Assembly (NCBI GenBank): GCA_017483945.1
Contig: JAFUUE010000034.1
Coordinates: 1 to 40,417 of the forward strand
DNA length: 40,417 bases
Reading direction: 5' to 3'
Origin: Paludibacteraceae bacterium
GTDB taxonomy: Bacteria > Bacteroidota > Bacteroidia > Bacteroidales > Paludibacteraceae
The stretch's first letter is position 1, and every line of letters starts with the position of its first letter. A program made the position numbers and the translations under genes. Positions 1 to 40,417 of the stretch are shown here, one piece after another. The notes beneath the pieces were generated by a model. It was not told where the DNA came from. It made no database searches and saw only the letters and a program-made list of their open reading frames with translations.

Positions 1-27
1 AGCTCTTTGGGGACCCCGTTCTCCTCT

Positions 28-66
28 CCGAAAAACAACCGTCACTACGCTCCGGTTCTTTTTCGG
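28..66. repeat. Hairpin with CCGAAAAA/TTTTTCGG outer stem (copy 1)
   Basis: The outer stem CCGAAAAA (28-35) pairs with TTTTTCGG (59-66). A C/C mismatch (36 and 58) follows, then an inner stem AACCG (37-41) with CGGTT (53-57). The same outer stem and C/C mismatch recur at 228, 13819 and 23644 with a different inner stem, so pairing is kept while the sequence changes. Confidence 0.75.
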
Positions 67-227
67 TAACCATGCGGGTCAAGAGAATGGGCTTGCGAGA
101 CTGAAACCCACTACGCGGGTTTAACTCGCCGCCATACCTGGCACCCCATTCGAGCGGAGCTCTTTGGGGACCCCGTTCCTGACACCCCATTCGAGCGGAG
201 CTCTTTGGGGACCCCGTTTTCTCCTCT

Positions 228-259
228 CCGAAAAACTTCCCTTGGAGGAACTTTTTCGG
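228..259. repeat. Hairpin with CCGAAAAA/TTTTTCGG outer stem (copy 2)
   Basis: Same outer stem and C/C mismatch as the hairpin at 28-66, but the inner stem is TTCC/GGAA with a six-base loop. It lies about 120 bases before the lipoprotein gene at 378. It is not followed by a U-run, so a simple terminator role is not obvious. Confidence 0.7.
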
Positions 260-377
260 TAACCATGCGGGGCAAGAGAATGGGCTTGCAGGAGGTCTTC
301 TTTTTTTCGGGTAAGGCTGCGAAAGAGGAGGGAAGAGGAGGCGGAAATCAAAGAAAACTAATAGAGAAAATACGATT

Positions 378-1439
378 ATGAAAAGACGTTGGTTAGTGAT
401 TGTTTCGGTGGTACTGGTGGCGATGCTGGCGGTGTCCTGCCAAGGGAAGAAGGGCCTGCATATGACGGGCGAGTTCGCGGAAGCCATTCAGGACGAGGCG
501 GATACGATTTTGCTGGTGAATGTGGCAGACTTGTTGGCCGGGAATCCCCAAGTGACAGACACCATCTTCCTGGAAGACGGCCGTTTTGACTATTTCTTTG
601 AGACGGACAGCGTGACCGTGATAGCCCTGTTCTCCACTGATTATGTGCGTGATAAGAAGGGAGTGATGCTCTCTTTCCCGGCTCTGCCGGGCGAAGAGGT
701 TCACCTGCGGATGTCTGCTGACTACCTGTGGCACATGGGCGGTTCGCCGTTCTATGAGGATTGGGGCAGTGTGCTGGACTGGCTTGTGCGTGAGGAGAGT
801 GTTGACGAGATGGTGGGGGACAGCTACCGCTATATCACGGATAATCCTGATAAAGAGGCGTCTGCGGTGCTGTTGGCACAGGTGCTGGCCTCTTATGATG
901 CGGAGTTGGCCGTGATAGCGGAGGCGGAGTTGGACGAGAAAGTGCGCCACGGTCGCCTGGAGGCGCTGATAGACAGGGCGATGGACTCGGCAGAGGATGT
1001 GCTCCGGGAGTCGGAACCGTTCTTAGAGCCCGACGACACGGCGCCGGAGTTCAGCCTGTTGGATATGGACGGTAAGGAGGTGAAACTGAGTGATTTTCGC
1101 GGGAAATATGTGGTCCTGGATTTCTGGGGCAGTTGGTGCAAGTGGTGTATCAAGGGATTCCCCGACATGAAGAAGTACTATGCCAAGTATCGTAACCGCA
1201 TGGAAATCATCGGGATAGACTGCGGTGACTCGCCGAGTGAATGGGCGGCAGCCGTGCGCGAGCATGCGTTGCCGTGGGTGCAGGTGTGCATGGATGACGC
1301 GTGGGAGGTGTCGCAGTATTACGGTGTGGAGAGTTTCCCGACGAAATACATCATTTCGCCTGAGGGTAAGATAGTTAAGTGTATTATAGGGGAAGACCCC
1401 GCTTTCTACGACCTGCTGGACGAGTTGCTGGCCGAATAA
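378..1439 (+). CDS. TlpA-like thioredoxin-fold lipoprotein
   Basis: A 353-residue predicted lipoprotein. A hydrophobic signal ends in AVSC, so Cys21 would be lipidated and the protein anchored in the cell envelope. Residues of about 25-220 form a helical region without a motif I recognise. Residues of about 225-353 are a redoxin/TlpA domain, with GKYVVLDFWGSWCKWC giving the active-site pair Cys254 and Cys257, and a later FPTKYI segment matching the cis-proline loop. By family, it probably reduces or rearranges disulfides of periplasmic proteins. The AraC-type gene follows after 13 bases and may be co-transcribed. No TAnnTTTG promoter is visible just upstream; the preceding DNA is repeat. Confidence 0.85.
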   Translation: MKRRWLVIVSVVLVAMLAVSCQGKKGLHMTGEFAEAIQDEADTILLVNVADLLAGNPQVTDTIFLEDGRFDYFFETDSVTVIALFSTDYVRDKKGVMLSFPALPGEEVHLRMSADYLWHMGGSPFYEDWGSVLDWLVREESVDEMVGDSYRYITDNPDKEASAVLLAQVLASYDAELAVIAEAELDEKVRHGRLEALIDRAMDSAEDVLRESEPFLEPDDTAPEFSLLDMDGKEVKLSDFRGKYVVLDFWGSWCKWCIKGFPDMKKYYAKYRNRMEIIGIDCGDSPSEWAAAVREHALPWVQVCMDDAWEVSQYYGVESFPTKYIISPEGKIVKCIIGEDPAFYDLLDELLAE

Positions 1440-1452
1440 CCGATAACGCCCT

Positions 1453-2301
1453 ATGAAAGAGAATGCTAATATCCCGTTGTTAGACTGCCCGTTAGACTAT
1501 TTGATGGGCGATGCGAGCGGCAAGATTATGAATGAGTACGGCCGCTTCCCGTGCAAGATTAAGTGCGCGGTGGTGGCCATGATGGTTCGCGGCCATGCGC
1601 GCGCTACCGTAAATATCACGCAATATGAGTTCAAGGCGAACGATGTGCTCTTTCTGGAGGGCGGCAGTTTCCTATTGATTCATGAGTTCTCGGAGGATGC
1701 GCTGGTGTATTACATATTGTTCTCCTCGTCGTTCCTGTCGCGCAACACGGTGAGCAAGCAGATGTCGCTGGCGTCCTTGCAGTTAGGTGAGCCGGTGGTG
1801 CACCTGGACGATGCGCATATGGAGGTGATGAAGGGCACGTATGAGCTGCTGGTGAAGGCGACTAACGCGACCCCGTCGATGCTGAGCAGCGGGATGATGG
1901 CGTATGTCTATACGATTTTCCAGCAGAGTTTTGTGCGCATGTCCAGCCAGGGCGAGGATGTGGATCTGCGTCCTCAGGACCGCCGCACGGAGATATACCG
2001 CGACTACTGCCACATGGTGCTGACCCATTATGCGGAGTGGCATCATGTGTCGCAATATGCTGAAGCGATGCGACTTACGCTGCCTCACCTGTGCGCCACC
2101 ATCAAGCAGGTCAGCGACCGCACGGCGGGCGACATCATCATCGACGCCATCCTCACGGACGCCAAGGCTCAACTGAAGATCAGTAACCTGCAAGTCAAGG
2201 AGATAGCCCTGTCTCTCGGGTTCGAGAATGTGGCCTTCTTCAACCGGTTCTTCAAGGCACATACCGGTGTCACGCCGAAGACGTACAGGACCAACAACTG
2301 A
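1453..2301 (+). CDS. AraC-family transcriptional regulator
   Basis: 282 residues. The C-terminal ~100 residues (about 183-282) carry the AraC/XylS double helix-turn-helix, with the signature VKEIALSLGFENVAFFNRFF followed by KAHTGVTPKTYR, which closes the second helix-turn-helix. The N-terminal ~170 residues resemble a cupin-like sensing region, with FKANDVLFLEGGSFLLI suggesting beta strands; the ligand is unknown. The gene starts 13 bases after the thioredoxin lipoprotein and may be in the same transcript. A new promoter for trigger factor begins immediately after its stop. Confidence 0.9.
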   Translation: MKENANIPLLDCPLDYLMGDASGKIMNEYGRFPCKIKCAVVAMMVRGHARATVNITQYEFKANDVLFLEGGSFLLIHEFSEDALVYYILFSSSFLSRNTVSKQMSLASLQLGEPVVHLDDAHMEVMKGTYELLVKATNATPSMLSSGMMAYVYTIFQQSFVRMSSQGEDVDLRPQDRRTEIYRDYCHMVLTHYAEWHHVSQYAEAMRLTLPHLCATIKQVSDRTAGDIIIDAILTDAKAQLKISNLQVKEIALSLGFENVAFFNRFFKAHTGVTPKTYRTNN

Positions 2302-2319
2302 GGCGAAAGGCATTTTTTA

Positions 2320-2351
2320 TTTGCACAAATGAAAAAAAATGCGTAACTTTG
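2320..2351 (+). promoter_or_regulatory. Bacteroidetes-type promoter of trigger factor
   Basis: TTTG at 2320-2323 and TAACTTTG at 2344-2351, separated by 20 bases, match the phylum's -33/-7 pattern. The resulting leader to the ATG at 2459 would be about 100 nt. Confidence 0.75.
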
Positions 2352-2366
2352 CACGCTAATTTTGCT

Positions 2367-2387
2367 GCGTGCCTGCCTATGGCACGC
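2367..2387 (+). promoter_or_regulatory. Hairpin in the 5' leader of tig
   Basis: GCGTGCC (2367-2373) pairs perfectly with GGCACGC (2381-2387) around a seven-base loop, shortly after the predicted transcription start. A further GCGC pairing is possible downstream. A stability or translational role is inference. Confidence 0.45.
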
Positions 2388-2458
2388 GCGATGTAAGCGT
2401 GCGCAGGCGTATTGTCTGTGCCGTCAATAGAGACAAAATACTTAATTATCATACTATT

Positions 2459-3793
2459 ATGCAAATCAATCAATCAGAAATCAAGGACCTTACCGCTACG
2501 CTCACGTTGACGCTCGAGCCTGCGGATTATCAGGGAGAAGTGGACAAAGAGTTACGCACCATCCGCCAGCGCGCCAACGTGCCGGGTTTCCGTCCCGGAA
2601 TGGTGCCGATGGGCATGGTCAAGAAGATGTACGGCAAGAGCGTACTGGCCGATGTGCTCAACAAGCAGGTAGGCGAGAAGTTGAACGGCTATATCGAGGA
2701 GCACAAGCTGCAACTGCTGGGTGATCCCCTGCCCAACGACGAGTTGACGCCGGCGTTGGATATGGACAGCCAGGAGGCCTTCACCTTCGCTTTCGACATC
2801 GCCCTCGCGCCCGAGTTCGACGCCAAGCTGACCGGCAAGAACAAACTGACTGCCTACAAGATAGAGGTCACCGACGCCATGGTGGACAAGCAGGTACAGA
2901 GCTATGCCGAGCGCTTCGGTGACTATGTGGATGCCGATGAGTACCAAGCCGGCGACATGCTGAAGGGACTGCTCACCGAGCAGAAAGAGGGCGGCCTCAC
3001 CAAGGAGAACGCTGTGCTCAACCCCGACTACATGGCCGACAAGAAGCAGCAGAAACTGTTCGCCAAGGCCAAGAAGGGCGACGTGATTACCTTCAACCCC
3101 AAGCAGGCCTACCAGAACGAGGTCGAGCTGAGCTCCATGCTCAGTATCACCAAGGAGGAGGCTGCGGCGATGGAGAGCGACTTCACCTTTGAGATTCAGA
3201 ATATTACCCGTCATCAGGCCGCTAAAGTCGATGCCGAACTCTTCGCGAAAATCTACGCAGCCGACGCGCCGAAAGACGAGGCTGAGTTCCGTGCCCGCGT
3301 GCGTGCCGAGATAGAGCAGAACATGCAGGAGGACGAGAAATACAAGTTCGGACTGGACGCCAAGGCCGCCATCATGAAGAAGATGGAGAAAGTGCAGTTC
3401 CCCGAGGCCTTCCTGCGCCGCTGGGTGCTTGCCACCAACGACAAGATGACCGAGGAGCAGCTGGATAAGGACTTCCCCGCAATGCTGGAGGAACTGAAGT
3501 GGCATCTGGCGAAAGACCAGCTCCTCAAGCACTTCGACATCAAGGTTGAGAAAGAGGATGTCGAGGCCTATGCCAAGGAGGTCGCACGCATGCAGTTCAT
3601 GCAGTACGGACTCATGCACATCGAGGACCAGTACCTGACCAACTATGCGCAGGAGATGCTCAAGAAGGAGGACCAGCTGCGCGGTATCGTCGAGCGTGTG
3701 GCTGAGAACAAGATATACGAGGCTGTGCGTGGCGTGGCCAAGGTGGAGGAGCAGTCCATCAGCCATGAGGACTTCGGCAAACTCTTTGCTTAA
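2459..3793 (+). CDS. tig: Trigger factor (ribosome-associated chaperone)
   Basis: 444 residues from the ATG at 2459. The open frame extends upstream to 2369, but that ATG lies within the leader hairpin and adds residues unlike the family. The N-terminal ribosome-binding domain is clear, with VPGFRPG at about residues 41-47 (the GFRP signature at 43-46). A central peptidyl-prolyl isomerase-like region (about 150-240) is divergent, as is usual in this phylum, and a long helical C-terminal chaperone domain follows. It binds nascent chains at the ribosome exit. It has its own promoter and is followed after 5 bases by mpl, so the two are probably one transcript ending at the hairpin at 5134. Confidence 0.95.
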   Translation: MQINQSEIKDLTATLTLTLEPADYQGEVDKELRTIRQRANVPGFRPGMVPMGMVKKMYGKSVLADVLNKQVGEKLNGYIEEHKLQLLGDPLPNDELTPALDMDSQEAFTFAFDIALAPEFDAKLTGKNKLTAYKIEVTDAMVDKQVQSYAERFGDYVDADEYQAGDMLKGLLTEQKEGGLTKENAVLNPDYMADKKQQKLFAKAKKGDVITFNPKQAYQNEVELSSMLSITKEEAAAMESDFTFEIQNITRHQAAKVDAELFAKIYAADAPKDEAEFRARVRAEIEQNMQEDEKYKFGLDAKAAIMKKMEKVQFPEAFLRRWVLATNDKMTEEQLDKDFPAMLEELKWHLAKDQLLKHFDIKVEKEDVEAYAKEVARMQFMQYGLMHIEDQYLTNYAQEMLKKEDQLRGIVERVAENKIYEAVRGVAKVEEQSISHEDFGKLFA

Positions 3794-3798
3794 GGCAC

Positions 3799-5121
3799 AT
3801 GAATATACATTTTATTGCTATCGGAGGAGCCGCCATGCACAACCTGGCGCTGGCGGTCGCCTCCAAAGAAGGATATCGGGTGACGGGGTCGGATGATGAA
3901 ATCTTCGACCCCGCGCTCACTCATCTGCGCGAGGCGGGGCTCTTGCCGCCCGAGATGGGATGGCACCCCGAGCGCATCACGCCCGACCTGGACGCCGTCA
4001 TCCTCGGCATGCACGCTCGGGAGGACAACCCCGAACTGCTTCGCGCACGGGAGCTGGGGCTGCGTATCTACTCTTTCCCCGAGTACCTCTACGAGCAGAC
4101 CAAGGACAAAATCCGCATCGTCGTAGGCGGCAGCCACGGCAAGACCACCACGACGGCCATGATACTCTATGTCCTCCGGCGGCTCGGTATCGAGGCCGAC
4201 TATATGGTCGGCGCCCAGATTGAGGGATTCGACCGCATGGTGCGCCTGTCGGACACGGCCAAATACGCTGTCTTCGAGGGCGATGAGTACCTGACCAGCC
4301 CGCTGGACCTCAGGAGCAAGTTCCTCTGGTACCACCCGCACGTGGCTATCCTCACGGGCATCGCTTGGGACCATATCAATGTCTTCCCGACTTTCCCGCA
4401 GTACGTGGACACCTTCCGCCGCTTTGTGGACAGCCTTGAGCCCGACGCCTCCTTCATCTACTACAAGGGCGACGACAACCTGCGCGACCTCGCCGCCCAT
4501 GCGCGGAAGGACATCACCTGCATCCCCTACGACGCCTATGACGGCTCCGTGCCCATGCAGGTCTTCGGGCGGCATAACATGCAGAACCTGCAGGCCGCCA
4601 TGCTCGCGTGCCATTGTATAGGCGTCACCCCCGACGATTTCTACCGCGAGATAGCGTCTTTCACCGGCGCCAGCAACCGTCTGGAGAAGATTTGTGAGAC
4701 CGGGACCTCGGTCGCCTACAAGGACTTCGCCCACTCGCCCAGCAAGCTGAGGGCTACCGTCAATGCTGTGCGCGAACGCTATCCCGACAAACGGCTCGTC
4801 GCCGCCATGGAGCTTCACACGTTCTCCAGCCTGATGGCCGATTTCCTCCCCCAGTACAAGGACTGCATGGAGCAGGCCGACATCGCCTGCGTCTATTTCA
4901 ACCCCAAGGTCATCGAGCACAAACGCCTCACGCCCATCACGGCCGAGGAGGTGCGCGACGCCTTCGGTACACCTAACGTCCGCGTCTTCACCGACAGCCT
5001 CGCGCTGCAGGAGCAGCTGCGCAGCCTGGACTACACCGATACGGCCCTGCTCATGATGTCCAGCGGCACCTTCGACGGCGTGGATGTCAAGGCCTTCGCA
5101 CACGAACTGCTCGGTGCATAA
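3799..5121 (+). CDS. mpl: Mur ligase, UDP-MurNAc:tripeptide ligase type (Mpl)
   Basis: 440 residues. The N-terminus (IHFIAIGGAAMHNLA) is the Rossmann-like UDP-binding fold of MurC/Mpl ligases. The ATP loop GGSHGKTTTT sits at residues 110-119, with Lys115. Later segments (HNMQNLQAA, YKDFAHSPSKL) match the central and C-terminal ligase domains. Mpl joins recycled L-Ala-gamma-D-Glu-meso-DAP to UDP-MurNAc in cell-wall recycling. FAHSP in place of MurC's DDYAHHP-like motif favours Mpl over MurC. It lies 5 bases after tig and just before a strong bidirectional terminator. Confidence 0.85.
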   Translation: MNIHFIAIGGAAMHNLALAVASKEGYRVTGSDDEIFDPALTHLREAGLLPPEMGWHPERITPDLDAVILGMHAREDNPELLRARELGLRIYSFPEYLYEQTKDKIRIVVGGSHGKTTTTAMILYVLRRLGIEADYMVGAQIEGFDRMVRLSDTAKYAVFEGDEYLTSPLDLRSKFLWYHPHVAILTGIAWDHINVFPTFPQYVDTFRRFVDSLEPDASFIYYKGDDNLRDLAAHARKDITCIPYDAYDGSVPMQVFGRHNMQNLQAAMLACHCIGVTPDDFYREIASFTGASNRLEKICETGTSVAYKDFAHSPSKLRATVNAVRERYPDKRLVAAMELHTFSSLMADFLPQYKDCMEQADIACVYFNPKVIEHKRLTPITAEEVRDAFGTPNVRVFTDSLALQEQLRSLDYTDTALLMMSSGTFDGVDVKAFAHELLGA

Positions 5122-5133
5122 ACACATGACACA

Positions 5134-5165
5134 AAAAGAGCGCAAGCATCGGCTTGCGCTCTTTT
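5134..5165. terminator. Bidirectional terminator between mpl and the HU gene
   Basis: A perfect 14-bp stem, AAAAGAGCGCAAGC (5134-5147) with its complement at 5152-5165, around a four-base loop. The flanking A and T runs let it serve both the tig-mpl transcript and the convergent HU gene. Confidence 0.85.
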
Positions 5166-5183
5166 GTTTGCCTGAGTACTCAA

Positions 5184-5444
5184 TTAGAGAGCCAGACCGG
5201 CACCTGCTTTGAACTTAACGACAGTCTTTGCGGGAATATCGATAACAGCCTTCGTGGCAGGATTGATGCCCTTGTGAGCCGGTTTGTGTACAGGTACAAA
5301 CGAACCGAAACCGAGAAGCTGTACGCTCTCACCCTTCTTCAGAGCTCCTGCAATACCGTCCAACACTGCTGCCAACGCCTCTTGAGCCTCAGCTTTCTTC
5401 AAACCTTTTGCTGCAATGGCAGCAACGAGATCACTTTTGTTCAT
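5184..5444 (-). CDS. HU-family DNA-binding protein
   Basis: 86 residues, close to the usual HU length of about 90. The N-terminus MNKSDLVAAIAAKGLKKAEA is typical of HU/IHF, followed by LGFGSFVPVHKPAHKGINPATKA, which carries the GFGSF turn and the start of the DNA-clamping arm with its conserved NPxT-type tip. The C-terminus (VVKFKAGAGL) matches the end of the HU fold. It would be a nucleoid-associated DNA-bending protein. It has its own minus-strand promoter (TATCTTTG) about 75 bases upstream and shares a terminator with mpl. Confidence 0.93.
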   Translation of the reverse strand: MNKSDLVAAIAAKGLKKAEAQEALAAVLDGIAGALKKGESVQLLGFGSFVPVHKPAHKGINPATKAVIDIPAKTVVKFKAGAGLAL

Positions 5445-5516
5445 AATTGATAATTTAGATTAATTAAACGTTTAATTATTGCGCCACGACAGCCGCATGG
5501 GCTACCATAACGCATA

Positions 5517-5547
5517 CAAAGATACAACTTTTTTCTGATTCCGCAAA
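5517..5547 (-). promoter_or_regulatory. Promoter of the HU gene
   Basis: On the minus strand, TATCTTTG (5517-5524) is preceded after 19 bases by TTTG (5544-5547), the phylum's promoter pattern. Confidence 0.7.
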
Positions 5548-5548
5548 T

Positions 5549-5574
5549 AAAAAAGGCAGATTTTCTGCCTTTTT
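5549..5574. terminator. A/T-flanked hairpin between divergent genes
   Basis: GGCAGA (5555-5560) pairs with TCTGCC (5564-5569), extended by A- and T-runs to about 11 pairs with a three-base loop. It looks like an intrinsic terminator, but it sits between divergent promoters, just behind the HU -33 element. It may insulate the two promoters. Role uncertain. Confidence 0.5.
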
Positions 5575-5612
5575 CTGCCAAAAAGTGCATATTTTGACAG
5601 AAAAGTATGGTT

Positions 5613-5648
5613 TTTGTATCGCTAAACAAAGAAAAAATAGTAATTTTG
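5613..5648 (+). promoter_or_regulatory. Probable promoter of the rhomboid gene
   Basis: TAATTTTG at 5641-5648 fits the -7 element and lies 21 bases before the ATG. The nearest TTTG is at 5613-5616, a spacing of 24 rather than about 20, so the -33 assignment is weak. Upstream is GCCAAAAAGTGCATATTTTG (5577-5596), a motif resembling those before acpP. Confidence 0.55.
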
Positions 5649-5669
5649 CATCCCTAAAACACTCTGCTT

Positions 5670-6419
5670 ATGAGAAATCTCACACCCGTAACCAAGTACT
5701 TGCTGCTCGCGAACGGACTCGTCTGGTTCCTGGATGTCCTGCTCAAGCAACGCGGCATCTACCTCGCCGGATTACTCGGACTCAACTACTGGGGAGCCGA
5801 CACCTTCCATTGGTGGCAGCCCTTTACCTATATGTTCATGCACGCCGACTTCACGCATATCTTCTGCAACATGTTCGCCGTGCTCATGTTCGGCCCCGCG
5901 CTCGAGCAGGAGTGGGGCGCACGGCGCTACCTCGTTTACTACCTCCTCTGCGGACTCGGTGCCGCTTTGGTGCAGGAAGGCGTCTGGGCGCTCCAGGTCG
6001 CTTCTGTGACTTCCTCCATGGGCGCCACGGCAGCCATGGCCTATGCCAACCATGTCCTCACTATCGGTGCCAGCGGCGCTGTGTTCGGCATACTGCTCGC
6101 CTTCGGGTGGATGTTCCCCGATGTGCGCATGTTCCTCCTCTTCGTCCCCATCCCTATTCGCGCGCGCACGTTCGTATTATTATATGCAGCCTTTGAGCTC
6201 CTCGCCGGACTGGCCAATACCGCCGGAGATAATGTCGCTCACTTCGCGCACCTCGGAGGAATGCTCTTCGGCGCCGTCTGCATATGGATTTGGCAGAAAT
6301 GGGGGGACCGCCCATGGAACAGCCTCATGCAGCGCTTCCGCAAGCACTCGCGACTCGATACCACCTCCACGGACCAGCAGAACCGTTGGTCGGACTATCA
6401 CTACCAGAAGCGTACCTGA
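5670..6419 (+). CDS. Rhomboid-family intramembrane serine protease
   Basis: 249 residues with about six membrane segments. WQPFTYMFMHADFTHIFCNM is the conserved first-loop/TM2 region. GASGAVFG places the catalytic serine at Ser135, and AHLGGMLFG places the catalytic histidine at His194. Both catalytic residues are present, so it should be active; it would cleave membrane-spanning substrates within the bilayer. The C-terminal ~40 residues are a polar tail. The last codons and the TGA stop lie inside the first units of an 11-base repeat array, which is unusual. Confidence 0.92.
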   Translation: MRNLTPVTKYLLLANGLVWFLDVLLKQRGIYLAGLLGLNYWGADTFHWWQPFTYMFMHADFTHIFCNMFAVLMFGPALEQEWGARRYLVYYLLCGLGAALVQEGVWALQVASVTSSMGATAAMAYANHVLTIGASGAVFGILLAFGWMFPDVRMFLLFVPIPIRARTFVLLYAAFELLAGLANTAGDNVAHFAHLGGMLFGAVCIWIWQKWGDRPWNSLMQRFRKHSRLDTTSTDQQNRWSDYHYQKRT

Positions 6420-6510
6420 TCCCGTACCTGACCCGTACCTGGCCCGTACCTGACCGCTCCCCCAACCCGTACAAAACCCGTAGCGGAGCCGACGGTCGGC
6501 CGACGGTCGA
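6411..6510. repeat. 11-base repeat array A after the rhomboid gene
   Basis: GTACCTG recurs at 6412, 6424, 6435 and 6446 (steps 12, 11, 11), the unit being about CCCGTACCTGA. CCCGTA then recurs 11 apart (GTA at 6469 and 6480-6481), and GACGGTCG recurs 11 apart (6491 and 6502). The reverse complement of the main unit, TCAGGTACGGG, is one base from the unit of the array at 23811-23845. The stop codon of the rhomboid gene is within the array. The rest of the spacer, 6511-6640, shows no gene. Confidence 0.85.
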
Positions 6511-6643
6511 GAATACTGTCAAGGGTCTCCTCACTGACCCGCTCGGGGGCACGGGGCCTCGTCTCGGTCACAGACCGTCCCGCGATTATGCAGCCGGAAA
6601 CAGCCATCTGCACACAAAATACACCCCGTTTTGAACAATAGTG

Positions 6644-6707
6644 TTGGCAAAAAGCATATTTATTGGCCAAAAATTTGCATATCTCGCCAAAAAGTAGTAA
6701 TTTTGCA
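6644..6707 (+). promoter_or_regulatory. acpP promoter with three evenly spaced AAAAA motifs
   Basis: TTTG (6674-6677) and TAATTTTG (6698-6705), 20 bases apart, form the promoter. Overlapping it are three motif copies starting GGCAAAAA (6646), GCCAAAAA (6666) and GCCAAAAA (6686), exactly 20 bases apart; the first two continue to GCATAT. A similar copy occurs before the rhomboid gene at 5577. The layout suggests binding by an unknown regulator of the acpP-fabF genes. Confidence 0.6.
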
Positions 6708-6786
6708 CCGTAATTCGGAAATGCGCCCTCAGAGGGCACTCCCGTTGAGACAAGAAATACAATATAAACTTTAAGATAATACAACT

Positions 6787-7023
6787 ATGTCTGAAATCGA
6801 ATCTAAAGTAAAAGCCATCATCGTGGACAAACTCGGCGTTGATGACGCACAAGTAACTCCGCAGGCTTCTTTCTCGGCTGACCTCAATGCCGACAGCCTC
6901 GACACCGTTGAACTCATCATGGAGTTTGAGAAAGAGTTCAATATCTCTATCCCCGACGAGGATACGCAGAAAATCAGCACTGTAGGCGACGCTATCGCTT
7001 ACATCGAGAAGGCTATTGCCTAA
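6787..7023 (+). CDS. acpP: Acyl carrier protein
   Basis: 78 residues, the standard length, and acidic. The [13 protein letters not shown] segment carries Ser37 (in ADSLDTVE), the attachment site for 4'-phosphopantetheine. It carries the growing acyl chain in type II fatty acid synthesis. The gene lies directly upstream of fabF, as in many bacteria, with a 120-base spacer holding two hairpins. The promoter with repeated AAAAA motifs starts about 80 bases upstream. Confidence 0.97.
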
Positions 7024-7028
7024 CTGAG

Positions 7029-7084
7029 TGTTCTCTCATGGAGAACCTGTTTTACGAGTTTGCAGACCTCTGTAGGCTCGTAAA
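7029..7084 (+). promoter_or_regulatory. Two hairpins between acpP and fabF
   Basis: GTTCTC/GAGAAC folds at about 7029-7045. TTACGAG (7053-7059) pairs with CTCGTAA (7078-7084), with an inner TGCAG/CTGTA stem. There is no U-run, so these look like processing or mRNA-stability structures between two genes expressed at different levels rather than terminators. The role is inference. Confidence 0.4.
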
Positions 7085-7143
7085 TTGTAACAAGGCGAGA
7101 CCCTCGCACGCGTCTCATACGCCGAAAATATAAGGTACAGAAA

Positions 7144-8409
7144 ATGATGGATAGAATGAAGAGAGTAGTAGTCACCGGATTGGGCGCACTCACCCCGCTC
7201 GGTAACGATGTCCCCACTACGTGGGCTAACATGGTCGCCGGCGTCAGCGGATGCGCACCTATCACCGCTTTCGACGCCTCCAAGCATAAGACACAGTTCG
7301 CCTGCGAACTCAAGGGATGGGACGTCGCCGCTATGTTTGACCGCAAAGAGGCGCGCAAACTGGACCCCTATGTCCAATATACCCTCTGGGCTACACACGA
7401 AGCTATGCAGGATGCTGCGCTGGACCTCGAGCATGAGGACCGCACACGCATCGGCGTCATCTTCGGCAGCGGTATGGGAGGATTGCAGACCTTCTCCAAC
7501 GAGATGGTGGACTATGCACACGGAGACGGCACACCGCGCTTCTCCCCCTTCTTTATCCCCAAGGTTATACTCAACATGGGTGCCGGACAGGTCTCCATAC
7601 GCTATGGACTCCAAGGCCCCAGCTTCGCCGTCACGTCCGCTTGCGCCAGCTCGTCGCATGCCATCACACAGGCCTTCGACCAGATACGCCTCGGACGGGC
7701 TGATGTCATGGTCACCGGCGGCGCCGAGGCACCCGTCACGACAGGCGGTGTCGGCGGATTCAATGCCATGCACGCCCTCTCGACACGCAACGACAGCCCC
7801 GCTTCCGCATCACGACCCTTCAGTGCCTCGCGCGACGGATTCGTGATCGGCGAAGGAGCCGTCACACTCGTGCTTGAGGAGTATGACCATGCCGTCGCAC
7901 GGGGAGCGCATATCTATGCCGAACTCGTCGGAGCAGGACAGACATCCGATGCCTACCACATGACGGCCCCCGACCCCGAGAGCAAGGGCGCCGCACATGT
8001 CATGCAACTGGCTATGCTCGATGCCGGCATTGAGCCTGCTGATATTCAGCATATCAACACACACGGCACCTCCACTCCCCTCGGGGACATCGCCGAACTC
8101 AATGCTATCAAGCAGGTCTTCGGGGAGCATGCTTATGACATAAGCATCAACTCTACCAAGTCCATGACCGGACACCTCCTCGGCGCGGCCGGAGCACTCG
8201 AAGCCATGGCCTGCGTACTCGCTATACGGGACAGCATCGTGCCCCCGACCATCAACCATGACCCCGAGGACAAAGACGAGAACATCGACTATAACCTCGA
8301 CTTGACATTCAATCAGGCACGCCGCCGGGACATCACCTACGCCATGTCCAACACCTTCGGCTTTGGAGGACATAACGCATGCCTGGTCTTCAAGAAACAT
8401 AACGCATAA
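7144..8409 (+). CDS. fabF: 3-oxoacyl-[ACP] synthase II
   Basis: 421 residues. KRVVVTGLGALTPLGN opens the thiolase fold. The Cys-His-His triad is visible: Cys167 in TSACASSSHAI, His307 in NTHGTSTPLGD and His344 in GHLLGAAGALE. The late NTFGFGGHNACL segment is also characteristic. It condenses malonyl-ACP with acyl-ACP to elongate fatty acids. ATGs at 7144, 7147 and 7156 are all possible starts; the longest is given, because related proteins have a few residues before KRVVVTG. It follows acpP and precedes a small winged-helix gene by 54 bases. Confidence 0.96.
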   Translation: MMDRMKRVVVTGLGALTPLGNDVPTTWANMVAGVSGCAPITAFDASKHKTQFACELKGWDVAAMFDRKEARKLDPYVQYTLWATHEAMQDAALDLEHEDRTRIGVIFGSGMGGLQTFSNEMVDYAHGDGTPRFSPFFIPKVILNMGAGQVSIRYGLQGPSFAVTSACASSSHAITQAFDQIRLGRADVMVTGGAEAPVTTGGVGGFNAMHALSTRNDSPASASRPFSASRDGFVIGEGAVTLVLEEYDHAVARGAHIYAELVGAGQTSDAYHMTAPDPESKGAAHVMQLAMLDAGIEPADIQHINTHGTSTPLGDIAELNAIKQVFGEHAYDISINSTKSMTGHLLGAAGALEAMACVLAIRDSIVPPTINHDPEDKDENIDYNLDLTFNQARRRDITYAMSNTFGFGGHNACLVFKKHNA

Positions 8410-8463
8410 CCAAAACCATAACACAGGACTCGTTCCTGCTAACTTATTAAAGGTATTAGTATT

Positions 8464-8658
8464 ATGATTACAGCAAAAATCGGTGAGAATGCCGGAGCAA
8501 TCTGGAACGCACTGCAAGGCGGTGCACTCACAACCAAAGCGCTCAAGAAAGCAACCAAACTCAAAGAGGCTGAACTCAACCTGGCCCTCGGATGGCTCGC
8601 ACGTGAGGGAAAAGTAGCCTTCATCGAAGGCGAAGAGTTGACTATTGCCCTGCAATAA
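8464..8658 (+). CDS. Small winged helix-turn-helix protein (DUF2582-like)
   Basis: 64 residues. IGENAGAIWNALQGGALTTK, then ALKKATKLKEAELNLALGWLAREGKVAF, reads as a compact winged helix: a recognition-helix region followed by a beta hairpin (KVAFIEGEELTIAL). It matches my memory of the DUF2582 family, common in Bacteroidetes and of unknown role. It lies between fabF and asd with short gaps and the same strand, so it is probably co-transcribed. DNA binding is expected from the fold, but no target is known. Confidence 0.75.
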   Translation: MITAKIGENAGAIWNALQGGALTTKALKKATKLKEAELNLALGWLAREGKVAFIEGEELTIALQ

Positions 8659-8691
8659 TTATAACCTCTTTACTAACGCGCTGATAACAAA

Positions 8692-9705
8692 ATGGTAATA
8701 GCAATCGTGGGCGCCTCTGGTGCCGTAGGGCAGGAATTGCTCAAGGTTCTGGCAGAACGCCACTTCCCTGTTACCGAACTTCGACTATTCGGTTCCTTGC
8801 GTAGTGCAGGAACCGAATACTCTTTTCTTGACCACACCTGCACCGTGCGCCGACTCGACCACGGTGACCTCTTCCGGGGCGTCGATATAGCCTTTGTCTC
8901 GGCCGGCGCCTCTGTCTCCCGCGAATATGCGGAGGACATCACACGCTATGGGGCGGTCATGATTGACAACTCCTCGGCCTTCCGTATGGACGAGGATGTC
9001 CCCCTGGTTGTTCCCGAGGTCAATGCCGCCGACGCCCTCAATGCGCCGCGGCGCATCATCGCTAACCCCAACTGCACAACCATACAGATGGTGGTCGCCT
9101 TGGCCGCCATACAGCGCTTGTCCCCCGTACGGACTGTCCGCGTCGCTACCTACCAGGCCGCCAGCGGAGCCGGGGCACAAGCCATGAACGAACTGAAACA
9201 GCAATACAACCGGTTGGCGGCCGGTGAGACCCCCTCCGTCTCCAAGTTCCCCTTCCAACTGGCTTACAATATGATACCCCAAGTGGACGTCTTCACCGAC
9301 AACGGCTATACCAAGGAGGAGATGAAGATGTTCAACGAGACACGCAAGATACTCCACTCCGACATCGCCGTCAGTGCCACTTGCGTCCGCGTGCCCTCCC
9401 TGCGCGCCCATAGCGAGAGCATCTGGCTCCATACGGACGAACCTCTCTCCCTCGACCGGGTGCGCGAGGCGTTCCGCACAGCCCCCGGCTGCTGCCTCGT
9501 GGATAACCCGGCGGCCGTCTCACCCGAATACCCCTATCCCATGCCGCTCTTCTGCAGCGGACGCGACGAGGTCTTCGTCGGACGCGTGCGCCGCGACCTG
9601 GCTGACCCCTGCGGACTGTCCTTCTGGTGCGTGAGCGACCAGATACGCAAGGGAGCGGCCCTCAATGCCGTACAGATAGCTGAATACCTTATTCGCCGAC
9701 AATGA
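8692..9705 (+). CDS. asd: Aspartate-semialdehyde dehydrogenase
   Basis: 337 residues. [14 protein letters not shown] is the NADP-binding glycine motif at the N-terminus. [10 protein letters not shown] carries the catalytic Cys128, and the later [13 protein letters not shown] supplies the expected substrate-binding Arg/His region. It reduces aspartyl phosphate to aspartate semialdehyde, the branch point to lysine/diaminopimelate, threonine and methionine. The length fits the family. Its stop overlaps the start of the next gene by 4 bases (ATGA), suggesting translational coupling. Confidence 0.96.
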
Positions 9706-10961
9706 CTTCGTCTAACGTGGAAATAATGGCGCCCGTAGGGTGCTGGGAATCGCTCGCAGCGGCCATACAAGCCGGTGCGGACAGCGTCTATTTCGGTATA
9801 GAGCAACTCAATATGCGTGCCCGCTCGTCGGTCAATTTCACGACCGAGGACATGCACCGCATCGTCGCCCGATGCCGCGAGGCCGGGGTCAAGACCTACC
9901 TCACGCTCAATACCGTCATCTATCCCGAAGACCTCCCCCTCATGCGCGAGATAGCGGATAACGCCCTCGCTGCAGGCGTGGATGCCGTCATCGCCAGCGA
10001 TATAGCGGTCATGCAGTATGCGAACAGCATCGGGCTCGAAGTGCACCTAAGTACCCAACTCAATATCGCCAACACCGAAGCGCTGCGTTTCTATGCGCAG
10101 TTCGCGGACGTCGTCGTCCTGGCGCGGGAACTCAATATGCAGCAGGTTGCAGCTATCCGGGACGACATCCGCGACCGGCATATCCTCGGCCGGCACGGCC
10201 AACCCGTGCGTATCGAGATGTTCTGCCACGGCGCCCTCTGTATGGCGGTCAGCGGCAAGTGCTACCTCAGCCTCAATAACTACGGGACCAGTGCCAACCG
10301 CGGTGCCTGTGTACAGGTGTGCCGGCGAGGCTACACCGTGCGTGACAAGTCCTCCGACCTCGAACTGGACATCGACAACCAGTACATCATGTCCCCCAAA
10401 GACCTGAAGACCATCCACTTCCTCAACAAGATGCTGGACGCCGGCGTGCGCGTGCTCAAGATTGAGGGACGGGCACGAGGACCTGAGTACGTGCAGACGG
10501 TCGTCTCCTGCTACCGCGAAGCGGTGCAGGCATGGGAGAACGGTGAGTACGACTCGCCCGCCATCGACGCACGTATAGCCGACTGGAACGAGCGCCTCGC
10601 CCGCGTCTTCAACCGCGGATTCTGGGACGGATGGTACCAGGGACAGCGGCTCGGCGAATGGACACACACCTACGGCAGCCAGGCTACGCGCCGCAAACTG
10701 TATGCCGGCAAGTGCACCAACTTCTACTCCCGCCTCTCCGTGGCGGAGTTCGCCCTCGAGGCCGTGCCGGACATACGGCTCGGCGACACGCTCCTCATCA
10801 CCGGCGAGACAACCGGTGCCTACGAGACAGTCGTGCGCGAACTGCACGGGCCGGACGGCACCCCCTGCGACACGGTCGCACAAGGACAACTCTTCGCCGT
10901 CAAGACCGACCGCGTCATCCGGCGGGGAGACAAACTATACAAACTCGTGGCCGATGAATGA
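9702..10961 (+). CDS. Peptidase U32-family protein (YegQ/TrhP-like)
   Basis: 419 residues. The opening [26 protein letters not shown] and the [13 protein letters not shown] region are typical of U32 proteins. The core signature [18 protein letters not shown] holds Cys175, Cys180 and Cys187, followed by Cys203 and Cys207; cysteines in this region bind an iron-sulfur cluster in the relatives UbiU/UbiV. Family members take part in tRNA or rRNA hydroxylation rather than proteolysis (TrhP, RlhA). Which applies here cannot be told from sequence; the ~420-residue length fits the TrhP-like group better than the long RlhA type. It overlaps both neighbours by a few bases. Confidence 0.85.
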
Positions 10962-11601
10962 GTTGCTGCGCATATCGTCCCCCGTGTCCGAGCCTTGGAC
11001 GGCTTGGGTCATGCTTGCGCTGCTCATCTGCCTGCTCTGGGCGGCTCAACGCCAGCATGGTCTCTTCCTGCAGGCCTGCAACGCCGTCTTCGGCTCAACC
11101 CGACGTGCCTACAACGACGTCACCACCGACACCTTGTCGCTCCTGCTGACCGACCTGTTCACCTGCGGCAGTGTGGCACTGACCGTCATGATGACCGTGC
11201 GCGACGAGCAGCCCTTCCTCCTGCGTACCTACGGGCTCACGCTGCTCCTCGTCCTCGCGGCGATGTTCCTGAGCAACTTGCTCACATGGCTCCTGAACTA
11301 TGTCTTCCGCTTCGACCGCAACAGCGGCGAAGAGCCCGTGCGCCTCTCCGGACGCCTCGCTTTCCTCGCCGCCTTCCTTTGTTATCCGCTCACGATGCTT
11401 GCCGTGCAATTAGGCATGAGCCGCGCACTCCTCATCATCCTGTGCGTCATCGCCGCCGCATGGCTCATCCTGCTGATGACCAAAGCTATACAACGATATA
11501 CCGCACAACCCCGGCATGTCGCATATGCCCTCATCTATGTGCTGACGGTGCATATGCTGCCCTTGCTCGCGGTGCTCTATGCCGCCCAACACTTCGCATA
11601 A
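10954..11601 (+). CDS. DUF4271-type integral membrane protein
   Basis: 215 residues from the ATG at 10954, which overlaps the U32 gene by 8 bases; the open frame extends upstream, but only inside that gene. Six hydrophobic segments are visible, beginning about residues 18, 55, 85, 132, 158 and 188. Family placement rests on the topology and on the neighbour: in Bacteroidetes a DUF4271 protein commonly precedes the uroporphyrinogen-III synthase-like gene, as here. The function is unknown; a role in heme or envelope metabolism is only suggested by position. Confidence 0.75.
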   Translation: MNELLRISSPVSEPWTAWVMLALLICLLWAAQRQHGLFLQACNAVFGSTRRAYNDVTTDTLSLLLTDLFTCGSVALTVMMTVRDEQPFLLRTYGLTLLLVLAAMFLSNLLTWLLNYVFRFDRNSGEEPVRLSGRLAFLAAFLCYPLTMLAVQLGMSRALLIILCVIAAAWLILLMTKAIQRYTAQPRHVAYALIYVLTVHMLPLLAVLYAAQHFA

Positions 11602-11615
11602 ACTACACAAACAGA

Positions 11616-12362
11616 ATGGCTACTATACAGAAAATCCTTGTCTCACAGCCCCAACCGGCTACCGAGCGTAATCCCTATTCCGAACTCCAGAAACAGGGCC
11701 TTGAACTGCACTTCCGTCAACTGATACATGTGGAGGGACTTACCGCGAAAGAGTTCCGCCAGCAGCGCATCAACCCCTTGGATTACACGGCCGTACTCTT
11801 CAACTCCCGCCTCGGAATAGACCATTTCTTCCGCCTCTGCGAGGAGATGCGCCTCACCGTGCCCGACTCCATGCACTACTACTGCATCTCCGAGACGGTC
11901 GCCAACTACCTGATTAAGTATATCCAGTATCGCAAGCGCAAGGTCTTCTTCGGCAACAACCGCTTTGAGGACCTGCTGCCGGCTATGCACCGGCGCCCCC
12001 AGGAGAAGTACATGATGGTCATGTCTGACGTCCACAACGACGAGACGATACGCATGTTCGCGTCGCATAACATAGCTGTCCAACCGGCTGTCATGTACCG
12101 CACCGTCGCCTCCGAATGGCCTAAGGAACAGCCCTTTGACTTCGACATGATAGTCCTCTTCACCCCTGCGGGAGTACACTCGCTGCGCAAGAACTTCCCC
12201 GACTTCCAACAGGGGGACAAGATTCTCGCCTGCTTCGGTGCCAACACCGTCCAGGCCGCCGAGGCGGAGGGATGGCAGGTGGCTATCAAGGCGCCCCAAC
12301 CGGGTCTGCCGTCCATCACGGCGGCTATCCAACAATACCTCAAGGACAACAGCCCCGCATGA
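11616..12362 (+). CDS. hemD: Uroporphyrinogen-III synthase-like protein
   Basis: 248 residues from MATIQKILVSQPQP at 11616; a longer in-frame extension runs through the preceding gene and is not credible. The N-terminal KILVSQP, central DYTAVLFNSRLGIDHF and C-terminal FDMIVLFTPAGVHSLRKNFP with ACFGANTVQAAEAEGW match the two-domain HemD fold, including the TP/S-type motif. HemD closes hydroxymethylbilane to uroporphyrinogen III. Bacteroidetes proteins of this type are divergent, and the other heme genes are not nearby, so activity should be treated as probable. It overlaps rnpA by ATGA. Confidence 0.8.
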   Translation: MATIQKILVSQPQPATERNPYSELQKQGLELHFRQLIHVEGLTAKEFRQQRINPLDYTAVLFNSRLGIDHFFRLCEEMRLTVPDSMHYYCISETVANYLIKYIQYRKRKVFFGNNRFEDLLPAMHRRPQEKYMMVMSDVHNDETIRMFASHNIAVQPAVMYRTVASEWPKEQPFDFDMIVLFTPAGVHSLRKNFPDFQQGDKILACFGANTVQAAEAEGWQVAIKAPQPGLPSITAAIQQYLKDNSPA

Positions 12363-12739
12363 CCCCGACAGCCGAGCGGCAACATACCTTCCCCAAACGG
12401 GAGCACCTGTGCGGCAAGATGCGCATAGCGGCTCTCTATGAGCACGGCCGGCGCTTCACGGCATGGCCGCTGCGGGTGACCTATGCCCCCGCCGGTGACG
12501 ACAGCACGCAAGTGCTCGTCTGGGCACCAAAGAGCCTCTTCCGTCATGCCGTGCAGCGCAACCGCCTGCGCAGGCAGATGCGGGAGGCTTACCGCCTGAA
12601 CAAGCAACTGCTGGCCGCTCCCTGCCATGTCGCCTTCAACTATATCGACAAGGCCCCGCAGCCCTATCGCACCATCGAACGGGCGATGCAGAAGGCACTC
12701 GCCAGGATACAGACCGAACAAAACACCACCCGCCCATGA
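12359..12739 (+). CDS. rnpA: Ribonuclease P protein component
   Basis: 126 residues from the ATG overlapping the hemD stop. The N-terminus has [20 protein letters not shown], and the RNR motif region [19 protein letters not shown] lies at about residues 65-83; both are standard for RnpA. It binds the catalytic RNase P RNA and helps mature tRNA 5' ends. yidD follows with a 4-base overlap, the common rnpA-yidD pair, but no rpmH is nearby. Confidence 0.95.
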
Positions 12740-12963
12740 CCGCACGCACGCTCCTGCGACATATCGCCCTGCTGCCGGTCTATTTCTACCGCTATTGCAT
12801 CTCGCCGCTCACGCCGCCCTCCTGCCGCTATACCCCCACATGCAGCCAGTACATGGTCGAGGCCGTGATGAAATACGGCGTCCTGCGGGGCGGATGGCTC
12901 GGACTCAAACGACTCGCCCGCTGCCACCCATGGGGAGGCTCCGGCTATGACCCTGTGCCCTAA
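12736..12963 (+). CDS. yidD: Membrane protein insertion efficiency factor YidD
   Basis: 75 residues, typical length. [22 protein letters not shown] and [20 protein letters not shown] are the conserved YidD segments, with cysteines at PSC, PTC and RCHPWG. It is a small membrane-associated protein that assists membrane protein insertion with YidC. It overlaps rnpA by 4 bases. A 7-base repeat array begins right after its stop. Confidence 0.95.
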
Positions 12964-12965
12964 TA

Positions 12966-13007
12966 TTGAATCTTGAATCTTAAATCTTAAATCTCAAATC
13001 TTGAATC
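12966..13007. repeat. Six 7-base repeats between yidD and trmD
   Basis: Six head-to-tail heptamers (TTGAATC, TTGAATC, TTAAATC, TTAAATC, TCAAATC, TTGAATC) fill the spacer from 3 bases after the yidD stop to 9 bases before the trmD ATG. Unlike the other arrays here, the period is 7. Confidence 0.9.
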
Positions 13008-13016
13008 CCCAAGAGC

Positions 13017-13715
13017 ATGCGTATCGACATCATCACTGCTTGTCCCGAACTGTTGGACAGCCCGCTCAATCACTCTATCGTCCAACGTGCCAAGGACAAA
13101 GGACTGGCTGAGATATATATCCATAACCTGCGCGACTACACCCTCGACAAACACCGCAAGGTGGACGACTACGCCTTCGGCTTCGGGGCGGGGATGGTGC
13201 TGCAGATAGAGCCTATCGACCGCGTTATCACCAAGTTGACTTCGGAGCGGCACTACGACGAAATCATCTTCACCGCCCCCGACGGCGAGCGCTTCACCCA
13301 ACGCGAAGCCAACCGCCTCTCTATGGCGCAGAATATCATCATCCTCTGCGGCCACTACAAGGGCGTGGACCAGCGTGTCCGCGACCACCTGATTACCCGC
13401 GAGTACAGCATCGGCGACTTCGTGCTCACCGGCGGCGAGATGCCGGCGGCCATCATGACCGATGCTATCGTGCGCCTGCTGCCCGGTGCGCTCGGCGATG
13501 AGACGAGTGCCCTCTCCGACTCCTTCCAAGACGGCCTGCTCGAGGCGGGAGTCTATACCCGCCCCGCGGAGTACAAGGGATGGCGCGTGCCCGACATCCT
13601 CCTCTCCGGCCACCAGGCCAAGATAGAGGAGTGGCTCTACGACCAGTCCCTCCAACACACCCGCGAGCGTCGTCCCGACCTCCTCACCGACTCCCCAACC
13701 GATACACCCAGGTAA
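13017..13715 (+). CDS. trmD: tRNA (guanine-N1-)-methyltransferase
   Basis: 232 residues, standard length. [53 protein letters not shown] and [15 protein letters not shown] are the TrmD signatures, the last two forming the knotted S-adenosylmethionine pocket. The protein ends with the [11 protein letters not shown] region and a short tail. It methylates G37 of certain tRNAs and prevents frameshifting. The TAA stop is formed within the first unit of an 11-base repeat array. Confidence 0.96.
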
Positions 13716-13754
13716 CGGTCAGGTAACGATCAGGTAACGGTCAGGTAACGATCG
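13711..13754. repeat. 11-base repeat array B overlapping the trmD stop
   Basis: GGTAACG recurs at 13711, 13722, 13733 and 13744, exactly 11 apart; the unit is TCAGGTAACGG or TCAGGTAACGA. The first unit supplies the TAA stop of trmD (13713-13715). The array runs straight into the 98-base element. Confidence 0.95.
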
Positions 13755-13849
13755 CGTTCGGCAAGACGCTCGCACTTGCTGCCGCTCTGCGGCATCGGGC
13801 TCGGTCTGCCTCCGCTCTCCGAAAAACTTCCTTGCAGGAACTTTTTCGG
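13752..13849 (+). repeat. 98-base hairpin element (copy 1)
   Basis: It matches the reverse complement of 23644-23741 over 98 bases with one mismatch (13767). It contains GCCGC/GCGGC (13781-13793) and ends in the hairpin CCGAAAAA...TTTTTCGG (13819-13849), with a C/C mismatch and a TTCC/GGAA inner stem as at 228-259. It is flanked by 11-base arrays. No coding sequence. Confidence 0.95.
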
Positions 13850-13913
13850 TTTGTTTAAGGTTTCCCTAACGAACCTGGAACAGACCTGGAACAGACCTGG
13901 AACAGAGCTGACC
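13848..13913. repeat. 11-base repeat array C
   Basis: In 11-base frames from 13848: GGTTTGTTTAA, GGTTTCCCTAA, CGAACCTGGAA, CAGACCTGGAA, CAGACCTGGAA, CAGAGCTGACC. The unit changes but the phase is kept. The end (CTGACCCTGT) matches the end of the array at 23743-23780, so the two are related. Confidence 0.9.
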
Positions 13914-13933
13914 CTGTTAACTCGCTGTAAAAC

Positions 13934-13962
13934 AAGAGGAACGGACATTGTCCGTTCCTCTT
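13934..13962. terminator. Terminator between trmD and rubrerythrin
   Basis: A 13-bp stem with one arm at 13934-13946 and its complement at 13950-13962 around ATT, followed by TTCTCT. It lies between convergent genes and can serve both strands. Confidence 0.8.
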
Positions 13963-13986
13963 TCTCTCGGTAAGTGACTGATTATC

Positions 13987-14538
13987 TTACTTGAAGTAGC
14001 GGTTGTAGAGACCTTGGAAGCCGCTTCCGTGACGTGCTTCGTCCTTGGCCATCTCATGAACGGTGTCGTGGATAGCGTCCAGGTCCAGCGCTTTGGCACG
14101 CTTGGCTATCGCCAACTTGTCCTCGCAGGCACCCGCTTCCGCCATCATGCGCTTCTCCAGGTTGGTCTTGGTGTCCCATACCACCTCGCCCAGCAACTCG
14201 GCGAACTTGGCGGCATGCTCCGCCTCTTCGTAGGCGTACTGACGGAACGCGGCAGCTATCTCGGGATATCCCTCGCGCTCGGCCTGACGGGCCATGGCCA
14301 AATACTGACCTACCTCCGAGCACTCACCCATGAAATGGGCACGCAGACCGTCATGGATAATCGGGTCCTCCACGTCTTTGGCTACACCGACGATATGCTC
14401 GCAAGCAAAGGTAATCCCCTTGCTCTCGTCAACTTCCTTCCACTCAACGATTTGCTTGCATTGAGGACAGCGCTCGGGAGCCTCGGCGCCTTCATGGACA
14501 TACCCGCAGATGGGGCAGATAAATTTTTTGTTGTTCAT
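13987..14538 (-). CDS. Rubrerythrin with N-terminal rubredoxin domain
   Basis: 183 residues. The N-terminal ~40 residues are a rubredoxin-type iron site with CPIC (Cys8, Cys11) and CPQC (Cys24, Cys27). The remainder is a ferritin-like four-helix bundle with [35 protein letters not shown] and [10 protein letters not shown], which supply the Glu/His ligands of a di-iron site. The domain order is the reverse of classical rubrerythrin. It would reduce peroxide in the cytoplasm, fitting an anaerobic or microaerobic lifestyle. Its own promoter lies about 65 bases upstream, and it converges on trmD. Confidence 0.92.
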
Positions 14539-14601
14539 ACAGATTGGTTTTTAATAAAGGGGTTATTGAACCGGTGCAGTCGCACCCGACTCTTTCTGCT
14601 G

Positions 14602-14632
14602 CAAAGATACGACATTTATTTCAATTGCGCAA
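14602..14632 (-). promoter_or_regulatory. Promoter of rubrerythrin
   Basis: On the minus strand, TATCTTTG (14602-14609) is preceded after 20 bases by TTG (14630-14632). Confidence 0.7.
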
Positions 14633-14647
14633 GATTTTTGCATTTTA

Positions 14648-14679
14648 TTTGTGCGTCTCACATTTTTTTTGTACCTTTG
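14648..14679 (+). promoter_or_regulatory. Promoter of the S1/P1 nuclease gene
   Basis: TTTG at 14648-14651 and TACCTTTG at 14672-14679, 20 bases apart. It is divergent from the rubrerythrin promoter; the -33 elements are about 15 bases apart. Confidence 0.75.
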
Positions 14680-14715
14680 CAGTCCGATTATGCTGCTTAT
14701 TACCCGCTATACTCC

Positions 14716-15501
14716 ATGAAGAAGCATCCGGTATTTATCCTTTTATTAGCTATTGCCCTCCTGCCGGTGCAGCAGCTCTGTGCCTGGGGACAGAAGGGAC
14801 ACCGTATCATCGCCCGTATTGCGTACGACAACCTCACCGGCCGCGCACGCCGCTCCGTGGACAACATCCTCGGCAAGGAGGGTATTATCTTCTATGCCAA
14901 CTGGGCGGACGAGATAAAGAGTGACACTATCTACCCTGATAGTTATGACTGGCATTTCCAGGACCTCGACGCCGGCCTGTCCGACTCCGCCCTCATCGCC
15001 ACCCTCACCGACTACCCCGCGGTAGGCGGTAACCTCTGGCGCGCGACGGACAGCCTCACCGCCCTCCTGCTTCGGGAGCCCCGCAATAACCACGCCCTGC
15101 GCTTCATCGTTCACCTCGTCGGAGACCGCTTCTGCCCGATGCACACGGCCCATATCGAGGACCTCGGCGGCAATCGCGTGCCCTTCCGCTGGTTTACTAC
15201 GCAGACGAACCTGCATGCTGTATGGGATACGCATCTGATTGAGAGTCAGGGTTACTCTTACACCGAATATGCCGCCTACCTCCAACTCCGCTACGCCTCG
15301 CACAAGGCCGACATCCTCCGCCGGTCCCGCGCCGACGAACTGCGCTATAACTACGCCCTCACCGAGGCTATCTATGCCTACCAGACCCATTGGGACGGCA
15401 ATACCTACCACTATATCTACCGCTTCCGCGAGCCGATGGAGTGGCAACTCTACTGCGCCGGCATCACCCTCGCCGGCCTGCTCAACACCATCTACCGCTA
15501 A
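14716..15501 (+). CDS. Secreted S1/P1-type zinc nuclease
   Basis: 261 residues from the ATG at 14716, 37 bases after the promoter; a longer in-frame extension runs antisense through rubrerythrin and is rejected. A signal peptide ends LCA, leaving Trp24 as the mature N-terminus. WGQKGH then gives the Trp1/His6 zinc ligands of S1/P1 nucleases. HLVGDRFCPMHTAH and NLHAVWDTHLIE supply further His/Asp ligands of the three-zinc site. It would degrade single-stranded DNA or RNA outside the cytoplasm, probably for nucleotide scavenging. The deacetylase-like gene follows after 4 bases. Confidence 0.9.
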   Translation: MKKHPVFILLLAIALLPVQQLCAWGQKGHRIIARIAYDNLTGRARRSVDNILGKEGIIFYANWADEIKSDTIYPDSYDWHFQDLDAGLSDSALIATLTDYPAVGGNLWRATDSLTALLLREPRNNHALRFIVHLVGDRFCPMHTAHIEDLGGNRVPFRWFTTQTNLHAVWDTHLIESQGYSYTEYAAYLQLRYASHKADILRRSRADELRYNYALTEAIYAYQTHWDGNTYHYIYRFREPMEWQLYCAGITLAGLLNTIYR

Positions 15502-15505
15502 CCGC

Positions 15506-16294
15506 ATGAGGGACTTCACACTCGACACATACCGCCGCCTGCTGCAGACTTTGCTCGACCAAGGCTATACCTTCTACACCTTCGAGCAATACCTGCGCCA
15601 ACGGCCGCAGGAGGGGCGCTTCGTCATCCTGCGCCACGATGTGGACCTGCTCCCCGTCAACAGCCTCAGGACGGCCCAACTGGAGTACCGCCTCGGCATA
15701 CGCGCCTCCTACTATTTCCGTATCGTCCCCGAGAGCAACCACCCCGTCATCATACGCTCCATCGCCGCACTCGGTCACGAGATTGGCTATCACTATGAGG
15801 ACCTGTCGATTACCGACGGGGACATCACCGCGGCGGAGATGCATTTCCGGCAGAAGCTGGACTATTTCCGCACCTACTATCCCGTCGTCACCGTCTGCAT
15901 GCACGGTGCGCCGACCAGTCCCTACGACAGCCGGGACCTGTGGAAGCACTATGACTACCACGACTACGGCCTGCTCGGAGAGCCGTATTTTGACGTCGAT
16001 TTCTCCTGCCTCTGCTACCTGACCGACACCGGCCGCTGCTGGGACGGCTACCGCGTCTCCGTGCGCGACCGCATCCCCGAGCATCAGGACCGCTGGATAG
16101 CACAGGGCTGGTCCTATCATCACACCGATGACATCATCCGCGCCGCGCAGGCGCACACCTTGCCCGACCAACTCATGATGACCACCCATCCCCAGCGCTG
16201 GACGGACCGACTCGGACCCTGGACGCGCGAACTGCTGGTGCAGAACGCGAAGAACATCGTCAAACGACTGCTAATCAACCAACGCAAAGCATGA
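15506..16294 (+). CDS. Polysaccharide deacetylase-like protein
   Basis: 262 residues from the ATG at 15506, 4 bases after the nuclease stop. FVILRHDVDLLPVNS has the HD pair of the NodB fold; EIGYHYEDLS resembles the H-x-x-x-D/E zinc region, and VCMHGAP a later motif. No signal peptide is seen, so it may act in the cytoplasm or at the inner membrane. Proteins of this kind are found in polysaccharide clusters in this phylum. It overlaps the sugar transferase by ATGA, supporting a role in glycan synthesis or modification. The substrate is unknown, and catalysis is less sure than for classical deacetylases. Confidence 0.7.
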   Translation: MRDFTLDTYRRLLQTLLDQGYTFYTFEQYLRQRPQEGRFVILRHDVDLLPVNSLRTAQLEYRLGIRASYYFRIVPESNHPVIIRSIAALGHEIGYHYEDLSITDGDITAAEMHFRQKLDYFRTYYPVVTVCMHGAPTSPYDSRDLWKHYDYHDYGLLGEPYFDVDFSCLCYLTDTGRCWDGYRVSVRDRIPEHQDRWIAQGWSYHHTDDIIRAAQAHTLPDQLMMTTHPQRWTDRLGPWTRELLVQNAKNIVKRLLINQRKA

Positions 16295-17793
16295 TTAAAC
16301 GCATCGGTGCCGATATTGTCCTCTGGCTTGTCTCGGGTACTATCTGTATCCTGTGGCGTCTGGCGGCCTCCAAAGAGCAGATTTGGAGCTATATACTACT
16401 CTTCCTGGCCATGATGGCGCTGTGGATTGTGCTGGGGCTCCTCTTCCGCAAATACAGCCGGTCCTACAAGGAGTCGTGGTATTGGCAGGAGATGCTGTCC
16501 ATGCTCCTCGATGCGGGCACTATGTGTCTGCTCGTCTGGCAGGTGTTCCCCCTCCTCCCGTGGACCTTCTCGGCGGCTGTCGGCTATTGGATGATTGGTA
16601 TCATCGGCACGTTGGACGCCGTGGTCATCCTCGTCACGCACTACGTGAAGTATGCGCTCAACATGGACAAGCCCGTGCTCGAGGTCGAGCAGCGCATCAA
16701 TGCCCGCGTCACACGGCTCGACGAGGCACGCTCGCCCGAGTCGCTGGAGACTATCCATCAGGCCGTCCTGTCCCTGACCACCGAGGAGGATTATCAGATG
16801 CTCCTCGGCCGCGCCCGGCTCGGCAGTCGGCAGACCAAGATAGTCGCTAACACCGACCGCTTCAGTATCATGCAGCTGCCTGAATATCAGTACCGCACCA
16901 TCGTGGACCTCACCCTGCTCAACAACACGCGGGGTATCAATAAACGCTTCTGCATGGTCAATCAGAAACTGCCCGACGACGGCTGCTACGTCTGCTGCTA
17001 CCGGCCACAGGAGTACGTTAAACAGAAGATTCTCAACCGCTATCCGCCCGTCATCAACAAGCTGGTCTATGCGCTCTATTTCCTCCGCAAACGTGTCCTC
17101 CCGCGCATGCTCATGACCTCTCGTCTCTACTATGACATCACGCGAGGGCGCAAGCGTATGCTCAGCAAGACTGAGGTCCTCGGGCGGCTCTACTACTGCG
17201 GCTTCGTTGTGGACGAGATAGTCCCCATGGGTCACATCGAGTATGTCTTTGCGCACCGCCATTCGCAGCCGTATCCCCAGGAACAACTCAAGCTCTACGG
17301 CCCGCTCATCAAGCTGCCGCGCGTCTGCAAGGACCACGAGATAGTCTATTTCTATAAGTTCCGCACCATGCACCCCTACAGCGAGTATATCCAGCAGTAT
17401 GTCTTCGACCAGGCCGGGGGCATGAACATCGCCGACAAGTCCGACAACGACTGGCGCATCACCTCCTGGGGACGCATCTTCCGGCGCTACTGGATAGACG
17501 AGTTGCCCATGCTGTGGAACTTCCTCAAGGGAGATGTCAAACTCGTCGGAGTCCGCCCGCTCAGCCGCACGATGTTCGATTCGTATCCGGCTGATTTGCA
17601 GGAGAAACGCACGCGCTGCAAGCCCGGGCTCATACCTCCGTTCTATATCGATCACCCCAACTCCTTTGAGGAACTCTTTGCCAGTGAGAACAAATACCTC
17701 GACGAGTACCTTCGCCATCCTTTCCTCACGGACACCAAGTACTTCTTCCTCACTCTCCGTTCTATTCTCTTCCGCCGCGTCCATAGCGCATAA
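16291..17793 (+). CDS. Membrane sugar transferase (polyprenyl glycosylphosphotransferase type)
   Basis: 500 residues. The N-terminal ~130 residues hold four hydrophobic segments, and a non-conserved soluble middle follows. The C-terminal ~160 residues are the bacterial sugar transferase domain: FYKFRTMHPYSEYIQQYV, then SWGRIFRRYWIDELPMLWNF and LKGDVKLVGVRPLS, then TRCKPGLIPPFY. These enzymes move a sugar phosphate onto undecaprenyl phosphate to start a repeat unit. The usual hydrophobic hairpin before the catalytic domain is weak. It overlaps the deacetylase-like gene and precedes the export operon by a 490-base spacer with a terminator, so it may be separately transcribed. Confidence 0.85.
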   Translation: MIKRIGADIVLWLVSGTICILWRLAASKEQIWSYILLFLAMMALWIVLGLLFRKYSRSYKESWYWQEMLSMLLDAGTMCLLVWQVFPLLPWTFSAAVGYWMIGIIGTLDAVVILVTHYVKYALNMDKPVLEVEQRINARVTRLDEARSPESLETIHQAVLSLTTEEDYQMLLGRARLGSRQTKIVANTDRFSIMQLPEYQYRTIVDLTLLNNTRGINKRFCMVNQKLPDDGCYVCCYRPQEYVKQKILNRYPPVINKLVYALYFLRKRVLPRMLMTSRLYYDITRGRKRMLSKTEVLGRLYYCGFVVDEIVPMGHIEYVFAHRHSQPYPQEQLKLYGPLIKLPRVCKDHEIVYFYKFRTMHPYSEYIQQYVFDQAGGMNIADKSDNDWRITSWGRIFRRYWIDELPMLWNFLKGDVKLVGVRPLSRTMFDSYPADLQEKRTRCKPGLIPPFYIDHPNSFEELFASENKYLDEYLRHPFLTDTKYFFLTLRSILFRRVHSA

Positions 17794-17814
17794 CAGCCTT
17801 TGGAAGAGTGTTTT

Positions 17815-17849
17815 CCCGCGTCCCGCTTAGGGCGCGGGTTGCTTTTTGC
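17815..17849 (+). terminator. Terminator after the sugar transferase gene
   Basis: CCCGCG-T-CCC (17815-17824) pairs with GGG-CGCGGG (17830-17838), followed by TTGCTTTTTGCT. Confidence 0.75.
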
Positions 17850-17854
17850 TCTAC

Positions 17855-17942
17855 GAATCACTAAAGAATCACTAAAGAATCACTAAAGAATCACCTAAGA
17901 ATCACCTAAGATTGATAGGGGTTTGACGGGTGGGATAATCCT
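17855..17942. repeat. 11-base repeat array D
   Basis: GAATCA recurs at 17855, 17866, 17877, 17888 and 17899, exactly 11 apart, followed by GATTGATAGGG at 17910 and GTTTGACGGGT at 17921. Units are GAATCACTAAA, later GAATCACCTAA. Read on the other strand the unit contains GTGATT, as does the second half of the array at 35195-35360. Confidence 0.95.
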
Positions 17943-17985
17943 TAGACACGGAGATGTCGCGGGCGCGGCAGTCGCGTCCGGAGAC

Positions 17986-18103
17986 GCGTTCGCGGGCGAG
18001 CCGCCCGCGTCCCAGGTGGCAGTCGTGGCCTGTGGGGGAGCGGCAGGTGAGGCGTTCGCGGGCGCGGTCTGTGACCGAAACGAGAAACCCGCGTCCCAGG
18101 TGG
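17986..18103. repeat. GC-rich direct repeats in the spacer
   Basis: GCGTTCGCGGGCG occurs at 17986-17998 and 18052-18064, and CCCGCGTCCCAGGTGG at 18004-18019 and 18088-18103. No credible gene is visible in 17794-18287; an open frame across 17923-18156 consists of these repeats. Confidence 0.75.
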
Positions 18104-18146
18104 GGGCGGAGGGGCGGGATATCGGGATTAGAGGGGAAGAATATTT

Positions 18147-18185
18147 GGGGGAGTGAGATGGGGATATTTGGGGCGGCGTAGGGGG
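18147..18185 (+). promoter_or_regulatory. G-rich tract with four G-runs before the exopolysaccharide promoter
   Basis: G-runs at 18147-18151, 18160-18163, 18170-18173 and 18181-18185 are separated by 8, 6 and 7 bases, a possible G-quadruplex. The GGGGATAT pieces keep an 11/22-base spacing. It is directly upstream of the promoter module at 18186. Confidence 0.5.
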
Positions 18186-18248
18186 ATATTGTTAAAAAAT
18201 GGTGGTGGCTATTGTGTATGTCCGTTTTTTTTTGTAACTTTGCACGCT
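18181..18248 (+). promoter_or_regulatory. Promoter module of the exopolysaccharide operon
   Basis: TTG (18212-18214) and TAACTTTG (18235-18242) are 20 bases apart. The stretch from GGGGGATATTG through TTAAAAAATG, CTATTGTGTATGTCC, a T-run and CTTTGCACGC is nearly the same as the minus-strand sequence at 35143-35204, which drives the surface-protein operon. Confidence 0.85.
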
Positions 18249-18287
18249 ATTTTGAACAAGTATGCGCAAACTATTCCTATACGCACA

Positions 18288-19268
18288 ATGAAACAGAACT
18301 TTGCACTCATCGGAGCGGCCGGCTATATCGCTCCGCGTCATATCAAAGCCATCGCCGACACCGGCAACGAACTGATGGTGGCTTACGACAAGTTCGATTC
18401 GGTCGGACGGCTCGACAGCTCCTTCCCCGACTGCTCTTTCTTCACTGAGAACGAGCAGTTTGACCGTTTCTGCTCCAAGCAGATGCGCACCGACAACCCG
18501 CTTCATTGGACATCCATCTGTACGCCCAACTACACGCACGACGCCTTCATCCGCTATGGCCTGCGTATCGGCACGGATGTCATCTGCGAGAAGCCGCTGG
18601 TGCTCAACCCGTACAACATCGACAACCTCATCGAACTGGAGCGCGAGACCGGGCACAAGGCCTACACCATCCTCCAGCTCCGTCTGCATGAGCGCATTGC
18701 CGCGTTGCGCGAGAAAGTCAAGAATGGTCCGAAGGACAAGGTCTATGACGTGGACCTGACCTATATCACCTCGCGCGGCAAGTGGTACTACTCCTCTTGG
18801 AAGGGCGACGTGCACAAGTCCGGCGGCATCGCCACCAATATCGGCGTCCATTTCTATGACATGCTGCAGTGGATATTCGGCCCCGTGCGTCAGAACATCG
18901 TCCATGTCATGTCCTTCGATCGCGTTGCCGGTTACCTCGACTTGGAGCAGGCTCGTGTCCGTTACTTCCTCAGTATCAATGCCGACTGCCTGCCTGCCAA
19001 CGCGGTGCAGGGCGAGAAACGTACCTACCGCACGCTCAGCATCGACGGTGAGGAGTTCGAGTTCTCGCAGGGCTTCACCGAGTTGCACACCGAGTCCTAC
19101 CGCCGTATCCTCTCCGGGCAGGGCTTCCGCATCAGCGAGGCGCGTCCTTGTATCGAACTGGTCTCGCAGATACGCCATGCCACGCCCGTCGGACTGGTCG
19201 GCGACTACCATCCCCTGGCCAAACTGCCTCTCAGCCCGCATCCCTTCGGATGGGACGAGAAACGTTAG
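18288..19268 (+). CDS. Gfo/Idh/MocA oxidoreductase, nucleotide-sugar dehydrogenase type
   Basis: 326 residues from the ATG at 18288; an in-frame upstream extension crosses the promoter and is rejected. NFALIGAAGYIAPRHIKAI is the NAD-binding region, ICEKPLVLN is the EKP motif, and GGIATNIGVHFYDMLQW is the conserved region with the family's active-site histidine. It resembles WbpB/WlbA enzymes, which oxidise UDP-GlcNAcA at C3 on the way to diacetamido-uronic acids. It is the first gene of the operon with the two export proteins and the kinase, fitting a precursor-making role. The substrate is inferred from resemblance only. Confidence 0.85.
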   Translation: MKQNFALIGAAGYIAPRHIKAIADTGNELMVAYDKFDSVGRLDSSFPDCSFFTENEQFDRFCSKQMRTDNPLHWTSICTPNYTHDAFIRYGLRIGTDVICEKPLVLNPYNIDNLIELERETGHKAYTILQLRLHERIAALREKVKNGPKDKVYDVDLTYITSRGKWYYSSWKGDVHKSGGIATNIGVHFYDMLQWIFGPVRQNIVHVMSFDRVAGYLDLEQARVRYFLSINADCLPANAVQGEKRTYRTLSIDGEEFEFSQGFTELHTESYRRILSGQGFRISEARPCIELVSQIRHATPVGLVGDYHPLAKLPLSPHPFGWDEKR

Positions 19269-19286
19269 TGTCTAAATACCCTTGCC

Positions 19287-20141
19287 ATGCACAAACGACA
19301 GCGTCTATACCTACTCTTGCTTCCCCTCCTGTTAGGGCTGGCTTCGTGCGTCACCACGCGCCGCGTCAACTACATGCAGGAGCCTGACAAGACTATCCCC
19401 TCTTATGCCGACACGCTCTCCTATGAAGACTATGAGATACGTATCGGCGACCGGCTGCAGATATACGTCTATTCGCTCGACCCGAAGATAACGCAGATGT
19501 ATAACGCGGGCGGCAACAGCGCCAACCTGCGGCAGAACTATGCGCAGTACACCAACCAGTACGGCGGTTCCTACGACCTCTACACCTACCTTGTGGACGA
19601 CGAAGGCTACATCGAGTACCCCACTATCGGCAAGGTCTATGTCAAGGGCATGACCACCCGTCAGGTCAAGCACGAGATGGAGCGCCAGCTCGGCACGCTG
19701 CTCAAGGAGATGCCCGGCTATTCGACCATCTCTGTCGAGGCCAACATCGTCCAACGTACCTACTACCTCATCGGCGCGCAGACCGGACGCTACAACATCC
19801 GCAAGGAGAAGATGACCATCTTCGAGGCCATTGCACAGGCCGGGGACATCAGCGAGTACGGCGACCGGGCACGCGTCAAACTGGTGCGCGAGAAGAACGG
19901 CGAGACCGTCATCAAGACCTTCGACATCCGCTCCAAAGACATCATCAACAGCGAGTTCTACTATATCGAACCCAATGATATCATCTATATCCGCCGATTC
20001 GACGGCTACTCGTTCGGTATCAACCATATAACGGCCGGATTCGGCGTTGTGACAACCACTATATCGTTCGGCGTGTTCATCTATGGCATCGTCCAGATGG
20101 GCATCAGTCTGGCTAAACCTCAAACATCCGCAGCAAAATGA
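19287..20141 (+). CDS. Polysaccharide export lipoprotein (Wza-like) 1
   Basis: 284 residues. A lipoprotein signal ends GLASC, giving Cys21. YEDYEIRIGDRLQIYVYSLDPK opens the polysaccharide export domain, and YLVDDEGYIEYPTIGKVYVKGMTTRQV continues it. YYLIGAQTGRYNIRKEKMTIFEAIAQAGD is an SLBB-type repeat. A hydrophobic helix near the C-terminus (about 245-275) could cross the outer membrane as in Wza. It would form the outer-membrane exit channel for exopolysaccharide. It overlaps its paralogue by ATGA. Confidence 0.9.
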   Translation: MHKRQRLYLLLLPLLLGLASCVTTRRVNYMQEPDKTIPSYADTLSYEDYEIRIGDRLQIYVYSLDPKITQMYNAGGNSANLRQNYAQYTNQYGGSYDLYTYLVDDEGYIEYPTIGKVYVKGMTTRQVKHEMERQLGTLLKEMPGYSTISVEANIVQRTYYLIGAQTGRYNIRKEKMTIFEAIAQAGDISEYGDRARVKLVREKNGETVIKTFDIRSKDIINSEFYYIEPNDIIYIRRFDGYSFGINHITAGFGVVTTTISFGVFIYGIVQMGISLAKPQTSAAK

Positions 20142-20923
20142 AGCACCTCTCTCTGACCAAGTGCCTCGTCCTACTGCTGACGGGCATTCTACTCTCCTCC
20201 TGCTACAGCCACCGCGTCGTCGGCCTGCTCCAGGAGCCGACCAAGCATAACGGCATACCCACCTACGAGCAGGGCGTCAAGTACGAAGACTACCGCCTCC
20301 GCGTCAATGACGAGATTATCTACCGCCTCGTCACGCTCGATGAGACCATCTTCAAGACCCTCAACCAGGGCAATAATACCAACATCGGACAGTATGCCAA
20401 CTCCTACCGTATCTATGCCGACAGCACAGTCGATATACCCTTCCTCCGTCCCGTCCGCCTGGCCGGACTGACCGTGCGCGAGGCGCAGGACACCCTCCGC
20501 GCCGCCTTCCGCGAGGTCGTACCCGACGCGGACGTCAAAATGGCCCTCTATAACAAGATGTTCACCGTCATCGGTGAGATGCGCTCCAATACCTACTATA
20601 TCGACAAGGACAAGCTCAACATCTTCCAGGCCCTGGCTATGACGGGCGACATCCTCAACACCGGTGACCGCCGCCACGTCAAAATCATACGTCCGCGCGG
20701 TAACGGCGACGCGCCCGAGGTGCTCGAGTTCGACATTCGCTCCAACACCATCATTGATAGTAAGTACTACTACATCTACCCCAACGATGTCATCTATGTG
20801 TCGCGTACCAAAATCAGCTTCTTTGCCGCGCCGTCCTATGCCGGCGTACTCGGTATCATAACATCCTCGCTGTCACTGCTCGTGACCGTGCTTAACTACA
20901 CCCTCATGGTTATTCCTCACTAA
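20138..20923 (+). CDS. Polysaccharide export lipoprotein (Wza-like) 2
   Basis: 261 residues, a paralogue of the preceding gene. The lipobox LLSSC gives Cys22. KYEDYRLRVNDEIIYRLVTLD and VDIPFLRPVRLAGLTVREAQDTL form the export domain; FTVIGEMRSNTYYIDKDKLNIFQALAMTGD is the SLBB-type repeat. A hydrophobic C-terminal helix follows. Paired export lipoproteins may assemble as a mixed or stacked channel. The spacing, with a 4-base overlap upstream and 6 bases to the kinase downstream, indicates one transcript. Confidence 0.88.
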   Translation: MKHLSLTKCLVLLLTGILLSSCYSHRVVGLLQEPTKHNGIPTYEQGVKYEDYRLRVNDEIIYRLVTLDETIFKTLNQGNNTNIGQYANSYRIYADSTVDIPFLRPVRLAGLTVREAQDTLRAAFREVVPDADVKMALYNKMFTVIGEMRSNTYYIDKDKLNIFQALAMTGDILNTGDRRHVKIIRPRGNGDAPEVLEFDIRSNTIIDSKYYYIYPNDVIYVSRTKISFFAAPSYAGVLGIITSSLSLLVTVLNYTLMVIPH

Positions 20924-20929
20924 TAGATT

Positions 20930-23608
20930 ATGGCAAACACAGACTATACATCCGACAACCGGCATTACACGTCCGACAACCATACCTACGCCTCGGGCAA
21001 CGGTAACTATATCTACGGCCACGGCAATGCAGCCTATGGCAATGGTATCTATGGTAATGGCGCATACGGCAATGGTGCCTACGGTAACGGCAACTATGGC
21101 AACGGCCAGTATAACGGCCAGTACTACAATAACTACAACGACCCCAACCAGCAGGATGAGCCGTCCGGCGGCGGATTTGACATCATGGAGTGGGTGCTCC
21201 GTATCATCCACTATTGGTATTTCTTCCTCATCGCGGCCATCATCGCCTATGCCGCCGCCTATGTCTCCAACCGTAAGTGGAAGGCGACCTACTACTCCCA
21301 GGGTACCATCATCCTGCGCGAGTCGGGCAACGGCCTCGGCAGTATCAACAGCCCCCTCATGCAGGGCTTCGGTCTGGAGGCCGGTTATAACAACCTGAGC
21401 AACCAGTTGCTCGTCATCGGTTCCTACGACCTGATGAGCCGCGTGGTGGACTCGCTGCCGTTCTTCCGCACCGAGTATTTGACCAAGGGGCGGTTCAAGT
21501 CGCGTAACCTCTTCCATAGCACGCCTATCCTGGTCGAGACGACACGCATCGACCCGCGTGCCTACGGCCAGCTCTTCGCCGTCACGTTCCACAAGGACGG
21601 CACCATACAGATATCCTCCGAGAACGAGAAACTGCCGCTCGATATCATCACACGCTACGGGGAACCCATTGACTGCAACTTCTTCGCCGCCACCATCTGG
21701 CCTACGGAGAACATGATTAGCTCCGGCACTATCTACTTCCGCTTCCGCTCGCGCGAGACGCTCATCGAGGAGTTCCAGGCCAACCTCCGTCAGGACTGGG
21801 TGTCCTCCGGCTCCAGCGTCCTCGCACTCGCCCTGGTCAGCGACTGCCCCGAGCGCGACTGCGAGTTCATCGACAAACTCATGCAGGTGTTCATCCTCAA
21901 GAACCTCGAGAGTAAGAACGAGATGGCCGACCGCTCAATCGCCTTCATCAACGAGCAGCTCATCGAACTGCAGAAGTCGCTCCAACTCTCGGAAGCGGCC
22001 ATGACGGACTTCCGGCAGGAGAATAAACTGCTCAATGTCTCCTCCTACGCCGGGCAGATAGTCGGACGGCTCAACTCCTACGACCAGCAGTCCATGACTC
22101 TGCGGCTCCGCGAGACCTACTTCGACTACCTCATCAACTATGTCAACAGCGGTATCGACAACGACGCCGTCATCGCTCCCGGCTCGATGGGTATCAGTGA
22201 CGCTACCCTCACGAGCCTTGTCAATCAGCTGAATACACTGCGCCTGCAGCGCGGCGAACTCACCGAGAAGAACGTCTATTACGCCAAATACACCAAGGAC
22301 ATGCAGAATGTCAAGGAGTCCATCGCCGAGGTCATCAAGTCCATGCGCGCGTCCCTCGAGATAGAGAAGAGCGACCTCGCCCTGCGCTACTCCGAGGCCG
22401 AAGCCGACATGCGCACCCTCCCCGAGAAGGAGCTGCAGATGGTCGCCATCGAACGACAGTACCGCATCGACGACAACTACTACACCTTCTTCCTCCAGAA
22501 ACGCGCCGAGGCCGAGATTCAGAAGGCCTCTAACACGCCGGACAACAAGATACTGGACAAGGCACGTACCACCATGACCATGAACGCCGGGGAGAAGAAA
22601 AAGAAGCAGCGCACCTTCGTCATGATTGGTCTGCTCATCCCCCTGCTGGCTATCGTGCTCTCCGAACTGCTGAATAACAAGGTCCGCACGCCTAAGGAGG
22701 CCGCCAAACTCAGCGCCTACCACCTCATCGGCACCACGCGTCACGCACGTTCGCAGAACCCCACACTCGTACGCGACCACCCGCGCTCCTCCTATGCCGA
22801 GACCATGCGCGCTATACGAACGCGTATCGAGTTCGTCGTCAAGCGCAAAGACAAGGTCGTCCTCTGCGTCACCTCCACCGAGTCCGGCGATGGTAAGACC
22901 TTCCTCTCCACCAACCTCGCCGCCCTTTACGCCACCTCCAAACGGCGCACACTGCTCCTCGACCTCGACGTCCGCAAGCCGAATATACACACCAAACTCG
23001 GACTCGAGAACGGCAAGGGCGTCACCAACTACCTCATCGACGAGTGCGAGTTCGAGGACATCATCCAGCGCGACACTCCCTTCGGCTTCGACTTCGTCCG
23101 CGCCGGCACGATACCCCCCAACCCGGGCGAGCTCATGCACTCCGAGAAACTGGCGGAACTGCTCAAACAACTGCGCGAAGAGTACGACTATATCATCATC
23201 GATACATCGCCTATCGGACTCGTCCCCGACGCCTACAGCATCGTCGAAGCGTCCGACATATGTCTGTTCGTCATACGCTGTCTGCGTACCAACAAGACCT
23301 TCTGCCGCGAGACACTCGAGCAGGTCAGCGAGGTCGTGGATAACAAAGACAAGATTCAGCTCATCCTCTCCGATGTGCCTAACGAGGGCTTCCACCGCGG
23401 CTACCGCTACGGCAATGGCTATGGCTACGGCTATGGACAAGGCGGCGGCTATGGCTACGGTTACGGCTACGGTTACGGCACGGGCGGATACAACCGCAAA
23501 CGCCGCTCCTATTCGTCACGCTACGGCAAGTACTACTCACGCTACTTCCATCCCAAGAACGACGATAAGAACAAACACTACTACGCCGAGGACGACGACG
23601 AGGTATAA
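20930..23608 (+). CDS. Wzc-like chain-length regulator and tyrosine autokinase
   Basis: 892 residues. Residues about 15-65 are a Tyr-Gly-Asn-rich repeat (YGNGA-type, five-residue steps). A Wzz-type domain follows with a membrane segment at about 90-113, then a long coiled-coil region (about 320-540) and a second membrane segment (about 563-583). The kinase domain has Walker A TESGDGKT (650-657, Lys656) and LLLDLDVRKPN as Walker A'/B. The tail from about 820 is rich in Tyr and Gly, with many possible autophosphorylation sites. It should control polymer length and export with the two lipoproteins. The N-terminal Tyr-Gly-Asn stretch is unusual for the family. Confidence 0.92.
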   Translation: MANTDYTSDNRHYTSDNHTYASGNGNYIYGHGNAAYGNGIYGNGAYGNGAYGNGNYGNGQYNGQYYNNYNDPNQQDEPSGGGFDIMEWVLRIIHYWYFFLIAAIIAYAAAYVSNRKWKATYYSQGTIILRESGNGLGSINSPLMQGFGLEAGYNNLSNQLLVIGSYDLMSRVVDSLPFFRTEYLTKGRFKSRNLFHSTPILVETTRIDPRAYGQLFAVTFHKDGTIQISSENEKLPLDIITRYGEPIDCNFFAATIWPTENMISSGTIYFRFRSRETLIEEFQANLRQDWVSSGSSVLALALVSDCPERDCEFIDKLMQVFILKNLESKNEMADRSIAFINEQLIELQKSLQLSEAAMTDFRQENKLLNVSSYAGQIVGRLNSYDQQSMTLRLRETYFDYLINYVNSGIDNDAVIAPGSMGISDATLTSLVNQLNTLRLQRGELTEKNVYYAKYTKDMQNVKESIAEVIKSMRASLEIEKSDLALRYSEAEADMRTLPEKELQMVAIERQYRIDDNYYTFFLQKRAEAEIQKASNTPDNKILDKARTTMTMNAGEKKKKQRTFVMIGLLIPLLAIVLSELLNNKVRTPKEAAKLSAYHLIGTTRHARSQNPTLVRDHPRSSYAETMRAIRTRIEFVVKRKDKVVLCVTSTESGDGKTFLSTNLAALYATSKRRTLLLDLDVRKPNIHTKLGLENGKGVTNYLIDECEFEDIIQRDTPFGFDFVRAGTIPPNPGELMHSEKLAELLKQLREEYDYIIIDTSPIGLVPDAYSIVEASDICLFVIRCLRTNKTFCRETLEQVSEVVDNKDKIQLILSDVPNEGFHRGYRYGNGYGYGYGQGGGYGYGYGYGYGTGGYNRKRRSYSSRYGKYYSRYFHPKNDDKNKHYYAEDDDEV

Positions 23609-23643
23609 CCGCCTCGTCGCCGCCCCCGATTCCTCGTAATATC

Positions 23644-23741
23644 CCGAAAAAGTTCCTGCAAGGAAGTTTTTCGGAGAGCGGAGGCAGACCGAGCCCGATG
23701 CCGCAGAGCGGCAGCAAGTGCGAGGGTCTTGCCGAACGCGA
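23644..23741 (-). repeat. 98-base hairpin element (copy 2, inverted)
   Basis: Reverse complement of 13752-13849 with a single mismatch. The hairpin part is at 23644-23674. It starts 36 bases after the kinase stop and abuts an 11-base array at its other end. Confidence 0.95.
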
Positions 23742-23845
23742 AACGAAGCTGGAACGAAGCTGGAACGAACCTGACCCTGTCATTGCCCTAAGAATCAGCG
23801 GAATCCACCCTTCAGGTTCGGGTCAGGTTCGGGTCAGGTTCGGGA
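23742..23845. repeat. 11-base repeat arrays E and F before the lyase gene
   Basis: AACGAAGC/AACGAACC recurs at 23742, 23753 and 23764, ending CTGACCCTGT as array C does. A second array has CAGGTTCGGG at 23813, 23824 and 23835 (unit TCAGGTTCGGG), close to array B and to the reverse complement of array A. It ends about 20 bases before the lyase ATG. I see no TAnnTTTG promoter here. Confidence 0.9.
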
Positions 23846-23866
23846 AACGCTACACATATCCTACCC

Positions 23867-25519
23867 ATGAAACACTTTCTTCTCGCGCTGCTCCTTGCAG
23901 CTGCACCCCTCGCTGCACAGTCGCAACTGCCCGCTTTCCCCGGGGCCGAAGGCTTCGGACGCTACACCTCCGGCGGACGGGGCGGACAAGTCGTCTATGT
24001 CACCTCCCTCGCCGACAGCGGCGAAGGCTCCCTGCGCTGGGCCGTTCAGCAGTATCCCGGCGAGCCGCTGACCGTCCTCTTCGCCGTCACCGGCGAGATA
24101 CGACTCCTCTCCGACCTGCGTATCAAGCGCGACAACTACACCATCGCCGGGCAGTCTGCCCCGGGACTCGGTATCGTCATCACGCACAACAAGGTCAACT
24201 TCGGCGGCAGCCGCAACTTCATCGTACGTAATATCCGCTTCCGCATCGGACATAGTGACGCACAAGGCAACCTCATCACCCAGAACGCTGTCGGCGCCGA
24301 GAACTGCGAGCAGTTCATCTTCGACCACTGCGACTTCGGGTGGTCCACCGAGGAGAACATGAACACCTATGACAGCCACTTCATCACCGTCCAGTACTGC
24401 ATCGTCCACGAAGGGCTGAACCGCTCCGGACACCCCAAGGGCGACCGCGGATACGGATGCCAATGGGGAGGCTCACCCGCCACATACCACCATAACCTCC
24501 TCGTCAATAACAACAAACGCGCATGCCGCTTCAACGGCGCGCAGAGCAACGACTACGTCGTCTATCTCGACTATATCAACAATGTCCAGTATAACTATGG
24601 CGGAGGCAGCAACGGTGCCTATGGAGGCGAGAACACAGCCAAACTCGCTGCCGGTGAGTACAATGGGCTCAACTCTGCCCATGAATGCAACTTCCTCAAT
24701 AACTACTACCGCAAAGGCCCCAACACCCCCAAGAGTGTTTTCTTCTTCATGTCCTCCTATGCCCGCAGCGGCGCCACCTCCTGGGCACCGGCGCAGTGGT
24801 ACCTGAGCGGTAACATCATGGATGACGGTATCGGCAGTATCACCGCCGACAACTGGCTCGGTGTCAAGTCCGAGAAGACCTACACCCTCGACCAACTCCG
24901 TGTGGACACCCTCATCCGGCCTGTCACGCCCTGGTGGCGCTGGACGGAGGACTCCGTCTATGGCCGCTACGACTGGGACGCACTCGCCTATGCTGCAGGC
25001 ACTTACCAGTCGGCCGAGGACGCTTATACCACCGTCCTTGACACCGCCGGCGCCTTCCCTCGCGACCATGTCGAGCTCAGGCTGGTCAACGACACACGCC
25101 TCGGTACGCATACCTTCACCGGCAGCGCCGCTAAACTGAAGGGAATCATTGACCTCGAGACCGATGCCGAGGGCTTCTACGACTACCCGCTCGTCCCCGC
25201 GCCTGCTGACACCGACGGCGACGGCATGCCCGACGCCTGGGAGACCGCCCATGGCACCGACCCTGCGCTCCCCGACCAGAACACCCTTGCCCCCTCGGGC
25301 TATACCATGCTGGAGGTCTATCTCCATGAACTCATGCTCACCCGTCAACCCATGGACGACGGATGGACACCCCGCGAACCCGAGGGACTGGAGCCCCTTC
25401 CGCAGCAGGACCCCGCTGCCCTCCGGCACGACGGAGCCGCCTATAACCTGCTCGGGCAGCCCGTCTCTGACTCCTACCGCGGCATCATTATCCGTAACGG
25501 CAAGAAACAACTGCAATGA
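23867..25519 (+). CDS. Secreted pectate-lyase-like polysaccharide lyase
   Basis: 550 residues. A signal peptide ends about AAQSQ. LPAFPGAEGFGRYTSGGRGGQ is the standard opening of Bacteroidetes PL1-type pectate lyases, and a parallel beta-helix follows (TIAGQSAPGLGIVI, FIVRNIRFRIG, IFDHCDFGWSTEENM), with a WST-type motif. DTDGDGMPDAWE is a calcium-binding loop near residue 450. The last ~25 residues (YNLLGQPVSDSYRGIIIRNGKK) are a short C-terminal motif common in secreted proteins of this phylum. It may cut pectin or, given its neighbours, the cell's own uronic-acid polymer. It overlaps the next small gene by 4 bases. Confidence 0.85.
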   Translation: MKHFLLALLLAAAPLAAQSQLPAFPGAEGFGRYTSGGRGGQVVYVTSLADSGEGSLRWAVQQYPGEPLTVLFAVTGEIRLLSDLRIKRDNYTIAGQSAPGLGIVITHNKVNFGGSRNFIVRNIRFRIGHSDAQGNLITQNAVGAENCEQFIFDHCDFGWSTEENMNTYDSHFITVQYCIVHEGLNRSGHPKGDRGYGCQWGGSPATYHHNLLVNNNKRACRFNGAQSNDYVVYLDYINNVQYNYGGGSNGAYGGENTAKLAAGEYNGLNSAHECNFLNNYYRKGPNTPKSVFFFMSSYARSGATSWAPAQWYLSGNIMDDGIGSITADNWLGVKSEKTYTLDQLRVDTLIRPVTPWWRWTEDSVYGRYDWDALAYAAGTYQSAEDAYTTVLDTAGAFPRDHVELRLVNDTRLGTHTFTGSAAKLKGIIDLETDAEGFYDYPLVPAPADTDGDGMPDAWETAHGTDPALPDQNTLAPSGYTMLEVYLHELMLTRQPMDDGWTPREPEGLEPLPQQDPAALRHDGAAYNLLGQPVSDSYRGIIIRNGKKQLQ

Positions 25520-25692
25520 CCAAGACCTGTCCCCGCTGCGGTGCTTCCTTCGAGTGTACCCACGACGCCCTGTGTCAGTGCGTGGGCATCACACTCTCGC
25601 CCGAGGCGCGTGCCCTCCTCCGGACGCGCTATCCGGACCGATGTCTCTGCCGCGACTGCCTGCTCACTATAAATGGTGAGACCGCCCGCTGA
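25516..25692 (+). CDS. Small cysteine-rich CWC-type protein
   Basis: 58 residues, starting in the ATGA overlap with the lyase stop. MTKTCPRCGASFEC, then CQCVGITLSPEARALL and YPDRCLCRDCL give eight cysteines in paired spacing, as in the cysteine-rich CWC family. It is probably a small zinc-binding cytoplasmic protein of unknown function. The frame is open throughout, codon use matches its neighbours, and the overlap supports translation coupled to the lyase gene. Confidence 0.8.
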   Translation: MTKTCPRCGASFECTHDALCQCVGITLSPEARALLRTRYPDRCLCRDCLLTINGETAR

Positions 25693-25715
25693 GGCGATTT
25701 GCTCACTATTGGGTA

Positions 25716-25746
25716 TTGTGCATGTGCCGCAAAAGCACTACCTTTG
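25716..25746 (+). promoter_or_regulatory. Promoter of the CDF transporter gene
   Basis: TTG (25716-25718) and TACCTTTG (25739-25746) are 20 bases apart; the ATG follows 24 bases later. Confidence 0.75.
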
Positions 25747-25770
25747 CATCGTCATTCAATACAGACAACT

Positions 25771-26385
25771 ATGGCACACGCACATCATCACCACCATACA
25801 CCGGCCGACTTGTCGGGTAATATGTACCGCATCGTTCTCCTTGCGGCTGTTCTCAATCTCTTGTATGTCGCCGTCGAGGCCTCTGTCGGTTTCTGGCAGG
25901 GCTCCACAGCCCTTCTCTCCGATGCGGGGCACAACCTCAGCGACGTGCTCAGCCTGGTCCTGGTACTCATTGCGTTCCGTCATCGTGACAAGGAGCGCAT
26001 CGTGGCTCTCATCAACGCCCTGCTCCTGCTGGCGGCCGTGCTCCTCATCATCGCCGAGAGTGTACGCGGTCTTGTCGCGCCGGTGCCGGTCAACGGCGCC
26101 GCAGTCTCCTGGACCGCTGCTGTCGGCATACTGGTCAACGGACTGACGGTCCTCTTGCTCAACCACGGCCGTAGCGACCTCAACGTGCGCAGTGCCTTCC
26201 TCCATATGCTGGCCGACACGCTCGTCTCTGTCGGCGTCGTCATCTCGGGCATAGTGATAGCCTATACGGGTTGGACAGTCGTGGACCCGATTGTCAGTCT
26301 CGCGGTCGCTCTGCTCATACTGATTCCCTCTGTCCGCCTCCTGCGCGACATCCTCCATCCGCATGACCACCATGACGGCGAGTAG
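25771..26385 (+). CDS. Short cation diffusion facilitator transporter
   Basis: 204 residues from MAHAHHHHH at 25771, just after the promoter; an upstream in-frame ATG at 25699 lies before the promoter. Six membrane segments are visible. The metal site is complete: SDAGHNLSD in TM2 (Asp51, His54, Asp58) and HMLAD in TM5 (His145, Asp149). Both ends are His-rich. It would export zinc or a related divalent metal in exchange for protons. It lacks the ~80-residue cytoplasmic domain that most CDF proteins carry after TM6, ending about 15 residues after it. Confidence 0.88.
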   Translation: MAHAHHHHHTPADLSGNMYRIVLLAAVLNLLYVAVEASVGFWQGSTALLSDAGHNLSDVLSLVLVLIAFRHRDKERIVALINALLLLAAVLLIIAESVRGLVAPVPVNGAAVSWTAAVGILVNGLTVLLLNHGRSDLNVRSAFLHMLADTLVSVGVVISGIVIAYTGWTVVDPIVSLAVALLILIPSVRLLRDILHPHDHHDGE

Positions 26386-26405
26386 CCGCCCCGCCGTGCA
26401 ATAGA

Positions 26406-26444
26406 TTCCGCCCCCTGCTTACAACCGGTAAGCAGGGGGCGGAA
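26406..26444. terminator. Bidirectional terminator between the CDF gene and rsmG
   Basis: A perfect 17-bp stem: 26406-26422 pairs with 26428-26444 around a five-base loop. It lies between convergent genes. No long U-run is present, but its strength and position make termination likely. Confidence 0.75.
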
Positions 26445-26473
26445 TGCGATACTGAGGCCCGTGTCGGAACGGC

Positions 26474-27094
26474 TTATAGGGGCAGATAGACAATGTGCTT
26501 CTCCTTGAACCACTCCTCGCTGAAGTAGGTGCTCACAGGCGTCACCTCGGCGAGGCGGCGGTAGGGGAACACCTCTTTGCCCAACTCACCGCCCTTGAGC
26601 GCGATAATGCCGTTGGGCAGCGCGTTATGGGGCTCCTTGCTGATGTTCTTGCGCACCAGTTTGACCAGGTCCGGCAGCGGCATCACTGCGCGGGAGATGA
26701 CGAAATCGTACTTGCCTTTCTCCTCCTCCGCCCGCTCTTGGATACAGCGTACATTGGTCAGCCCGACGCCCTCCCGCACCGCCTCCGCCACGCGTATCTT
26801 CTTGCCGATGGAGTCGATGAGTGTGAACGAGCACTCGGGGAAGAGTACCGCCAGGGGGATGCCGGGGAAGCCGCCGCCCGTACCGACGTCCAGCAGACGT
26901 GTTCCGGGCTTGAAAGAGAGCAGCTTGGCGATAGCCAGCGAGTGCAGGATATGGTGCTCGTACAGGTTGTCAATATCCTTGCGGCTGATGACGTTGATAC
27001 GTGCGTTCCACTCCTGATACAGCGGACCAAGGGCGGCAAACTGCCGCTCTTGGTCCGCTGTCAGGTCCGGGAAATAGTGGTGTATCTGTTGCAT
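26474..27094 (-). CDS. rsmG: 16S rRNA (guanine527-N7)-methyltransferase
   Basis: 206 residues, usual length. The N-terminal helix region (LYQEWNARINVISRKDIDNLYEHHILHSL) and the S-adenosylmethionine motif LLDVGTGGGFPGIPLA are diagnostic of RsmG, with DFVISRAVMPLPDLV further on. It methylates G527 of 16S rRNA. The YebC-type gene lies 2 bases upstream on the same strand, so the two are probably co-transcribed. Confidence 0.95.
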   Translation of the reverse strand: MQQIHHYFPDLTADQERQFAALGPLYQEWNARINVISRKDIDNLYEHHILHSLAIAKLLSFKPGTRLLDVGTGGGFPGIPLAVLFPECSFTLIDSIGKKIRVAEAVREGVGLTNVRCIQERAEEEKGKYDFVISRAVMPLPDLVKLVRKNISKEPHNALPNGIIALKGGELGKEVFPYRRLAEVTPVSTYFSEEWFKEKHIVYLPL

Positions 27095-27096
27095 GA

Positions 27097-27816
27097 TTAG
27101 TCCGCTATGTTGGTGAACACGTTCTGCACGTCTTCGTCCTCCTCGATGCGGTCCAGCAATTTCTGCACGCTCTCGCGCTCTTCCTCAGTCAGCGTCTTGG
27201 TGTCATTCGGGATACGTACGAACTCGCATGACTGTATCTCAAAACCGTTCTCCTCGAGGAACTTCTGCATCTCGCTGTATTGGTTGAAGTCACCGTATAT
27301 GACGATGGTGCCTTCCTCCTCGTCCTTGCCGAGTTCCTCGACTCCGAAGTCGATGAGTTCCAACTCCAACTCGTCCAGGTCCACGTCTTGCTTGGCTGTC
27401 ACCGTGAAGCAGGCCTTGCGGTCGAAGAGGAACTGCAGGCAGCCCTGTGTGCCCAGACTGCCGCCGTGCTTGGTGAAGTACGAGCGGATGTTGGCCACCG
27501 TACGCATGTTGTTGTCCGTCGCCGTCTCAACGAAGATGGCCACGCCGTGAGGACCATAGCCCTCGTAGTTGATTTCCTTGTAGCCCTCTGACGATTTGTC
27601 CGTCGCCTTCTTGATGGCGCGATCGATGTTGTCCTTCGGCATGTTCTCGCGCTTGCACTGCTGGATGAGCGTGCGAAGACGGGGGTTGCTGTCGGGATCG
27701 GCGCCACCCTCACGAGCGGCTATGGTGATTTCTTTACCCAGTTTGGTGAATGTACGGGCCATGTGACCCCAGCGTTTCAGTTTGGTCGCTTTGCGATATT
27801 CAAATGCGCGTCCCAT
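27097..27816 (-). CDS. YebC/PmpR-family regulator
   Basis: 239 residues. MGRAFEYRKATKLKRWGHMARTFTKLGKEI and the glycine-rich YEGYGPHGVAIFVE with TDNNMRTVANIRSYFTKHGG are the YebC/TACO1 signatures; the acidic C-terminal region is normal. Members act as transcription regulators or assist translation of difficult sequences. It is followed by rsmG after 2 bases. The OmpA-family gene ends about 66 bases upstream of it on the same strand, with a hairpin in between but no obvious promoter. Confidence 0.93.
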   Translation of the reverse strand: MGRAFEYRKATKLKRWGHMARTFTKLGKEITIAAREGGADPDSNPRLRTLIQQCKRENMPKDNIDRAIKKATDKSSEGYKEINYEGYGPHGVAIFVETATDNNMRTVANIRSYFTKHGGSLGTQGCLQFLFDRKACFTVTAKQDVDLDELELELIDFGVEELGKDEEEGTIVIYGDFNQYSEMQKFLEENGFEIQSCEFVRIPNDTKTLTEEERESVQKLLDRIEEDEDVQNVFTNIAD

Positions 27817-27836
27817 ATAATGTAGTTGTTTTTTGT

Positions 27837-27864
27837 GCAGCCTGCGCCCGTGGGCACAGGCTGC
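27837..27864. other. Hairpin between the OmpA-family gene and the YebC-type gene
   Basis: GCAGCCTG (27837-27844) pairs with CAGGCTGC (27857-27864), with an inner GCC/GGC. There is no U-run on the minus strand, so it may be an intercistronic stability element or a weak terminator. Confidence 0.45.
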
Positions 27865-27882
27865 GTTGGTTGTTATTGTTGT

Positions 27883-30489
27883 TTATTGGTTGTCTTGTTG
27901 CGGTTGGATACTGTCGGTCGGCACGACTTGCTCTGCCGGGTCGGCATGGTCATAGATGGTCTCGATATGTACCTCCTCGAAGGTGATGTCGAACTCTACG
28001 CGGCGGTTCAGCGCACGTCCCTTGGCGGTCTTGTTGTCCGCTATCGGGCGCTCCATGCCATAGCCGTTAGCGGTCATACGCTCCGGCTCGACACCCTTCT
28101 TAATCAGGTACTCGCGGACGGCTTTGGCTCGCCGGTCGCTCAGTGCCTTGTTCAGGTCGGCCTTGCCCACATTGTCGGTGTGGCCTTGTACCTCGATGAT
28201 ATAGCTCGGGTTGTCGATGAAGGTCTGGGCTATCTGGTCGAGCAGCGGATAGGATGCCGGTTTGATAGTGGCCTTGCCGGTCTCGAACTGGATACCCTGC
28301 ATAGCTTTCTTGAGCAGGTTGCGTACCTCGCGTTTCACCTCGGGACAGCCCTTGTTCATCTTGCTGCCGGGGACAGTCGGGCACTCGTCCTTGTAGTCGG
28401 GCACACCGTCGCCGTCTGTATCCAGGTCGCAGCCGTGTGCGTCCACATAGCCGATAGCGGCCGCCTTGGTGTCGGGGCACTCGTCCATGTAGTCGGGCAC
28501 ACCGTCCTTGTCCGAGTCAAGCGGACAGCCCTTCTCATCGATATAGCCGCGCGCCTCTGCCGGAGTGTCGGGGCATTCGTCCATGTAGTCGGCCACGCCG
28601 TCGCCGTCCGAGTCAAGCGGGCAGCCCTTCTCGTCCACATGACCGCGTGCCTCTGCCGGTGTGTTGGGACACTCGTCCATGTAGTCGGCTACACCGTCGC
28701 CGTCCGTATCCAGCGGGCAGCCATACTCGTCGATATAGCCGATAGCGGCTGCCGGCGTGTTCGCACACTTGTCCATGTAGTCAGGCACACCGTCGCCGTC
28801 CGTGTCGATGGGGCAACCCACCGAGTCCACCAGACCATAGGCTTTCGCCGGTGTACCGGGGCACTGGTCTAAGTAGTCGGGTACACCGTCTCCGTCCGTG
28901 TCCAGCGGGCAGCCCATGCGGTCCACACGTACATTACGCGGGGTGCGGGGGCATACGTCGAACTTATCCAGTACACCGTCTTTGTCGGAGTCTTTCTTGT
29001 GGTTGGTTCCCCAGACGATGCTCACGCCCATAGCCAGATTCATACCCTTGGCCTTGTAGGGGAGGAGGTACCGTTGCTTACCGCTGTTGTCGTAGTCTAT
29101 CGGGGCATACGATGTGGGGATATAGTCCATAGCGAGGGTCAGGTTGATACCGTCGTAGGGCATCAGGCTCAGACCGGCGCCGATATTGCTGTACTTACCG
29201 TTCTCCAGCAGCGAGTAGCTGACGGCCAGGTTGAACCAGTTGCACGGACGTATCGCGCCGCCGATGGTCACCTCGCCGTATATCTGCCCGTTGTACAGGC
29301 GTCCTTGTCCCAGAATGCCGATGCCGAGGATGTTGTTGCAGAAGTTGGCATCGACGCCCACATTCAGCTTGGCATTCATCATGCGTAGCATTCCGCCGGG
29401 CACGGACTCTGCATGCATCGCATCCAGCAGCCCCTCTGCATTGCGGCCCACATCGTTGAGCAGACTGTCGGTGTCAAACTGTCCGTTCACCACATAGTGG
29501 TCGTAGGTGAAGTCGCCCACGCCGACGAAGGTCGTGTCTATGTGTGCTTTGTAGCGCGCGGTGCTGTTCCAGTAGATAACACCCAAGTCCGTCACGGCGG
29601 CACTAATCTGCACCTGCTTGTGCGGCTTATAGGTGAAGCCCAGGTCGATGGCTCCGCCGTAGCCGGCCGGCTTGGCGTAATCAGCCCAGGTCAGGCCGCT
29701 CTTCATCAACTTGGTGGAGTCTATGTCCTGGAGTGTCTGGTAGTCCAGTCTCGCAGGCAGGACCGACTTGTCAATGACGTCCGGGGCCGAGACGAAGATG
29801 TCACTCTCGCCGTACAGACGCCACTCCGAAGCCGAGGCATCCAGTTGGAGCGACGACGGGCGGAAACCTGCATAAGCCTGTCCCAGAATGAGCTTGAGTT
29901 TGCCGCCGACGGTCCACTGGTCGTTGATGCGGTGGGAGTAGCCGCCGCCTATCTCGGTGTAGGCCGTGGCGTTCATGCCCAGTGCCGTGAGGTTGAATCG
30001 GTTGACACCGCCGTTGAGGTCATGCATGCCCCCACCCAGCAGAAAGTCGAACATCGGCTTCGGCAGACTCAGGCCCGCGTCCATATGTTCCATGATGTTG
30101 ATGTTCACATAGCCCTTCTCCTTCACGCGGAAGCCGAAGCTCAGCAGGTTAATCTGCATCTGGCTGCCGATGAGCGTCGAGTTGCGGAATGCTCCTAACA
30201 GCTTGGCGGGGTCGGCGTTCGGGTGGATGGCGGTGATGGTCTTGCCCGTGAGCGGGTCTCGATATATCAGGTCGCTCATGGTCAGTGAGTTATTGCCTGC
30301 CTGCATGCTGGTGTAACCGATGATGGGCAGCATGATATAGCCGTCGCTGACCGGTTGTAATGCCGGGTTGATGATAGGACGTATCGGGGCGTTCTCCAGG
30401 AAATAGAGAGTATTCACCTGTTGTGCCTGTGCGCTGAGTATGCACATCGCGCATAGCAGCGAAAGGATATAGATACGAATCTGTTTCAT
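27883..30489 (-). CDS. Outer-membrane barrel with calcium repeats and OmpA domain
   Basis: 868 residues. A signal peptide ends AQAQ. Residues about 24-490 look like a Bacteroidetes beta-barrel of the DUF5723 or PorP-like kind (MKQIRIY..., PALQPVSDGYIMLPIIGY). Residues about 497-715 hold seven thrombospondin type 3 repeats (DTDGDGVPDYMDECP-type) in 32-residue steps. Residues about 722-840 are an OmpA domain with GHTDNVGKADLNKALSDRRA, which binds peptidoglycan. It should link the outer membrane to the cell wall. It is the last gene of the minus-strand surface operon. The barrel family assignment is less sure than the other domains. Confidence 0.88.
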   Translation of the reverse strand: MKQIRIYILSLLCAMCILSAQAQQVNTLYFLENAPIRPIINPALQPVSDGYIMLPIIGYTSMQAGNNSLTMSDLIYRDPLTGKTITAIHPNADPAKLLGAFRNSTLIGSQMQINLLSFGFRVKEKGYVNINIMEHMDAGLSLPKPMFDFLLGGGMHDLNGGVNRFNLTALGMNATAYTEIGGGYSHRINDQWTVGGKLKLILGQAYAGFRPSSLQLDASASEWRLYGESDIFVSAPDVIDKSVLPARLDYQTLQDIDSTKLMKSGLTWADYAKPAGYGGAIDLGFTYKPHKQVQISAAVTDLGVIYWNSTARYKAHIDTTFVGVGDFTYDHYVVNGQFDTDSLLNDVGRNAEGLLDAMHAESVPGGMLRMMNAKLNVGVDANFCNNILGIGILGQGRLYNGQIYGEVTIGGAIRPCNWFNLAVSYSLLENGKYSNIGAGLSLMPYDGINLTLAMDYIPTSYAPIDYDNSGKQRYLLPYKAKGMNLAMGVSIVWGTNHKKDSDKDGVLDKFDVCPRTPRNVRVDRMGCPLDTDGDGVPDYLDQCPGTPAKAYGLVDSVGCPIDTDGDGVPDYMDKCANTPAAAIGYIDEYGCPLDTDGDGVADYMDECPNTPAEARGHVDEKGCPLDSDGDGVADYMDECPDTPAEARGYIDEKGCPLDSDKDGVPDYMDECPDTKAAAIGYVDAHGCDLDTDGDGVPDYKDECPTVPGSKMNKGCPEVKREVRNLLKKAMQGIQFETGKATIKPASYPLLDQIAQTFIDNPSYIIEVQGHTDNVGKADLNKALSDRRAKAVREYLIKKGVEPERMTANGYGMERPIADNKTAKGRALNRRVEFDITFEEVHIETIYDHADPAEQVVPTDSIQPQQDNQ
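28378..28992 (-). repeat. Tandem 96-base coding repeats (thrombospondin type 3)
   Basis: Seven in-gene units, mostly 32 codons each, encode D(T/S)D(G/K)DGV(P/A)DYxD(E/Q/K)CP plus a GCPL spacer. The high DNA similarity between units could allow change in unit number by recombination. Confidence 0.85.
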
Positions 30490-30515
30490 AGTGATAATCT
30501 TTTGCTCAGGTGAAT

Positions 30516-32315
30516 TTATTTATTTTGGTTCGCTATTTTGTCTAAGTTGAGTATGGCATCCACGTTGGCTGCGATGCCGATGCGTACGCGCACGCTGGTA
30601 GTGGTGTCGAGCACGCAGGGCTGCGGGTTGCCGGTGATGGCGGCATCCAGACGGATAGCCTTAATCTCAGCAAAGCGGTCGAAGTCGTTCTTCTCCACAT
30701 CCACTATCAGCACCGTCTTCGACGGTTCGGACACGTAGCCGTATTTCTGGCCGGCGGGGCGAATCATCGTCGGGGCGGGGAAGTGAAGACGGTTGCTGTC
30801 GTTGTCCTGAACGAGTTGCAGGTGCATGTCGGCGCTGTCCTTGTCCAGGAAGGTGAACACGCCTTCTATGTCAAACGGGATGGAGTTCTCCACCTGCAGG
30901 AACAGCTTCAGGTTGCTCGTCTTCAAGGTGTCTAATATCTCGGATTCTGCCATCAGGGAGTCCAGCGTGAAGCTGCTCAGGTCCACGTCCTTGATGGTCA
31001 TGCTGTACGCCAACTCGGTGCCCTCGTTGAACTTGAAGGGGACATCCACCATCGCATAGCCGTGCACCTTGGTGTCCTTGGTGATACGGTGCTGCTTCCA
31101 CGGGTAGTCGCTACGCGGGTTCTGGTCCACGAGCAGGTGGAAACTGTAGTTGAAGCTGTCGGGACGCACATCGAAGAGCCGGTCCAAGTGCCCCTCATGC
31201 TCCAGGTAGGAGAAGCGTCTGTGGTTATAGACGCTGTCGTTGAGGGTGCTGATTTCCGGCGAGAGCGAGTTCTCCAGCGCAAAGTCCGTCTTGTCTTTGC
31301 CTTCCCATGTGGCTTTGGTCTCATGTCCGGTCGAGTCCACGGCGGACAGGTAGTCGATATACATACGCAGCGGAGCGGCCACGCGGTGCGATACATACAC
31401 ATCCACTATCGGCTCCGCAAAGCGGACCTTCAGTTTCTTAATCTTCTTCCACTCGTCCCACAGGCTGTCCATGTCCAGATGCTGCGCGTCGCGCATCTCA
31501 TTGCCGGCTTGGAACCAACCCCAGATGGCCTCATAGTCTATCACTTTCACCTGCAGGTTGTAGGCGAAGGCACTCTCGTCGCTCACGTTGATGACGTGAC
31601 CGTCCGCCGGGCAGACGTTGAACAGAATGCGGAACTTAATCTTGCTCACCGTGCCTGCTTCCGGGTTGGTGTTGTCCTTCATGAGGCTCAGCGAGAAGTC
31701 GTTCACGTCGATGGGGATGTCGCGGTTGTAGCCCTTGCCGCTGATGGGGATGTTGATGGTCTTCCCATCACCGCGGCGGAACTGGTCACCCAACTCCAGT
31801 TGTACGCTCTGAATCTCGTCCCATGTCAGTCCGAAGTCTGTCACGTTAATCATACTGATGAACTGGGCTTCCGACACGTGGATGCTGTCGATACGCTCCT
31901 GGGTCGTGTTGTTGTTGATGCCCTGCATGCCCAGCTCCAGGTCGAACACCAGAGTGATGACCGTATGCCCGTCGCCCGTAATCACGCTGCGGTCGTCGAT
32001 AGCCGGCTTGATTTTGAAACTCAGTGTCGTCTCATCCTTGATGACATAGCTCGCGACATCTATCTTACGGTAGTTCTTCGTCGGTATCTCCACCCGGCTC
32101 GTGAAGTGATAGATGCCGTCCTCGCCCACCGAAATCTGTTCGATGGTGCTGTCGCCGAGGAAGTCTCCCATCTTGGCAGACATGCTGCCGACGGGAATAG
32201 CCAGACCCATGCGCACTTCCGCCGCTGGGTCGATGTTTTGCACGTCGATGTCCGCGTGGCAGGCTGTCAGCAGCACCGCCGCAAGCATCGTAGCAATGAA
32301 GGTGATTTTTCTCAT
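30516..32315 (-). CDS. Predicted lipoprotein of unknown function
   Basis: 599 residues. The signal ends LLTAC, giving Cys19. I do not recognise a domain. The body alternates short strands (VEIPTKNYRKIDVASYVIKDETTLSFKI, KVIDYEAIWGWFQ) and looks like a beta-rich, extended extracytoplasmic protein. It sits between the LRR gene (41 bases upstream) and the OmpA-family barrel (26 bases downstream) on the same strand, so all three are probably one transcript. The pairing suggests it is a surface or periplasmic partner of the barrel. Confidence 0.8.
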   Translation of the reverse strand: MRKITFIATMLAAVLLTACHADIDVQNIDPAAEVRMGLAIPVGSMSAKMGDFLGDSTIEQISVGEDGIYHFTSRVEIPTKNYRKIDVASYVIKDETTLSFKIKPAIDDRSVITGDGHTVITLVFDLELGMQGINNNTTQERIDSIHVSEAQFISMINVTDFGLTWDEIQSVQLELGDQFRRGDGKTINIPISGKGYNRDIPIDVNDFSLSLMKDNTNPEAGTVSKIKFRILFNVCPADGHVINVSDESAFAYNLQVKVIDYEAIWGWFQAGNEMRDAQHLDMDSLWDEWKKIKKLKVRFAEPIVDVYVSHRVAAPLRMYIDYLSAVDSTGHETKATWEGKDKTDFALENSLSPEISTLNDSVYNHRRFSYLEHEGHLDRLFDVRPDSFNYSFHLLVDQNPRSDYPWKQHRITKDTKVHGYAMVDVPFKFNEGTELAYSMTIKDVDLSSFTLDSLMAESEILDTLKTSNLKLFLQVENSIPFDIEGVFTFLDKDSADMHLQLVQDNDSNRLHFPAPTMIRPAGQKYGYVSEPSKTVLIVDVEKNDFDRFAEIKAIRLDAAITGNPQPCVLDTTTSVRVRIGIAANVDAILNLDKIANQNK

Positions 32316-32356
32316 ATAATTAGTTGAATTTTAGTAGTTGTTCTCCTCTGTGGGGC

Positions 32357-35080
32357 CTACAGTCGCTTGCCTGTAGCGCTGTAGCGTATGCCGTGGCGCA
32401 CGATGACCGGGCGCCCGTCCTCGATATATTTGCCGTCCGGCCGGTGGCTCTCGGCGGCTGCGGATTCGATGCCGAGTGTTTGTCCGGTGCGGAAAGTGCC
32501 GTGGTATTCGCCTATCCAGTGCTCGTGATGTTCCTCGTTCCACACGGTCATCCGGTATTGGTACTCGGTGTCGGGGAGCAGGCCGATGACGGTGTAGGTG
32601 TAGATGGTGGTCTTGTCCTGCTTGCCGGGAGCCATACGCGGCGTCGGCGCATCGAAACGCACGGTGCGCAGCGTGCCGTCCTCGACGTTGAACGACAGCG
32701 AAGTGACGGTGTCACCCTCTGCCAGAATGATGTCCAGACGGAAGTAGTCGGCCGCTTCGGCGGGACTGCTGAAGTTATACCAACTGAACTGTGCCGTGTT
32801 GGTCCCGGGGATGACCTGCACGTTGCCGAAGCTGTTCCCCGTGCTCAACTCGGCCGACAGGGTGGCAAGACCGAACTCGCCCCAGTACTCATGCTGGCGG
32901 TAGTCGGGGAGCATGTCTGAGTAGGCATGTATCACTGCCGTACGGCTGACGTTGCGTAGCGGCTCGTCTTCGGCGCATACCTCCGGCACCGTCTCAGCAT
33001 AGCTGTAGATATGTCCGAGTGCCGCGCAGTCGGACAGCGCTCCGGCGTCCAGATAGCGCATGCTCGTGCCCAACGTCACCGTGCGCAGCGAGTCGCAGCC
33101 GGCGAAGACATGTGCGTGGAGCGTGTCTATCGGGTGCGGCAGGAGCACAAAGGTCAGTCCGCTCTCGGCGAAAGCTGTCGGCTCTATCGTGGTCAGCACG
33201 GAGGGCAGGGTGATGGAGGTCAGTCTCGCGGCTCCGGCGAACGCCTCTTCGGCCACCACTACCACCGTGTCAGGCAGTGTATAGGTGCCCTCACGCGTCA
33301 GCGGATACTGCAGCAACGTGCGGGTGTCGTAGTCGTAAAGCACGCCGTTCAGCGCGCGGTAGGCGCGGTTGCCCGTCGCCACGCGGAAACTGCGGATGCT
33401 GTCGCAACGGCTGAAAGCGCGGCGCCCGATATAGGTCACTCCCGACGGGATAAGCATGTCCGTCAGGCTGTTGCAACGGTAGAAAGCGGCAGCGCCGATA
33501 TAGGTCAGGCTGTCGGGTAGGGCAAAGGAGACCAGGCTGTCGCAGGTGGCGAACGCGCCGGCACCGATGCGTTGTACCTCCGTGGGCATAGCCACGCTGC
33601 GCAGACGCTTGCAACCGAGGAAGAGACTGTCGCTCAGGATACGTACCTGTTGCGGCAGGCTGAACTCGGTCAAGGCGGTGCAGCCCGCAAAGCAGCGGGC
33701 TCCGACGGCGCTTACACTTTGCGGCAGGGGGAGAGCCGGCAGGGCGATGCAGTCGCGGAAAGCGTCGGCACCTATCTGCTCCACCGGTCGCGGAAGCGTG
33801 ACGGAGGTCAGTCCTGTGCAACCGGCACAGAGACGGTCCGGCAGAACGGTCAGACCGCTCGGTAACTGTATAGTTGTCAGCCCGGTGCATCCGGCAAAGG
33901 CACCTGCGCCTATCTCGCTGAGGCTGTTGGGTAGTTGTATATCGGTCAGCCCCGTGCAGCCGCAGAAGGCCTCGGCGCCGATAGTCGTAACTTCCTCGGG
34001 CAGAGTGATATGGTCCGGCTCCGTCATGCCGTAGCACAGGTAGGCGGGGATGACCTCAACCTCGTCGCTGAAGGTGAACGTGCGCAGTTGGCCGCGCAGG
34101 TGATACCACGGGGACGCGGCGGCGGACGCGGCGGACGGGTAGCGGATAGCGCTCCACTGCACCTCCTCCAGGGCGCTGCAGCCGTCGAAAGCATACGGAC
34201 TGATGGCGTCCATGTCGAAGCCGATGCGCACTTGTGTCAGGGCAGTGCAGTCGCCCAGTGCGTACTCGTCGATGGAGGTGACGCGCTTGCCGGTGTAGAA
34301 CGTGGTCAGCGCGGTGCATTTCTCGAAAGCATGTGCGCCGATAGCCGTGACGCTGTTCGGCAGACTGATGTCGCTCAGTGCCGTACAGCCGCTGAACATG
34401 TCGGGCGATATGGCGCGCAGACGGGCGCTCAAGGTCACGGAACGCAGCCCCGTGCAGGACTGGAAAATGCCTTGCCCGCAGGCCGTCACCGAACCGGGTA
34501 ACTCGATGGATGTCAGTTGGCTCATGCCGTAGCATAGCCATGCCGGCAGTTCCCGCACTCCGTCGCCGATGCGCAGCGACTCGATGTCGGCGCGCTGGCC
34601 GTAGAAAGGTGCGTTGCGCCGCGCGGAGGGAGAGGCGCAGACCGCTGCGTTCCACTGCACATGACGGAGCGCGTTGCAGTCCTGAAAAGCGTCCTGACCG
34701 ATGGCCGCTACGGACAAACCAATGGTCAGCGAGTCGATGGCGGAGCACTCCAGAAAAGCGTAGTCGCCGATGGTGGTGACACTGTCAGGGATGACTACGC
34801 GGCGGATATGGTCGAGACCGAAAAAAGCATAGGTGCCGACGGTGGTCAGGTCGTCGGGCAGACGGAGCGTGTCTATCTGACTGCGGTAGTCCCACCACGG
34901 AGCATCGGCTTCGGGGTAGTCGGACATCGCACCACGACCGCTGATAGTCAGCGTGTGACCGGCCGTGTCCAGCGTATAGGACAACTCCTCACCGCACGTG
35001 CCTACGATGAGGTCTGCACGCGCATCAAGAATAGGGCACACCAAAAGGGTGCTCAATAGGAGGGAGAACAACTGTTTCAT
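32357..35080 (-). CDS. BspA-type leucine-rich-repeat surface protein
   Basis: 907 residues. A signal peptide ends about DARA. Residues about 40-740 carry many LRR_5 (Treponema/BspA) repeats of about 23 residues with the pattern ...VTTIGDYAFLECSAIDSLTI. Residues about 765-870 look like a fibronectin type III-like domain (TTIYTYTVIGLLPDTEYQYRMTVW). The end (KYIEDGRPVIVRHGIRYSATGKRL) is a short C-terminal motif seen in secreted proteins of this phylum. Related proteins bind host proteins or other bacteria. It is the first gene of the operon and shares its promoter module with the exopolysaccharide operon. Confidence 0.9.
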   Translation of the reverse strand: MKQLFSLLLSTLLVCPILDARADLIVGTCGEELSYTLDTAGHTLTISGRGAMSDYPEADAPWWDYRSQIDTLRLPDDLTTVGTYAFFGLDHIRRVVIPDSVTTIGDYAFLECSAIDSLTIGLSVAAIGQDAFQDCNALRHVQWNAAVCASPSARRNAPFYGQRADIESLRIGDGVRELPAWLCYGMSQLTSIELPGSVTACGQGIFQSCTGLRSVTLSARLRAISPDMFSGCTALSDISLPNSVTAIGAHAFEKCTALTTFYTGKRVTSIDEYALGDCTALTQVRIGFDMDAISPYAFDGCSALEEVQWSAIRYPSAASAAASPWYHLRGQLRTFTFSDEVEVIPAYLCYGMTEPDHITLPEEVTTIGAEAFCGCTGLTDIQLPNSLSEIGAGAFAGCTGLTTIQLPSGLTVLPDRLCAGCTGLTSVTLPRPVEQIGADAFRDCIALPALPLPQSVSAVGARCFAGCTALTEFSLPQQVRILSDSLFLGCKRLRSVAMPTEVQRIGAGAFATCDSLVSFALPDSLTYIGAAAFYRCNSLTDMLIPSGVTYIGRRAFSRCDSIRSFRVATGNRAYRALNGVLYDYDTRTLLQYPLTREGTYTLPDTVVVVAEEAFAGAARLTSITLPSVLTTIEPTAFAESGLTFVLLPHPIDTLHAHVFAGCDSLRTVTLGTSMRYLDAGALSDCAALGHIYSYAETVPEVCAEDEPLRNVSRTAVIHAYSDMLPDYRQHEYWGEFGLATLSAELSTGNSFGNVQVIPGTNTAQFSWYNFSSPAEAADYFRLDIILAEGDTVTSLSFNVEDGTLRTVRFDAPTPRMAPGKQDKTTIYTYTVIGLLPDTEYQYRMTVWNEEHHEHWIGEYHGTFRTGQTLGIESAAAESHRPDGKYIEDGRPVIVRHGIRYSATGKRL

Positions 35081-35142
35081 AGTCTTTCTTTATTTGAGAC
35101 GCGCTCTTCCGTGTCTGGGAATCTGCGTCTTCCGTATTCGCG

Positions 35143-35204
35143 TGCAAAGGTACAAAAAAAAAAGGACATACGCAATAGGAATAGACATTTTTTAACAATC
35201 CCCC
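35143..35204 (-). promoter_or_regulatory. Promoter module of the surface-protein operon
   Basis: On the minus strand, TACCTTTG (35145-35152) is preceded after 20 bases by TTG (35173-35175). The read from GGGGGATTG through TTAAAAAATG, CTATTGCGTATGTCC, a T-run and CTTTGCACGC aligns with 18181-18248 with only a few differences and a 2-base gap. The 11-base array starts at its upstream end. Confidence 0.85.
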
Positions 35205-35360
35205 GTACAATCCCCATACAATCCCCATACAATACCTATGCTATTCCTGTATAAATCCCTATTCTATCACCGATACAAACCCGTACCGTTCTCGCGTGAT
35301 TGTCGCGTGATTGTCGCGTGATTGACGCGTGATTCGCCTACCTCTGCCCATACTATCACC
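35195..35360. repeat. Long drifting 11-base array G
   Basis: From 35207 the sequence divides into 11-base steps: ACAATCCCCAT twice, ACAATACCTAT, GCTATTCCTGT, ATAAATCCCTA, TTCTATCACCG, ATACAAACCCG, TACCGTTCTCG, CGTGATTGTCG twice, CGTGATTGACG, CGTGATTCGCC, TACCTCTGCCC and ATACTATCACC. The phase is kept while the unit changes from ACAATCCCCAT to CGTGATTGTCG. The first ACAATC (35195) is 12 bases before the second. The minus-strand read gives ATGGGGATTGT units leading into the promoter. The remaining 35361-35475 shows nothing else. Confidence 0.9.
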
Positions 35361-35475
35361 GTTTTGTTTTGAGTATGCAATACACCCTATAAAGCAGAGC
35401 CGGGCAAGTCATCGTTGCGAAATCTAAATTAACAAGAAAATATCCGTTCGGGCGTCGATTTTTGCATCAAAACTC

Positions 35476-35506
35476 TTGCTGGTTTCAAGAAAAAGTAGTA
35501 CCTTTG
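35476..35506 (+). promoter_or_regulatory. Promoter of the AAA ATPase gene
   Basis: TTG (35476-35478) and TACCTTTG (35499-35506) are 20 bases apart. The leader of about 65 bases is AT-rich. Confidence 0.75.
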
Positions 35507-35574
35507 CAGTGATTTTTATTAAATGATACTTTATAATATCTGAAATATTCGTAAAATATTAATTTATACTATTT

Positions 35575-36855
35575 ATGGAAAAGATGCTTTTGAAGCAAAT
35601 CCTGCTTGACCAGAAACACACCCTGCAATCATATGAGATTGAGCCTCGCGCATATGATATTGATATGCAGATGAACTATGTGTTCATCGGTGTACGGCGT
35701 GCAGGAAAGTCATATATGCTTTATCATGTCATCCGTCAATGGGTAGCCGAAGGACATAGTTGGGACGAAATCTTATATATGAACTTTGAGGATGAGCGTC
35801 TGGAGAACTTTGGTTCCAATGATTTCTCGCTGTTATTGGAATGCCACCAAGAATTATTCAACGTAGAAAAACCCCTGATTTTCTTGGATGAAATGCAGAA
35901 CATCCCCGGTTGGGAGAAGTTTGCACGGCGCATGGCTGATTCCAAAGCGCATATTATGCTGACGGGTAGTAATGCCAAGGTGCTCAGCCGCGAGATAATG
36001 ACCACTTTGGGCGGGCGGTTTATACCAATGGATATTTACCCGTATAGTTTCAAGGAAATGCTTGGTGTTCTTGCTATTCGGCATGACGAGAGGGCTCAGC
36101 TCCAAACAAACCTGCGGGCTAAAATCCTCCGCCAATACGCCGAGTATTTGCATTGGGGAGGTATGCCGGAAACCGCACATATGCAACAGAAAAGACAGTA
36201 TCTAAGCAGCGTTTACCAGAAAATCTATCTCAATGATATAGCTGCTCGGAATAAAATCAGCAATCTCTCTGCCCTGAGACTATTGGTCAAAAAAGTAGCA
36301 GATAGTCTTAGACAGCCTATTTCGTACAACCGGCTAAGCAATATCGTCTCTACCATAAACGGCAAGATTTCTGTTCCTACAATCCAGAGTTATATCTCCG
36401 CCGTTGAGGATGCATGGTTGCTCCTCCGTTTGCGAAATATCGCAGGCTCGCTGACGGATAAGGAGAGCGTGTGCAAGTATTATTTCGTTGACAACGGTTT
36501 CCTCAACCTCTTCCTTTTTGACGGAGAAACGGCGTTATTGGAGAACCAAGTGGCACTCGAACTATTCCGGCGCTTCGGTCATGATTTGGAGAACGACACG
36601 GTTTATTTCTTCCATAGTGGGGTGGAAGTAGATTTCTATATCCCTGCCGAGGAATGGGCTATTCAGGTTTGCCATTCGTTCCATGACCCGCAGACACTTA
36701 AGCGAGAGAAAGACGGGTTGCTGAAGATAACCAAAGTCCTTCCTTGCCGCCGTCGTACGATTATCACCTATGATACCTCTGATACCCTGCATGACGAGCA
36801 GGGAGATATTGAGGTCATCCCATGCTGGCAATGGATGTTATCAGTAGATAATTAG
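35575..36855 (+). CDS. AAA_14/DUF4143 ATPase
   Basis: 426 residues. GVRRAGKSYML is Walker A (Lys45), and LIFLDEMQNIPGWEKFARRM carries Walker B (Asp105, Glu106). MLTGSNAKVLSREIMTTLGGRFIPMDIYPYSFKEML is the sensor region typical of this family. The C-terminal half is the DUF4143 domain, ending with a nuclease-like FFHSGVEVDFYIPAEEWAIQV. These ATPases are scattered, often mobile accessory genes of unknown role. Its codons are visibly AT-richer than the genes to the left, suggesting transfer. It is a single gene with its own promoter and terminator. Confidence 0.9.
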   Translation: MEKMLLKQILLDQKHTLQSYEIEPRAYDIDMQMNYVFIGVRRAGKSYMLYHVIRQWVAEGHSWDEILYMNFEDERLENFGSNDFSLLLECHQELFNVEKPLIFLDEMQNIPGWEKFARRMADSKAHIMLTGSNAKVLSREIMTTLGGRFIPMDIYPYSFKEMLGVLAIRHDERAQLQTNLRAKILRQYAEYLHWGGMPETAHMQQKRQYLSSVYQKIYLNDIAARNKISNLSALRLLVKKVADSLRQPISYNRLSNIVSTINGKISVPTIQSYISAVEDAWLLLRLRNIAGSLTDKESVCKYYFVDNGFLNLFLFDGETALLENQVALELFRRFGHDLENDTVYFFHSGVEVDFYIPAEEWAIQVCHSFHDPQTLKREKDGLLKITKVLPCRRRTIITYDTSDTLHDEQGDIEVIPCWQWMLSVDN

Positions 36856-36874
36856 AATTTACTGTCAGTATGTC

Positions 36875-36911
36875 AAAGAGCATCTTGCGGGTAATCCGCA
36901 GAATGCTCTTT
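36875..36911 (+). terminator. Terminator after the ATPase gene
   Basis: AAAGAGCAT (36875-36883) pairs with ATGCTCTTT (36903-36911), with an inner TGCGG/CCGCA, followed by TCTTCTTTTATTT. Confidence 0.85.
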
Positions 36912-36917
36912 CTTCTT

Positions 36918-37145
36918 TTATTTGATTGCCGCTCGTTCTTCTTGGTGAAGGCGTTTGCGCTCAGCGCGGTTGTGTTTGATTTGTGTGTAATAGGCAAAGC
37001 CGGCTATTGTGTTGTGGCCTCCGTACCCTTCTTGGAAGGTAATATCGGAAATACGATCTAACTCTGCATTCTCTTCAGAACGCAGTTTCATTTCCCGACA
37101 CCAGAAACGAATATCGGAGATTAAGCGTTTTGTGTATTTGAACAT
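36918..37145 (-). CDS. Small protein of unknown function
   Basis: 75 residues, basic and hydrophilic, beginning MFKYTKRLISDIRFWCREMK. I recognise no family. It contains ISDITFQEGYGGHNTIAGFA in the middle and a Lys/Arg/Glu-rich helical tail. It lies 36 bases downstream of the GT2 gene on the same strand and could be the last gene of that glycan block. It ends just before the ATPase terminator. The uninterrupted frame and placement support a real gene, but the evidence is limited. Confidence 0.5.
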   Translation of the reverse strand: MFKYTKRLISDIRFWCREMKLRSEENAELDRISDITFQEGYGGHNTIAGFAYYTQIKHNRAERKRLHQEERAAIK

Positions 37146-37181
37146 AGATATAATTGATTATACAAATTCTTATATGAATCT

Positions 37182-38231
37182 TTAATCTGCGGAGTATGCC
37201 TCTTTATTGGGGTTCAGTTTAACTTTTATCGAAATCAATAGTTGCAGGCACTTACAAGTTATGTAATACATACAATAGGGCATTGAACGGTACATTGTAA
37301 TCCAAATGGTTTTCATATGAGGATTAGTTGCCCTAACCCATTCATCCCACTCTTTGACCAAATTCTTTCCGACCGGATATGGAAAGTCTATAGATTGGCG
37401 ATAATATGTATTGTAAGAACGAGGCAACCGATGACGGATATATTGTTCTTTTGTTGTGCCGACTAACGCCGGATGTTTCTCATAAAACTCGATTGTATGT
37501 TTTTGGCTCTTGATGGACGCCCCAAGATTTTTTTTCTGCACTTCAATAGAGATACTTTGTCCCGGGCGATCCATCAGGTAGTTATATAACGGAAAATCAA
37601 ACGCTTCAATTGTCTTGGCGCCTATCATCGCGGCAGGCCATAATACGACATCATCATAGGGCTGTTTCTCCAAGAACAGTCCCGGCATATACTGACGGAA
37701 AATGGTTGTCTTATAACAACAGCAATGATGCAAGAGATAATTGTGTGTCGGATTACCAAGCCAATCAAATGTATCAGCATCATATGGATGGTAAAATTCC
37801 ATACCTAAGATTTTCTGCTTCCATATTTCATTATTCGCGCAATGACAACGGGTTGGTGTGAGTATCAAATCAGAATCCGTGAATTGCAGTTTCTCTACAA
37901 ACTTATCGAGGTTTTGGAGCCAATCATCCGAATCAAGAAATTTTAGATACTTACCTTTTGCTTCCATTACACCCATATTCCATACCGAGCCATGTCCGCC
38001 ATTCTCTTTGTCAATCTGCCGGAAGTATTTAGGATAACGGTTCACATACTCACGCGACATCTCTGCGGATTGATCAGGAGTTCCGTCATTTACAATGAGG
38101 ATGTCCAGCATAGACATTAACTCGTCATTTATACTCCCGTCCTCTTTATATAGAAGCAACGAGTCCAGACACTTATTGATATAAGGCTCGACCTTATAAA
38201 CAGGAATAACAATAGATAAAAGTTTGCTCAT
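37182..38231 (-). CDS. Family 2 glycosyltransferase
   Basis: 349 residues from MSKLLSIVIPVYK at 38231. A longer frame to 38276 would overlap the epimerase gene and adds a non-family N-terminus. VIPVYKVEPYINKCLDSLL and ILIVNDGTPDQS bind the nucleotide, and KFLDSDDW (Asp100, Asp102, Asp103) is the metal/substrate motif of the GT-A fold. The C-terminal ~100 residues are hydrophobic or aromatic and may associate with the membrane. The sugar cannot be predicted. It lies 11 bases downstream of the epimerase gene in the same block. Confidence 0.9.
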   Translation of the reverse strand: MSKLLSIVIPVYKVEPYINKCLDSLLLYKEDGSINDELMSMLDILIVNDGTPDQSAEMSREYVNRYPKYFRQIDKENGGHGSVWNMGVMEAKGKYLKFLDSDDWLQNLDKFVEKLQFTDSDLILTPTRCHCANNEIWKQKILGMEFYHPYDADTFDWLGNPTHNYLLHHCCCYKTTIFRQYMPGLFLEKQPYDDVVLWPAAMIGAKTIEAFDFPLYNYLMDRPGQSISIEVQKKNLGASIKSQKHTIEFYEKHPALVGTTKEQYIRHRLPRSYNTYYRQSIDFPYPVGKNLVKEWDEWVRATNPHMKTIWITMYRSMPYCMYYITCKCLQLLISIKVKLNPNKEAYSAD

Positions 38232-38242
38232 ATCTGTAAATT

Positions 38243-39181
38243 TTATACATGTCGTTGTCTTAATTGCCACTCGCAAAGTCTCTGGAGCCCCTCCGAGAAA
38301 GGCGTAAAAGAATAAGTTCCTATATACGTGTGTAGTTTATCTGTATTGAGAGACACGTGCTGTACATCCAGTTGTAATGGAGGATTATAGCCCCATGTGA
38401 AAGTGGGGACAAGGGATTTTATTTCCTTGAGGATTTGGTTTACGCTTAAAATTTCGCCAGAGCCTACGTTCAATATCTCGGTATGCACTCCTTGGATAAT
38501 AAGTTGAAATGCAATGTCGCAGAAATCGTCTATCCAAATATAATCTTTACTGGCTTCGCCCGTTCCATACACTTGCATAACCTCCCCGGCTACCGCTTTG
38601 CGCATAGCCACATTGATTACACCTTGGGTATTGGAATAATGATAAAAGCCGTATGGATTAGATAAACGCAATACCAATGGATGTATTCCATATAATGACG
38701 CGTATAGGAAAAGATATTTCTCAATAGTCAGTTTATGAACTCCGTATGAACTTTTAGGGAATTGGTCATCATTCTCCATATGTGCGAGTATACTATCTCC
38801 ATAAATTGCGCCACCGGAGGAGATAAAGAGTATATCCAGGACATTGTATTTGACCATTAGATCCAATATGGTGAGGGTTGGAATAATATTCGACAGGATG
38901 TCATACTTCGGATTTTGCGCATTCGAAGCCACAGTGGTTGATATAGAGTGGACAACATAGTCAATGTGTTCGCCCTTAAAGATGTTCTCAAGCAATTTCT
39001 CATCTGCAAAATCACCGGCATACACTTTCTTCACAAAATCAAAATGTATATTATGGGGGTGATGGTCAAATTTATCAAAGATAATCACCTCATAAGGCAA
39101 ATTATGAGTTGCTATATATGAAAGCATATTGGTTCCAAGGAACCCAAACCCTCCCAATAGTAATATTGTTTTCTTTTCCAT
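38243..39181 (-). CDS. NAD-dependent sugar epimerase/dehydratase
   Basis: 312 residues, extended short-chain dehydrogenase type. GGFGFLG (residues 10-16) binds NAD. SSGGAIYG (121-128) and Tyr146/Lys150 in YGVHK form the catalytic set; LRLSNPYG and VYGTGEASKDYIWIDD are also conserved. It resembles UDP-glucose/GlcNAc 4-epimerases and WbjF-like proteins and would supply a nucleotide sugar to the neighbouring glycosyltransferases. The GT8 gene is 10 bases upstream and the GT2 gene 11 bases downstream. Confidence 0.9.
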   Translation of the reverse strand: MEKKTILLLGGFGFLGTNMLSYIATHNLPYEVIIFDKFDHHPHNIHFDFVKKVYAGDFADEKLLENIFKGEHIDYVVHSISTTVASNAQNPKYDILSNIIPTLTILDLMVKYNVLDILFISSGGAIYGDSILAHMENDDQFPKSSYGVHKLTIEKYLFLYASLYGIHPLVLRLSNPYGFYHYSNTQGVINVAMRKAVAGEVMQVYGTGEASKDYIWIDDFCDIAFQLIIQGVHTEILNVGSGEILSVNQILKEIKSLVPTFTWGYNPPLQLDVQHVSLNTDKLHTYIGTYSFTPFSEGLQRLCEWQLRQRHV

Positions 39182-39191
39182 ATCTAAGTTT

Positions 39192-40160
39192 TTAATTGAG
39201 TTTCATATCCGCTAATTCTGTAGGTAAACCCAGATGTGTCCTTGGCCAAATATGCGTTTTCATCAGCAACACTTTTGTTAGCCACTTTAAACTACGTGTA
39301 ATGGGCTTCCATTGCCTACGGATATGCCATAACGACAGGACGGCATATTTCCACCACAACTTGTCATATTGGCGATAGATATATGTCATATGCCAGGGTT
39401 TTCCCGGTCCGCAATAATGCACAATAACTGGATGCTCCGCCTCTGCCAGTATATCTGCTTTCAGTTGAGCGTTATAGTGTTCCCAATGCGATTGCATAAT
39501 ATAGAAGTATTGGAAATTGTACTTCAACGGAATCGCCATTTTGGCATCAACCAGTATCTTATTCAATACATCTTGATCATGAAAACGTAATTTGTCTATA
39601 TTCTGCTCCATAAAGGACAAGGCTCTCTCCGTAAAACAATGTTCTCTCAAATAATCCAAATTCAAGAGCAGCACTCCGGCATTAAAATACCCTTGGGAAC
39701 TTGGATAATCTAAACGGAGATAAATATCGGAATCAAAATACAAGCAATCTATTGCACCGGCCAGTCCGACATGTGACACATCTATATCCCACAACGGGCG
39801 TATGGAGCCATCTATCACCATATCACCATCCATATAGAGTATTTTATGCACATCATTAGGAAGACTGCCTACGGATAAAAGCCTATAATATGTAGCAATA
39901 GACAAATGACCGCCTAAGAATTGATTGGATTTTAGGCGAGATATCAATTCTTTAGGAATCTGAATAATATGTAGTTTGTGTCGGAATCTTTGGACCAATT
40001 GTTGTAATGTATCGAAAGCGCCGACACGGGTGTCATTCGTTATCACATATACTTCAAAGCGTTCTTCCTTGTTGGAGAGAAATAAGGATGTAAGCATAAC
40101 TCCATAGTACGGCACATAATTGCTGTCCATTGAGCACAATATATTGATGGTATCTCTCAT
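39192..40160 (-). CDS. Family 8 glycosyltransferase (LgtC/WaaJ-like)
   Basis: 322 residues. INILCSMDSNYVPYYGVMLTSL opens the fold. LYMDGDMVIDG carries the DxD motif (Asp111, Asp113). GYFNAGVLLLNL, FHDQDVLN and IVHYCGPGKPW are the later GT8 signatures that bind metal and UDP. It probably adds galactose or glucose to lipopolysaccharide or another surface glycan. A gene remnant ends 8 bases upstream; with the insertion sequence beyond it, the native promoter of this block may have been lost or moved. Confidence 0.93.
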   Translation of the reverse strand: MRDTINILCSMDSNYVPYYGVMLTSLFLSNKEERFEVYVITNDTRVGAFDTLQQLVQRFRHKLHIIQIPKELISRLKSNQFLGGHLSIATYYRLLSVGSLPNDVHKILYMDGDMVIDGSIRPLWDIDVSHVGLAGAIDCLYFDSDIYLRLDYPSSQGYFNAGVLLLNLDYLREHCFTERALSFMEQNIDKLRFHDQDVLNKILVDAKMAIPLKYNFQYFYIMQSHWEHYNAQLKADILAEAEHPVIVHYCGPGKPWHMTYIYRQYDKLWWKYAVLSLWHIRRQWKPITRSLKWLTKVLLMKTHIWPRTHLGLPTELADMKLN

Positions 40161-40168
40161 TGTATATA

Positions 40169-40276
40169 TTATATATGGTAATTACAATATTTGACAAGTC
40201 TCCGGTATGTTTTCGCCAACAATCTGTCAAACATACTCTTGTGTAAACTGAAATGCCAAAGTTCTTCCATCTGCTG
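40169..40276 (-). pseudogene. C-terminal remnant of a gene cut by the insertion sequence
   Basis: A minus-strand frame open from 40276 to a TAA at 40169-40171 encodes 35 residues including MEELWHFSLHKSMFDRLL and AKTYRRLVKYC. It is preceded in frame by a stop at the insertion-sequence boundary (TGA, 40277-40279). It reads like the end of a glycan enzyme, lies 8 bases before the GT8 gene and matches that block in composition. The most likely explanation is truncation by the element on its right. Confidence 0.6.
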
Positions 40277-40346
40277 TCATTAGTGTCCACTAAAAATTTG
40301 GAAATTGTTCTTTGATTTATTGAAAATTAGTTAGTTACGGGGAAAA

Positions 40347-40378
40347 TTTGTGTCAACGGATTTGATTTTGTAAATTTG
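40347..40378 (+). promoter_or_regulatory. Promoter of the insertion-sequence transposase
   Basis: TTTG (40347-40350) and TAAATTTG (40371-40378) are 20 bases apart; the ATG follows at 40400. Confidence 0.65.
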
Positions 40379-40399
40379 CAGTCAAATTGTCAACTGCTT

Positions 40400-40417
40400 A
40401 TGAATCAAGACAAATAC
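40400..40417 (+). CDS. Transposase start (partial)
   Basis: Six codons, MNQDKY, are visible before the window ends. This start is familiar from Bacteroidetes IS4-family transposases with an N-terminal DUF4372 region. The call rests on that short match, the promoter and the adjacent end-like palindrome. Confidence 0.5.

Follow-up and report, generated by a model that had tools for sequence, protein, structure and literature searches.

Intergenic tandem arrays with a preferred step, 11 bases in a Paludibacteraceae genome and mostly 7, 8 or 11 in its relatives

The window, by which we mean the whole stretch of DNA analysed (40,417 bp, G000:C43:1-40417), belongs to the genome of a rumen-type Bacteroidales bacterium, the source genome, of 1.99 Mb in 93 contigs. 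Among its genes are a rhomboid gene, yidD, trmD and a gene for a 907-aa BspA-type leucine-rich repeat protein (Pfam LRR_5; 32357-35080), in whose upstream divergent spacer lie two arrays of short tandem repeats. Further arrays occupy other spacers (Table 1). The array at 6411 begins shortly before the rhomboid gene ends and overlaps its stop codon, and the array at 13709 reaches 7 bp into the end of trmD. Within an ORF on the minus strand (27883-30489), a 96-bp unit is repeated in tandem (5.6 copies, 28379-28915). The REP-like dispersed repeat, both copies of which lie beside arrays, carries the hairpin CCGAAAAACTTCCTTGCAGGAACTTTTTCGG, and a palindromic, GC-rich repeat, GACGCGGGCGGCTCGCCCGCG, is found repeatedly in other spacers of the source genome.

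Table 1. Arrays and dispersed repeats in the window, with the period-11 rows returned by Tandem Repeats Finder (TRF)
Feature	Position	Strand	Family or remark	TRF row
Array, unit CCCGTACCTGA, 4 copies	6411..6455	+	Family A; one indel by TRF	6411-6455
Other words continuing the 6411 array: AACCCGTACAA/AACCCGTAGCG pair (by eye), then GCCGACGGTCG x2 at 6488-6509	6456..6510	+		6488-6509
Period-7 array TTGAATC/TTAAATC	12966..13001	+	yidD-trmD spacer	
Array TCAGGTAACGG/TCAGGTAACGA, ABAB, 22-bp double unit	13709..13753	+	Family A	13709-13750
REP-like dispersed repeat between two arrays	13752..13849	+	Second copy 23644-23741, opposite strand, 99% identity	
Array AACAGACCTGG, 3.5 copies	13873..13910	+	Family A	13873-13910
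Array GAATCACTAAA x3, then GAATCACCTAA x2	17855..17911	+	Family B	17855-17905/17911
REP-like dispersed repeat adjoining the array at 23742	23644..23741	-		
Right array of composite, CAGCTTCGTTC	23742..23773	-	Family A	23742-23773
34-bp core of composite, between inverted arrays	23778..23811	-	Family A	
Left array of composite, CCCGAACCTGA x3	23812..23844	-	Family A	23812-23844
Array ACAATCCCCAT, 3.5 copies	35195..35233	+	Divergent spacer	35195-35233
Array TCGCGTGATTG, 3.9 copies	35292..35334	+	Family recurs at L114:3650 and L116:6538	35292-35334

The first-pass annotation had reported at least six spacers with an 11-base period, and period-11 arrays are present in all six that it listed, nine arrays in total. 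An independent array scorer (match +1, mismatch -3, cut-off 13 in the window), run over periods 4-40, found eight arrays at period 11, four at 22, which is twice 11, one each at 7, 12, 14 and 30, and none at the other periods. The borders given earlier stand only in part: the array placed in 13848-13913 begins at 13873, and the stretches 23742-23845 and 35195-35360 each consist of two arrays, separated by a stretch that neither program calls periodic. The kinship that had been noted between the units at 6411, 13711 and 23811 is real.

The sample of the source genome comprised the window and 20 further stretches, 430,170 bp in all, with genes and spacers defined by a simple script-based gene caller. 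The 20 stretches were chosen on contigs with earlier array matches, and the density of arrays on them was 0.167 per kb, against 0.198 per kb in the window. At a cut-off of 15, 73 arrays were found at period 11, compared with 11 at 7, 10 at 10 and two each at 9 and 12. Scaled from 430 kb to the full 1.99 Mb, the 73 arrays would correspond to about 340. The period-11 arrays are largely intergenic, with 68 of the 73 in spacers, which make up 15% of the sample. When period 11 is set against its neighbours and against shuffled spacers, as the first-pass annotation had proposed, the excess is clear. Spacers hold 68 arrays at period 11, as against 10 at period 10, seven at 7, two at 12, one at 9 and none at 13, with zero to two at each remaining period from 5 to 19 (and three, six and six at the longer periods 20, 22 and 30). 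In the 161 spacers that separate called genes and measure 40 bp or more, 66 period-11 arrays were observed, whereas 50 rounds of order-1 shuffling, spacer by spacer, gave a mean of 0.02 and a maximum of one; order-2 shuffles of the whole sample gave no period-11 array in five rounds out of five. An exact 8-mer is repeated at lag 11 in 48 of the 144 spacers of at least 60 bp, compared with 12 at lag 10 and four at lag 12. Bacterial short tandem repeats are usually put down to slippage of arbitrary words; here about one-third of the sampled spacers carry an 8-mer repeated at one step. Chance, composition or an assembly artefact is almost certainly not the explanation, given the near absence of period-11 arrays from shuffled spacers, the recurrence of arrays in many separate assemblies and the modest length of the arrays themselves, the longest at period 11 in the source genome being 89 bp.

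No gene context is clearly preferred by the arrays of the source genome. In spacers of 60-1000 bp (59 arrays), tandem spacers hold 1.57 arrays per kb, divergent spacers 1.14 and convergent spacers 1.99, and in tandem spacers the distance to the upstream stop shows no preference (9 of 38 period-11 arrays within 40 bp, with 8.2 expected). Mean G+C in the sample is 0.53 for period-11 arrays and 0.32 for period-7 arrays.

Copy numbers are low: about three copies are present in 44 of the 73 arrays, four in 16, five or more in 11 and two in only two, a cut-off of 15 leaving out most two-copy arrays. When the cut-off is lowered, two-copy arrays are still scarce in the source genome (16 arrays at score 9-14 versus 68 at 15 or more), and the same split in the relatives described below gave a less odd ratio, 37 versus 27, before background. 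The units themselves are diverse. Together, those of the source genome and the genus fall into 26 families (at most two mismatches, single linkage). Taken separately, and with rotation and strand allowed, the source genome has 15 families at up to two mismatches and 11 at up to three, and the period-11 units of the other genus samples have 17 and nine. No cryptic motif common to the families of the source genome and the genus emerged (4.84 bits, against a shuffle mean of 4.98, with 47 of 60 shuffles as high or higher). With 26 unit families and no shared motif, the earlier remark that the period varies less than the sequence holds. The largest family in the source genome has ACCTG or its complement, found in 41 of the 73 consensus units. 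Within arrays, copy identity is 0.95 between neighbours and drops to 0.89, 0.76 and 0.70 at distances of two, three and four units, a fall that is partly built in, since the detector compares neighbouring copies.

Taken together, the arrays point to a process that makes or keeps repeats and that holds the step more faithfully than the words. We read them as lineage-specific intergenic short minisatellites, grown by local whole-unit duplication at a preferred step, and put the probability of this reading at roughly 0.45. A short spacer word would be duplicated beside itself by one fixed-length step (11 bases here; 7 or 8 in several relatives), and later gains and losses would be of whole units, so that an array would grow, shrink and drift in sequence whilst its step stayed unchanged. 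Arrays would largely be kept out of genes because an 11-base step would shift the frame, and some would also be copied around the genome within a composite dispersed repeat, that of family A. The generator, we infer, is duplication by slippage or unequal exchange, with the step set by machinery and not by selection. Whole-unit duplication would account for the constant step within each array, for the ABAB array at 13709, which is a perfect duplication of a 22-bp double unit, for the drift along arrays and for a 33-bp difference between two sister species. The concentration of spacer arrays at period 11, the 26 families without a shared motif, the lack of a clear preference among tandem, divergent and convergent spacers and the drop of copy identity with distance are all consistent with it, and slippage has already been proposed in the cited parts of the literature on 5-11-base repeats (PMC4679880, PMC4692102). 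However, a peak at 11 beside next to nothing at 9, 12 or 13 is not what plain slippage would be expected to give, and the choice of 11 (or of 7 or 8) is left unaccounted for. A process that gives birth to arrays should also leave many with two copies, and these are scarce in the source genome. Neither NHEJ nor loss of mismatch repair was retained as a cause: Ku was found in 0 of 25 genomes, and MutS domain III in 25 of 25.

The sample of relatives took in 46 TrmD loci from the genus and 100 kb from each of five genomes within it. As the genus we took the 46 loci closest by TrmD among those found (L009-L054, 81-92% identity), most of them from MAGs with the title Paludibacteraceae or Bacteroidales and many of rumen or gut origin; L055-L088 (69-78%) were placed outside it, a split that is inferred from TrmD identity. 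The genus TrmD loci contain 32, 7 and 15 spacer arrays at periods 7, 8 and 11, respectively. The corresponding counts in the five genomes are 14, 2 and 0 (G014), 1, 0 and 4 (G002), 0, 0 and 4 (G010), 4, 1 and 2 (G006) and 1, 1 and 0 (G016). The counts are again peaked, and the preferred step differs within the genus, being mostly 7, 8 or 11. Outside the genus, 34 TrmD loci (146 kb of spacer) and 20 stretches from other families of the order (67 kb of spacer) gave no spacer array at period 11, seven at 7 and two at 8. Two sister species add a further step: G169 (L053) has seven spacer arrays at period 11 and two at period 9, and G170 (L054; sample loci L215-L234) has ten of each. The equal counts at 9 and 11 in G170 speak against a simple step rule and count against the duplication reading. 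At L200:4285-4544, two period-8 arrays in inverted orientation, ACTTTCAC and GTGTGAAA, are separated by about 200 bp and have a period-11 array next to them.

These comparisons bear on the first-pass suggestion of a constant 11-base step of an unfamiliar kind. That 11 dominates the source genome is borne out, but relatives use 7 and 8, and repeats of 5-11 bases are already a described class. Long simple sequence repeats with 5-11-base units (LSSR5-11; Mrazek 2007, cited in PMC4679880) are known from prokaryotes, the 7-base unit being the commonest in most genomes, and the excess of 7, slippage and an explanation by polymerase contact are described in the cited portions of PMC4679880 and PMC4692102. 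The arrays of the source genome likewise have tandem units of 5-11 bases beyond chance and, as in this class for units that are not multiples of three, are mainly non-coding (68 of 73 in spacers); arrays of this class are scattered over species, as here. As to variation in unit number by slippage, between the two sister species described below one array differs by three units and another is unchanged. Unlike LSSR5-11 as the cited text presents them, the source genome is dominated by 11 with almost nothing at 9 or 12, its arrays are short, with a mode of three copies, the words drift along an array at constant step, and one orthologous spacer holds different arrays in different species. Heptameric intergenic repeats, GGGGA(T/C)T, GGGAATC and TAACTGA, are described from cyanobacteria, Xanthomonas and Beggiatoaceae, with TAACTGA sets in five Bacteroidetes, two of the sets being in Paludibacter propionicigenes (PMC4679880, PMC4692102). 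They too are mostly intergenic, head-to-tail and variable in copy number. In the parts of those accounts cited, however, they are single 7-base words, whereas here there are many words, mostly of 11 bases.

That orthologous spacer, between yidD and trmD, was scored in 41 of 47 loci (two lacked a recognised yidD end and four were under 20 bp), with lengths of 22-139 bp and a median of 44 bp. In 27 of the 41 species the highest tandem score that it reaches at any period from 4 to 14 exceeds that of base shuffles (p<0.05, uncorrected), where about two would be expected. Best periods in these 27 species are 7 (nine), 8 (eight), 14 (four), 10 (two), 11 (two), 9 (one) and 6 (one), and the words differ. 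Because periods and words differ across species, the spacer seems to have been filled repeatedly with new arrays, a turnover in line with local duplication, and it offers a natural test bed for the birth of arrays. Elsewhere, orthology by gene pairs gave an array in the relative in one of 47 comparisons made with array-less spacers of the source genome, the array-bearing spacers of that genome yielding zero comparisons.

G169 and G170 are about 90% identical where they can be aligned. The first-pass annotation had named absence from orthologous spacers of close strains as a refuting result; in this pair of sister species the arrays give a mixed picture, three being present in both and one in just one. 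One orthologous array is longer in G169, by exactly 33 bp or three units, than it is in G170, as duplication of whole units would produce; the flanks next to it are closely similar. Another is identical in the two species, although the surrounding noncoding DNA is 90% identical. A third spacer keeps CGATG at the 11-base step whilst the rest differs (by eye, with synteny on one side), and a weaker array (score 14) is present in L054 and absent from L053. In 5,442 aligned noncoding bases of the pair there was no tandem-type indel of four or more bases; with one array unchanged as well, duplication, if it is the generator, would not be fast.

Some arrays form part of a larger unit. The family A composite consists of an inverted pair of arrays round a core, and its copy in the window (23735-23849) lies on the minus strand. 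At 14 places recovered by a regular expression, the core is 34 bp long in ten, 45 bp in three and 67 bp in one, all of them 1 modulo 11; some of these places are a single element read on both strands or in nested form, and extra array units may be counted in the longer cores. A gapless alignment of 115 columns is obtained for nine elements chosen for a 34-bp core. In the units of their right arm, CAG....GTT are the sole invariant positions. A count of variability by column with a loose cut-off drew in 57 of the 73 arrays, unrelated ones included, and was set aside. We count the recurring core length and the gapless alignment in favour of the duplication reading. RNA structure, which the first-pass annotation had offered as a possible basis of the arrays, finds no backing: none of 14 predicted pairs in the nine elements covaries with changes on both sides, and Rfam gave no match in the window at the gathering cut-off.

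The composite also brings in a different reading, in which the arrays would belong to the interior of a small number of dispersed MITE- or REP-like elements, with 11 simply the unit length of an ancestor. MITEs are marked by terminal inverted repeats, target-site duplication and empty sites, and the family A composite has inverted arrays round its 34-bp core. Common descent would fit this recurring core, the frequency of ACCTG or its complement in the units, the REP-like repeats that adjoin several arrays of the source genome and a 108-bp stretch of G170, containing one array, that matches three places in G169 over its full length at 80-87% and several more over shorter lengths. Porphyromonas gingivalis is a member of Bacteroidales. 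Its BrickBuilt element, a minisatellite inside a MITE, likewise places intergenic tandem units within a dispersed element (PMC4596501); as set out in the cited part of that paper, it has a 23-base unit and a leader and tail with small inverted-repeat ends, whereas here the units are of 11 bases and many arrays have no surrounding element that we could see. Given these many arrays without a visible composite, period 11 in all 15 families of the source genome and 17 of other genus samples and the use of other words at periods 7 and 8, we consider descent from a few elements improbable as a general explanation. Its case is not helped by the single match to a Y1-transposase domain (34.6 bits) in the source genome, and dispersal of the RAYT type was set aside. 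A survey of prokaryotic satellites describes transposition of non-coding satellites as rare (PMC6749651, in the part cited). A phage origin was also rejected, as exact doubled words occurred in one, zero and zero stretches of viral contigs for two family A words and the family B word. The viral stretch in question, with an exact doubled AACAGACCTGG, is L235:622-643 (IMGVR_UViG_3300021962_006418).

A step of 11 bases is close to one turn of the helix, and two explanations make use of this. The first is selection for curvature phased with negatively supercoiled DNA, at about 11 bp per turn. Our curvature model takes the Bolshoy wedge values as input, and in it the predicted curvature of random units at a step of 10 or 11 exceeds that at 6 or 7 by a factor of more than ten. 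A bias recurring about every 11 bp is, moreover, called characteristic of bacterial genomes in the cited part of PMC4132750. However, selected bending was rejected, for in the same wedge model the real units are no more curved than shuffled ones (percentile 0.51 in the source genome, 0.37 in the genus). In addition, 10 should serve about as well as 11 and yet is rarer, and periods 7 and 8 are left unaccounted for. We regard curvature as a very improbable cause.

The second is that the arrays are helically phased, each unit being a putative protein site one turn (11 bp) from the next, so that the sites would lie on the same face; this, the main rival of the duplication reading and one of the first-pass suggestions, we hold to be possible, if on the doubtful side. 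Three or four such sites would be needed for cooperative binding, positions outside a core would be free to vary, and periods 7 and 8 might reflect other proteins or another packing. Precedents are available. The sites of CarH consist of three or four tandem repeats of 11 bp with a loose core, nnnnTnnACAn (PMC9304148), ParR of R1 needs at least two 11-bp repeats and ParR of pB171 binds two 10-bp repeats (PMC9426499), and omega sites consist of 7-10 consecutive 7-bp WATCACW repeats (PMC9499535). The arrays resemble CarH operators, the parC sites of R1 and pB171 and the omega parS sites in step and copy number and, in two families, perhaps also in a layout of core plus freer positions (R1 parC, according to the cited text, is split in two regions). 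They differ in that, going by the same portions of text, each of those systems has its established protein and occupies one or a few loci, whereas here 73 arrays with many words are found in about one-fifth of a chromosome.

Family B allows the putative sites to be looked at more closely. Its doubled unit, GAATCACTAAA, was found with up to two mismatches in 38 of 178 genus genomes, the source genome included, and matched 27 times in the source genome; a reversed control pattern had few matches. Among 393 order-wide genomes it was found in two besides the source genome, with one match each. Among the matches listed, 91 distinct genome-unit pairs from 30 genomes, which are related, show 92 differences, distributed over columns 1-11 as 16, 0, 0, 2, 18, 4, 1, 12, 7, 0 and 32, a contrast that was noticed post hoc. 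Variation thus falls mostly on columns 1, 5, 8, 9 and 11 and never on 2, 3 or 10, which hints at constraint on the unit. The persistence of the unit in so many genomes, with such uneven columns, hints at selection and is a point against duplication as the whole explanation; it would suit bound proteins, as would the fit of the family B word AATCACT to the omega consensus and the preponderance of three and four copies. A similar layout is seen in the CGATG family of G169 and G170 (eight arrays, 12 unit types), in which column 2 is always T and columns 5-7 are always GAT, with columns 1, 3 and 9-11 variable, and in which, as noted, an orthologous spacer keeps CGATG; the invariant CAG....GTT of the family A right arm is of the same kind.

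There is, however, no core common to all families, and 26 families without a common motif would need many proteins. The indifference of the arrays to gene context tells against binding as well, as does the orthologous spacer that has a different period and word in different species. Arrays of the CarH, ParR and omega type lie at the promoter or centromere of their own system. The family B neighbours that were scanned (one per array, for 10 of 18 listed arrays) share no function or system; they comprise a MocA-like oxidoreductase, a pseudouridine synthase, a TonB-dependent receptor, EPSP synthase, EngA, diacylglycerol kinase, an EcoRI-type methylase, TonB and two without a Pfam match. At three loci (L133, L240, L243) a family B array lies upstream of one gene without a Pfam match. 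A stronger version, which we judge unlikely, would make the arrays of the genus putative chromosome-wide, helically phased landing sites, with proteins bound to one core per 11 bp at hundreds of intergenic positions and the fast-changing cores renewed by whole-unit duplication. If true, such landing arrays would parallel, in bacteria, the satellite arrays that evolve fast together with the proteins that bind them. Duplication and binding may also act together, the former creating arrays and the latter retaining some of them.

Among the open-access matches listed, we recognised no account of such period-11 arrays. What appears new is that 11 dominates with its neighbours nearly absent, that species within a single genus differ in their preferred step, that family A forms a composite and that the same orthologous spacer seems to have been filled more than once. 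The arrays make it testable whether the length of a bacterial repeat unit is set by the copying machinery or by a protein with one site per turn, and with 178 genomes of the genus the preferred step can be correlated with machinery.

A separate class of arrays in the source genome steps by 10 bases. Its ten spacer arrays (L099, L102, L108, L110, L112, L114, L117 and L118) reach up to 289 bp, with words such as TTTAAAATGG, GTTTAGAATC and CCATCTTAAA, and their variation, judged by eye, is largely between C and T and between A and G.
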